This document shows, one piece after another, positions 1 through 64,000 of a stretch of DNA of 64,000 bases (the first letter of the stretch is position 1; every line of letters starts with the position of its first letter). The notes beneath the pieces were generated by a model. The model did not search any database. It was not told the origin of the DNA and saw only the letters and a program-made list of their open reading frames with translations. This stretch comes from Rhytidiadelphus loreus (lineage: Eukaryota; Streptophyta; Bryopsida; Hypnales; Hylocomiaceae), in contig OX344761.1 of NCBI GenBank assembly GCA_947034895.1, forward strand, positions 78,057,839 through 78,121,838, written 5' to 3'. Both the position numbers and the translations under genes were made by a program.

Positions 1-350
1 GATACTAAGGTTTTGTGGAAAAAGTCGTGACTTTTCTTGATTTGAGTTCACATAACTATTATGAGAAAACACCATTGCCCTTCGCTAAAGAGGTCAACGT
101 GAATCTCTTGTACATTTTCTCTAGTACATTTTCAATATGCCTTGGTGAGTTGTCCAATTATTGGAAGTCTCCATTCATTATCATGTGTATGAAAGTGCAT
201 AAACCACCAATTAACCAACCAAATTTTTGCTAGAATCTTACATTTTTTTTTCCTTCATGCTCACACACTAAAAGGGTATACTCCAATGGACGACCACAGA
301 CTGAGACGACACTCCTAACTACTTCTGGTTCCTTGTCATCAGTACGTTAC
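1..350. other. No gene seen (probable channel intron)
   Basis: AT-rich sequence just 3' of the second channel exon. No acceptor-plus-open-frame combination on the minus strand continues the channel, so I read it as intron. Confidence 0.4.
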
Positions 351-2244
351 CTGCCCCACTGAGGAAGACGAAGATGAGCTGCGCCGTGAGCGTGTTCAAA
401 TTGGCGAGCAAGAGATTGTACGTGGAACGCGCCTCCACTCCCGTTCCGCCAAACGTGGTGCACAAGGACAGACTGAACACAAACACTTTGAACTCCGTCT
501 CCCCAGCCATCCCCGCCACCCAAGCAGTCGTCGTCCAGCGCTCGTCCTGCGGGATGGCCAGCCCGTCCACGTCCAGCAAGTAGAAGCCCGTGAACACGAA
601 GCTCACCAGCAAGGGCGTGGAGAACATGATGAGGAAGAAGAAAGGCAAAGGTAAGCGTAAGGTGTAGATGTAGGAGTTGTACAGACGCTCCCAAATATTG
701 GCTTCGTGCTTCACCTGCAACACAAGCAGGGGAAATCAAAGCAGCAGGGGTCAATCAGACTGTGAGAGAGAGTTCAAGGCTTGTTGTACGAGTTGTCACA
801 CCTTCCTTCTCCAAGAATAAAACATCTATGAAGAATTGAGAAGGTATGGAATGAAAAGAGGAGCCAATAAGAGTTTTTCTTCATGAAGAAGGTGTGAAAC
901 TCCTCTTGTGTCCTATGGAGAATGAGAGAATGGAGAATGGAGAGTGAGAGAGATCCAAAATCATGACCCAAACCCTGAAAACTTTTGATCATGTGCGAAA
1001 ACTTCTTCACGGCCATCCTTCACCTCCAAAAGAGAAGGAAAAAAACTTCTCAATCTTCGGAGAATGGAGAGAAGAAGGTGTGATAACTACTTAAGTGGAT
1101 TGCCTAGAAGAGGGTCATATTAGTGGTCAAATAGTGTTGAAGTGAAAAAAGTAGGCTATGGTTAATTATAGTGTGGGAGGTTTACAAGATAGTTCATACT
1201 ATCATTGAAGAGAAGGTCAGGTCAAAGAGACCTAAGTGCAATAAGGTGAAGTTTAGTTAAAACCATCACAAATATTAGGCATTTGAATAAGGTTTCTATT
1301 ATAGTATGTGCAACTAGAATAACCACTTGAAAGGATTGCATTGTGTTCATTTTAGGTGGCGTTTCTAGGTGCACATACTTTATTAAGTTGCCTAAATTTT
1401 TGTTGAATCTTATTGGGAGTCAAAAGAAGAATCCACATTCTCTCAATGAATAGTTTTTGGACACCTCATGAATAAAACATGAACTTTCAAAGTGGTGAAA
1501 ATAGGTGTACCCAAGATCAACCCTAGACTCTAATTCAACAGAAGACATTGTACACTTTAGGTAAAAAATATGAAGGGGTCGATTTTCAAAACGGGTCGCA
1601 ATCAGGAGGAGTTACTTTAGCAGCTCTCACAATACAGAACACAATTCAAATTTTCAAAAAGAATTTGAAAGAGGAGAAGAATCGCTGAAACTTTTTCTCG
1701 CTACTGTTGTGCAAGTTGAATGAAATTTCAGTTACTGGACATGATGTTGATTGCCTCATAATTATAGGCATGTTTGCATTTGCTACTTCAAGTAGTGTTA
1801 ATGAAAACCTGAGGAATGCATTTTGGTACAGTCTAAGACTTAGATTCGCTTTACTAAAAACTACTCTTATTAACCAAAAGTGTAAAAATACCATAATCCC
1901 CTCTGTCACTCTTTCTTTCTTCATTGGACTTCGTCAACATTCTTACAAAGTAGAAGAAAATCTCACACCGCAAGACGCACCCTCTGCAAGATTCTCTCCT
2001 TTCTTTTTACCCCATTCGATTCTAAGCCTCAAATTCACACAAAAAATCCGACGACGAGCTTCCAAATCGCAATCGAGAGCTTGTAACTGAAAAAAAAAAA
2101 GAAAAAGGAAACGGAAAACGAAAAGAAAAGAAGAAAATCCTTGCCGCTACTCCAGAACTTCTAATAAAAAAACAATCCAAGACTGACCTGAATAGCTCTG
2201 AGGGCCGCTTTCCCCCGCAACTGCACCGGCGTCTTCGCCTCCAT
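351..2244 (-). CDS. Kir-like two-TM potassium channel, N-terminal part (partial)
   Basis: Two exons are supported: 2188-2244 (ATG at 2244, 19 codons, donor GTCAGT) and 351-714 (acceptor TTGCAG, donor GTAACG), joined in phase 0. They give 140 residues. The gene continues beyond the window's left edge and I see no further exon in 1-350. The second exon encodes an amphipathic start (EANIWERLYNSY), a first membrane helix (LPLPFFFLIMFSTPLLVSFV), an extracellular loop, a pore helix with a filter-like stretch (CTTFGGTGVEA) and a second membrane helix (LLLANLNTLTAQLIFVFLSG). This spacing matches the M1-pore-M2 unit of inward-rectifier (KirBac/Kir) channels. The usual filter TxGYG is replaced by TTFGGTG, so K+ selectivity is uncertain. 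The cytoplasmic Kir domain would lie outside the window. The 1.47-kb intron 715-2187 holds simple GA-rich repeats near 870-960 and no other exon I can support. Confidence 0.55.
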
Positions 2245-4130
2245 AGCAGCTCCACTTTCGCCTCCAAATCCTCCACAACAAGAGTCTCGACAAGAATCAC
2301 AACAAGAGTCACAACAAGAGCACTAAAATGCATCGAGCTACTGCTATTCCCCCGTTCCAGAAACCCAAGAAACCCAAGACTCCTTCACATCTTCAGTACC
2401 CTACTACTGATCTTTCGTCCGGCTGTTTCTGCAAACCCAGCGCATGCAATCTCAGATCCACCAGCGTCAGTTTAGCATAAGGTACTCCAAAGGGTTGAAT
2501 AAGTCAGTTAAGCTTCGTCACTATGGATTTCCAAGGAATGACACGAGCAATTGGTAGGGAGAAGAGGGTTAAGTCTATAGACTACATTATCTTCGTTTCC
2601 CAAAAAGAAAACAGAAGGGTTCGTGTGAGTGTAAGGTTGCAATTTGAATGGTAGATGGTGATGTTTGTGCAGCTGGTGTTTCGGCAGATTTTTGGGATGT
2701 ACTCCTAAAGGGGGGACTGGCAAGCAGGACTGATGAGAGCAGAATGAACGTGGGTTGTGGAGGCAAAAGCTTTGGCGTTTGCGAATGCAATGGCGAGTAC
2801 TTTTGAATCTTGGGTTCTGGGTTTAGGAATATTCTAGTCTTGGAGAATGGAGGCCCATTGCGTTTGTAGTTTAGTAGTCAAAGTATCTCAGAAAGTGTCA
2901 GTGTGTGGGAAACTCAAATTGTAAGGCTTGTAGATATTTGTGGCTCTCAAGGAGGCTTTGCATTGATAAAAAAAAAAAGCTCACTCCACATTGTTTGCTA
3001 GTGTACATAGGAGGGATCCCTTTTGCATCCTTGAAAAGGGGGCCTCTAGATAGAAACAAAATTGTAAAGTGATATGAAATGATGTTTCAATATCAAGTTG
3101 AGTTGGGAAGCCCATCATGTCTTTTGAAATTTGTATATGATGTGGATCCCTTTTCCCATTTGTCAAGGAAAGGTCATGATTCTTTCTTTTACGAATTGTG
3201 GGAGAGGAGCATATTAAAAACAAGTTATGCACGTTTTCGCTCGCACATTGCTATAATGATATACTACATGCCATTGAAAGTTTGACTTATTAACCCTGAA
3301 AAGCGAGCCAATGCTACAAGGAAAGAACTTCTTCTAGTGCATGCACTTGTTAAAATTGTAACATGTACCATATAATGACTATGGGCATCATCTTGGATGT
3401 GGGCTTTAGAGCACTTAGGCATGTAATATCTTTAGACCCTTGGGAATAGATCAATCCATCCAAATACTTTGGAGACTTTTAAGCATGTTGAAAAATACAA
3501 CTAAACCACTTTAACATCACATACCTTGATCCACTCCAACTCATTTTAGAGACATTGACATTAATCTTGAAAAGACAAGACCTGTCACCAAGTCACTTTG
3601 CCAAAAACGATTTGATTTTTCGAACAATAGGTGCATTCTGCAACATTAGATAATCATAATTTATTTTAAAATATTAAATATTATGTTTCATCCACTGAAA
3701 ATGGGGAAATATTCGTCAAATATTCCCTCCAAAAAAACGCAGATGAGACCCTATGAAGATGTTGACAAAGTCACTCATGACAACCGAAGGAGTTAAAAAC
3801 GATAGACAGAGATCATCATTGAATAAGATTAGGGAAGAAGATAGCAGAACTAATAATATGCTATTCCACTGCATTCACAGCTCAAACTTCAAATTGAGTT
3901 GCTGGAATGAAAGCAACCAAACCATTTTCAATGCCTTCTAAACCACGCTTGATCCTACCAGAACAACGCTCTAAACAGAAAACGAACACACCGCATAGCT
4001 CAATTCACGAAGGCTAGTGAGCACCTGCCCCCCTAACTCAAAAGGATTTTTCCTGAAGCCGATTTGCAGCGGATACAACTGCTAATACAAGACTATGACT
4101 CAATGTACATTAACTATGGTTTTCAATCGT
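2245..4130. other. Intergenic region without a supported gene
   Basis: Next to the channel start the DNA is purine-rich and then AT-rich. A 50-codon plus-strand frame starts at 2328, diverging from the channel ATG, but has no recognisable motif. The stretch 2500-4090 holds only short frames with stops. The 3' flank of the RAB gene begins near 4000. Confidence 0.4.
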
Positions 4131-5414
4131 CTAACTTCCACAGCATCGCCCTTTCTTGGTTACAGTTACATCGTCCTTTTCTGTAAGGTTGATCTTCGTG
4201 CCGGGCATAATAGTGGAGCTTTGCTTCGCATCTGCAATGAGAGCTTTCTTACTAACAGTCTTGTAAATTTCAGACAAAACAGTGTAGAATGCAGTCTCCA
4301 CATTTGTAGACTCCATGGCTGAGGTCTCCAGAAAGGATAACCCTTCCTTCTGGGCAAACTCTTTCGCAATTTCTGTGTCCACTTGCTGCAAGTTGACCAA
4401 ATCAGACTTGTTCCCGATCAGCATAATCACAATGTTGGCATCTGCGTGTGCTCTTAGCTCCTCCAGCCACCTTTGTACATGATCGAAAGATTGTTGCTTT
4501 GTGATATCGTAAACCAACATGGCACCAACGGCGCCCCTGTAGTAGGCACTTGTCACAGCCCGATACCTGCTCCACAGTGAGAGTAATTCAGACTTAAGAA
4601 GGATATGACTACCCCCCAAGTGCCCAAATGGACACTTCCATAACTTAAGGAGTTGAAATAAAGCATTTAAAGATTTCAAGTGACTAACAAAATGTACCAA
4701 TAGAAAGAACAAATCATGAATTTGGTGCCAGACAAGGCTTCTGCACAAGGTACAAAAATCCTCTGCTGAGAAATGCTTCACTGATGATGTCAACCCTTAA
4801 GTGCCCAAATGTCCAAAGACGATTGCTTCTACTTCCACAGCAGTTGAAATAAATAATTCCGTAAGCTTCAAGATAAAAAGAATGTACCAATATAAAGAAG
4901 AAATAAAACACTACATTTTTAATTGATAGAAATACGTTTTGAAAATTACGATAATCAACAAAGTGGAATATCTATTTTTTAACTTAGGCACTGACGGGGT
5001 ACCAGTTTATGCAAATGAAATCGAATTAGGGACTAATGCCTACATAAAACTTGTTCAATACAAACAAGTTCTTCAAAGTGGCACGCAAACTAAGCTGGAA
5101 ATTATCACCAACAAAGCGTAATTGATAGTTTCCAAACTAGTTTCGTTACTGGTGACAGATTCAATAATGATGAAAATATCATCGTACCTTTCTTGTCCAG
5201 CTGTATCCCAGATCTGAGCCTTGATGGTCTTCTCGTCCACAACAATGGTGCGCGTCTGGAATTCAACTCCAATTGTGGCTTTGGATTCGAGACTAAACTC
5301 ATTGCGGGAAAACCTGGCAAGCAGTTGGGACTTCCCGACTGCCGAGTCTCCAATAAGCACAACCTTAAACACATAATCTATCTTATGGTCGTACTCATTG
5401 TACCCATTCGCCAT
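4131..5414 (-). CDS. RABA4-like: RAB11/RABA-type small GTPase, RABA4-like
   Basis: Two exons, 5188-5414 and 4131-4566, give 220 residues. The single intron splits codon 76 (AG|G, Arg) directly after [10 protein letters not shown]11/RABA GTPases cycle between GDP and GTP to steer post-Golgi and recycling-endosome traffic; plant RABA4 members act in polar secretion and tip growth. Visible motifs: P-loop GDSAVGKS (22-29), switch I Thr47 in [20 protein letters not shown] (69-75), GNKSD for guanine binding, ETSA, and a C-terminal CC near the end (GRCCGS) for double geranylgeranylation. The start at 5414 is supported by the RABA-typical lead [15 protein letters not shown]. The switch II continuation [20 protein letters not shown] is intact, so the protein should be functional. 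The 621-bp intron carries an imperfect internal duplication. Confidence 0.95.
4618..4906. repeat. Imperfect tandem duplication inside the RAB intron
   Basis: Two related blocks, about 4618-4705 and 4799-4906, share AAGTGCCCAAATG, CAGTTGAAATAAA-like and AGAATGTACCAATA-like segments in the same order. The RAB exons are unaffected. Confidence 0.5.
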
Positions 5415-6956
5415 GTTTGATAGACCTCAATGCACACAACTCTTCTCTATCAGCTGCCAAGACAGCGAGGATATGATTGTCACACTCGTGAGTCACATTA
5501 CACACCGCACTCCCTGATTGGGCCAGCTCTTCTTGATAATCCTGCATGCCAACCTCAAAATTAGGTAGAAACCTATATACAGATTTTCATAAGGTAGGAA
5601 CACCCAAAGTCACTTGATCAGATGTTCAACTGGTGTATTGACAAAATGTACCTATTGACAAAAAAAGCATTTATAGAACACCTACCAACATAACTTTGAC
5701 CCTTCATTTTGAACAACTTTTGCATTCTGTATCCAAGTTAACATACTTTAGTTAGTTGAAATCCTTTATCATTTGCCAACAAGAACATATAGAAATTCGA
5801 GCAGTCACTACGAAATATGAAATATGAAATGTGCGCAACAACAGAAGTGGCGACTTTAATGACCCTGCCTTAAGAAAAAACTACTGTCTAAGAACCAAGG
5901 AGAACAGAAGGCGTGCAACTACAAGCCACATTCACCTCCAAAACTCAGTATTACCCAACACCGCACTAATTTCAAAAAATCAACCAAGCGTCACAAACTA
6001 AAACGAACCCCACAGTAAGCAAAAATGTAACCCACAACCCGGGGAGCAACAGATTTGAATCTCCGACTAGAAGGGAATCCGCAACCTCAAGAAGTGAATC
6101 AAGAGCAAAGTCCCATTGCGTGACACAACATTAAACACCACCCACTTCAAACAAACAACAGATCGGCTTCCTGAAAACACTCACCACCTCAAAGCCAACG
6201 AACAATTCCCCGATCTCTCTTGGTGGAGTCCAAATCGTGCAACTTGTATCTTGAAATGACGACGGAGCGATGGCGAGTGAAACCCGGGAAGCGGCAGCGG
6301 CTTGAAAACGGAGATCAAACAAAAAGAACAGACGTGGATCTGCGGAGGCGCAAAAGAAGAGCGTCGACGCGGTTAGTCCGCCCCTTCGCCATCAATCAGC
6401 TCGGCGCGCCCACTTAGCCTCAGCGGTTCAGCTGAGTCTTGTTCCCTCCAATGTTCCCCCTTGAGTTCCCTTATGTTCTCCAAGTTCCCCTGGCCAGTTA
6501 GCTGCACCTATTTCGGGGTTCCCGAAGTCTGTCACACTAGAGCACTCACTTTATGATAGGTTCTGACTTACTTTTAAGATTTCCCAAGACAAAGGGTGTG
6601 AACAAATACTAAAAAACATTAAATGAGCCAAAAGGAGTTTAGTGGTAATGAAGAAAATAGCCGTAAAGCCAAATAAATATATATTGTACAAGAGATGGGA
6701 TCACCGCAGGGGTGCACAATAAGATATTGATACAAAGATATGGAAAATCCATATGCAGGAATACTACTACTACTACTATTAGATGACCAAAATTGAGTTC
6801 CACGGTCAACTGCACCATCTCTCAATTACAGAATTTCGCTTCAATCTTCTAAACCAGATCCCCTTCTAGTCAGGAATTATATAGGCAATGAACAATGACC
6901 TACTTGTATAATGACTTGTATAAATGCGGTCATATTCAATAAGTGGCAATAAGTGA
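5415..6956. other. RAB 5' flank and spacer to DUF538 gene
   Basis: No protein-coding gene is supported. The GC-richer block 6220-6420 is a plausible promoter or first non-coding exon of the minus-strand RAB gene. The rest is AT-rich and probably includes a leader intron. The 3' flank of the DUF538 gene occupies about 6600-6956. Confidence 0.35.
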
Positions 6957-7496
6957 TCACGTCGCTAGTTCAGGGATGAAATCAGAGGAGATGGAATCCA
7001 TGAAAGCTCCCTGAACCGACGAGTGCACCTCACAGACAGGGGGATCGTCGAAGTTATTGCAAGGGAACTTGGTGCTCAGGATACCAATGTCGAAGAAGAG
7101 GCTTTCATCGTCGCCAAGCGCAATTCCGTAGATGTTCCACCATATGTAGTAGGCTTTCACAGTGATGCCGCGCAGCCCTTGCAGCTTCCCATACGAAAGC
7201 ATGCCAGTGATGACGTTGTTGTAAACCAGAGGGTACTTGCTTTCCACGAGTACTTGACATTTGCTTTCAAGGTAAAGGGTGAACTTCCCGCTCGGCTCCA
7301 GTGAGTAGCCTGTGACGATGTGCGGCAATATACCCTCGGGAAATCCATAGCCTTCAAGTCTCTCGTATACGTCCGAGGCATCCGGAGAGCTTGCGGAATG
7401 TACTTGGGAGCATGCATACGTGAAGGTCGAAAGGAGGAAAACAGTCATTAGACTCGTATAGAGCTTCGGTGCCCATTGTCTCTTGAAACTCGACAT
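6957..7496 (-). CDS. DUF538 family secreted protein
   Basis: Single-exon frame of 179 residues. The N-terminus (LYTSLMTVFLLSTFTYACS) is a typical signal peptide, so the protein should enter the secretory pathway. The body has the DUF538 pattern: GYGFPEGILPHIVTGYSLE, then a strand-rich stretch (GKFTLYLESKCQVLVESKY), the conserved pre-core VITGMLSYGKLQGLRGI, and VKAYYIWWNIYGIALGDDES. Length and motif order match plant DUF538 proteins (about 150-180 aa), which form a small barrel related to bacterial lipid-binding folds. The biochemical role is unknown; some members respond to stress. The ATG at 7496 directly precedes the signal peptide and is the only sensible start. The C-terminal tail after PVCEVHSSVQGAF is short and lineage-specific. 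Confidence 0.9.
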   Translation of the reverse strand: MSSFKRQWAPKLYTSLMTVFLLSTFTYACSQVHSASSPDASDVYERLEGYGFPEGILPHIVTGYSLEPSGKFTLYLESKCQVLVESKYPLVYNNVITGMLSYGKLQGLRGITVKAYYIWWNIYGIALGDDESLFFDIGILSTKFPCNNFDDPPVCEVHSSVQGAFMDSISSDFIPELAT

Positions 7497-9904
7497 TGGA
7501 ATGGTAAGTCTAGTTCAACTTCGCTATAAAACTTTCAAGCCCTCCCTGGTACAACAAAACCACAAATTAGGTCAATATCCAAAAGCGACAGAACAAACTC
7601 AGGGAAGTTCGCCGACCAGATCAATTTTAGAGAAATTGAAAGACGTCTGCCCCTTTTAAATCGGCTCTAACAGATCCTGAACCCAGACGATGACAGCTTC
7701 TTCAAGTCAGGTTGGTAAACTAGGTCTTCTTAAAGGGCATAAAGACTGTAAACATATGACAATGACTTCGCACAAGGCTATAAAATTATTCCAGAAAAAC
7801 TTGAATGCCCAAAATTCACCAATTGTTTCGTTCGTAATCACCGACAGGCTTAATTTTCAATGATCCCAGCTTCTGCAAGTCAGTCGGACTCCAGTCTTAG
7901 AATTAAACACCTGGCTTTAGATCATTAAACTTGAAAAAAAGTCTCCACAACCTAATTTCTCGAACCACATAAACTATGACTGCTTATTTCAAGCGTTGCA
8001 ATTCGCCTGAATTCTCCGGCAAGGATTCCGAATAAATTCTTCTGGGAACTAGAACGCAGGAAAGAAAACAATCGAAACAACAGAACTAAAATTTTTTAAC
8101 ACTAAGACTTTCTCGGAAAGGTTCTAAAATGGCGCGAACACTGAATTTACGGTAATTGGATGAAATTAACGACAACTAAATGATGACCATATTCGTTAAA
8201 TGACGAATTTCAGGCACCAAAATTGTGACATTCAAGCTAACAAAGCTCTAAAAGAAGACTAGAGAGGGTCTGAGGTTCCAGACTGGCGTCTCAATAAGTA
8301 CCAATTTCTTGAAACATGCCATCTAAACGAACAGAGTGATCATGCAATGAACTCCTAAAAACTAATTTCTCAAACCGCATAAGTTATGTCCACTTGTTCC
8401 AACCGTTACCGTTCGCCTATTCCGTATAAATCCTTCCGTGAACTAGAATGCATAAAAAAAGACGAAGCCACAGAACTTAAAACAATTTAGCACTATTTCA
8501 GAAATCTTTCGAATAAGACTATAACAGACTGTATTTCATGGCACATGGCTGAAACTAACGACACGTCAAATTCTTTAAAATTAAGTTTCAGAGTGTCAAT
8601 ATGTGAAATTCAAGGGCAAATAACTCTAAAAATTCGGAATATAATATTTCGGAGGTTCCAGACGAGCGACTCCAATTTCTTGAAGTCCCTAAAGAAAGAT
8701 CAACTTCATACGCCCTTGCAACTCCAATCTAACTACCAAGTAACCCCGCCAAGAAAACCGTTTACTAGAAGATCTGGTAATCAAATCACACTGTGACATT
8801 CAGCCTCTCAAGAATAGGACTGGAAACGACTCCAGCTTTCAGACGGTCGCCCGGAAAGTGCTAAATTTCTCAAAAGTTCGTCATTCTAACGAAAATGATG
8901 ATCACGACATGAAAACCTCGAGAATGAGATTAGTGAGGCTTACTAATCAAAAAGAGCAAATAATCCCGGTAGCAGCCCAAACAGTCGCAGATAGGACTCC
9001 CAACACTATGCTCAACTCACTATGCCCTTGCAGTTCCAATCTAACAACCAAGTAACCCTGCCAAAAAATTGCTATCAGAGAAATCAGGTAATCAAACCAC
9101 ACGCTGTGACATTCAAAACCCCACAAAGCTCTAAAGAGTACGACTGAAATCGTTTCCAGCTTTCAGACGGTTGCTTGGAAAGTGCTAAATTCCTCAAACT
9201 TTCGCCATCCTAACGAAAATGATGATCACACCATGAAAAGAAGTCGAGCATGAGATCAGTAAATTAAGCTCACTAATCAAAAAGAGCAAAATATCCCAGT
9301 CGCACGCAGTCCAAGCAGACTAGAGTCCAAGCCGCCTCGACTGTCTACGTCCTTGCAGCTGGAACCTAACCACCAGTAAAACTCAGCGGAAAACTAATTC
9401 TCACTGAGAAATCAGATAACGAAACCACAAAGCAGAGTCGTAAATGCAGGGGATTCTAACTTAAGGACGCGCAATTCAGGAAAGGAGACGAAATTGTGCT
9501 CCACGGATTCGAACCTTTCGTCCAGAGCGAGAAGACCGGCGCCCCGTGCAACAAGCGCGTCGAGCGAAAAAGGGAAGAGAAAGGGAAGGGGGCGATGGAG
9601 ATGATGGCGTCAGTCGTGCCATTTCCGCCATCGCTCTGGATTCGTGTGCAACGACGGCATTTGCGCCTACGACCTACGAGTGTTAACGGCAATCCTTTGG
9701 GGGAGACAGGGGATGTGCTGATCAGGGTATTGGGGGGGTAGGTTGGGGGTCAGGATATTGTTTCCGGGTATACTACCGGGCGTCATTCCATGAACGATGT
9801 CCTGGTTATTAACTAAACAGGGGTTGGGCGGACCAGGGTATTGGGGTGGGTGGAACAGACGGTTCAGGGTATATCACCTGGTGTCAATCCAGGCGTGCTG
9901 TCAA
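7497..9904. repeat. DUF538 upstream region with degenerate ~320-bp tandem repeats
   Basis: Upstream of the DUF538 ATG there is a long non-coding stretch. From about 8705 to 9430 it is built of imperfect tandem units about 315-320 bp long. Each unit contains, in order, TTGCA(A/G)(C/T)TCCAATCTAAC-like, GTGACATTCA, CAGCTTTCAGACGGT, GTGCTAAATT and CTAACGAAAATGATGATCAC. Unit 1 starts near 8705, unit 2 near 9025 and a truncated unit 3 near 9350. Weaker relatives occur back to about 7620. The GC-rich stretch 9456-9740 could be the first non-coding exon or core promoter. A G-rich block (9720-9900) follows. I find no protein-coding frame here. Confidence 0.55.
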
Positions 9905-10840
9905 AGTAAGGCTATTTTTGCTTATTGAATGTTGTTTTTTGGTCTTTTACATTTTATAATTATAAAATAAACTTCTGTCTATGTTTTTAGCATATTTTAT
10001 TCTTTTACCTTTTTTAAAATGTAAAAGATTTTGACATATGCAGCAAGGGCTCCTTCCATTGTAGATTGCACCGTACTAATAATGAGATTACTAATTTGAA
10101 GAAATCTTCTCATCCGACAAAATTAACAATTCTTTGTATATGTTCACCTACAAACCACCTAGGATCTTTTCGTTGTTGTTTTCACCGTTCCAAGATGGAA
10201 TCTCAAAATAGACACCCACTTCAACTTTCAATGCAAGACAAAGGACAAAAATTCAACTCATGTATTATAGACCTATTGAGCTAATTTATGAGACATTTCT
10301 ACAGTAGTAGCTATTTGGAATTTTGGACCTACATATTGAGAAATACTTTCTTTATACAAGATGAAATAAAAAAATCTTCTTTTAAATCCAAGGTCAATCC
10401 TAAATTGATAACATTTAGCAAGAAGAAGTTAGTAGTTTCTTGAACAATTTGTTTATAGAACATGTATAAATTCTTAAATGTATAGTAACATTTTCACAAA
10501 TTCAATATTTTTTGAATATTTAAAAAAAAATTATTGGTACAAAATTTATTCACAAAAGACAATTTTTTTTTTCCAATTTTCCAATCTAACCTCTCAAACG
10601 AATTAAAATTGAATGACTATAAAGGTTCTAGTACAATAGTGTTGGTATTTGCTTGTCTTGGAGATAGTTCTTTGAAAATTCATAACTTATTCATACGATG
10701 TCCAAATAATGTTGAAAATGTACACATGGCAGAATTAGGAAAGGGTCAGTTTTGGATGGTTCTTGGAACATCACCACTTCAAACCCTTATATCTATAAGA
10801 ATAATGTTTTTTTTCACATGAAATTAGAAATATTGTCATC
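9905..10840 (+). repeat. Copy 1 of a duplicated ~0.9-kb segment (partner near 25.3-28.6 kb)
   Basis: This segment matches, in order and orientation, 25290-26284 plus 28468-28640. It has lost about 235 bp relative to the partner between GACATA (about 10038) and the block equivalent to 25647. It does not contain the 2.2-kb element found in the partner. The shared part includes the second Cys motif of the small gene at 25628 and a shared AT-rich 3' region. Confidence 0.75.
10036..10284 (+). pseudogene. Truncated copy of the CxCSPTxHxGSFRC small gene
   Basis: The second motif survives (LCICSPTNHLGSFRCCFHRS, followed by KMESQNRH). The start codon and first motif were removed by the deletion at about 10038, leaving the first motif's remnant out of frame. 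Compare the intact copy at 25628-25885. I see no replacement start with a conserved N-terminus, so I call it a pseudogene. Confidence 0.6.
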
Positions 10841-11505
10841 CAAAGCAAACTAAGTGATCACATAAAATAAATACCAAAAGAAACCTAGATTTGAGAATCG
10901 GACAACAAACACCGCCGAAGACCTCCATTGCAAGGTCAACAAAATATCAGTGGCGACCTCAAAATTTGCTGAAAAATTGTTGTTGAACATTGTTGACAAT
11001 AATTGCTTCATAATCTGTCCAAGTATGCTTTTCGGGAAAACTGTACTACCGGTATTTGCAGTTTCTGCAGTGAGATTCTGTCATTGTATCATACAAGCTA
11101 CTCCAAGCTTTTCCAACCTCCATTGAATTTCGAAACACTACCACTTAAGCTTCTGCACAGCAAACCCTTGCCCCTGGCACTGCACCCAACTGATGACAAA
11201 GAGGTTATGGGATCATTCTGCTTCAGTGATAGTACCAAAAGAGCCCTGGATCAAAATTTAATCCCTCCTTAACCACGGCTCTTGAAGTAGGAACAGAATC
11301 CAAGCAGAGCTCATGAATACCCTGATAACTTAACATACATTACAAAACTAGCTGCCTGCTATCTAGCTTTGTATGGCCGAGAGAAAAAAAAAATGGAATT
11401 ACCCGTGTGCACGAGGGTGCCCAGCTTGTTCACAGCTGTTTCAAGAAATAAAATTAGCCCATTCTCAATTCATCTTTACTGCAACGGATTCCCTCATTGA
11501 TGTCA
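10841..11505. other. Spacer 3' of FIP37
   Basis: AT-rich sequence containing the FIP37 3' untranslated region at its right side. Short plus-strand frames at 11003-11272 and 11373-11810 are antisense to the FIP37 3' end or lack motifs. I see no gene. Confidence 0.4.
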
Positions 11506-14500
11506 TTACTTGTCACCATCCTTCTCCACCACCTGTTGGTCCTGTTCTTCGTTCATCGCAGTTGGCTCCTCCCGTCTCAACTGTTCACCCATTTGCTTTC
11601 GAAGCTCAGCAAGTTGGTAATCCTTTTTCTGCAACTCTCTTTGCAGATTGTACACCTGCGAGAGAAAAAACGTGCAATCAGATGAAGATTGAAAATACTT
11701 GTAAGGTGACTGTTTCAGGCACTCGAGGCTATATTCTCAGATCTCAATATATTGAGTCTAAATTTATCTTACTCTTCTTGACATTGCCGAGGGAAGCTGA
11801 GATTTACTAAACTATAAGTGGTCTGCGCTTTGCCATCTCTAGTGACATCTCACCCTCAGAATACTAAAAAAGTCTGAGGCATGAAGCATACGCTACTCAT
11901 GCAGCTGGAAGAATGACAGCTGGTGATAAAAATTAAGAGTGATCAGATACTCACCGTTTGTTGTGATCGTTCCAACTCGTAGTTCACTTCCTCAACAGTC
12001 TCGTATAATTCTGCCATGGCCCCAGCAGAGATAAAAGAATCAATTCACATGATGAAGTTACTCTTCAATCAGTCCCATGACTTGGAGAGGATTTCATACT
12101 GCGTGAGAGGGGTGCCGTGAAAGCTAAGGAGTACATTCCAAGCCATCAAAGTACGCTAAACAATTCGAATTGCAAGCAAGTGGTGTATCTAACCTGTATA
12201 ACAGCGTCTAAGTTCTGCATTTACAGATTTCTGCACTGCGAGCCGCGTTCCTAATTCATGAACCTGCCACAACCATACAACTTAATAAGCAGGGGCTCAC
12301 TGAGGAAAGCTAAACCCATCAACACAAGCAACCGATTATACAAATACAACACCACAGATGCAAAGTTGATCAAGATCCTCTCCTTTCAACCTAATCGAGA
12401 CAAAATGCATTGCAGTTGGAAAAGAGGATAGTCTAGAGTCATAACGGCAATCCTCCCCTGCATTCTCAGAGAGCTCTAGATTTGACAGTACTAAATTAAT
12501 CAAAGGAGAGGGTTATGTCCGATAACCATCTGGCTCCTTCTGATCCTCAACTGGTTCTTCACTACATAACAAGCAGGGGTTCAATCGATCATAGGTAACG
12601 TAGTTTTGACTGACCTTTCCTTCTGAAGCCTCACGGCCTATTTCAGTGTTCTCTTCCTGTAGCGTGCGACACTTTGCCATCAAAAGCTTCCCATGCTTGC
12701 TATGGGGGGTGAACTGCACAGCTGCAAGGTCGTCTTGCAGCTCTTTCACCTTTTTCTCAGCAGCTTCAAGTTCTTTCTGTGAGCAAGTAATCACTCTTAT
12801 AAGTTCATCTCAAACGATCCCGCTATCCGATTCACAAAGTTATAAATGGTAAGTTAATATTAATCTATAGTTCATATACAATCAAGTCCATGCTAATGAG
12901 ACTAACATCACACAAAACCTAACACGAACTTAACAGCGTTTTTCACTACACTAACATTAACTCAACATGAGGATTAGACGAATCTAAGGCCTATCAACTT
13001 AACAGTAAGATCTTCATCAATCTCATGTGTGTGGGTAGGGGGGGGGGGGGGGGGGCTTCTGTGATGTTACTCATGATGGGTTCTCATGGTGCGTCATTTG
13101 AGGGCATTCCGTAGTAAGTCGCAATAAAGCAACAATATCAAGTCAAGTAAGAAAGAAATATTGGAAATTACCTTCATGCGTGTGAATTCGGCATGAATAG
13201 CTGGATCCAACAACAATCGTCGAGTCTGGATAGGTCCATCGTTAGTGCTTGTCATGCTCATTTTAAGGATTGAGTAAAAGTCCGCAGAACTAGATATTAT
13301 CCATGGCCCAACGGAAGCGACGCGATCAAATCCACCATTTGACATTCATTCATTAAAAGCAAAGGTGCATTTTGCGGCATTGAGGTTCTTGGCAAAAAAC
13401 AATAATTTCATCCTCAGCTAACCTGTTGCATCGAGGGTTTTGACATCAGCTTCAAGTCATGGACGGTGCTCTGAACATAAGCCCCACACACGATACAGTC
13501 AGAAACTCAGGAGAAATTACTAACAAAACACAAAGTAAGCTCAAAAATCAAGCCGTAAATGCAAAATTTCTAAAGCCTTACCTTCAAATCCACGACCTCC
13601 TGCTCTGTATTAGCGAGTTTCACGACAATCACGCCTTCCCTTCGTTTAGCAGTCAAGAGCTACACAAAGCATGTAAATGTCAACGCTTTGGCAATCAGAG
13701 AATGAACTACACCAAACACATTGGGTGTTGAATAGCAGTGGGTGAAAAAATCAATGCGGTCCCCAACAATATGTCCGAGGACGTACGCTACTCTGCAGCC
13801 TCCAAGGTGGTCCGAAACGACACATTACACTCTTAAAATATATGTTACAGTGATCTCTCGTAATTACCATGATCCACAGAATACTGCGTATTCAGTGTAC
13901 AATCCTTGACACATACTACCACCTACACACTAGACTGCACGAAGAAAAGGGTGTGCCTAAATTAGAAATGAGCTTCCAGCTTCAGAAATACATATCCAAT
14001 AAGGAAATACATGATCGCAATTAGACCTGATCTTTCAATTGACTCTCTGAGGCCTGAAGCTTTTGCATTGCCTGCACAACCACCGCAGGATCTGAATACA
14101 TAGCAATCAGGCCAGAAGTCAGACTTAGCAGGAGTGGTTTACAGTTAACTTTAGAGCTCTACAACCTCCCGCTTCCGATGATTGCATAAGAAATTCATAC
14201 AGTAATAGAAACTTGATCTCAACTGATTTGGTTCTGTACCCAAACTAATCTCTCCACGGCTCTATACATCTCCGAAAAATCACACCCACATGTTAAAAGT
14301 GATGCAATTAGTAACCTCTACTTTATCATCTACTCCCAGGATCCAAATAAGGTATTCTTGTTTGAAGAAACCAAAGCCAATTGAGTGGAATAATACCAGT
14401 GACTCCAGGGGGTAGAAGGGAGTCATTCGCGAAACCACTGGTCCACTTCTCCACCTCTGCATTTGCAGCATCAAGAGACGCCTGCAGAGGTATTCAAATC

Positions 14501-16061
14501 CATGTTTATTTAAAGGTTCACAACGCGAGATTGTGAATGCACAACCGATATACATCCACAATCGGCTTCGCACTCACAAACTCTGGCAGGGAAGAACATG
14601 AAACTTAGACGAACAATTAAATGCGGATTGTGCTGTCACCTTCAAAGAGGCAATTGTGCTGTCACGATCCTCCAAGCTGGAATAACCCAATAAGACTTGG
14701 TTAGTCACGATTGTGTGCTCTACTTAAAGAGGACACATCAAAATACGATTAACCACAAAATCTCACTAGAAATTCTGTTCTAAATTAGCCAAAAGGAGAA
14801 CAGGGAACCGCCAGAAATTGCAAGTGGCCAACTGAAAGGTCTAAAGCAAGCCAGAATGAAGGCCCAATGCAAATCCAATGAGATATTTGAGCTTGTTACA
14901 TGTCGATCAAGTCACAAGTAAGAAAAGTCGTATACCTGGACCGTAGGTTGAGGATGGTTGTAGTAGCATGGTCACTAGATGGCCCATGAGAAGCATATAT
15001 CTGTTCGCAACCACAGAGGAAATCAGTCCTAACTGTAAAAAACAAAGATTCTTCAACACTGAAAACAAGGAGCCATTGTTGTTTAGCTTCGGTTAGACTA
15101 CAAATCAAATGCAACTCAAATCACAAAATGCGTTGGGATTTTTTTTCTAAGGATGTGATCGTAGTGATCAAACCTTCTTCGTAGGATATAATTCCTCTTC
15201 ATCATCATCAAGATCTGCGAATTCTCGCTTCACCCCTGGGAACACAAGAAAACCAAAATTAAGAGCAGTTTGAATGAAAGTCAGAAGATAGGAAACTATA
15301 TTTCATCGAGATACACTTTGTTTCTATTTTTGTGGGTGACTGAACTATGTAGCTTCAACAAACAATTTTCCTTGTTGGTTGCACAAATTTGCATGATGAA
15401 GCATTTATTTAAAGAGTCTACCAACGCTTTTTTGGCCTACTTCCAATCACGAGTACCTTTCATCAAGCTACTTCTTAAAAATACAGAATAGGGAAAAGCC
15501 AAAGTGAGGCTCACCTGTCAGAGCAGTTTCTCCACCCGCTTCCCCATCAAAGTCGAATACCTCCTGCAATGCAACAAAAGATAATCCACACACTAAGATT
15601 GACACCAGATCAACCAGGAAAAAATAAAAAATAAATTCCTGCCTTCAACTAACTACTACGCAATCAAAAAAGAGCAATTGGAAGACCTCAGAAACACATC
15701 CAAAGCCCTAAACCACTCTCACACTTCCCACCCCAACTTGCTAATTTATCATACTTTTCTCCAAAATGTCTCAAAATGTCTCAAAATGAGCTTGGTAATT
15801 AACTCATTTACAATCGAGGAATATCGTCTCTTCCCGAAATGAGTATCAATGTCAAATTCCAAAATGCACAGGCGAAACCCTAAAACCAAAATTGCGGAAA
15901 CATGGAACGAAAGAGTAGGATTGTAAAAGGAGGATTAACTTAGTTGGAGACCATTTGAAGCATTGTGATTACGAACACAGAAAAAACAAGCAGGGTTGAA
16001 AGAAATGCGATTGTGCACTTACATCGTCAGCGAAAGCAGCGGCCGTCTTGGGCGACGCCAT
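11506..16061 (-). CDS. FIP37: FIP37 / WTAP homologue, m6A writer complex subunit
   Basis: Fourteen exons, all phases consistent: 16023-16061, 15515-15563, 15174-15235, 14936-15000, 14640-14676, 14397-14481, 14027-14091, 13582-13659, 13423-13470, 13172-13225, 12615-12776, 12194-12263, 11955-12010, 11506-11655. They give 339 residues, close to Arabidopsis FIP37 (330). FIP37/WTAP is a nuclear coiled-coil scaffold that holds the MTA/MTB methyltransferases for N6-adenosine methylation of mRNA. Diagnostic motifs: acidic MASPKTAAAF lead, TTTILNLRSSLEDRD, DPAVVVQAMQKLQASESQLK, TRRLLLDPAIHAEF (177-190), LAAVQFTPHSK and LLMAKCRTLQEEN (225-237). The C-terminal coiled coil (VHELGTRLAVQKS, LYETVEEVNYELERSQ) ends in EKDGDK and TAA. 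It is the canonical reference for the two chimeras at 33-47 kb. Intron 10 contains an 18-base G run on the plus strand. Confidence 0.95.
13038..13055 (+). repeat. Homopolymer run of 18 G in FIP37 intron
   Basis: Uninterrupted G run on the plus strand, which is a C run in the FIP37 pre-mRNA. It lies in the intron between exons 10 and 11. Confidence 0.95.
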
Positions 16062-19000
16062 AGCCGAGCAATTGAAGAATTTTTACACAATTTTGCGATC
16101 AAGGGGATTCAAATGAAGAGTACGGGGGAGTAGTTCGCAAATGCGAGTCTCGCAGTTTGCATTCGCACTTCAAACTAAGTTCTCTTCATTCGAACTTCAA
16201 TTTCGAGGGACCAAATCTTACACCTAAAACCGTGAAAACAACTAATTTAGCATAGATGGAGGCACCTTTTTCTTGAAAATATTTTTATAGTATTAGCAAT
16301 TTTCAAAAAATAAATTAGAATCTTTGGGTAAGACATGTAATTTCTATAAAATTTCAAAGTAGAACTCCCTACACCACTAAAATCATCACATAGCTTGATA
16401 CAAAAACTGAAATTTAAAGAAATCAACAATCGACCAATCCTAGTTAACCTGTGAACGTCGACATGGACGTCAAATGTGCGATGGATGACAAGGAATCTTG
16501 AAGTGTAGGACGAAAGTGCAACTATTCATCTTTGGAATTGGGTTTCGAAAGGAAAGATCTCCTATACTACTTTGACTTCCAATAGGTGCTTTTGCTATTT
16601 TTTTTACCAATGATTCACACGGTAATACAAAGGATGATTTTGAGCATCACCCCTTCAACGTTCAAGGGTTAAATATGGGAACGGTGTAATGATACTTTGG
16701 GGGACATGATTTGATGAAAGTCTACTTATTAAGAGTGGATGTAGGAATGACTATGCACCCAGAAGATGTGAACACCTTGTTTGCATCTTCAATTTATCCC
16801 CCTCTCCTCCTTGAAAAAATCCAAAGGTGTTGATCTTTCATCAAAACTCCCCCACTCCTAAAAGCCGTTGATCCTTTGAAAAATTGAGAACTATTGCTAT
16901 TTGTCAAATGAATGATTTTAGCCATCCAAAACAAATACAAAATATGGATACAAAATATGACCGTAGAATATGGTACAGAATGCAAAGGCAATTACAAAAT
17001 TAGACTAAAATATTCCATATCAAATGCATTGTGCGGGAGAGGTGGAGGAGGGATTCCAAATATTATATGTGTAAATTTAATTGAAAATTGGCATTATCTC
17101 ACTATGAACCTAGAAATGCAATTGGATGATTTTGGATGTTTTCACCTTTGTTGACAAACTTCTAAAACTGCATAGAAACAAAGTTAATTAAAAAAAAAAA
17201 TGCATGTGTCAATTTTTTCATTCAATAAAAATATTTAAACAAATTACCTCAACAACTACCCTATGCTTGGATCGGATTTGTTAAAAAATAATTCAATATG
17301 GAATGTAATAAAATTTTCAGAATTTATAACGTGGCATAAATTTATTAGTGTAGAAATGTCAATGAAAATAATTTGAATCCTCAAAAAAAAATTATGAAAA
17401 ACAAAAAATGAAAAAAAGATGCATATACCAAATAGGCCATGATTGAGTATTGAATTAAAGTTATGAAGACCCTATTGCAAAACATCAAGATATTACCAAA
17501 TAAGATATGAATATCATAGTAAAACTATAAGGCCCTTGCTCCAAAACATCATGATAGATTCAACAAAGCCTTAAGAACTGCAATAAAGTTGTGACGACTA
17601 GTGAGGACTTTGTTGCTAAATGTCACAAAATATTCTAAATCTTGTGAAACAAAATTCCAAAAATCCTAAATCTAATTAACAAAAGGAAATTCAACCAAAA
17701 AAGAAATAATTTTGTATGGGATTTAACAAATATGACCTCAACTTACGGTACTTTATTTATAGTTCACCTTCTCCCACACTATACAATAATCTCCTCTAAA
17801 AGTGCCCATCTCTTTGAAATGGACCCTATAATTAAATTTCAAAATGGATATGAGGTGGTTCTAAAATCAACATAAGATAAACAATGAATGGACTAAGGAT
17901 AAAATGGGAACATTAAAGTTTGTTAGATAAACATACTTCAACCATAAGGCAATACCTAAAAGACCTTAATGCGCTCCCACATTATCATCATAGTAAAGTG
18001 AGAGTGCATAAAAGTACTTAGTTCCATTTTCAAAAATAGTGACAAGTGGACATTCATATATTTAAATTGAAAGTTGGCAAGCCAACTACTTCATTATAGA
18101 AGATGCAAAATCTATTAATTAAATTGACACAAATATGGGCCAAAATTAGAAAATAAAAGAACACATTTAGGACCCTTGCTTGTTATTTATTGCAAGTCCC
18201 AATACTTCTTCTTAGTTTTCCCATCTCTCTTTATAGGTTGCATACACAAATACTTTTCTAGACCTACTATCATAAATAGGTGTCTAGGATAAAAATCTTT
18301 GAAAGTTCATAAGTAATTCAATAATTATTGGAAAAATATGAAACCACTTGTGTTACATGTTGCATCTATTAATCTATTTCTCTTTATTTGAAAAAGGAGC
18401 CAAAAATCTTCCAGTTCATAGAAAACCATGAAAAGGCAGACTAGCCCTTAAACAATTACTTTTAGAGCACACTAATTTATATACTCTAGAAATTTTAGGA
18501 CATAATCATCAACACTCATTGCTAGCAACTTATTGTCAATCAAAATTCAATGTATTGCATACTGGAAAATTTTAATTTGGAAGGGATGCATGGTGCTTAG
18601 AGTTTGTTTTTAAAAAAGAATCTTTAAGAGAGGGGTAACCTTGAAAACACACTCACACCATCGGGGATGCTAGTATGTGAGCCTAAGAGTGTGAGCTTGT
18701 AAGCCTCTTAATTTCTTTTTTCTATTTAAAAAAATTATAAATCCATTGGAGACCTATGACCATAGAATTAGATGAAAGGATCTATAGTCCGACAAAATAT
18801 GCTACTAATGATTTTGTACCAAAACATTGAACCATGGGCCTTTATATAAATTTAAAGGGTGAAAATGGTTCACCTATTTTATTTTATTTTTTTAACTATG
18901 CTTTAAATTTTTTAGAAATATCTTGAACATACAAAATATAAAATGAACGTAGTAGATATATATTATACACCAAATAAATGTATTAACCCTTAATATTCTA

Positions 19001-20900
19001 AATGACCATTTTGCTAATTGATGCCCCTTTTTTTTAACTATCTTTATTGAAATTTTATTTATTTATTAAATAAAAAGCATTTCTAATAAATAGAAGACAT
19101 GATTAATTCAATGGTAGTAGTTTAATTGAATTCTAAGTTAAATTTTATAAAGTTCAATGGTGGAATATTGATTTAAGACTCATGTTTCATTGTTCAATTT
19201 GGGCATAGGATGAAGTTTTAGGCATTGAATGAAATTGTACGGAGGTAGATTCAATTTGAGAAACAACACAATAGAAATCAAATATCAAATCATGAAAATA
19301 AACTTAGATATAGTTTAGCTCATATACACTAAGTTCAAAATATGAATATACTCTAGATACGATCTTGAGATCTACAAGGTGATAGAGACATGGAAGATGA
19401 ACCAAATGAAGCATTAGTATAAGTTAATGTTAAATCTTCAGCACAAACATGGAGGCCATGAGGATTGAGAGAGGAATTCTAAGAAATGTAGGGTGCTGAT
19501 AAAAAGGCAAGGTTTGTCTTGGCAATGGATTCATTCAACTGCAATTAATAAATCATATATTGGAAAATATAGTAACAAATTTAAATACAAAGTGTAGAAT
19601 TTATAATTGAAGTTGTTGAAAAGGAAAAATAAAAATAAAACTTACTCACATAAACTATGAAGTAGTGTGACATCTTCAATTAGAGAGTCATCATCAATCT
19701 CCATACCATTGCATGTGATTGTAGAATCAAAAATCTTAGAGACAATAATAGGTGTCTGTAGAGGCTTTTGTACCTCATCAAAGAGTTTGGTATCACTTTC
19801 TAATGCAAGGATATAACAATTAGAAGAATCAACCGCTCTAATAAAAGAACCTAAATGAAATATAATATCAAAATTATGAACCATGCTTGCAAATGGTGGT
19901 TGCCATCCTACTCTTGCTAAAGAAAACTTTGAGATTTTCATCATCTTCCAATTCTTTCTCAAATGCAACATTGGCCCCTAAACCGCTCAAGACAAGAAGA
20001 AGTCTTCACAATATCGTTTTTTTATAAAGCCATGCAATTGTAACTTCAATTAATCTTCAAAAAAAGGCTAAAGCAATTATAGATCTCATTGTATCAACAT
20101 CTCTGTAATTACATCCAAATGAAGATTAATATATAATTTAACATAGTAACTGTTAATTGGTTTAAGAAGGTAATTTTTTTTTAAAACTAAGTAATCAAAT
20201 GTAGCATATGTTGCAAGCAAATTTAAGTCCTTAGAGCAAGGTGAAATTTTTTAACATGTGATCTACATTCTAGCATGTAGAAAAAAAATTGCGGTCCCCA
20301 AAACCAAAGCGATTAATGGTTAAGGGTACTAAGGTGAAAAATTTCAGCATGCAATATATGGATTCTACTATAGGTGAACAATAAGGTCAATGGAAAATAA
20401 TTATTTTGAAGTATGCAGAAAAATAAATAAAATGAAAAGAAAAAATTCATTCTAGAATTGAGCAAGAATTAATCGAGCAAATTGTTGTAAAAAAATAAAA
20501 GTCAAAATGTTCAAAGACTATGTACAATCAAATAAATTCTTGATGAAAAAATAAAGGAAATTTTACAATGATACTTTGTGAGGATGGAGGATAGAAAGGT
20601 GGTTTTATAATGAAATCCATTGTTCCTTATGAACCCTCAAAGGATATGGGATAATTTGAAGATTGAACTTGTACTAATCTTAACAATTAATGTATCCCAC
20701 ATGGGTTGCTTTACCTCCTACCATCCAATTTGTATAAAGATCTTATCTTTCTCAATTTTACAAACATCCAAATAAGTGACTCTTGAAGTTTTCTGATGAA
20801 CATTTTGGATTTTTTTCAATATAATGTTGAATTTTCAAAATATTCAGCATGAAAGTGCCAACCTTGTCCTTCACTTATGGTAGTATGTAGGAAAAAAATT
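16062..20900. other. FIP37 5' flank and AT-rich transposon-derived spacer
   Basis: 16062-16210 is the FIP37 leader and promoter. The rest is AT-rich with decayed repeats. The block about 18180-18500 is related to about 27420-27720 (shared ATAGGTG, CTTTGAAA.TT.ATAAGTAATTCAAT, TTTAGAGCA.ACTA), which shows a dispersed repeat family. The only protein-like fragment is at 19642-19971. Confidence 0.4.
19642..19971 (-). other. Unrecognised protein-like fragment, possibly transposon-encoded
   Basis: A 109-codon frame reads like part of a folded protein (GWQPPFASMVHNFDIIFHLG, then YILALESDTKLFDEVQKPL). I cannot assign a family. It stands alone in repeat-rich AT-rich DNA with no supported upstream exon. 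It may be a remnant of an element-encoded protein or a captured gene fragment. Confidence 0.25.
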
Positions 20901-20929
20901 GTAGTCTTGAAAACCCTAGTTGTTAGTGT

Positions 20930-22465
20930 TGGGGGTAACAAGGTCTATAGAAGAAGCAAAATTAGATCCTTTGAAAGCGTAGCGGGGGGTAGCAAAGTCC
21001 ATAAAAAAAACAAAGTTGGATTCTCTAAAAGCGTAGGCGTTGACGGCAGGTAGCAAGGTCCATAAAAAAAACAAAGTTGCATCTCCATACACACTGCCAT
21101 TAATGGTGGGGGGTAACAAGGTTCATAAGAAAAACAAAGTTGCATCTCCACCCCACCCCACCCTCGCCATTAACGGCACGGGTAGCAAGGTCTATAAAAT
21201 TAAAAAAAGTTGCATTTCCACCCCCCCCGCCGTTAAAGGTAGGGGGTAACAAGGTGCATAAAAAAAAGTTGCATCTTCAAATCCACCACTGTTAACAGCG
21301 GGGGGTAGAAAGATCCATAAAAAAAATTGCATCTCTATATCCCCTGCCATTAACGGCGAAAGGTAGCAAGGTCCTTAAAAAAAAAGTTGTATCCCCAACC
21401 TCCCCCGCCGTCAATGGCGGAGGGTAGAAAGGTCCATAAAAAAAGGAAAAATTGCATTTTTCATACACCCCATTGTTCACGATGGATGGTAGAAAGGTCC
21501 ATAAAAAAAAATTATGCTACATTTAACTACTTTTGGACTTTTTGAAAGTCCAAAATTAACATCAGGAGATAATCAACGAGAAATAATCATTTGGAGATCT
21601 CCAGACAAAACATCTAAAGATCTATACAAACATCTAAAGATCTATACAAAACATCTAAAGATCTATACAAACATCAAGAGATATATACAAACATTGAGAG
21701 ATAATCATCTGAAGACGTTGAGGTGCATTGTCCAGAATTCACTTGAAAGTCTAGAAGTAGTTAAATGTGGCATAATTGCATCTCCATATCCCTCGCTATT
21801 AATGGTGGGGGGCATAAAAAAAAGTTGCATCTCTATAAATCCCGCCATTAACGGCGAGGAGTAGCAAGGTCCACAAAAGAAGCAAAGTTGGATCCTCTAA
21901 AAGCATAGCTGTTAATGGCAAGGGGTAGCAAGGTCCATAAAAAAATTGCATCTCCATACCCCCCGCCAATAACAACGAGGGGTAGCAAGGTCTCTAAAAA
22001 AAAGTTGCATCTCCAAAAACCCCGTTGTTAACGGCGAGGGGTAGCAAGGTCCATAAAAAAGAAAATTGCATCTCCATACCCCCCGCCATTAATGGCGAGG
22101 GGGTAGCAAGGTCTACAAAAGAAGCGAAGTTGGATCCTTTAAAAGCGTAGCCGTTAACGACAGGAGGTAGCAAGGTCTACAGAAGAAGCGAAGTTGGATC
22201 CTTTAAAAGCATAGCCGTTAACGATGGGGGGTAGCAAGGTTCATAGAAAAAGCGAAGTTGGATCCTCTAAAAGCGCAATTGTTAACGGCGGAGGTAGCAA
22301 CGTTCATAAGAGAAGCGAAGTTAGATTTTATGAAGTGCAGCCGTTAAGGGTGGGGGATAGCAAAAAACACATAAACTACAACGTTTGACTAAGTCCTAAC
22401 ATTTGTTAGCCTAAATTGCAGCCCTAAAAATTGCACTCGTCAATGGCTGGAGGTAGCAAGGCACC
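20930..22465. repeat. Minisatellite with a palindromic core, period about 58-70 bp
   Basis: Over twenty degenerate units. Each contains GGTAGCAAGGTCCATAAAA, an A-run, GTTGCATCTCCA or GTTGGATCCTCTAAAAGC, and the palindromic core GCCGTTAACGGC or GCCATTAATGGC next to a C-run and G-run. The array is interrupted at 21514-21773 by a MITE. Left units are mostly of the GCATCTCCA type; right units (22100-22340) shift to the GGATCCTCTAAAAGCG type. It has no coding potential. Confidence 0.85.
21514..21773. mobile_element. 260-bp MITE inserted in the minisatellite
   Basis: The ends form a 28-bp terminal inverted repeat with three mismatches (ATGCTACATTTAACTACTT on the left, ATGCCACATTTAACTACTT read inward from the right). 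It is flanked by the direct repeat AATT (21510-21513 and 21774-21777). Neighbouring array units show the empty site (A-run followed by ATTGCATCTCC). The interior has several tandem copies of CATCTAAAGATCTATACAAA. It carries no coding capacity, so it is a non-autonomous DNA transposon; superfamily not assigned. Confidence 0.75.
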
Positions 22466-25289
22466 TTAAAATCTTTGAAATCTAAACATTTTAGGCTAAA
22501 TTTCAAGATGCTATTTTAGTTTTGAGGTCATAAATGACTCAATATGCATCTGTTTTTAATATGCTATATACTGTTGGAATCGTGCTTTTGAAGTGCACAA
22601 AATGATATAAAGCTGCAAAATTTATCTTTAACAAAAAATCACAGATACATTCAAAGTTAATATCAATTGGGGTAATTATTTCCTTACTATTATGTTTGAA
22701 CTTCTTAACTTTGCAATAGATTTCACAATATCTTCCTCATTTGCTTCACATGAAAAGATACTTTCGTGTGTCAAATTCTTTGTTGTGCTTGACATATCAA
22801 CTACAACAATTCGAGGCAACCGTTTAATCATTGTAGCTCTTAACAATTGCCTTCTACTCAAATAACAAAAGCTATTTTTCTTCTTCTTCTTTTTCCTATC
22901 CTCAATTGGAATGTCCAATACTAAAAATGAAGGGAAAAAAAATTCTTGCATCTAAAATAATAAACTAATAAGGCATTACAATATCAACATCCTCTATAGT
23001 ACATCACCCACTCTTTAAAACACAGTGCATTTCTACATACTCCTTCAGTTCACTCTACAAGTCTTTATATTTTATGAGACTTCAATAATTCCTCTTCAAA
23101 CAATTGCAATTTAATTTATTAGTAAGTGATGGATTATTCTATATATTATTCATTTTATCATCATCAAATACAAGATCTTCAAAGCTATCTCTAAATATAC
23201 AATTATAATTGCAAACATGTTGTGCATTATCAATGAATGATGACTCATAATCTCTTGTCAGTGCCAATTCTAACAATATTAACATGGTTTAATATAGATT
23301 GATACGCCTTTATTATTATTATTCATTTATTATTTGTGATTTGTTTATTGATGCCATGTAGTATGTCATTGTACCCACCTCTATCTCAAACATTCTTCAT
23401 ATATCTTCTTCTATATCAAATCTTGATATGATACATAATAACAAGCATTTAGATCATCAATTCAATTTTAAATTTTACTATATCCATGATAAATTTTCTT
23501 TTGTTTTCAAAAATCCTATAGGTCTTACATTTTTCTTTATATTTGCACCCCTCGCACTTGCAATGATCATTACTTGCTTCCTTTTGTTTTTTAATGCTTC
23601 CACTTATTTACAACTTTCTTTAATACTTCACTGTGGCCAGTATTGTTGCTAAAAGTCACGAGGTCCCATTTGTTTTACTATTAGGTAATCAAGGTCTTGA
23701 ACATGTGCCTGCCCATTTTCTCCATGTTTGCTATAGATTCTTCCCTTCTTCTATCATCGTAGAGAAAGAAGTCCATGGTAACTCCGGCATTGTTAAAGAA
23801 TTGATTTTGCAGTCAAGATCATATAGCAATTAAAAATGATTCTATTGGTTTTTTTCAATAGGATGTTATATAATTTATGGTCTCTCGCCTGAGTTCTTAC
23901 TAGCTTTGACTGAAATAGTAATGTTTGTTTATGATAAGTTCAATGTTCAATGTTCACTACTACATTTTGTAAAGTACAGTCTTTCAGGAGTGGCTGATTG
24001 GATAATACAATTCTGTTCTACGTGAACATTGTTAAACGTGAGTCCCTAGAACCCATAATAGAGTTATTTAGTGATTCTAAAGGTGAGACACCAATTACAT
24101 TTTGCCAATCTTCCTCTTCAAATGTTATTTTGCCATCTATAGTGGATTTATTTGATCCTACTGCCTTCCGTACTACCCTTAGTAATCCTACATCGTCTAG
24201 ATTTTCTCGTCTTCCTCACCTTCCCAATCATCGCAATTCCCCAAGTGTCTTGCAATGTCTATGTAAATTGAAGAAGTTGGGTTCTACCTGCAATTCAACA
24301 TACCGATGTCACCTCGACATCTATTCACCTCACCTAGGATATTTGACCTTGTATTGTACACTTATCCTCGATCGGCACATGTTGAAAGAATCCCCTTCAT
24401 TCAAAATGGCAAGCAAATTTGTTAAAGCAGTAAGGCATCCACCAAAAATCACTGCAATTAGTGGAAAAGTGCAAGGAATGTTACCGCAAAAATTATTAGT
24501 GTGAACTTCAAAACTTCCTTCCTTACCCTAGACTTGGTGCTATTATTATATTTTCATTTGGTACCAACCCTAACCAAAAGGTTTATAATATTGTACTTTG
24601 CAATTTTTCATGAACTTGTACTTGTCTTCATTATGAAAATATAAATGAGGCCTCCATTGGAAAACGTGGCATGTACATAAACTACAAACACATTTATTAT
24701 ATCTTTTGTTATTTGTGTAAATTTGATTATAAAATAGACACATTCATCTACGCTCCTACCCTCAGCTTGGATGAAGTTAAGCAAGTGTTGGTTGTTGCCA
24801 GAATCATCAAGACATGCGAGTATTCAAGTTAGTTGGTAGATAATAGGATGATACCAATATGTATTCTTTGTTGCAATGAAAGAATATTTTATTATGTACA
24901 CAATGCTCTACATCCTATGATATTTTCACTGCATTTGTTTTCCTCTTATCTTTAGAATTCACTGTAAATTATATATATTCTCACTTGATTAATCCACCCT
25001 CAAACAACCTCTTAGAATGTAATATAAATTTCAAAAGATGCAATAGCACCAACTTCCTAAGCTTTTAGATATAAAATTCACGGGCATAGGTCCTATGATA
25101 ATAGGTTATTTTTTTTCTAGACATAGCAATTTTGGTGAAAAAAAATCAGTCTTTTAACTTTTTAACCAAAAATATTTACAAATTACATCATATTTTACAT
25201 TTCTAGGCTCTAGGCTCACACAATCCCTGCTCACCACTATTAGGCTCACATTCACACGCTCACATGCTAGCGTCGTTGCTCATACCTGA
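22466..25289. other. AT-rich spacer with unassigned frames
   Basis: No recognised gene. A 168-codon plus frame at 23998-24504 and a preceding 66-codon frame at 23633-23833 look like broken pieces of a decayed reading frame, without any motif I can name. The rest is AT-rich with simple-sequence character. Confidence 0.3.
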
Positions 25290-25627
25290 CCAAGGTACTA
25301 TTATTGAATGATGTGTTTTGGTATTTTCATTATATAAATGTAAAAGTTACTTTAGGATATATTTTTAGAATTCTTTTTTTAACTTTTTTTTAAATGTAAA
25401 AGATTTTGACATACTCTATAAATAAATAACGTAATAGACAAAATCATTAATTATATAATAATCAACAATTTTATTCTTCAATATATTATATTCAATTGGC
25501 ATTTTTTGCAAACATATTCAAAATTATTTTTTGTCATCTAGCTAACCATTAGATTCAGTACATAAAATTACCTCATTGAAAGTCTCATCTTGACTTGTCA
25601 TCATTGAATCATTGCTTATCAAGAAAA

Positions 25628-25885
25628 ATGGATCAATATTGTATATGTGCACCAACTTCTCACAAAGGCTCCTTCCGTTGTAGATTGCATCGTGACAAGA
25701 TTACTAATGGGAAAAAAAATGATTTGAAACATTGGACAAAATCAACAATTCTTTGTATATGTTCGCCTACAAACCATCCAGGATCTTTTCGTTGTAATTT
25801 TCATCGTTCCAAGATGGAATCTCAAAATGGACACCTACTTCAACTTTCAATACAAGACAAAGGACAAAAATTCAACTTCACTTAA
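25628..25885 (+). CDS. Small protein with two CxCxPTxHxGSFRCxxHR motifs
   Basis: 85-residue frame from the ATG at 25628. Two copies of a Cys/His motif are visible: CICAPTSHKGSFRCRLHRDK and CICSPTNHPGSFRCNFHRSK. The same signature (C.CSPT.H.GSFRC..HR) is found near the C-terminus of small plant serine-rich proteins of unknown function; those usually carry one copy, whereas this protein carries two. The protein has no signal peptide or membrane segment. Codon use is AT-rich like the surrounding repeat DNA. A damaged duplicate lies at 10036-10284, so the gene moved as part of a segmental duplication. Because it sits in repeat-rich DNA, expression is uncertain. Confidence 0.55.
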   Translation: MDQYCICAPTSHKGSFRCRLHRDKITNGKKNDLKHWTKSTILCICSPTNHPGSFRCNFHRSKMESQNGHLLQLSIQDKGQKFNFT

Positions 25886-26285
25886 GAAATCATTTATAAT
25901 TATGAGACAATTCTATGGTAGTAGCTATTTGGACCTAAATATTGAAAAGTATTTTCTTTACACATGATAAATTCAAGAAATGTTCTTCTAAATCCAAATT
26001 GACAACATTTAGTGAGAAGACTAACATTTTGTTTCTTGAACAATTTGTTCAATTTGTTTTTGATTTGTAACATGGAATGTAAATTCTTGAAAGAATATTT
26101 GACACTTTCACAAATTCAATATTTTTGGAATATTTTTAAAGCTTTTTAATGGTACAAAGTTTATTCACACAAGATATTTCTTTTCTATTCCACAATTTTC
26201 AAATCAATCTTAGTCTTTCAATTGAATTACACATTCATTTGAATGACTACAAAGGACCTAGTAGTGTTGGTATTTGGTACTTTTA

Positions 26286-28467
26286 GGGTGGGTATATACA
26301 CGGCATGGGGCTGGATGGAAGGCCAACCTGGTTTGCCTTCAATCTAGCCTCAAATCACCAATCCGGCCCTAGACAATGTAAAGGGTTGAGGCCAAATTCT
26401 TCATTACTATGCTCTTGGATTTTGCATTCTTACTTTGCATTTAAAGCCGCTCAATGTATTGATGGTCAATTTCGTTAAAATGGCACAAAATGAAACCATT
26501 GAAAGAATGAAAACAATGGAAAGATTGTCCGAGGGGAGTGGAAATGCGTGAACTAGGAGTGATTTGAATGTGCTAGGCATAAAATTGGCACATATATGAC
26601 CCTATCATGGCACACTTATTCTATTTTGTAGAAGATATTCCATTAAAATGGCATGCATAATACCGCCATTTTAACGAAATTGACCATATTGGCTTCTTAG
26701 GAAGTTGTGAATCCCAATGGCATTCTCATTTATGTTCCTTAAAATTTTGAGATTTAAATGAATAAAAGATTCTTTCACATAAATTTATTTGTAGACATTC
26801 ACTTACTCATGAAGTAGAAATTCTGTGCCACACATGATTTCGTATACATGGGTATTCTATGAAAAAATGAAGGAGTGGTGGTGCTTCTTTGGATTTTTTT
26901 TCCTAAACAAGCTGGCTACATGCTTTCAAATTTTTTTGGAAATAGTAAGATCATTGAATTCAAAGTATATTATAGAGTAGAGATTCCATAATTGCTTGCA
27001 CAGTAGAATTCCTCATAACTTTTGACTCATTGAACAAATGGAATACTTCAAAGATTTTTGCATATTCATAATTCTAAAAAACAAATTTCAAAACCTTCTT
27101 TTTGGAAAAGGTGATTTTTAAAAATGAACCCGGACTACATGGTTGGAAAAAAAAAAGTAACATATTAGGCCATAACTTGTAACTCATATTTTCAAATGTC
27201 ATGAAATGTAGTGCATATGAGAGATTTTCCTCAATCCCACATTCTACTAAAAATTCAACCTAAGGTAGTATGTTTTGAAAGCGCATGCCTTCTTTAAACC
27301 GCCCCTATTTGGAGGTGAAGAAAGGAAACGGGGTGATCCTTAAATGGACTAGTGTAGCAATTAAATGCATCAAGAAAAAAATATTTCTTTACTACAAGAG
27401 TCAATCATTGCCTTTGATTTTGGCACACCTGTTTACAAATTGCAAGTGGACAGATTTTGGGAGACCTATGGTCACAAATAGGTGCCTATGCTGTGAATCT
27501 TTGAAAATTTATAAGTAATTCAATTTTTTTTGAAAAAATACAAAATCACTTGCGATAGTTTCCACATCTATTTCTTTCTCTCTGAAAAATGATCTAATAA
27601 TAATTCTATCCATGTAAGACTATGAAAAAGGTGGACCAACTCTTAAATGGTCGCTTTTAGAGCATACTACCTTAAAACATGCAAATCTGCAATCACAAGA
27701 ACCTGACCAAATTTTTTATATTTTCAAAAAACTCATGCAGGTCCTTTATGGGTTAAAAAAATAATATCTAATTACAAGGAGGTCCAAAAAATATAAACAA
27801 ATTAGATTAGATGTCAATTCTTTTCTAAGACATTGCACAAAAATTTATAAAGAATTGTTTCAACAAGTTCCACTCCTCCCAAATGCAATGAGCTATTAAA
27901 AAATAATTGTACCTGACATGACATTTCCTATTATAAGTACCGAGCATGTTAAGCAAATCAGCAAGTACTTGAAATAATTCAATGCTAAAGATATGGTAAT
28001 GAAGGCACTAAGGTAACTCAAGCTGGAAACTCAAGCTGGATTTGAAGCTCTGAGCAAACAGAGCACATCAACATAACTCAGCTTATAAGCTCAATACAGT
28101 GAAACATACTGAGCTAAACAACTCACATGACTAAAATAAAACTAAGAGTAAAAGTAAAAGTAAACTACTAGCTTTCATCTTTATCAACGGTAGATATTTG
28201 TACAATCCAACGGAGGAGACCAATGCGGTACCAATCTGGCCCTGGGAAATCAGGCCACCAAAAACCTCGGCCCGATTGCTCCCTTGGGACCGGATGGTTC
28301 GGCGCCAAAACCATGCCACCTAAAGCAACACGTAGGATGAGTGGTGGTATCAATCCGGCCCTAGTATAAAGCCCTTGGGCCGGATTTGGAGAAATTGAGC
28401 AATCCCATTGGTTCAAACTTGGAAAGTCCAGCCGACCTTCAATCTAGCCCCAAGTATATACTGGCCC
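26286..28467. mobile_element. About 2.2-kb non-autonomous DNA element with imperfect TIRs
   Basis: Defined by comparison with the unoccupied copy 1. Termini: GGGTGGGTATATAC, then GGGGCTGGATGGAAGG, on the left; the right end read inward gives GGGCCAGTATATAC, then GGGGCTAGATTGAAGG. Subterminal copies of CAATC(C/T)GGCCCTAG- or CCTGGG-like motifs occur near 26360, 28230 and 28350. No transposase frame is seen. The target-site duplication is unclear (CTTTTA on the left, AAATTTAG on the right). Inside it lies a smaller inverted-repeat element at 26462-26687. Confidence 0.6.
26462..26687. mobile_element. 226-bp nested inverted-repeat element
   Basis: Perfect 23-bp terminal inverted repeat: 26462-26484 (ATGGTCAATTTCGTTAAAAT then GGC) and its reverse complement at 26665-26687. 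Direct ATTG lies on both outer sides. It is non-coding and looks like a MITE nested in the larger element. Confidence 0.65.
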
Positions 28468-28749
28468 AAATTTAGAGATAGTTCTTTGAAAATTTCATAA
28501 CTTATTCATATATTGTCCAAATTATATCCAAATAGACAACAAAATTAGAAAAGTTCTGGTTTTGAATAGTTCTTGGGACATTGCCACTTCAACCTTTTCA
28601 ATCTATAAGAATAATATATTTTCCAAAACCTTCAACTCAATTATTTATTGCCAATATAATTTTTTTTAAATTCAATATTGGTAGTCACCAACTTGCACAA
28701 ACATCAGTAAACATCCAGGTCACAAAATGAGAGATGAATTAGGATAAAC

Positions 28750-30180
28750 CTATAGCATGAGCTCTGATAGCCAAGGATGTTGTAATGCCTGTGATGAACT
28801 GAGCTGTTTGTCAGTGAGCTTCCTTATAAAGTCTTCAGCACGTGTTGTCCTTGCACCAGGAAGATCCGCATCCAGGAGTTTGCCAATACTATACATGTCT
28901 GAAAAGGGCGTATACTGGTTGCCTTCAAACATCTCCGGATCCCAGCCTGAGAAAGGCTTAAATCCATCAAACAATGTGAAAGGAGAATCTGCTACAGATT
29001 CAAGGTCGATGAGCATGAAATTCGTCTCTGTAAGGCACACAATATTCGGGAGTCGGATATTCCTGTGCACCAGGCCCTCACTGTAAGGATACACAGGGCT
29101 TGGCAGATACGTTGAGCCATCCACCTGCAATCCTCTGCATTTGTATCCAAGAGGACCAAACTCAACTTTGTAGGATCCATGAGTAGTTTCGATAGGCTCT
29201 GCCATTGTCTACGGCAGAAACTTACATGTTTTTGCAGCAATATAAGCCTTCTTTATCACAGTAATATCTGTCCTCTGCTCAGCACTATAACTAGAAAAGT
29301 CTCTAATGTGCTTCGCCATTTTGTTAGCATAAAAATAAATTCTCCTCCTTCGATCCGGTGACTCTTCCATAGAAAACATGGCGCGGCGACCTAGGACTGC
29401 CAAGATAGTGTCATGCATTTTTGTCAATAGTTGGAAGGCATAGCCTAAGCTGAGTAAAAAAAGGCAGCGATCAGAAAGATTCAATAGGTGAAGAGTTCGA
29501 CCTACTCGATATAGCTCCTTCGGACCATTCTTGCCGATGTACATCCACTGAAATTCAGTGCCTGCTGCTACATAGCCTAGCATAAATTTCAACTCCCCAT
29601 AAAACATTGGATTAAGCAGCCTCATCTTAGAACGAAGATCACCTTCAGCAGCATGCAAGTTGCCAACCCTGTCTTCACCTACTAGGAAGGTGCATCCAGA
29701 GGCTATGGCAATCGTATCAAGCCTCTTCCTGAGTTCAGTAGGATTGAACGAATGCGTGACCTCAAAAAGGCCCACATATAGCTTAAAAAGGTCAAAGAAT
29801 AAATTCAAGTTGCTTGCAACGAGGATTGTTGTTTGTATCTCGTTGACTATCACCCCAGGTTGGTGCATGAGGAAGGTTCCTATAGTAGAAGGAAGTCTTG
29901 AACCATCTGCCTCGATTAAAAATTTCGCCGCCAACTCGGGCATCCCTACTGCTACATTCCATTAGGCTTGCTTCGTTACAAGAAGCTTTCGATATTGCTC
30001 AGGGAACAATACCTTTTCAAGGCCGGCATTATTTTTGGGTAGCTCAGATAGCTGTGGAAGCAGCATGTGCCTAATCCAAGCTTCAGAATGATCATTAGTC
30101 TCACCTGCTTGAGATGTATCACAAACAACAGCAACAAAATGACTCAGAATAAAAATAGTGGATGCAAGGACAGTAATCAT
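28750..30180 (-). pseudogene. Kinase-like gene with two in-frame stops
   Basis: One continuous reading frame on the minus strand is cut by TAA (29962-29964) and TAG (29209-29211) into segments of 72, 244 and 151 codons. The last segment is a protein-kinase C-lobe: LVHRNIRLPNIV replaces HRDxxxxN, LIDLES stands at the DFG position, FSDMYSIGKLL matches the subdomain IX pattern, and QALQHPWL is a subdomain XI end. No normal glycine loop or catalytic lysine is visible, and the HRD aspartate is Asn, so catalysis is doubtful. The middle segment (YVAAGTEFQWMYIGKNG and around) is conserved-looking but unassigned. Introns removing either stop would have to be only about 30 bp, so I favour a pseudogene. 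A candidate upstream exon is 30688-30958. Confidence 0.55.
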
Positions 30181-30687
30181 TCACCAGCCTCCGGGAACAA
30201 AAAACTCAGCTATCAAAGACAAACCATGACGGGGATCTATCAACAGGGCAAAAGTGACACCGATTTGGTGACTACAAACCCTAAGTACTTGAACCCCATC
30301 ATCAGCAAACTCAGGTCACAGAGCCTTGAGAAACTAACCGGGTGCTTTTCTGTGAACTTAGCATGAACACTATAAATGCCCCAATTCTAGTGATTGGGGC
30401 GTTTTGGGGTACCCAAATGACGCAAAAACATTGACTCGTGCCATTGATCCCTAAACCCTAAGACGTTCATTGCAACAATAGAGAACCCGAGAGCTTCAAG
30501 GCTAACAGCTATTGTTAGGTCGCAAAAAAAAATCATACCGCATGATACTCTACTTCTTGACTAGTTTTAGAAGTGAAAATTCTAGCAAAAGGATGAGATA
30601 GGAATCACTACAACAATCCCTAGGTTTGCAATAGAGATCTATAGGGGAGGATTACTCAGAGAGACTAAGTGCACGTGGGAAACATAC

Positions 30688-30958
30688 ATGTAGACACTGT
30701 AGGAACTGTAGCCTCACCATTGACCACAACATGATCATCTTCTACTCCAACAGGTAGTTCATCTTCTTTGAAGCCCACCTTGATCTGCTCCCACTTAAGT
30801 TCTGACTTCAGTCCTTCTTTAGGAAATATAGATTCATTCAATTTAATAGACGTTGGATCCAACTTGAATACTTGACCAAGGTAAGAGAAATTGATCCTCC
30901 CATCAGGGATACAATCAAGTCCAACAGTTTTAGATATACCCGTCTTGAAGTAGGCAAC
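30688..30958 (-). CDS. Candidate upstream exon of the kinase-like locus
   Basis: Open exon between acceptor ATGCAG (30959-30964) and donor GTATGT. It reads VAYFKTGISKTVGLDCIPDG and then FSYLGQVFKLDPTSIKLNES. It reads like real protein, with an acidic C-terminal part (EDELPVGVEDDH), but I do not recognise the family. The distance and strand suit a 5' exon of the kinase-like locus; the intervening exon(s) are not resolved. Confidence 0.35.
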
Positions 30959-31000
30959 CTGCATTGCGAAACCTGCATCCACGTCGAAGTTAGCACCCAA

Positions 31001-31818
31001 TCAAAGACTAAAACCCTGTCAAAATGCAAGATAAACCACTTGATCAGGAAACACAGCACGTCACGAAACCAAACCCAAACCATGATCTATCAACCATGAT
31101 AGTGCATCACAAAATCTAAATGAGAACTCTCATGCACACCAATAGAGCACAAAACCACAAGTCGTGTGATCAACATGCAAAATTACAAAGAAAAGCTATA
31201 AAGCAGATAGAAACCCTACTCAACAAACCAAAGCACGACCCCAAAAGCATAGTGCATTACAAAACGCAGGAAACCATTAAATTGCAACGGTGAATCACGA
31301 TCGTAGAAGTTGGTGCACAAACCTGATTTTGTGTACAACCCTAGAATGCAAAATGGACTTCAAATCACCAAGCTCCAACTGCAATGATGAAACCACAACT
31401 CCAACAACAAAAGGAGAAACCAACCTGAATTCCAACTCCGTTGAAACCGCCTTGAGAATAAATTTGTAACTAAAACCGCTTCCACTCGTTTTCAGCAAAA
31501 AACGAACTAAAATACAAAATGTATAAGGGAAACACAAAACCTACAAGAAAGTGCAGGAAACAGACGAGAGAAACAAAAACAACAATTTTTCTCTTTGGGG
31601 TTTCACTCTTTGGTGACTTGTAGCTCTTGCCTTTTAAAAAAAATAAAAAAAAGGTGGTAAAAAAGGATTTGTTTTTTTAGATTGGAGCTTATGTGCTCTT
31701 TATTTTGGTTGTAGAAAATGAAAGTATTGTCGCCGAGGTTTTCTCCTCTGGTTCTGTGTTTTGTTTCCTTTTATCAATGGAAATTGTCCACATGTTTCAA
31801 GGATTTTTTTTTTTTTTT
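31001..31818. other. 5' flank of the kinase-like locus
   Basis: Probably leader exon and intron sequence of the minus-strand locus (about 31000-31560), followed by AT-rich spacer. No additional gene is seen. Confidence 0.3.
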
Positions 31819-32372
31819 CATAAACTCAAAAATTCAACCAAATTTGCAATGGGTGGTCACTTTGAATGACCTTTTACATGAAATAAAGAAAATGGGGGTA
31901 AGAACCTTGCCCTGTACTTTAATGTCCAAAAAAATATAATGTCATGAAATTCACATAAGAAAGAATGGGAAACTTGTTGTGCAAATTGCAATTTTTCATA
32001 AACTCATGAATTCAACCAAATTTGCAATGGGTGGTCACTTTGAATGACCTTTTACATGAAATAAAGAAAATGGGGGTAAGAACCTTGCCCTGTACTTTAA
32101 TGTCCAAAAAAATATAATGTCATGAAATTCACATAAGAAAGAATGGGAAACTTGTTGTGCAAGTTGCAATTTTTCATAAACTCATGAATTCAACCAAATT
32201 TGCAATGGGTGGTTAATTTAAATGACCTTTTACGTGAAATAAAGAAAATGGGGGCAAGAACCTTGCTCTATACTTTAATGTCCAAAAAAATATAATGTCA
32301 TGAAATTCATGTAAAAAAAAATGATAAACATGTTGTGCAAGTTGCAATTTTTCATAAACTCACGAATTCAAC
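31819..32372 (+). repeat. 178-bp tandem repeat, three units plus a partial
   Basis: The phrase AATTTGCAATGGGTGG recurs at 31841, 32019 and 32197, exactly 178 bp apart, and CATAAACTCACGAATTCAAC marks a fourth truncated unit at 32353. Units 1 and 2 are almost identical; unit 3 is more diverged. There is no coding potential. Confidence 0.9.
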
Positions 32373-33154
32373 TGGAGAAAAATTTAAGATGGGAAGATTC
32401 AAAGCATTAAAATCTAGGTATACAACTGAATGTGCAAATTAAAAAAAAAAATGTTTTTCTTCACTTCAAATGCAAGTGCCTACATGATAAATGTTTTCAA
32501 GGCCTTCTATTTTGAAGTAGCCTAGAATAAGAAGGAGATGAAGTTCAATTGAGCATATCTTTTAGTATTGATTGTATCCGTGGTGAATTATATTCACATC
32601 ATCAATACATTTGTCTTCATAAATTCCAATATGAACCCCAGTGATGGTAAGAGCCATTCATCATCGCTAATGTAATTCTAAGGTAGCTACACCTAATTTC
32701 AACCGCTTTCTAATACCAATTAGTCTAGATTCGTGTCTAAAATGTACTCCCACTATACATGAGAGTCTATGGTCGATTTTAGAAAAACCTATTTTCAGTA
32801 CTTTGAAAATTCATAGTTTATTCATACAGTGTCCAAAAAATGCATTCTAAGAGAAACTAGAATGTCCTTTTCACTACCAAGAAGAAAGAAAAATCAATAT
32901 AATAATGAGAACCATGTTGAATTGCTTATTTGTGCAATTTTAGGTGTAGTTACCTCAATCCCCCCATTGGAAGTCTTTGCCAACAAGTAGAGAGTCAAAC
33001 CATGATGCCTTTGGTTAAATGACGTATTGATTGTTCCACAATACATCAAATAGCATTAAATCTTCAGATGCAAAGTGTAGAACATGAAACAAGGACAGAA
33101 GATTTCCAAGATGAGGGCAATAACCAGATAATAAATACAAAGAAAAGTATAAAC
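32373..33154. other. Spacer 3' of the FIP37-trihelix gene
   Basis: AT-rich, without a supported gene. A stretch near 32800 (CTTTGAAAATTCATAGTTTATTCATAC) resembles the 3' part of the 10-kb/28-kb duplicated segment, a sign of a dispersed family. The 3' untranslated region of the chimera probably lies at 33000-33154. Confidence 0.35.
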
Positions 33155-36100
33155 TTATTTAGAAACGGTGAGTTTCAAGTTGTCAATAAGGGGGTCCATG
33201 TGTGCATCCATCTTATCTAACAGTGAACAACTAGGTTTCGCCATTTGAAGCACAATATTTTCAGTACTAGCCTGCACAATTTTTGTTAACGAACCAAATA
33301 TACTGTCGCCATTCTCCAGCTCTCTCTCTTCTTCGTAAGGGACTAAAGAATCTTCAGCAAGGTCAGGTTTACTAACATCAGGGTCACTCCTAGTACTTGC
33401 CGTGTTGTTATTGTTGTTGTTGTTGTTGCTGCTGCAGTTGTTGTGTCTACCATTGCTGTTGAGCAACCATTGATCCAAGAGTCCATGATGCTTGCAGCTA
33501 TGACGCTCCTCTCCTGAAGCGTCCATGGCATGCAGGTCTTTCTTGTATTGTCGAACCAGAGTGTTAAATTTCCGCTTGCAAGCAATAGGCGACCTTGAGA
33601 ATCCTGGATAGAGTGATGACATACGAGACCGCAACTTTGACCACATATTGCCTCCTGCAGTAGAATAACACCCATGTACCATAACAACATTAGAGAGAAG
33701 TGCCAGAGATTCGTTGTTTCAAAAGACATTCTCATTTGAATCTGATGTTGTCACATTATTGAGCAACTTGCCAAGGATATCTTACGAAGCAAGAATATAG
33801 ACCCCAGGGAGGAATATAGGGCCTCTAGGCCTCCTCTATTGCACGCTTCTCAACCAATCAATCAATTGCAAAATCTCAGATTCAAGTAGTTTGCAAGTAA
33901 ATAGGAAAATCATAACCCTCTCGTGCCACTTTTATCACTATATGAATGCAGTGCAGTTGGAAAAGCAGACGGACTAGTGTCATAACCCTTGTCTTTCACG
34001 CATTCCCAAAGAGCCAAGATTTGATGATCCTGAAATAGTCTAGAGGCGAGGGTTATGTCTGATAACCGTCTCAAGCGTTCCTGTCCCAGCCCTTGACTGG
34101 TTATCTAACACATATCCCTCCAGTGACTGCGGTGGCGAAGGGACAGAAGATGGCCTTCAAGATTGCTAGGGTAGAACAGGTATTAAAGATTTGCAAAGGA
34201 TCTGAAACACGTACCTTGCTTTTTCCAGTTCTTCACGAATTCAGCATCCATCTCTCTACGTAATGCAATTAACGTTTCCACTTCACTGTCAGCCCAATTC
34301 TTCTTGCTTTCCTCCCCTTCTTCATCATCTTCTTCCCCAATAAACTGGTCAGCGGCATCCTCCATGTATTCCGAGTGATTGCCGAGTGACTCAGACTCAT
34401 GTAGACTTGCAGTGACATGTTTCATTACCGTTCCATTCGTGTGCCACCAGCGATCCAGGAGATCGTAAAACTTGTAAGAGTGATGATCCCTTCCAAACTC
34501 TTTCAGATCAAGTACGTCTTTCTTGTGTTGCTTAATCAATGCGTTGAATTTTCGTTGGCAAGCTAGACTTGACCGTGTGAAGCCAGGAATCAATGACATC
34601 ATGCGAATCTGCAACTTCGACCACATGTCCTCACCTGCAATGAAATGTCCATCAACTGATCATGACGCTTGCATTGCCAAAAATTAGATCTTGAAAGAAA
34701 TGCTCCGGCCTAGCCCATAAATTTCTTCAGGGAAATGTAAATCAAGATCACAAAAAGCAGCAAATTGTCACAGGATAACATAACAATCTCGAGAAGATAC
34801 CTGAACATCCTTGGGAACCGAATCTAGATTCTATTTCTGTACAATTTTGAGCTTATGGGAAGAAGGACAAGCATTGACCTACTGACTGAGCACTATGCAT
34901 GCTATCAACAGTGAGTGTCCAGGTTTGGAGTCATCTATTATATACTTTTTAGTATACGGAGAAGGGTGAATTTCTCATCACTGCTTAAGAAATGTTATGC
35001 AAAGAAGGGGTAAGCATAAAGAGGAAACAGAGAGGAAAGCTGTTATATCAAAAAAAGGACACTCACATTCTATCACCAAAAGGAATCACTCTTGACAACG
35101 CACCTGGTTTGTAAGCATTCTCCACAAATTCAAGCTCCATCTCCCAGCGTAGCGAAACCATAGTCTCCACCTCACTATCCAACCAATTCTTTTTGGCTTC
35201 TTCTCCTTCTTCATCTTCTTTGACCCTTACACTATGCTCTGTGTTTCCACGAAGATGTGCAGCATCACCATCAAAGCGATTCATGTTGTTTGACTTCGTA
35301 GTGGCAAATTTCATGATTGTCCCATTGGTGTGCCACCACCGATCCAGGCTGTCAAAGAACTTACGTGCATGACGATCCCAAGTGTGATGTTTCCCTTCTT
35401 TTACTTCAAGTATATCTTTCTTGTGTTGCTTGATCAACGAATTAAATTTCCGTTGGCAAGCTAGACCAGACCGCGAAAATCCTGGAATGGCTGATGACAT
35501 TCGGGCTTGCAGCTGTGCCCACATATCTACCCCTGCAACGCATGCACGACCATTAGCAAACTAAGAAAACTCATCTTGATTGACAATTCTTCATAAGCAC
35601 AACTCGTTCAGATTCATATCTCTTAAGACATCAATTCGGAAATTAGCGAGAGTAACGTCTCAAAACTTTGACACTAGAGGAGACATGTGCTTGATATGAC
35701 ACCCCACCCATTCATTATATGAACAGTGTTACTATTCCTCTAAACCACTGTTCTACTCGAAAGTTGACACCATTCACCAAACAATGATTCGATGCTTACA
35801 TGACACAGATTTTGAAAGTTTGTCTAACGTACAACTTAGGGCCATTGTTCATACGAACATGTTTAAAGATGAGAACTGCTCTCGTATTTCTGTTTAATGA
35901 GGTTTTTCCAGACTAAAGGAAACCTATCCTTCCAAAGACACGGAAGTACACACCTTGTTTATATGCATTTTTCAGAAAGTCGGGTTCCATCTCCCAACGG
36001 AGTGAAATCAAAGCCTCGACTTCACTGTCCATCCAATTCTTCTTGCCTTCCTCCCCTTCCTCCTCTTCCTTGGCGACCATGAACTTCCTTGGTCTTCCCA

Positions 36101-39100
36101 CCTTCTTCTTTGAATTTGAAGGCGGAGCACTTATCAATCGCAGTCCATCCTCATCCTGCTATCAAAACATACATGCTCTGGTGAAACTGCTCTTTGTATG
36201 AACCTCGTACTCCACTCTTCTACAAAAATTAGTGCCATCCATCATTCATTCAGAGATCCTATTAAGCCCAAAAGGACCAAGAAATTCAAAGTTTAAAGTG
36301 GCAAGTTGGATTGATCGTATTGTGACGAGTACCATTCAGATGGAGAACATTGCATGTAGGTATGATCAAAGAATTAACTGAAATCGAACAAAAAAATGTC
36401 CCCAAATGACCTTCTCAAAACTGCTAAAAAAGAACATGGTCCTTTAGGTTTAAGACACAAAGAATGACACTGACCTTGCCTTCCGATGCTTCACAACCAG
36501 CACCCAAATTCTCCGCCGAAACAGCAGAACACTCTGCATCCATATCTCTGTCGTGCATGACCTGTTGTCTCATTTGCACAGAGGCCATACTGTCTGGAAG
36601 CTCCGTTGTAATCTTTTCTGCAGGTTCAAGTTCTTTCTGTGGGATGCATGTGAGAATTCATGAAGCCAAAATTCACAGTACTTCACAGAAAATTCCATAA
36701 CACATGTGATACAAATGCAGAAGGCTCCTACCACTGACTGAATTGAGACTCTGTGTCGTCAAGGAGGATGAATTTAGAGAATAAGGAAACATATTCAAAT
36801 TTTTGTGCACTCCACATGACATTCCTGAACAATGTAACAAGAGTCCATCCAACCCCAAGACTATAGACCCAAAGTATCCTCGACTCATTTTTAAGAAAAT
36901 TTGTTGTTGGGCCTTTGGCTTTTGACCATTCCTTTTGTCATTGAAACTTGGCTTAAGAAAATCCCAAGAATAAAAGAGGAATCCCTAAGAACATAGGGAC
37001 CTTGTAACACTGTTCAAGAATGATATGCAAAGTTTGCGCTCTTGGACATTTACCTTCCAACGCGAGATTTCGTCAAAATTCGATGGCTTTGGTAACAGTG
37101 GTCTTGCCTGAAAGAAGTTGACAATTCGTGATGACCATCAAAATCAAATACTGAAAAATTCTACCTCTTTATTCAGTAAAGGAGGTATTACTACAGTCAA
37201 ACTAGGTGTTTTTTTATTCCAATTTAGAGTACACACTGCTCAAATCATTGAGCTGTGATGAATTCGAAAACATAAAATTAAGCTCCGCAAAGAACAACAC
37301 TAACCATTGACGGCAGTGACCGCTTGGACAGCCGCTTCAAACTACGTACAGTACTCTGCACGCAGATCCCCACCAAGAAATAAGGAACCGAGGCTTTCCT
37401 TGCAACTTGAGAACTCTTGATAAAAGAGTTTATTACTCAGAAAATTCAGAACTTACGTCAGATCCCACAAAAGAAAGAACTCACTTCATCTAACAGCAAA
37501 ATGCTGGTGTTCATTAACCGCTATTTTTGTCCAATTAATTTAATTTTGACCAATATATGCAATGCTCTTTATTGCTTCTGATGACAAAAAATTTGGTCGC
37601 ATCTGAATTATGTTTTCAAAATATGATCAATCAAATTGGTCATTTTAGAACCATAAATACTTGATCTTTTGGGGATTAAAACAATAGAAATTTGGTGTAC
37701 CTTCAGCCCCAAAATCTCTTGCTCTGAGTTGGCAAGGTTGAAAAGCATCACGCCCTCCCTCTTCCTTGCAGTCAGTAGCTGCAAATTCGGGCATATGAAA
37801 GTTTTAGGAAACCAGAGAATTGCTATGTCGAAACTGGCGAAAATAAAAGTAGAGAATGTAAATCAAAAGACGAACCTGCTCTTGCAGCTGAACCTCTGAT
37901 GATTGAAGCTTCTGTATCGCCTGTACAACCACTGTAGGATCTGAAGACGGAATTGTTAACATTCGGGAACAAGTTGCAGCATCAACAAGAGCACTCTAGA
38001 TCTCAAAATGTCGATCAACACCGTTCCAAAGCTCAATTTCTATGGGACTAAGAAGGTATTCAAATTCTAGCCAGACGATAATGAATGAGAACAACCTCAA
38101 TAAGTGGTATGTACTACTGGCGCTTAGCTAAGTGGGAGTGTTTGGAGTTAAGTTACTTCATAATAATTTACTTAACTACGAGTCTATGGATTCTGAGGCA
38201 GTCATAAGACCAAAAGAGTAAGTCCCAACATATTCTACGGCATGTAGAAAGAGGCACCTAGGTAGTATATTAGTCGCTCGGTGGGTGAAAGAGATACACT
38301 TGTGAAACAAGTACGTATCTCTCCTCTATGGTTGGGTGTCGAGTTACACTGCCTTAATACATTTCAGCATGGTATCAAATGCCATACATTTTGAAGAAAA
38401 TAAAGTCCATTCTAAAACATTTTGACTATACCCTAGGCAATAAAATCTTAGTGGTGTTTATGGAGCAACTTCAAGGTCCTAGCTCCTCAAGACAAGTACA
38501 TGGTGGTTGTCACAAATCAGTCAGCATTCTTAAAGATGGCGAGCGACACTATCCTTGAAAAACGTAAACTTAAACCCACAACGTCCATACCTGGATCAAT
38601 ACCAGGGGGGAGAATGGAGTGAGTGATGAATGCGTGTTTCCACCTTCTGAGTTCCTCATTTGCATCAATGAGGGCTGTCTGTGACGAAAGATTGAACGTA
38701 AAATCAGAGGTAAATAACAAATTGAATGGAAAAAAATGTGGACAATCATTTGCAAAGTACAAGCGTTGCACAAAATTCATATTGATGAACAGCAACTAAG
38801 AAAGATCAATGCTTAATAGCTATTTAGATTTTGAGAAACTCACAGAATAAGTAGCAAAACAATGACAACTCACAGAAGAAAGTTGGTACCTTCAAAGCAG
38901 CATTAGTGATGTCACGTTCTTCAGAGCTGCAAATTCAACAAGTAGTATGGTGGATTCATTTCGTCCAAACAAGAACAAGATCCAACTTTACCCTTCTGTT
39001 TACTGTATATGCAGGGGTCAGAAGTTCAATCCTGCAAGAGTACCTGTACTGCGGATTCATTGTTATGGTGATGCCGTGCGCACTGTCAAGACCGACACTG

Positions 39101-40898
39101 GCTTTTATCTGGAACAAAGTATAAGAAAAGATGAACATTAATGAGAGGCTGAGGAATATGGCCTGTCAGTGAAGCTTCCAGCTCCAAGAATACTTGCAAA
39201 ATCAGAAGCACCCGAAAACAATATCAACATTCGTTTGGTTGACGTACTATAGTCGCAGGGATTGAAAGCATTCTATCAGTGAGTCACTTAATTTGGACTC
39301 TTTTTCAAGATACCGTTACCTTTTTGGTGGGACTGGAATCCTCTTCCGCGTGATCCATGTCCGAGATATCCCTCTTGACACCTGTCAAAAAAAACATGAA
39401 CATAAACTCTTGATCCCTTTAACACTGACGTCGTCAGTATTAGTCCCTACTGTATCCCGTTGTCAAGACACTAAAGTTTCAATCATCCTACACAAAACTT
39501 ACTTCGTTATCTGGACTTTCTTTTCCCATGAAAAGAAATATCTAAGGCAGAATTATGGTGAAACTTACGAACCAATTTCACCTGCTCTACAATTCTCATT
39601 ACAAAAACTGCAAACCTCCCCTCTCTCTTTAAGAGCTTTGCAGAGCAAAGACAACACTATTGCCAACTCTAGTTTCTATACCTTAACTTTACATCAAATG
39701 CATTGCTGAGGAAAAAGAAATATGGTCTAAATTACTGAGATATTTTATGCACGCTGAGAATACCTACCTGCCAAGCTCTTTTCCATAGCTGTAATATCGT
39801 GACAGCCACATGATTCCTGCACGGTACAGACATTCTCTCAGAACAGTGGGATGAAAAAAGATTAATGTCAGCTGAGACGCATACTCTGCATTGCGCCTTG
39901 CTCTTGCAGAAAGAGAAAGATCAGAAAAAACGTGTTACCGTTGATGTTGCAACAAAATTACAGGGTGTTATCACAGTAATCGTCTTGAAACTTGGATTTT
40001 CCATGAAATCAATCAAAAAGATAATGCATTCTAGGGCTTACACCAAGAGGAGGACCAGGTGACCCCACGGGAAAACAATGCATGTTCACCCACCTGGTGA
40101 ACACAATACGACCTCAATCACATTCTACAAGCTCCGTCACTTGCTTGAACACAAATTTCAATCCAAACTTTTCTTAAGCTACACTAAATCCATGAGGTCC
40201 TCCTCCAGGTGTAAACCCCTAAAACACATTGCATTCAACAAGCTCTTTCGATTCCTCGGACACACACTTCAATCAAAACTCTGCATTATTCCAATAAGAA
40301 TAACACCTAATTAGTGTTTCCAATCGCACGTTAACCAATTAGAATTGCACATTTTATACCACCTTGATGTTTTGTGATCAACCAATTAACACTTAAGAAA
40401 GAGCAAACCAAAAAAACTATTTCAATAACCTAAAAGCCAAGAAAAAAATTCCACGATCAAAATTTCGAAATCAGACTCTCTTCCAGATTTCAAAATCATT
40501 GAGATCCATCAACATTCTTGATTTTCACCGCTACAACTGCCCGCATTGCAAATCTTTCTCTCTCTACTCAATCGATATCATCGAAGACGGATCCTCAATA
40601 CTCAACATCACGTAATGTAACCAAAAATCATCCGATCGAAAACCACTGCAAATTATAAAGATATCAAACAACAAAGCTTAAACTTAAACGCTCGGATTGC
40701 CGATCAATGCTCACGTTCCTCTCCTTCTCGCAACCCTAGAATGAATACGAAATAACAACGAAGAGCGAGATTGATCTTCAACAAAAGCAAAAGTCTACAA
40801 CAAAATGAGGCAAGCACAGCTTTTGCATTTTTGGCAACAAAAGTTCAAAAAGGTGGCTTACGAACCGCAACGACAAAGGGCTGATCCGGCGACGTCAT
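33155..40898 (-). CDS. FIP37-like N-terminus fused to three trihelix domains
   Basis: Fifteen exons in one consistent frame: 40866-40898, 39768-39816, 39320-39381, 39044-39108, 38890-38926, 38591-38678, 37876-37940, 37701-37778, 37305-37355, 37054-37107, 36475-36636, 35954-36155, 35104-35532, 34215-34634, 33155-33654; 764 residues. Exons 1-11 match FIP37 exons 1-11 in order and phase, with equal or nearly equal lengths, and sum to the same 744 nt. The sequence is diverged: PAIHAEF became KPSNFDE and the MAKCRTLQEEN block is lost. Exon 12 adds an AT-hook-like VGRPRKF (267-273). Three trihelix (GT-type, Myb/SANT-like) domains follow, about 288-384, 426-525 and 570-665. Each has KKNWxDSEVExL, MWxxLxxRM, PGF(S/T)RSxxAC(Q/K)RKFN and a WW(H) end or its remnant. 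A poly-Asn stretch lies in the last exon. Predicted nuclear DNA-binding protein. A two-gene model is possible but less parsimonious. Confidence 0.8.
33950..34115. repeat. Intronic block shared with canonical FIP37 intron 11
   Basis: This block in intron 14 of the trihelix chimera matches 12410-12565 in intron 11 of canonical FIP37. Shared pieces in order: GCAGTTGGAAAAG, CTAG(A/T)GTCATAAC, GAGGGTTATGTC(C/T)GATAACC, GACTGGTT or CAACTGGTT. It is either a common ancestral intron or a dispersed repeat. Confidence 0.6.
37500..37660. repeat. AT-rich MITE-like core in chimera intron
   Basis: Lies in the intron between exons 8 and 9 of the trihelix chimera. It resembles the interior of the Stowaway-like element at 47930 (TTATTGCTTCTGATGA and TTTTCAAAATATG phrases). 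Termini are not clear. Confidence 0.35.
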
Positions 40899-41302
40899 GG
40901 TTACGAACACAGCCACGATTGTTTGGTGTCGGTGAGCTAACATCAGATTTGCTGCTGGGGCGCTGAAACTCTTGCCCCCCCCCCAACTCGTGAACCGCAG
41001 CTGCGTCTAATCGCGTCTGCGGCCGTCTAGCTGCGTCGAAGGCGAAGAGCGTCAACTGCACAGAGAGACTTAGTACACTGCCAGTTTGATCAAATGCCCA
41101 CGTCAGATTATAACTGGTTACAGACAATAACAGGATGACATGTGTCACTTTGGGGGGGATAACAATCAATTAAAATAATCCGAATCTGACGGGTCCATTC
41201 GGCAACAGGAGGAGACGGTGCCTGGGGAGCAATGCAACCTCGATCGTTCTGCAAATTTTTGAAGCAAGTGCACTGAAGAGGAAATCCTTCAATTGCTCGG
41301 CT
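40899..41302. promoter_or_regulatory. Shared head-to-head promoter of the two FIP37 chimeras
   Basis: 404 bp separate the ATG of the FIP37-trihelix gene (minus, 40898) from the ATG of the FIP37-B3 gene (plus, 41303). It must hold both leaders and at least part of both promoters. The leader before 41303 (TTCAATTGCTCGGCT, then ATGG) is nearly identical to the leader of canonical FIP37 at 16062, so the B3 chimera inherited FIP37 5' sequence. Confidence 0.65.
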
Positions 41303-44300
41303 ATGGCGTCGCCCAAGACTGCCGCTGCTTTTGCTGCCGGTGTAAGTGCCCAATTGTGTCTCTTTCTAAACTTGATGTGTGTTCGGGTTTTGCGCTCTTG
41401 TGCGCAATCGCAATGCTTGAAATGGACTCCAATTGTTATGAATCAAGAATTTTTCCGACTTCCTTCTTTTGTTAGGGTTTTCCCCTGGGCATTTGGATAT
41501 TGAACCTTGAATTTCATTTTCGGGAAGAGTCGCCGTTTTTCAAATTTTTCACGGTTTCATGAACAGGAAGAGTGAAATTCCTACTGCATTTTGAAACAGT
41601 AATGGTATATCAACAAGATCGGGTATACGCTTCCATGGTGAGAGAGTAGTTTAGGACTTTTGAGTTCCAATTAGATCTTCAAATTACTCTGTTCCAGATT
41701 GTTTGTAAGCTAAAATACATGAGGATTTTTTTCCTGAATGATCTGGTGATATTTTAGTGTGTGAATTGATGTTTTTGTTGTATTGTAGGCGATGTTGGGA
41801 TTTAATGGGGAAGCAGATGGCGAGACTGCTCTGACAGGTGAACCATGGTGCTTTGTGATTGTAATAATTTGGCTTCGTGTCATTCAAATTTTCATGAAAC
41901 ACTAGATTGTTGGTGAATGTGCATTTGTTGTATTGCATAATTTGGTTTCGTATTCTTACATTTGGTTATTGGAGTCTCTTTATCCGACGTTGGTTACTCT
42001 AATAACACTAGTAGAGAACAGTGCCCAAATCAGCATGTTTTGTTGCTTCGGACGGCTTGATTCAGACATAAATTAACTGAGATATGAGTTGATTCGGGCA
42101 TATATTAACTGAGTTATGAGTTGATTCGGACATGTTTTGTTACTTCGGACAGCTTGATTCGGACACTGTTTTCTATGAGAACGAGAGCATGTTTTTTGAG
42201 TTGACTCTCTTGTGCTGCAGGGGTGAAGCGAGAATTTACAAACCTTGATGAGGATGACGAGGGACTACATCTTGCGCAGAAGGTTGATCACGATGATTTT
42301 AGATGATTTTTCAGAACACATATTTGTGGATTGAGCTGCATTTGATTTTCATTGCTTATCCAAAATTCTACAACTGTAGCAGGTAGTGATCATTTTGCAT
42401 TCCATCTAGAACAGGATTTCCGGTAAATTAGATTGTTGCATGTTTCACGGGGAGACTTTCATATGGTCACTATGAACCATGGCGAAGATCTCTTTATGAT
42501 GTTGTCTAAATTTTCTTGAAACAGTCTAATTTTAATGAAGACATTGTTCTAGTATAAATGCAACTGAGTTTGCGAAGCATTCAATTTGGATATGCTTGAC
42601 ACCTTCCTTGGTTGCTAACAGATATGTGCATCTCGTGAGCTCCCCAGTGACCATGCTACCAACACCATCTTTAACCTACGGTCCAGGTATACGCTATCTC
42701 CATCCTTCCAGTTGGTATGATAATGCATTCCGAACTCTGAGACTCCACTGTTTTGTTCTCCTCCTGGCCGTTGGTGGAAAACGAAATTCAATGAGGTTTT
42801 ATAGTCTTTTCATATGATGAAGTGTCTGTTGTGAAGTCATGGCTAACCAAGTCTAATTTGATTATTTCAGCTTGAAAGATCGTGACCACACTATATCTGC
42901 TTTGAAGGTACTAATCCACATTCACTTGTGCGTCCAAGTCTCGTGGTTCCCAGTGAGAGTTTGTGAGTGTGAAATCCTAGAAGTGGATATGCATCAGTTA
43001 TGCAATCTCACGTTTTGATTCTGTCATTATAAACTTGGATTTGAAATACCTATACAGGCGTCTCTTGATGCTACAAAGGGAGAGCTAGAGAAGTGGACGA
43101 GCGGTTTCTCGAATGACTCCCTTCGTCATCCTGGAGCCTCTCCTGGTATTGTTCCACTCAATTGACGTTGAAGTCTTCCAAGCAGAATCACTGTATTCAT
43201 CTGGAGTCTTGATGTAGAGAGTCGTGTCAACCACTCTTTACCTGCGTTGTCTGTCATTGATAATCCAGTTTTCTTTGGACTTCTATAATTCTCTCGCGTT
43301 TTGTTGGCAAAGTAGGGATGCAGAGAAGCGTTATTTGGTGGTTTACATTTTTTATTTACATTTTATCTTTCGTTTGTACTTTTTATTGCGGTAGGAGACT
43401 AGTCTGTACTACAGAGGATCTCGAGCAGGAAACCTGGTGTACTTTTGGGTTTCTTCCTCCAGACCCAATACCTTGAAGACCCTGCAAATTAAGGTCTCTG
43501 ATCCTGGCTGTTAGGTGCTCTGCAATAACTCTCATAATTCACAAACCCTATGGAGTGGAGAAAGTAGAGCGAGTAAGGTTTGTGAGAAGGCAGGAACGTC
43601 CTCTAGGTTGTGCAGGCTGTCCTGCTTGGGATCTAATTAAAAGGATACAAAAAGAGGTTTCCTAGAGGTTGATCATTGATCATTGATCCTTGATTTTTAT
43701 AAATACACTGGGTTCCTCTATACTTTAGGTTGGACTTTGTCGCGTTTCATAGCCTATAGAATGCCGGGTCTGTAAGGAGGATCCTCTACACCACTCCTGT
43801 CTCCTGGTAGGAAAGGATGCCCGTTTCAAATGCTGAAGACATGAATTTATTGTCACTCTACTCAGTCTCATTATTTGATTGATTGCTTTGTATTCAGATC
43901 CTGCAGTGGCTGTGCAGGCACTGCAAAAGCTTCGGACCTCAGAGAGTCAATTGAAAGAGCAGGTCAGGTTACAATCTTGTGTGCGCCTCACTGAACCTTA
44001 CCTTTATTGTTTTTCTGTTGCTGTAGATTCGCTTCTTTTTTTATGACCATTTTGTTTGTTATGTTGTCAAGGATATCTCGTGCTCTGTTATATCACTGTT
44101 GGTTGCCAAAGTTTTGACATTCGAAACGCTTGTGTAGCTTTTGACTGCAAAACGAAGGGAAGGCCATCTATTCATGACACTTGCTACTACAGAGCAAGAG
44201 GTTGCGGATTTGAAGGTAAAATTTTTAGACATTTCACTTTCTCTGTTGTTGGATCCTCCTATTTATATTGAATTGCAAGCTATGTTTTCAATATTCATCG

Positions 44301-47189
44301 CTTCCCGACTTGCAATTTTCTTCTGTACTGTAATTTATTTACTTCAATTCCGCCTTAATTATCATCCTCCGTCAACGACCATGAGTAATTGACTTGAATG
44401 GCCACGTTCCCACAGAAAAAACTTCAAGCTGCTGAAAATAGGGTGAAGCTCCTAACAGCACCTTCGCCCTATTTTCAGCAGCAGGCATTCCAAGAAGAAA
44501 CAGATGCCGAGATGGCTGTACCAGACATATCCTACCCACCAACAGTCGTTCCACCTCCAATATCCCAACAGGTAAAAGTCAACCCAATGTATTTTCCCGC
44601 CCTTATTAGGTTCAACACATAATGAAAATGTCACGAATTTTTACTTCTTTCTATTTTGGATATTTATTAGCTTCAGTTTAACACGTTTTATGTGTTATTG
44701 TTTTTTCAGAAGATTTATATATTTTTGTCAGCGAAATCCTTTCTTATTCTTTTTTTATTCAAGTTTTTGTGCCAATTCTCACTCTGCAGACTATGCACCT
44801 GGAAGTGCACCCTAAGAATCTGGGGGGAGTAAGCCTACCTCCTCTGGAAGCTGTAAGGTCACAAGACATTTGGGAGGTGCGACCCCGGCGACCTCGGGAG
44901 CCAACCGAGGTTGAGAAACGGAGAGCAGCGGAGCGGGCCATCAATTTCCGGTCTTCCAACCCGTTTGTCATTGTGGCAATGAAACCGTCTCAAGTTTACA
45001 ATGGCTTCTCAGTTGTAAGTTATACCATCAAAGGCATTGTAAACTGGAAAGAGTGCAAGCTGGATACTACTCTAGAATGCTATGATCAGGTTATCGATGT
45101 TTGCGTTTTGTCTCTTCTAATACAATTTACTGGATAATTTCAAAGAGTGATTGCATTGGACTGATATCGTTCACCTCTCTGACTTATTGCAGAACCTGCG
45201 GTCAACTGCTCTTCCTACTGAGACAGGAGATGCGACTTTATTGGATTCCACAGGCAAATCGTGGATGTGCAAGTGGCTTGTGAATGGTTCTGGAAAGCGA
45301 CTAAGTGCCGGGTGGAAAAGATTTGCTCTGGAACATGAACTTGAAGAGAGTGATGTGCTTGTTTTCGAGGTGGTCAGTCGCGAGAATCTCACTCTGCTTG
45401 TCCATATCTTTCGAGTTGAACTGGACGATTCCACGGTGGGGCTCGAGGAGAAACTGCAATATTATGATGAAAGAGCGTCACCCAGCCGAAAGAAGAAAAG
45501 GATACGGCCAAGCCGAGCCAAAGCTGGGTGGCTATTTTTGGGACGTCCACCACCCAACCCACCCGAAGCTACTGACGTTCACAGGTCAGACCTTGTCAAC
45601 AATACTGATGGCTTTGACTTTCTTTGTTCAATAATGCTTTTATGTTCGATTTTTGCACGTGAACTGGTACACTGATTTGTCCTAATACTGTGTGTTACGA
45701 AATGAACTTACCTTTTACAAAAGAGGAATATTTTTACGCATTGTATGTGTATAGTGCTATTCATGTTGAAGAATCATCACCTGTATGATAGGTACAAATA
45801 TTCCTTCCTTGTAAAAAGTTATAACCATGTGTAAATTCATTTCGTAAATCACACTAATAGGGAAAATCAGTGTACTCTTTTCCAAGCTGGCAGCTCGTGG
45901 TTGAACATGGACTTGCGTTTTCAAACCGGTGAAGAGGTTGTGTTTAGGTGTTCAACACAGGCAACCCTTAATTTGCTGAGTTTTTTGTTTCCCGTTTGCA
46001 AAAGTGTTCTTCACTGTGTCTTCCAGTTCGGCTTACTTGCGTGTGTGACCTTGGTATGAGTACAGTGGATGCCAGTCTGTGAACGGGACTAATGTGGTGC
46101 CAAAGGCGTCAAGTCAGAGGACTTCAATTTCCGTATCTGATTTCCAGTACCCGGTTCCCCTACCACCAAGACGCCCTGTGACTATGGAGGAGCGGAGGAG
46201 GGCCGAACTAACCGCACGGACCCTGAAAACAACAAATCCCAGTGTAATGGTTGTCTTGACAAAATCAAGTGTGCAGTGCCACTTCTCTCTGGTACGGAGA
46301 CTTGTTCACATCTCTTGACTTGCTGTCATCGTTTCCTTATACCACTAATAGAAAAGACACCCCCAAAGGTGTTCTACAAATCCTAGTCACGTTATAATTG
46401 ATAGGACTCCCGTTAAAGTTTGCCTAAAATGGTGTTACAATTGATAGGACTTAAGGCGGCTTGGTTTTCTGGGAGGGGTGCTTTTCTACTATTTAACTTG
46501 ACAATTTTGAATTTGTCCATGGTCGAGATGTTGATCTTTGTTAAGCTTGAGTTAGCTCAACATCAGGAGTGAGTTGTTTGTCAGATTCTGTATCGTGGTA
46601 ATTGGGGCAATTAACTGGATTCTCGCCTTTGCAGACGATACCCAGTGCATTTGCCAAGCAGTGGCTTCCTAGGGCTCTTGTTGGCGTCACTCTCCGTGAC
46701 TCTGCAGGTCAGAATTCAACGGCACGCTGGGCCGGGAACCGAAAGAGTCCTTGTTTAAAAGGCTTTAAAGCGTTTGCACTCACTCATTATCTTGAAGAAG
46801 GAGATGTGTTGGTATTTGAGCTCACGGATTCGAATCAAGGGAACCCTGTCTTTGTAGTCCACGTTTTCCGTGTTGTGGAGTTATCCAACAGTGGATTTAC
46901 GTCCCAGGAATCTGACAAGGATGGGTGCCCGTTACTAACCGACTCTGAGAATGACAGTGACTCTTCCAAATCAAGGCAAAATGGGGAATTAAATATTGGT
47001 GAGGGTGCCTCCGCAACACCCAACCATGGCAAAGGATTTTGTGCTGATGTGCTGCCACTTGCAACAAGAATGCCCAAGACTGAGGTTTTTAATGAGTGTC
47101 CCGTATCAGGAGAAGCTGCAACACTTGACAAGCATTTTAAAACAGGGTCCCTGAGTCACCCACCGAAGGATGAGAAGTCACGCAAATGA
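41303..47189 (+). CDS. FIP37-like N-terminus fused to two B3 DNA-binding domains
   Basis: Thirteen exons, phases all consistent: 41303-41341, 41789-41837, 42221-42282, 42622-42686, 42871-42907, 43058-43145, 43898-43962, 44138-44215, 44416-44571, 44790-45014, 45193-45584, 46066-46291, 46635-47189; 678 residues. Exons 1-8 correspond to FIP37 exons 1-8 (MASPKTAAAF lead, FNGEADGETALTG, PAVAVQALQKL, LLTAKRREG). FIP37 exons 9 and 10 are missing. Exon 9 starts like FIP37 exon 11 (KKLQAAENRVK) and then diverges. B3 domain 1 is about 270-364 (NPFVIVAMKPS, SGKRLSAGWKRFALEHELEE, SDVLVFEV); a basic NLS-like RKKKRIRPSR follows. B3 domain 2 is about 476-585 (NPSVMVV, TIPSAFAKQWLPRAL, HYLEEGDVLVFEL). Each B3 is preceded by a basic RPxxxxExRRxAE stretch, as in REM/VRN1-group B3 proteins. 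Predicted nuclear transcription factor; partners of the coiled coil may include FIP37 or MTA/MTB. Confidence 0.85.
42034..42180 (+). repeat. Short tandem repeat in intron 2 of the FIP37-B3 gene
   Basis: CATGTTTTGTTGCTTCGGAC and its near copy lie 97 bp apart (42034 and 42131), with ATGAGTTGATTCGG repeated between them. Confidence 0.6.
44428..44482 (+). other. 21-bp inverted repeat at the FIP37/B3 junction
   Basis: The arms 44428-44448 and 44462-44482 are reverse complements with one mismatch; the loop is 13 nt. The left arm encodes AENRVK of the FIP37-like helix and the right arm encodes the first non-FIP37 residues (PYFQQ region). The new reading frame therefore begins with an inverted copy of the exon's own sequence. 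Confidence 0.85.
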
Positions 47190-47929
47190 CATGCCTTTTC
47201 AGAATCACTAGATTGGTTGCTGGCTACTAGTAACACTAAATACCACGCTCTCCTTAAAGACATGGAGAATACAAATACCCATCCCCAGGATGTTTGGGCT
47301 CCAATCTTTACTGAAAAGACTGAGCGCAACGCCTATATGAAGGACACTATGAACCAATCCCGGGACCATTTTTGTGTGCAAAGGACATGGGCAATGCTTT
47401 TTTTGTGTCCAAAGAACATGGATAGTACCTAAATGTGGCCCTTCAACACTGTTATATAATCATGTTATGTAATTTTTTGACCATAGATGACTCAGTTTTG
47501 GCCTTCCGTCAACTGAGAAAAAAACTACCAAAGACAGAAAAATAACAGACAAGGAGTCGTTTCAATCGGGTTCAGTGCTAGTGAACAAGAGAAAAGCGTT
47601 GTGGAGACATAACGGTGATCAGCAGTTCAGGTGGGTTTCACTTAAAATTTATTTTTGAGTACATATATTGAATGTATTTTGCAATTCCGTTCTGAACAAG
47701 TAGGTGGAAAGAGTCTTGGATTACCCCGAGGTGCCCATACTAAAAATATAGAAGTTCACTTTGGAAGCTAATAGTCAATTATAGTAACTTTCAAATCATA
47801 TATCTATCATTGAAGATGATGCTTTCTTTAGATATGGAAGTAGTCACTCTTGGCCACTTGGGCACTTAGGGGCATCAAATTTTGTATTTTCATTACTTGG
47901 TGCCACATAATTTGAGTGATAATATAGTA
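47190..47929. other. 3' flank of the FIP37-B3 gene
   Basis: Contains the probable 3' untranslated region and AT-rich spacer up to the Stowaway-like element. No gene is seen. Confidence 0.4.
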
Positions 47930-48185
47930 CTCCCTCCATTCCAAAATAAGTGTCCTAATTGGACCTCATGTTTTTCTTAAGGTTGTTTTGAGTAGATCTT
48001 ATGGAGACTTTCTATCCAATTTTATTTAGGTTGCAATGAACACATGCAATGTTCTTCATTGATTCTAGTGATATAAAAATTGGACCCTTTTGAATTTATG
48101 CTTTCACAATATGGTTAATTAATTTAGTATCAAACGTTTTCAACAACACTGCGGACACTTATTTCGGGTTTCGGGACAGAGGGAG
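47930..48185. mobile_element. Stowaway-like MITE
   Basis: The left end CTCCCTCCATTCCAAAATAA and the right end (reverse complement CTCCCTCTGTCCCGAAAC, then CCGAAATAAGTGTCC) are the classic plant Tc1/mariner MITE termini, with a few extra bases in the right TIR. It is flanked by TA on both sides (47928-47929 and 48186-48187). It is 256 bp and non-coding. Confidence 0.85.
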
Positions 48186-48311
48186 TATGGCATTTTGTGG
48201 TTGTTACGGGACAGAGGGAGTATGGCATTTTGTGGTTGTTACGGGACAGAGGGAGTATGGCATTTTGTGGTTGTTACGGGACAGAGGGAGTGTGACATTT
48301 TGTGGTTGTTA
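48172..48311 (+). repeat. 35-bp minisatellite grown from the MITE's right end
   Basis: Four head-to-tail units of exactly 35 bp. Each starts CGGGACAGAGGGAGTATGGC and ends TTTGTGGTTGTTA. The first 14 bp of the unit are the MITE terminus, and the rest is flanking DNA including the target TA. Units 1-3 are identical; unit 4 has two changes. Confidence 0.9.
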
Positions 48312-51300
48312 AATTGTCGATGAGATACTGAGAGAAATGAAATTGCCCACTCTTTATTTATTTCTCTGAAGTGAAAGTACCTATTGGATCCGCATAATCA
48401 TGCTGTTTGTATTGGTGCAGGTAAATCAAAATGGTGAACCGGACCACTTGATCATCTGTGGGTACCTCCGGAATCAAGGATTTGCTCTTATGCATCTGAG
48501 ATTGCATAACGAGCTTGGTGATCTGATTACTAGTACGAAATCCCAAATCAAACATTTATGAATCTCATGAGAGCTGCTTTTGAAGCTCTACGTACTGATC
48601 AGTTGCAGGATTGCTTCACTTAAGGTGAGAACTTTATGTCGTTGTCAAAGACAGACATATCAGGGAGTTCTATCTTGGTGGCGTCCATGCACATGGCTTC
48701 GCTAGAGACTGTGGAACATCAGAAACCCTAAAGTTTCTTGTATTGCATCTACAAGGGTTCACATGGACTAATCTTTGATTGTGATAGAACCGAGAAGTAT
48801 GGTATCCTTGTTGACAAGTCACATGTTTGAATGATTCTTGCATTGTAAATGCCTTGTAAAAGGGTGACTTGTCAACCTTTGGAAAAGGATCCATGGGAAT
48901 GGGGTCCCTACCTTATATTACTTGTACATAATTAGCAATCTAGGAAGTCTTGCATTGCATTAGTTTTGGATGTCAAGTGAGTTACTAATTCACTTGGCTT
49001 CATGCTACATTCTATACAAGATCTATTCAATACAATGTTCCATTTTTGTCATATGATGCCTTGATCAAATGTGCATTTGTATTGGTACTACACCTAAAAG
49101 CAATGGAATCAGCATCTAAGTGTGGTCCTATTGTTAGTTTATCTTAGTTTTTGTTGAGTCAACATTTAAAGAGAATTCTAGATTTTCCCAGCATGTAGCT
49201 TTTGGTCATTATATGAATAAACTATGAATTTTTAGGGTGCTAATGATAGGTATATCCAAAATGATTTTAGGCTTTCATATTCACAAGGTGTGCATTGTAG
49301 GTAAAAATCTATAGGAGTTGGTAAGATTAATTTGGGAAGAAGTAAGCTTATTAAAATTGATTCTTTCAAGGTTCTGAAGTATTTTCAATGTTTTACCAAT
49401 GACATGTGAAAGATGTTACAATTTAAACATGTAAACTTGAATAAAGATTTTTTTTTTTTGAAAAGGCTTAAAAGAAATAAGGATCTTTATCTAATGACTT
49501 TTATCTAAATTCCCTACAATTGCAAACATTATCAAATGTAAATAATCACATCTCAATTCTTACTATATTATACATTACTTCACACTTTACAACTTTTCTA
49601 CCAAACATTATTGGTTTTGATCACTTTGGGTCAATGCATTTTTATTTAAAGTTTATCTTTTCATGACTTATTTTTTTAGATCAATGTACAAGTTCTTATT
49701 GTGATTTTGTTTCAAAAGAAGAAGAATGTTTTTAAAATAGGAGGTTCTTAAAGCAACCCTTTAAAAGTTGATTGCATTTTCAAAGAAGCTTAACTCCTTG
49801 AAACAATTTTCAGTAGATTTTAGTAGGAAGAAAAATGGAATTGGCATCCAATCCAAGTCATTTCATATTTTTTGGACCTTTGTGGAATTAATTACAAAAT
49901 TTTGAAGATGAAATGCAATGGTTTCTAGAAGTGATCCCCACTTGAAATGTACATTATTGGTACATTGAAGAAAGTAAAATGTACCTCTGTGTTAGAAGTC
50001 ACTTTTAAAGTCAAGTCACTTTTAGGGCCACCTACCTTAATAGCTATAGTTCAAATTTTATTTGGTTCAACTTCAAGTTTGTTAACAAATCAAAGAATAA
50101 ACTACTTTAATAATATGACAACTTAGAGTACAATTAATTACTTTCAAAACTTACAAATAATGATATTTGACAAGTTATAAAAGTGCGTAAAATGAAGAAA
50201 TACCTCCCCCCAAATGCCTGATTTTCAAAAAAATTGTTCCATTAATCCCTAAAGTCCCATTGTCCCTATAGGGGACAAAATGGATTTGGGGGCAGGTTCC
50301 TATGATCTCAATTTTTACTATAACTTTTTAAAACTTTCTTGTAAGATAGAAAAATTTATTAGCTTTGGAAGAATATAATTTTTATTTCAATTGGTGCCCA
50401 GGAGCAAAAGTTATGTCACAATAACTTCAAAATAGAGAAAGCCGGTCAACAAAAAAAATCCACAAAAATTTGAAATAAAATTTTTAATATTTTTTTCTTG
50501 TAGACTATATTTTTTTTCTAAATGTAAAGTTTTGATTCATTCCATTTGGATTAGCGATGTGAAAGTTATGGAGCTTGTTTTGCGGACAATTAGAGCAACT
50601 TCTTAAAAGAAATTTTTTCTCTCATTTTGAATGCTAATATCTTTCAATCTATACGATCAAAAATCACAAAAAATTACCATGTGAGTGTAGAACAAGATCC
50701 TATGGTTAGATTCTCTCTCTATGTATTTTTATTTTTTATTTTATTTTTATATTTCATAGGTGAACATAGCAAAATTGGTTGTTTTGAGTGGTCTTTGCTA
50801 GAGAAATGGCCTTGGGACTTTAGGGGTTAAAAAAATTCAAATGAATATGAATGTCTTTTAAAGAAATTAAAATGTTATCAATTGAGCCATGCAACAAAAG
50901 ATGAAGATTAACATCAATCATGACAAATACAAAGTGTATTGGGATAGAGCTTATTCATCTTGCAAGCTCTTCTTCAATCTAATTTGCACTTGCAACCAAC
51001 TTTGCACCTACCAAACGATGCCAAGAGTCTATGGTATGAGAATTGCACAATATGAAGTGTATTGGGATAGAGCTTATTCATCTTGCAAGCTCTTCTTCAA
51101 TCTAATTTGCAATTGCAACCAACTTTGCATCTACCAAACGATGCCAAAAGTCTATAGTATAAAAATTTCTAAAGGAGATAATTGGTACTAGCTAGTTGCA
51201 AACTTGCAATTCATCCTGAGAGGGACATTGGCCAACTTTCCAATTCTCTATAGAGACTTTTGCTCCACATTCCACACTAAGCAAAATTAACAAATTAACA

Positions 51301-52038
51301 AAAATTAAAAACCATAATACAAGGATTGTAGATCTCTATATGAGCTTTTCTTCTCAGACTTGTTGGAGGCTCCACAAAAGCTAAAGTAAGGTTCTCATCC
51401 TTGGGATCAATATGGATTATTTGCAATGTATCCAAACTACTCATAGCAATCCACAATCTCCAGTAAAAATCATTCATGATACGCAACAAAAACTCTCTAA
51501 AAAACATAACATTTCATATACCATTTACCTTGTGTCTCCAACAATCAAGACCCCAACAAGTGGAAACCTCTTGGGATCCACCCCCACAACAATCAACGAC
51601 ACCATCACACTAACCACACGGCACGTAAATGAGACCACACTTGTGCCAGTTTGCTACACAATTGATCACGAAGTGGGCATTAAGGGTTGTAACTTCAATT
51701 ATATTTCCTTAAGCTTAAATCTTAACAAAAAGATATTCAATTGTGACGCTCACATGGCAGGACTATTCACAAGGAGAAAGTTTGAGGGTTATAGAACATT
51801 ATCCAGATCAATTGCGAGTCTTTACTCACGATACTCTTTAGAATAATCTTGGTAGGAAGGTAACCTTTGGATCTCCCAGTCCCACAAGTGGCTCGGATTA
51901 ATAAGAAGACAACCTCATATGACTGCACAGTTGTGGCATGCAGCTAAACCAAAAATATGATTCCTACATAACCAAATCTCTTTCAATCTGGAACTGAAAG
52001 AATTTACTAAAAAATCAATAGAGATCATATACAGACTC
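48312..52038. other. AT-rich intergenic region
   Basis: No recognised gene. A 123-bp tandem duplication lies at about 50932-51177. A 144-codon frame at 51412-51846 has no motif and a skewed Thr/Asn-rich composition, so I do not call it. The remainder is decayed AT-rich repeat sequence. Confidence 0.4.
50932..51177 (+). repeat. 123-bp tandem duplication (two units)
   Basis: AAGTGTATTGGGATAGAGCT starts at 50932 and again at 51055. The period of 123 is a multiple of three, so the 100-codon frame 50889-51191 stays open through both units (VYWDRAYSSCKLFFNLIC twice). I see no other sign that it is a gene. Confidence 0.8.
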
Positions 52039-53950
52039 TTAAATTGTACTCTGCAACGTGTCAAGCCTGGGCTCAAAGGATACAACATGGTCAAAAAACC
52101 GCTCCCTACGTCGTGGCAACCAATGCCAAGCATCTGCCGTCAAGTCATACACCAGCCCTCGGAAATCGTTGTTGCCAATGAAGCACACCAGATTCCCAAT
52201 GGCCTGGCACTTGAAGTAAGAAGACACCCAAAACTCCCTCCGAAGCTCAACAATAATCGCCTGCGGCACTGCGGCCACTTGAATCCACTCCATCTGCTTA
52301 AGCTCCCACAAGTGGATAGCATACGGTTGGTTATGCCCCGGGAACGTTCTTTCTGCAAGGAAAAGCCGCCCTGGCTTGACCTCAAACAGAGAAGGACTGG
52401 CAAACGACAGCCCGGCCATAATGGGCAGCTTGCAATTCTCCTTCCACACACCATGCTTCAGGTCATACGACACGAGGCATAACCTGATCCAGCGAAAAAA
52501 AATTGCACAGAAGGTTAAGTAGAATGGCTACAAAACATTCTTGAGAAGCTGACTCAACACCCTCGCAGAAAATCTTGACTGTTTTGCACAACATCTTGAG
52601 TTCAAGATTAATAGCTTTCTCAATATCCAAAATATGTTAAGACATTTCACGCATGAACCCTACATAAACTCTAGAATGTTTGCTAAACTTTTGAAATAAA
52701 AAAAGTTAATCCTCGAATGTTAAGAGAAGGAAAAATTCTTGGCAAATTTCAATTTGGGGGGTAATGAGGCCATAAAAGGAGTCAAAATGAGCCAAAAATT
52801 AATCAAAATAAACAAATCTAATGAACTGTCAAATCTATAATATTCTACCAAACATGGTTATCAAAGTTTAAAGGCTGTACACTTATTTCTCCTTTTTATA
52901 ACACACCTCTTTACAACCACCGTGCCTAGAACATGACAACTCGAGATTCTCCATTCCCATATTTACACAACATTAGATACCAGAATGTGATAAAAAGGAG
53001 TTCAGAACTGCAGACTGTTTCGAAGAAAATACATATAGCAACTAATCACTGACCTAAAAACACGTCTAATCTTCCATGCAGCAACCAGAATGTGATCCTA
53101 GAGAGTGCGATAGATGCTCAGTTCCAAGTGCACTAATCTTGCTAATTTTGCTAATTTGGAAGGAAAACAACACATGGCAAGGAATCCCTGACCTGTAGGG
53201 TCCATTCTTGTGAGCTGAAATGACATGGAAGCAGCCGTTGCAATACACCAAGGGATCGGAGTAGCACCCATACCATTCAATCAACGAGGTTTCCATGCGC
53301 TTCCATGCGCCCTCCCTGGAGTCATAAACCTCCGTCGTTTGCAGCGACTCTTCAGTCTGCCCGACCACAACAATGATAAACTCTCTCGTCTTACTATCCA
53401 CCACCAGCCCTACACACATAGTGTTCTTGATCAACATCCCTGGTAAAGCTCTGGAGATGTTCGTCAAAGGATTCCAAACCACTAGGGTTTGCGTTTCTTC
53501 AACAGGAGCGATGCAGAGGAGCCCCTGGGAAGAAGCTAACGAGACATTCCCCTGTTTGGAGAAGAACGGCCGGTGCACAGGAAGATTATACCATTGCTTC
53601 ACGTTGGAATCGTAAGCGGCCATGGACATCCACGGCGACGAGTCTTGGCGATGGAACATGAGCAGCCAATGCTCCTGCGACGAGACCGCAGTCCATGAGG
53701 TCAGAAAGGAAGGCGAATTTAACAGTGATTGGAAGCGCTTGCAAACCGTCCGCATTCGAAAGATGTGCACTATCGGTAGTCCAGCCAAAATGCTGTCCTG
53801 AAGCTCCTGGGGCAACACGGCCCATATCCTGTCGTCCATCGACGACGGAACCATCTGACTGCAATTCTCTTCATCGTGGGAGATTCGAGAAAGCTCTTGC
53901 GCCAAAGAACTCACAAGCTTCAAAGGGCTACTACTCCTCGCTTCTTGCAT
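52039..53950 (-). CDS. F-box/kelch-type protein
   Basis: Two exons, 53193-53950 and 52039-52483, with the intron splitting an Arg codon (AG|G); 400 residues. F-box proteins are substrate receptors of SCF ubiquitin ligases through SKP1/ASK binding. The F-box is about residues 43-83 (WAVLPQELQDSILAGLPI, then FRMRTVCKRFQSLL). The C-terminal part has kelch-type and F-box-associated features: SSQGLLCIAPVEETQTLVVW, NPLTNISRALP, EVYDSREGAWKRME, LVYCNGCFHVIS, and LVYDLTADAWHWLP near the end. This resembles the plant At3g61590/HAWAIIAN SKIRT-type layout, but that assignment is tentative. The ATG at 53950 is the first in-frame start; the frame extends upstream without a Met. The start region is part of a 173-bp tandem duplication, which places a short upstream frame in the leader. 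Confidence 0.85.
52484..53192 (-). other. Intron of the F-box gene
   Basis: 709-bp AT-rich intron with donor GTCAGG and acceptor ATCAG. No further feature is seen. Confidence 0.7.
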
Positions 53951-54249
53951 CGTGAAACTCCCTCCTCCTTCCCCGTTCCCCCAACCATTCACCTTCAAAT
54001 CCAAAAAGGGCAAAACAAAGCCATCTCACCTCAAGCTCAATTGCAATTGGTGTCCCGAATTGTCAATTGTGTCCCGAAAGAACTCACATGCTTCAAAAGA
54101 CTCCTCCTCCTCGCTTCTTGCATCGTGAAACCCCCTCCTCCTTCCTCGATTCCCGTAACCCTAATTCCCCTTCAAATCCAGGAAAGGCGACCCAAAGCCA
54201 TGATCTCTCGCCTCAAACTCAATTGCAAATTGTGTCGCGAATCGAAAAC
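53904..54249. repeat. 173-bp tandem duplication covering the F-box gene start
   Basis: Copy 1 starts AAAGAACTCACAAGCTTCAA at 53904 and copy 2 starts AAAGAACTCACATGCTTCAA at 54077. Both contain CGCTTCTTGCATCGTGAAAC, the minus-strand start-codon context. They have diverged by point changes and small indels. Confidence 0.85.
54037..54123 (-). CDS. Upstream ORF (28 codons) made by duplication of the F-box start
   Basis: ATG at 54123, stop TGA at 54037-54039, ending 86 bp before the F-box ATG at 53950. The first codons (MQEAR) are a copy of the main start. It will lie in the mRNA leader if transcription starts upstream of 54123, which is likely but not proven. It could lower translation of the F-box protein. 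Confidence 0.45.
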   Translation of the reverse strand: MQEARRRSLLKHVSSFGTQLTIRDTNCN

Positions 54250-54603
54250 TGTCAAGCTTACGACAGCAGGGATTGAAGCCCCCATCACGGATGGCATGCA
54301 GCACCATGGGAAAAATGCAATTCTTGTCTGTTTGGGAAAAGGAAAAAAGCGATGGGGAGGTGCTGTGAAGATGAGAGCAGCACTGGAGGAATTGGACAAG
54401 ATGGTTGTGGAGAGAGAAACAATGAACAAAATGCAGAGTGAGGATTGCGACGAGAGAGACTGCGAGGTCACAATTGCATTTGTGGAACGAGATGCGATCC
54501 TCTCGTGCTTCACCGTCCTTGCTCTCTCTCTCATTTGCCTCTGCTTTGGCTTTTGGCTTTGGCTTTTTAGAAACTTTTGCTTTTTTAGTTTCTTTTATAA
54601 ATA

Positions 54604-54658
<55 letters not shown>

Positions 54659-56940
54659 TAACCTTCACGTTGTTGTTTTCTTAACTTAAAAAATACTCTT
54701 TTGGAATTCAAAAGGTAATAAAAAAGAAATGAATGCCAAATAAATTAGGCTTCCATTTATAAGTTTTTAGTACATTATACATACATAACATAAATTTCTT
54801 TATAAGAGTACAAAAAAGCATGCCAATTTGGGGGACCTTTTAAATTTGTAATGTCTATTTTGTAGCTCATTATTCATAAGACCACGGGGACATCATGGGT
54901 AAACAATAACTTGCATCTAATAACATAAGTCTATGTCTATTCAAAAGGCTCTATCTCAAAAGCATCAACCTCTAAAGTTTTTAAAGGAAATTGTGTTTTT
55001 TGAGGTTTAATTTGCTATTGCCGTTGACTTTTGACTTGTTTGTATGAAAAATAATTTTTTTAATAAAGAAATTTGGTTATGACATTGATATTATAATCTA
55101 CCCATATGGATAGGTTTAAATGCATTTTCTATGAATTTTGAAGTGTTTGGGTTTCAAAAATTTAAAATTCAATTTCTATAGTTATTGAAGGACAATAGCA
55201 CATTAATTGTGACTTGAGTATAAAGGCATAAAATTTTATCTTTTAGGCCATGAAAATATATTTTAATTTCTTTTCTATTTAATTTTTTTTATAATATGAC
55301 AGTCCACTATTTAAAGGAGATTTATATACATAAGAAACCCCAAATTTGAAAACCGGTGGCAGAACCTACTTGCCACACCAAATTAGATTTTATTTTCTTA
55401 TATAAATCCTTTTGAAATTCCTAACTCTACATTGTTTCCCTTTCCTTCCCTTTCCTCCTCCCTTCCATAGAGCTTTGCAAGTTTACAATGATAGAGGAAT
55501 TTTATTTTATTTTTATTTTCCAATGTAGGAGAAGTTATGTAAAGTGTCTCCTCTCCTCCTTTATTGGTGATGAGATGAATTTCCTCAAACATATGATTAA
55601 TAAGTACAATTTTGTATGGCCAAGTGCAAAAATAATGAATTGAGTATAATAATGATTACCAAAAAAGTCCATTTTTCTTAGTTTTTAGTGAATCTATTAA
55701 TTAATTAAATTTTTACACTTTATAAAGAAGAACTAGACAAGTAATGTACAGTTGATAAATCTTTCACCGATTGGATTTGGGTTTTGATTTTTTGTGTGCT
55801 AGTTTCTATATATATAATATTGAAAGATGTAAATCAAATTCCATATCCTCTATTTTCATTGAATTTTGAAGTTGAGATACACCCACGGATAAATAATAAA
55901 AAAGTACTTCCTATGTTGAACTTTTGGAATGTAGCCTCATTTTGTCTTTAAGGAAAAGAAGACAATAAGATAGTTCAAATTTTTTCATGGAAAGAGCATT
56001 AAAATACAAGCTCAATGTATATATTGACCAAATTGTGGACTTTCATATTGAATTAGCTAAATGGATGCAGTATAAACGAAGGTTCTTTGAAGATGGGATG
56101 AATATTTTTGACACTCAAAAACCATTTGTACATCATATATAATAGAGGCCAACCTTTAGCAAAAGCTTAATATTTTTTCATTCCTATAAAATGAAACAAA
56201 ATATTTGCCCCACTGTCATGTCTTGTATCCGATTAAAGATTGTTGCTTATAGCAATGAAACCATGAAACAAAATAACAAATCCACAAATCCTAAGATGGT
56301 ACAATTCATGAGACTTAAAAGCTCTCTTTCTGATTTTTCTTCAAACAATTTTGGTCTAAACCCTCCCACTTAGGATGCAATATCTCCTTTGTCATATTTC
56401 CAAATTTAAAAAAAAATTGTCATGTCTTCCTAAGCTTACAATCCTTATACTTCAAAAATTGCACATTTGTGAAACACTAACTTTTGGTGAAATTTATGTT
56501 CTAAAGCTAATCTTCCTTTTGAACAACTCCTTTTGATCATTTTAGTCAACTTTGATAATTACAACTTTGACAGTTTTTTCATCATTTTAGGCCTATGATC
56601 CTAAAATGAAAGAGATGACAAAATTGTGCAATGTTAAACAATAAACATGTTAAAAATTTCTTTTCTTTTCTTTTCTTGGTCCACTATAAAGTTGCCTTTA
56701 TAGGGCAACAACTACTACCCCTTGTTGCAAAATTTGCAACATCAAGTGAATGTTGGGATGGATTCCTTCTTTGCATTTTAAAACATGGATGAAAATGTGA
56801 TTGTGCACATGATAGATGAAATCATGACATTCTGCATATACATGTCCTTGAAAATGCCATTCATGGGAGGAAAAAAATATATAAAATATAAAATCACGAC
56901 AAGTTTACATAATCAGTCACGAATGTCCAAAAGTAGACAC
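54250..56940. other. F-box promoter side and AT-rich spacer
   Basis: 54250-54560 is the upstream flank of the F-box gene. A plus-strand frame overlaps here but is antisense to the gene and runs into a microsatellite, so it is not called. The stretch 54660-56930 is AT-rich with no gene I can support. Confidence 0.4.
54607..54658 (+). repeat. (TTA)n microsatellite
   Basis: About seventeen uninterrupted trinucleotide units. Confidence 0.95.
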
Positions 56941-57018
56941 TAGTTAGAAATTAGTCACTAGTTAGAAATTAGCCACTAATTAGAAACTAGTCACTAATTA
57001 GAAATTAGTCGCTAATTA
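56941..57018 (+). repeat. 18-bp minisatellite, about four units
   Basis: Units of the form TAGTTAGAAATTAGTCAC in direct repeat, slightly diverged. Confidence 0.9.
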
Positions 57019-57365
57019 AACGTGATTAGTGCGTCAGCTGGCTTCGTCTCCAACAGTGGCGTTGCCAATTGCTCGATTGTCGCCTGTCTCCGAACTCGGT
57101 CTCCGTCTTGGCCCCATCGCCAATTTCTTGCCCATTCCTGACAATCACCAAGTTACATTGCCTCTTCTGCAGCCTTCAATTTGCAAACCTTTTTGTGGGT
57201 TTATGTTTGTGGAAACGCTGCATTGTTTGAGCGTAGTAATGTACGACATGAAGAAGTGGACTGTTTGTGGGTGCTTCTCCAATTTTGTCCATGCCAATGT
57301 TAGCATTGGTGGGTGTTAATAACAGTTTCTGAAATCGGAGGTTCCTAACGTCTAAAGGATCGAGA

Positions 57366-57985
57366 CGCCTACATGAGTTTGTAGACGTCATTTGGGGGCT
57401 TTCTTTGGAGCAGCGCATGTATTGTTCTTCACTGATTCTGGTGATGGAAACTTTGGCCCTATCTGAATTGTATATTCCACAATTGAATTGGCTCTAAACC
57501 CTTAACTGAAGTGTAACGCCAGTGAATGGAGGTGTCTCTTTCAGGCATACACATGAGTTAGTAGCGGTTTTGAGAAGTTTTTTGGGGGCTTTCTTTGGAC
57601 CAACAACTGTACTGTTCTTCACTGTTTCTGCTGATGTAAAATTTGACCCTATCTGAATAATAAATCTCACAATACAGTCGATTGGAATACGGTAGTCATT
57701 TGCAAACAATGAAGCATTGGTCCTTGAGGGTTTATACTAAAGTGTCACGATCTTGAACGGAAGTGGCTCTTTCACTCAGGCATACACATGAGTTTGTAGC
57801 AGTTTTGAGAAGGTCATTTGGGAACTTTCTTTGGATTAACACATCTGCCGTTCTTCACTGTTTCTGCTGATGTCAAATTGGGCCCTATCTGAATTCCATA
57901 TCCCCCATATGAATTGGACCCTAAACCCTAAACTAAAGTGCAATGCCAATGAACGGAATCGTCTCTTTTCAGGCATAGACGAAGA
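57366..57985 (+). repeat. Tandem leader repeats upstream of the E2F/DP-like gene
   Basis: Three units begin at about 57366, 57543 and 57777 (ACATGAGTT at 57371, 57551 and 57786). Each carries GGG(G/A)(G/A)CTTTCTTTGGA, TGTTCTTCACTG(A/T)TTCTG, a CCCTATCTGAAT phrase and, at its end, TCTCTTTCAGGCATA or a variant. The last phrase is a splice-acceptor-like sequence that also precedes the start codon at 58000. Confidence 0.75.
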
Positions 57986-57999
57986 GAACTCTTGTGAAG

Positions 58000-60900
58000 A
58001 TGGTTTCGGACGATGACACACTGTCTACAAAAGAGGAGTTCTGTATGGAAGAGGCAGAAGAAGACTCTGCTTCTGCTTCTGCACCCCAGAAGTTGTTGAT
58101 GCTTAGCCCTGGCACAATTAGTCACCGCATTAGGGCAAACCCCCTGAAACATGTAGCCCATCTCCTCCGTCAGAAACTGGTGGCTGCTCATGGCACTCCC
58201 TGCAATATGCTCCAGGTACAAGGATGGGTTCTAATCACTTCCCTGTTGTGTCAATTAGTGCGTCTTTTCATTGGAGCAAAGGCTGCGTGATGCTAAGGTA
58301 GGTTGTAGACCACTATTTCGGGATAGTAGATAACCCTGTTTCCATTCAAATATCAGTGACCATCGACTAATTTAGCCAAGTCATGATTTCTTTCACGCAA
58401 TGGTTGGTCATTAAAGGCCAACCAAGTCGATTGGAAGAGATGAGTTGGCGTTGGTCAATACATGGGAAAATAAACTCAGTATTTTCTACCTTGATGGGAT
58501 AATGAAGTGTGAAATAGAATCTGACGGTCGAATTTAAGATGTGAATTATGGACTGTCGTTTCAGGTGGCGTTGGAGCTTCACTCTCAAACACAAGTACGA
58601 TAATCCCTCAGTCTTCTTTGTTGTTCTTGGCATAAGAGTTCTGGTGGTGGTGTTTTTGTGTGTAAGATTGCAGGTGATTGAGAATCATTTGGATTTTCTG
58701 TTAGGGGTATCAACAACCGTAGTAATTTTTCGAATTATACCTCCTTATGCCAGATTTCCAAGACACAAATGTGAAAGCGTGTAGTTCTCAGTTCTTTCTC
58801 TTCAACAATAGACCCCAGCTGAAAGTGCAGCATGCATTAAAAAAAAAATCTAGTGTTCGAAAGTGCCGAATTGTGATGGTTTTTGTATTTCTTGGATAAT
58901 GGTCACTCCTTGTTATTGATGTTTAGAATCTGCTGAGTTGACATGCTAGCGTCCCAGCTGAGTTTTCAGACATATTGCAATGCCAAAGGGGTCCTGATGA
59001 TGTGTATGCTGCAGGATAAGAAAAGTACAACCCTTCGGAGAATATATGATGTGGTGAATGTTTGTGAAGGAGCAGGTACAGCTTGTATTGCAATTTTATG
59101 CTAACCACGGCCTTTTTTTGATTTAAAAGGGGATGACTATTGTCCCTCATCTTCGTGACAAGCCTCGTCATATGCTGCTGGAACGATATACATTCCATCG
59201 TTTCCAATAAACCCCACATTTTTAGTGTCACCCATTTCTAATGATGCTATTTCGATGACAATCAGTTAGCTTTAAAATTTTCATCCTTGGGTTGGTTTGC
59301 CATTAGGAGTACTTGCTCGTACTGGGCCTAAGCCCCCAGAATTGAAGGAAAAAACAGCTTCAGATCAGAGTCTGCTTCAAAGATATTTCCCCTTCCGGCG
59401 AACAGGAAAGAGGACTCTTAGAGGGGGATCCGCCATCCAGTAAGTCTGGTTGCTGCGGTAGACCCAAAACCCCACCTAGATGCTCTTATAAAAATCTGGT
59501 CCTGTTAGAGTCAAACGAACCTGAAGGCTCCTATCGGTAGTACTAGAAACTCCATTTTCATTCCTCAGGAAAAATTTCCAGCTCTTTGAAGAATCTTCCC
59601 TGTCAGTTCCACTTCTAAGAGATTCTTGATGTGCCTTTGGAATTGCTACCCTTCTCTAAAATGTATAGTTTAGGTTTTGGCTAGTCGCCCTTCTGCTTCA
59701 TCGGTTGACCCATTGTTCATCATTCTTGCAACTTTGTCCCATGCAGAGGCCACAGACTCTGATATCCTGTGCAGGAGGCACATGTCAAGCGTGGTTACTG
59801 ATCTTTTTGAGGGTTTTGGCAGATGGGTCGGTGGCTCGTCTGATGATATAATTGGCGATAATAGCGACTCCCCTTGCAAGAACCCGAAGCATGGGCTTCA
59901 GGTTTGTTTTCCCATCGATAGGAGAAAACCATATTTTGCAGCGACTTTATCGAATGTCTCTGGGTCCCTCTTGTCTGGATCAGCCATGAAGGTTTGCTTT
60001 TGGTTCTTTACGCAGATGGAAAAGGGACAAACTTTGGACAGGATACTTCAAAAGAGGAGGCTCTGTGATACCCTGAGTAAGCAGGTACGCTCCCTGCTTT
60101 CTTATATCAGATATAAGAATCTGAATGCCTATCAAATATGATAATTCTAGCGCTGGCGAACAATGAGATGCTTGTGAAGTGAATGAGATGTTTGGCAGAA
60201 AGATTCCATTCCCATATTTCAACCAATCCCAAAGTGGTATTCTATCCGTGTTAGAATGGGCTGGTTTTCTTTAGAAATTGTCTTCAATGGCGATGCAATT
60301 GACAGGGTTTACGGCAGCTAGGTTTGCTAGATCTATTATATGGTTTTTTCGATAAGTGCACTTCACATTACTATATGACCTGCACATCATATTTCAAGTC
60401 AGCTCTCTTAGATTTCCTTGTATAGTTACCCCCAATTCTCGAAGGCTAGCGCACTACTGGTAGATAGAGTTAGACATTTAGACTGGAAACATGTTGGAGC
60501 ATTATTCAGACCACCTGATTGGATGGGGAAAATATTCTTGTATTCGTGCCTTTCAGGTGGCAATTTTGCAAAAACTTGTGGAAGAAAACCAAGAAAATAG
60601 CGAAACTTCACGTGACCTCGGTGACATTTTCTCAGAGCTGTCGTCACTGCACTCACTGGAAGGCTACTGTGATTTGGACTACTTAATGTGCGATTCCTTT
60701 GTGGAACAACGACGGCCTTTCACGCCCAAACGGTTGCATTTACCGTTTGTGATGCTGGCAACCAATCCAGATGCGTAAGCCCCTCTCAGAGCACTCCTGA
60801 ATTCATCTTGTTTGTTGATCCAGTGAGCAATCAGTTAATTCAGGTTCAAACCTCATTCTACATCACTGGTGGATTTTCAAGTAATACTGCTCCCTAAGAA

Positions 60901-61444
60901 GAAGTCCCCTATTAGTAGTAAAGTGGACATTGGTATATTGTCTCTACTCCCAAGGGAAGAGACTAAAAGCAATGGTTCATAAATCCAATGAAGTTCTAGT
61001 ATTCAATTCGACATGTTAACAACAAAAACAGCATGTTAGGGTCCATCATTCTGAAGAATTTTTATTTATTTTTCTGTTTTATGAAGTTGTGACTTTCGGA
61101 GACATGTTTTTGGATTATACTGACTGAGGATTATATTGAGAATTCTATGGAAAATGACATGAAAACGATGTTACTGTATTTTATGTAGGTTAGAGGCTCT
61201 TGCGATCAGGCTCTTGTTGAATTCGAAGTCCGCTACCTTATTCCCATCTTGATGAGTTGTTGGTGAGTCTATTGTCTGCAGCAACGTGGATATCTGCATG
61301 ACTGGCGACCCACCTTATCAGGTGCATCTGCAGCTGGATCGAAGCTATTGCTTAATAGATCACATTCAAATGCTCAAGATGTTACCTGAAGGACGAACTG
61401 ACAAGCATCCACAGCAACCACCAGAGCCTTTCTTCGGAGCCTGA
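58000..61444 (+). CDS. Divergent E2F/DP-family transcription factor
   Basis: Nine exons with consistent phase: 58000-58215, 58259-58297, 58565-58594, 59015-59075, 59307-59439, 59685-59901, 60016-60084, 60557-60774, 61282-61444; 381 residues. E2F and DP proteins dimerise to control cell-cycle genes. Evidence: the winged-helix recognition motif LRRIYDVVNV (102-111) with VLARTG after it, a leucine-zipper-like stretch RILQKRRLCDTLSKQVAILQ, and a DP-type dimerisation and marked-box end (LHLPFVMLATNPDANVDI, then QVHLQLDRSYCLIDHIQMLK, matching the VxFDFN..PFELHDD..VLK pattern of DP). The DNA-binding motif is E2F-like while the C-terminal half is DP-like. The short exons 58259-58297 and 58565-58594 are the least certain. 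Tandem leader repeats lie directly upstream. Confidence 0.65.
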
Positions 61445-62400
61445 GCGATTTGTGGCTGAGACTGAGGACGTTTGTGGCTACGAGTGTTTTCTGAAAGAGG
61501 TGGCTCTTCCTTTCGATGACCCCCTCCAAGAACACTCGTGGATATCATTTGGCTGAACTGAGATTTGACTTTTTGTGTGCAGTGTAGGCAAGGAATAAAA
61601 TAACTAGTCTCAGAGCGGTTTAGTATAGGCAAAGAGCTCGTCTTGGATTCATTTATGACCCTCTGGGATTTATGCAAAGGAAATGAATTTCGAATTCATG
61701 GCCAGGCATGGCGTAGAGGGTCCTAAATGCATGCATTTGAAAGATGGGTTAGAGACCTGAAGTCAAGAATCAAGACATACCGAGTTGGATAGTGTAGAGA
61801 TTCTGGGACGTGGAATCGTTCGTTCATTTGGTGCTGATTGTGGTTGAGGTGTACGTTCAACTGATCAGCAATAAATAGCCTGCAGGAGCAATCATCCTTG
61901 AGGCTGGTTTCAGTACGTGAGTTAATGCTGTTTCCTGTTAATTCTGTGGTCCTGTCTGAGTTAATTCGTTTATGAGCTATTTTGAAAGAGTCGTCCTTGA
62001 CGGGAAGCCAAGGTTCATGCGACTTCGAAAATGAACAAGTCAGCTTGCCCTGTTCCAAGCCTCATCACCGGATCTAATAATCAGGAAACAACAACCAATG
62101 AGAGTCGAGCAACAAAGGAACTAGTCAACAAAGCATCAAATATATGCGTGCAGCACAGGGACTCATCCAAGGCCTCGGGATTCCAAGCTAAGTGCCGCGG
62201 TCAGTGATTCCGGGTGATAGAGGGCCTGATTCCTGATTCCTGGATGAGTGCCCTGCTTCGTCGTTACCGTGACCTAGGCAACGCGTTTTTTTTCCTGCCG
62301 CACCCTTCCGTCGCCGTCAAATTACAAAGGAGTTTGCTCCACAAAGCTGCTGCTCTCTCTTCTCTGCTTTTGCTCTTTGCTCCACTCTATGTCAGAGATT
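61445..62400. other. Spacer between E2F/DP-like gene and kinase leader
   Basis: The 3' untranslated region of the E2F/DP-like gene, then unassigned sequence. Minus-strand frames at 61366-61677 and 61723-62058 show no motif or splice support. Confidence 0.35.
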
Positions 62401-62418
62401 CCTCTGACAGATCTCCAC

Positions 62419-62815
62419 TAGGAGCTGCTTCGTTGGCTGCGGGGGAATTCGTTGGAAGCGCCGCCGAATTGCGCTTCCGGCTTTGCTATTGTTAGTTCGG
62501 TGCTGGTTTGGTGGTTCGCCGACTGAATTGTCGGTAAGCTGGAGTGATCGGGTGGCTGCCTTCGTTGCTGGGCGATTGGAGTGCGCGCGAGAAGGAGACG
62601 TCGAGCGTCACTTGAATTGCAATTCCGGATTCAGTTGATTGAGTCGGAAGTAACAAGCTTCATCTCGATTGCCCACTAACGGAGCTTCTTCTGAGAGATT
62701 TGTAGGAGCCCTGAGTAAGAGCTGCTTCACTTGCTGCGGGAGACTCGGTTGGAAGCGTTGAAGTAAGCAGCGCGTTTTGCTGGGCGATTGGGGTTCTTGC
62801 GAAGGAGACAGCCGG
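62419..62815 (+). repeat. Duplicated leader block upstream of the kinase gene
   Basis: GAGCTGCTTCGTTGGCTGCG, then TTGGAAGCG, TGCTGGGCGATTGG and GAAGGAGAC, occur at about 62419-62600 and again at about 62717-62815, the second copy with an internal deletion. This is probably 5' untranslated sequence of the kinase gene. Confidence 0.7.
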
Positions 62816-63351
62816 CCGAGGCCCATTGACATCGCATCTCCAGGTAAAGAGCCCAATCACTTGTTTCTGTTTCTGGGGGTGTTGTCGGTGGCTTCCTGTC
62901 CTGTCCTTCCTTTACCCAACTACGAAACTCATTTGACTCGCCTGGTATCTTGACTGTCTGTTGCGAAATTTCTGAATTAGTTTTGGAGTTCAATTTTAGG
63001 ATTGAATCAAGCCCTATTTTTTTCGTTGAGGGCTTCGTTTTAGTGGGATGCTTTGATTGCCTGCTAGTATCAATGTGTGCACTTGCAGGTGTAGGGCGAT
63101 GCATTTGTTATTTAGATTTTGATCATTGTCGACATGACTCTCAAGTTTCACAGAAGTTCCAGTATACATTCTTTTCTCTCAATCTATGCTTTTGTGATTC
63201 CAGCTCTATTGAAAGCCTAATTCTCTCAACATTGTTTAAACAGCAGAGAAGAACGCTTGTAGCACAAGGGCATTGTCGTGTATTTGGGACTGCATACTCA
63301 AGCACTTGTTGTTGGAAGAGTTGGGTTGAAGCTCATACGTACTCTTGCACG

Positions 63352-64000
63352 ATGGGTGAACCAAGTAGTGGCTCAAGCAATCAGGTGACACTTGCAATTG
63401 AAACCCAGCCCGGACCTGCCTCATATTTACCACCGGTTTCTTTTGATCCTAGCGGGAGCTATGTGGAGTGGGTAAGTTGTGGCACTAGTGTTGAGGAAAC
63501 TATCGAAAAGTCCAGGTCTCATTGGAGTCAATTGGGAGATTTTGATTCTAACAATAAAGTGGCAGAAGTGAGCAACGTGGAGCTTTTCAAGACCTTGCAA
63601 GAGCATCCTACTTGGGGTAGTTTCTTCAAAACCTTTGGAGAAGGTGAAGGTAGTTCTGGTGAATTGGTGATGGGTAAGAAGTTTGCTGAGGGTGGGCAAG
63701 CAGAGATCTATGAAGTGCAAGTAAAGTGGTATGATCCAAAAGGGCACAAAGATGATCTAAAAAATTCGTGTGAACATGTCTTGAAGGTGTTCAAGAAGGG
63801 GACTTTCTTGGAGCATTTGCGATCACAGTGGCCGCAAGGAATGTTGCAATTCCATGCAGACAAAATGGATTGCTTGAAGCTTGGATTGCCTTGGCCAATA
63901 AGATTGCATTGTGATGTGCTTGGATTGCCTTGGCCAATAAGATTGCATTGTGATGTGAGGTGCGGAACATTGTTGGAAGATGGGAGGTTTGCTTTTCTAA
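63352..64000 (+). CDS. Protein kinase, seed-free-plant type (5' part, runs off window)
   Basis: Open frame from the ATG at 63352 to the window end, 216 codons, no stop. After a poorly structured N-terminus and LFKTLQEHPTWGSFFKTFGE, the kinase N-lobe begins: MGKKFAEGGQAEIYEVQVKW as glycine-rich loop and HVLKVFKKGTF with the likely ATP-anchoring Lys. The rest of the kinase domain lies outside. This GGQAEIYE-type family is one I associate with bryophytes and lycophytes; substrate unknown. A perfect in-frame 39-bp duplication (63880-63918 and 63919-63957) doubles LGLPWPIRLHCDV inside the domain. The start is chosen because it is the first in-frame ATG after a leader with probable introns (62817-63351). 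Confidence 0.75.
   Translation, partial: MGEPSSGSSNQVTLAIETQPGPASYLPPVSFDPSGSYVEWVSCGTSVEETIEKSRSHWSQLGDFDSNNKVAEVSNVELFKTLQEHPTWGSFFKTFGEGEGSSGELVMGKKFAEGGQAEIYEVQVKWYDPKGHKDDLKNSCEHVLKVFKKGTFLEHLRSQWPQGMLQFHADKMDCLKLGLPWPIRLHCDVLGLPWPIRLHCDVRCGTLLEDGRFAFL
63880..63957 (+). repeat. Perfect 39-bp in-frame tandem duplication in the kinase
   Basis: Two identical copies beginning CTTGGATTGCCTTGGCCAAT. The duplication adds 13 residues to the N-lobe. Confidence 0.97.

Follow-up and report, generated by a model that had tools for sequence, protein, structure and literature searches.

By splicing genomic DNA alone by eye, we rebuilt within 36 kb of the Rhytidiadelphus loreus genome an intact FIP37 gene and two complete genes derived from it, in which an N-terminal part of FIP37 is joined either to trihelix domains (the TRI chimera) or to B3 domains (the B3 chimera). 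We lean towards the view that DNA-binding proteins took over the N-terminal dimerisation part of FIP37, in which case TRI would act mainly as a dimeric transcription factor and any link to m6A would be indirect. The three-gene arrangement, with the chimera start codons head to head and 404 bp apart, had been described in the original prediction and was reproduced exactly, the outer coordinates 11506 and 47189 included. In the window (the whole stretch of 64,000 nucleotides analysed, located on contig C1) the following features were annotated:

11506 to 16061 (start 16061, stop 11506), minus strand: FIP37/WTAP gene, 14 exons, 339 aa, stop-free spliced model, all introns GT-AG
33155 to 40898, minus strand: TRI chimera, 15 exons, 764 aa, FIP37-derived exons 1-11 and three trihelix domains
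33155 to 36155, minus strand: trihelix part of TRI, exons 12-15, with an AT-hook-like motif followed by three trihelix repeats
36475 to 40898, minus strand: FIP37-derived part of TRI, exons 1-11, in FIP37 phases
40899 to 41302: spacer separating the divergent ATGs of TRI and the B3 chimera, 404 bp, 51% GC
41303 to 47189, plus strand: B3 chimera, 13 exons, 678 aa
41303 to 44215, plus strand: exons 1-8 of the B3 chimera, derived from FIP37 and identical to it at 111/160 residues
44416 to 44571, plus strand: junction exon 9 of the B3 chimera, in which the first part of FIP37 exon 11 is followed by B3-donor sequence
44790 to 47189, plus strand: exons 10-13 of the B3 chimera, B3-derived and encoding two B3 domains; identity to locus L022 on contig C3 290/445
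45667 to 45875, strand not given: MITE-like element, 209 bp, with 45-nt terminal inverted repeats (84%), in putative intron 11 of the B3 chimera

In all three models every intron is GT-AG, the frames are open and the number of internal stops is zero; we are highly confident of these gene structures and of the TRI fusion. A search of the whole genome (407 Mb in 489 contigs) with the FIP37 protein gave 19 matches at E <= 10, all 19 of them within the window, and the Wtap family profile had one match genome-wide, which was FIP37 itself. Since the FIP37-like matches are confined to the window, the locus consists of one FIP37 gene and two derived genes. FIP37 scored 187 bits against Wtap (PF17098), while TRI (27.8 bits) and the B3 chimera (18.9 bits) were under the curated cut-off of 35 bits. 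The descent of both chimeras from FIP37 was instead established exon by exon, because exon order, phases and near-equal lengths agree (exons 1-11 in TRI, exons 1-8 in the B3 chimera) and the N-terminal sequences are 49% and 69% identical, respectively, over exons 1-8. The matches listed for FIP37, Wtap, the B3 donor, the trihelix part, the MITE-like element, an intron repeat and MT-A70 were all on contigs C1–C5. Rfam gave no match in positions 11000–48500 of the window, and the predicted RNA fold of the repeat in this region was no better than those of shuffles.

In TRI, exons 1–11 follow those of FIP37 in identical order and phase, their lengths being the same or off by 3 or 6 nt; 78/158 residues in exons 1–8 and 40/88 in exons 9–11 were identical to FIP37. 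The join lies in intron 11, in phase 0. A stretch of FIP37 intron 11 (12404–12531) was 75% identical to a stretch of TRI intron 14 (33945–34071). This match was considered as a relic of a shared intron, with the trihelix exons inserted into intron 11, and rejected, as it is a dispersed repeat with 11 matches on C1, C2, C4 and C5. Behind the join, TRI carries the motif KKKVGRPRKF, which by eye we take to be AT-hook-like, and three trihelix repeats, whose mutual similarity is 51–68% and which were recognised as such by Myb_DNA-bind_4 (106.7 bits, 8e-31, 3 stretches; cut-off 27). By eye they also show what is presumably the W/W/F core pattern of trihelix domains.

The trihelix part of TRI had at least 78 genome matches, four of them TRI's own exons, with 99 of 130 candidates scored. 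Its nearest paralogue, locus L035 on C4, was 49% and 57% identical across its two matches; this locus encodes an AT-hook-like motif resembling that of TRI, together with a single trihelix domain split between two exons (32.9 and 18.3 bits, cut-off 27), and the whole-genome FIP37 search gave no match there. As L035 shares both the AT-hook-like motif and the trihelix, TRI from exon 12 onward probably derives from the L035 gene family. TRI has three tandem domains behind a FIP37 N-terminus, whereas L035 has one.

Among 7995 scored candidates sharing most words with TRI, the nearest annotated protein was P0001 from Physcomitrium patens (783 aa, annotated as 'uncharacterized protein isoform X3'), which aligned with TRI over its full length (507/788 identical, 64%) and has the same fusion point. 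The presence of this join in P. patens indicates that the TRI fusion is old and conserved. Identity was 155/237 in the FIP37-derived part and 319/422 in the DNA-binding trihelix part, so both halves of TRI look constrained and maintained. The GRP core of the AT-hook-like motif is absent from P0001. In public databases this protein has no name and carries both domain types as precomputed assignments; PF17098 is among them, although our own score of 32.0 bits was under the cut-off of 35. The third trihelix repeat of P0001 matched the GT-1 structures 2jmw/2ebi, making GT-1 its solved relative, and from this homology we infer that TRI would bind DNA sequence-specifically.

The B3 chimera was built differently. 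Its introns 1 and 3–7 aligned to the FIP37 introns above shuffles (intron 7 slightly), while intron 2 did not, and the similarity indicates that this gene arose by DNA duplication and not via RNA. Exon 9 opens with FIP37 exon 11 sequence and then changes to that of the B3 gene, which places the join within an exon. It is flanked by a perfect 16-bp inverted repeat (44428-44443 and 44467-44482); when 1500 stretches of 156 nt were drawn at random from the window, 3 contained an inverted repeat of at least that length. FIP37 exons 9-10 were not recognisable in the 200-bp intron ahead of exon 9. The B3 profile (PF02362) identified the C-terminal part as a B3 protein (88.7 bits, 2.7e-25, 2 stretches; cut-off 30.1); by eye, the first of these domains lacks a few residues relative to the second, in the chimera as in L022. 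Exon 13 gave no match to solved structures.

Searched exon by exon, the donor-like gene L022 showed four B3 matches, of which three exceeded the Pfam cut-off and one fell short of it; the 1100-aa protein P0002, also with four B3 stretches, is laid out in the same way. The B3 part of the chimera corresponds to the second half of L022, i.e. the last two of its four B3 domains, with two shared exon joints and 65% identity; in place of the first two B3 domains the chimera has FIP37 exons 1-8 and the junction exon. A B3-type fusion was not found in other species among 7999 scored candidates sharing most words. A region-limited search for other FIP37-headed fusions also gave none among 1634 candidates; it missed P0001 as well, although P0001 is within its length limits and 62/151 identical to the N-terminus of the B3 chimera. 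The sensitivity of this search for distant fusions is therefore poor, and the non-detection of the B3 fusion elsewhere is weak evidence. Absence of the chimeras from sister species had been named as a finding against the original prediction: TRI passed, with P0001 in P. patens, and for the B3 chimera a counterpart was not found in these searches of limited sensitivity.

The end of the B3 chimera depends on one splice choice. An exon that is continuous in L022 (6701–7312) is interrupted in the chimera by 481 bp containing the MITE-like element, which belongs to a family dispersed genome-wide; scoring 40 of 135 candidates gave at least 71 matches, and since the ends are inverted a single copy often accounts for two of them. 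The matrix for scoring splice sites was built from 38 of the 39 introns in the three genes, leaving out the one in question. With donor 45584 (score 9.3), only one of the 11 scored acceptors, 46066 (7.9), gave the full frame, and acceptors 46027 (7.3) and 45961 (7.0) led to a stop after 425 and 424 aa. Both B3 domains were in one frame in 7 of 66 donor–acceptor pairs, the six further ones using the weaker donors 45594 and 45666 with the likewise weaker acceptors 46061, 46076 or 46118. The junction of exons 11 and 12 is thus a choice of the model. Given the competing acceptors near the MITE-like element, the second B3 domain may be made in only part of the transcripts.

The two fusions are of different age. 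Between FIP37 and TRI, dS was saturated (2.8, NG86), while between FIP37 and the B3 chimera dN and dS over exons 1–8 were 0.16 and 0.34 (NG86) or 0.17 and 0.30 (YN00), which makes TRI old and the B3 chimera younger. The B3 side gave larger values against its C3 relative L022 (dN 0.25, dS 0.74), and this larger dS suggests either an early departure of the B3 segment from the C3 gene, ahead of its joining a FIP37 copy, or a later conversion of that copy by FIP37. The breakpoints (intron 11 in TRI, inside an exon in the B3 chimera), the donors of the DNA-binding domains and the ages all differ, which bears out the proposal of two independent fusions beside an intact writer-type gene.

Over 439 ungapped columns of the B3 part aligned with P0002, we counted 92 changes in the chimera only, 16 in the donor-like gene only and 35 in P0002 only; all three differed in 43 columns and agreed in 253. 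In the 160 columns of the FIP37 part, 24 changes fell on the B3 chimera and 5 on FIP37, 20 were unassigned and 111 columns agreed. By these counts the B3 chimera is evolving faster than its relatives. Neutral simulation of its frame (678 codons) left 0 of 5000 runs stop-free, with a mean of 14.8 stops, or 9.0 with halved distances, means that are somewhat inflated as the simulated donor stretch had 1521 nt and the corresponding chimera part 1398 nt. For the FIP37 part alone 567 of 5000 runs were stop-free, so that an open frame there is not improbable under neutrality.

Two readings would deprive one or both chimeras of a role. The B3 chimera may be a by-product in decay: a FIP37 copy of recent origin that was spliced into fragments of a B3 gene and is losing function, with TRI as the sole working gene; its accelerated change, the MITE-like element within what is one exon in L022, the rival acceptors that lead to a stop and the failure to find it in other species with searches of limited reach all fit this. 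The open frame of 678 codons argues against it, as do the splice sites inherited from FIP37 and L022, which are still GT-AG, and dN/dS against L022 of 0.35 (exons 10–11) and 0.31 (exons 12–13), although pairwise values below 1 can also come from constraint on the parent alone. We regard decay as rather unlikely. Far less credible is that the fusions are artefacts of by-eye models drawn from genomic DNA only, with truncated FIP37 copies merely preceding separate trihelix and B3 genes, since P0001 is annotated as a single protein over the same join, the B3 join sits in one open exon and the frames of the models stay open across every join.

The possible functions were judged against the anatomy of human WTAP, with which FIP37 aligns without gaps (FIP37 123–317 to WTAP 54–248, offset 69, E 1e-34). 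In the available text of two studies, human WTAP is described as helices H1–H4, of which H3 and H4 are needed for binding METTL3/METTL14 (PMC9652331), and residues 1–149 form a dimer and 150–245 a tetramer (PMC13354555). The latter study further reports that the 150-245 coiled coil is required for tetramers and writer assembly, that tetramer-breaking changes abolish the interaction with METTL3, METTL14 and ZC3H13, that W30R in a 1–50 fragment yields a monomer with dimers abolished, and that purified WTAP binds METTL3/14 only together with VIRMA, which acts as a bridge (PMC13354555). Contacts with VIRMA are made by WTAP Q85 in H1 and R109 in the L1 linker (PMC9652331). The reading that we prefer carries these human helix roles over to the plant proteins as an assumption. 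FIP37 itself differs from the human residue at W145, K192, D206, F207 and K230.

A tryptophan occurs at a spacing comparable to that of WTAP W30 in FIP37 (W97), TRI (W95), the B3 chimera (W97) and P0001 (W99), an equivalence based on spacing, as the WTAP alignment begins at residue 54. Going by the aligned exons, both chimeras retain this N-terminal Trp region and H1, corresponding to the dimer half. The rest is much altered: H4 is absent from both, H3 is absent from the B3 chimera and degenerate in TRI, and H2 contains two prolines each in TRI and P0001. At both H3 positions with a METTL3-crosslinked lysine, another residue stands in TRI/P0001 (K to R/N and K to E/E). Judged by the H3/H4 coiled coil, with helix roles from human data, neither chimera qualifies as a writer subunit, and the original prediction of selection for tethering the m6A machinery was not upheld by this anatomy.

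The B3 chimera has no L1 linker; its H1 runs straight into the beginning of H2, and the heptad positions L-T-V-L-L-A-V-L continue unbroken over the junction. The best stretch by a simple heptad score reached 0.625 in TRI compared to 0.875 in FIP37; in TRI this peak lies in H2-H3, so the predicted score does not single out H1. A single-sequence fold of P0001 was unreliable (mean pLDDT 37), and its best blocks (57–70, at residues 81–140, mostly helical) lend weak support to a helical N-terminal module. Between TRI and P0001, identity was 54/77 in exons 6-8 (H1 region), 26/35 in exons 9-10 and 28/54 in exon 11 (H2-H3), compared with 118/152, 117/159 and 84/128 in the trihelix segments.

In our preferred reading, TRI, and the B3 chimera if it is expressed, would each dimerise via the retained N-terminal helix, with the conserved Trp (FIP37 W97), and H1, and would bind DNA through the trihelix or B3 domains. 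A chimera could also pair with FIP37, and such heterodimers would be likely because the interface is FIP37's own. On its own a chimera would probably be unable to carry the catalytic pair; an m6A link, if there is one, would come either from FIP37 or VIRILIZER acting as its partner where it binds a promoter, as a tether, or from poisoning of FIP37, as a brake. Our confidence in the dimer module is moderate and in any m6A role for the chimeras low.

The tether would have TRI, and perhaps the B3 chimera, recruit FIP37-VIRILIZER and hence the methyltransferase to chosen promoters, so that m6A is placed on nascent transcripts. As VIRMA was found in one study to bridge WTAP to METTL3/14, such recruitment through a partner could work without H3/H4 of the chimera's own. 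TRI keeps the equivalents of the VIRMA-contacting H1 Gln (Q85) and L1 Arg (R109), its L1-containing exons 9-10 are conserved about as well as the trihelix segments, and the genome has MT-A70 matches (seven at a single site on C3, with one more on C4 and a further two on C5). On the other hand, the METTL3/14-binding H3/H4 have been lost or have degenerated, Gln107 of L1 is replaced by Met in TRI and by Val in P0001, P0001 has His in place of H1 Gln85, and the B3 chimera is entirely without L1; VIR_N (PF15912) gave no match here nor in any control genome and is hence uninformative on absence. We consider the tether unlikely, and slightly more doubtful still that TRI is a moss adaptor tying promoter sequence to RNA methylation, in which the trihelix would pick the gene, the FIP37-derived half would bind FIP37 and VIRILIZER and the nascent transcript would be methylated, the B3 chimera being a younger version for other promoters. 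A dominant-negative brake, in which chimeras pair with FIP37 and the dimers, unable to tetramerise or bind MTA/MTB, lower or relocate writer activity, would account for both chimeras having kept, by independent events, the dimer half and lost the tetramer and catalytic-binding half, in line with the effect of tetramer disruption in WTAP. It leaves the twofold gain of DNA-binding domains, and their conservation in TRI, unexplained, and we find it quite improbable.

Chimera exons 1-11 or 1-8 thus come from the FIP37/WTAP/Fl(2)d scaffold. The DNA-binding parts resemble GT-1-type trihelix factors and multi-B3 factors such as L022 and P0002. In animals, the transcription factors CEBPZ and SMAD2/3 are described, in the available text of one article, as bringing the writer to chosen genes or transcripts (PMC8145807), which resembles the tether; there, factor and writer are separate proteins, whereas the chimeras are a fused scaffold fragment without the helices that bind the catalytic pair. 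In the available text of a plant m6A gene survey, P. patens is listed with PpFIP37-1 and -2, whose domain structures are called conserved, and a fusion is not mentioned (PMC6576107). We found no description of a fusion of FIP37/WTAP with a trihelix or B3 domain in the open-licence literature. The components are well known, and the architecture of FIP37 with a DNA-binding domain is apparently undescribed in the open-licence literature searched.

How the m6A writer chooses its transcripts is an open question. A conserved natural fusion of the writer scaffold's dimer half with DNA-binding domains lends itself directly to testing whether RNA methylation can be guided or blocked by DNA sequence. 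Gene targeting is routine in P. patens, and as this moss has the trihelix fusion, the test is practical. The locus itself also illustrates cleanly how copies of a single-copy gene have captured domains more than once.

The FIP37/B3 join, which lies within junction exon 9 of the B3 chimera, is surrounded exactly by a perfect inverted repeat, which makes it look as though a fold-back or template switch had created the join. Downstream of the join, a MITE-like element with copies dispersed across the genome has apparently become part of a new intron of the chimera.

Features around the FIP37-derived genes (window positions, except the last)
4131-5426, Ras-family GTPase, two exons, ordinary neighbour
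6957-7514, DUF538 protein, ordinary neighbour
12404-12531, dispersed repeat, copy in FIP37 intron 11
28750-29961, minus strand, open frames between FIP37 and the FIP37-trihelix chimera (TRI)
33945-34071, dispersed repeat, copy in TRI intron 14
44428-44482, 16-bp inverted repeat
45667-45875, MITE-like element, 45-nt terminal inverted repeats
53066-54025, F-box protein with KIB1-4 propeller, ordinary neighbour
C4:3094000-3100500, L035, trihelix gene

The repeat shared by the FIP37 and TRI introns gave 11 matches in a genome-wide search. The open frames between these genes are possibly a gene remnant; one gave a weak protein-kinase match (23 bits, under the cut-off) and the other gave none. For the trihelix part of TRI, tens of matches were found in the genome, many with stops within the matched stretch, and its nearest paralogue, L035, carries an AT-hook-like RKAGRPRK ahead of the trihelix domain.
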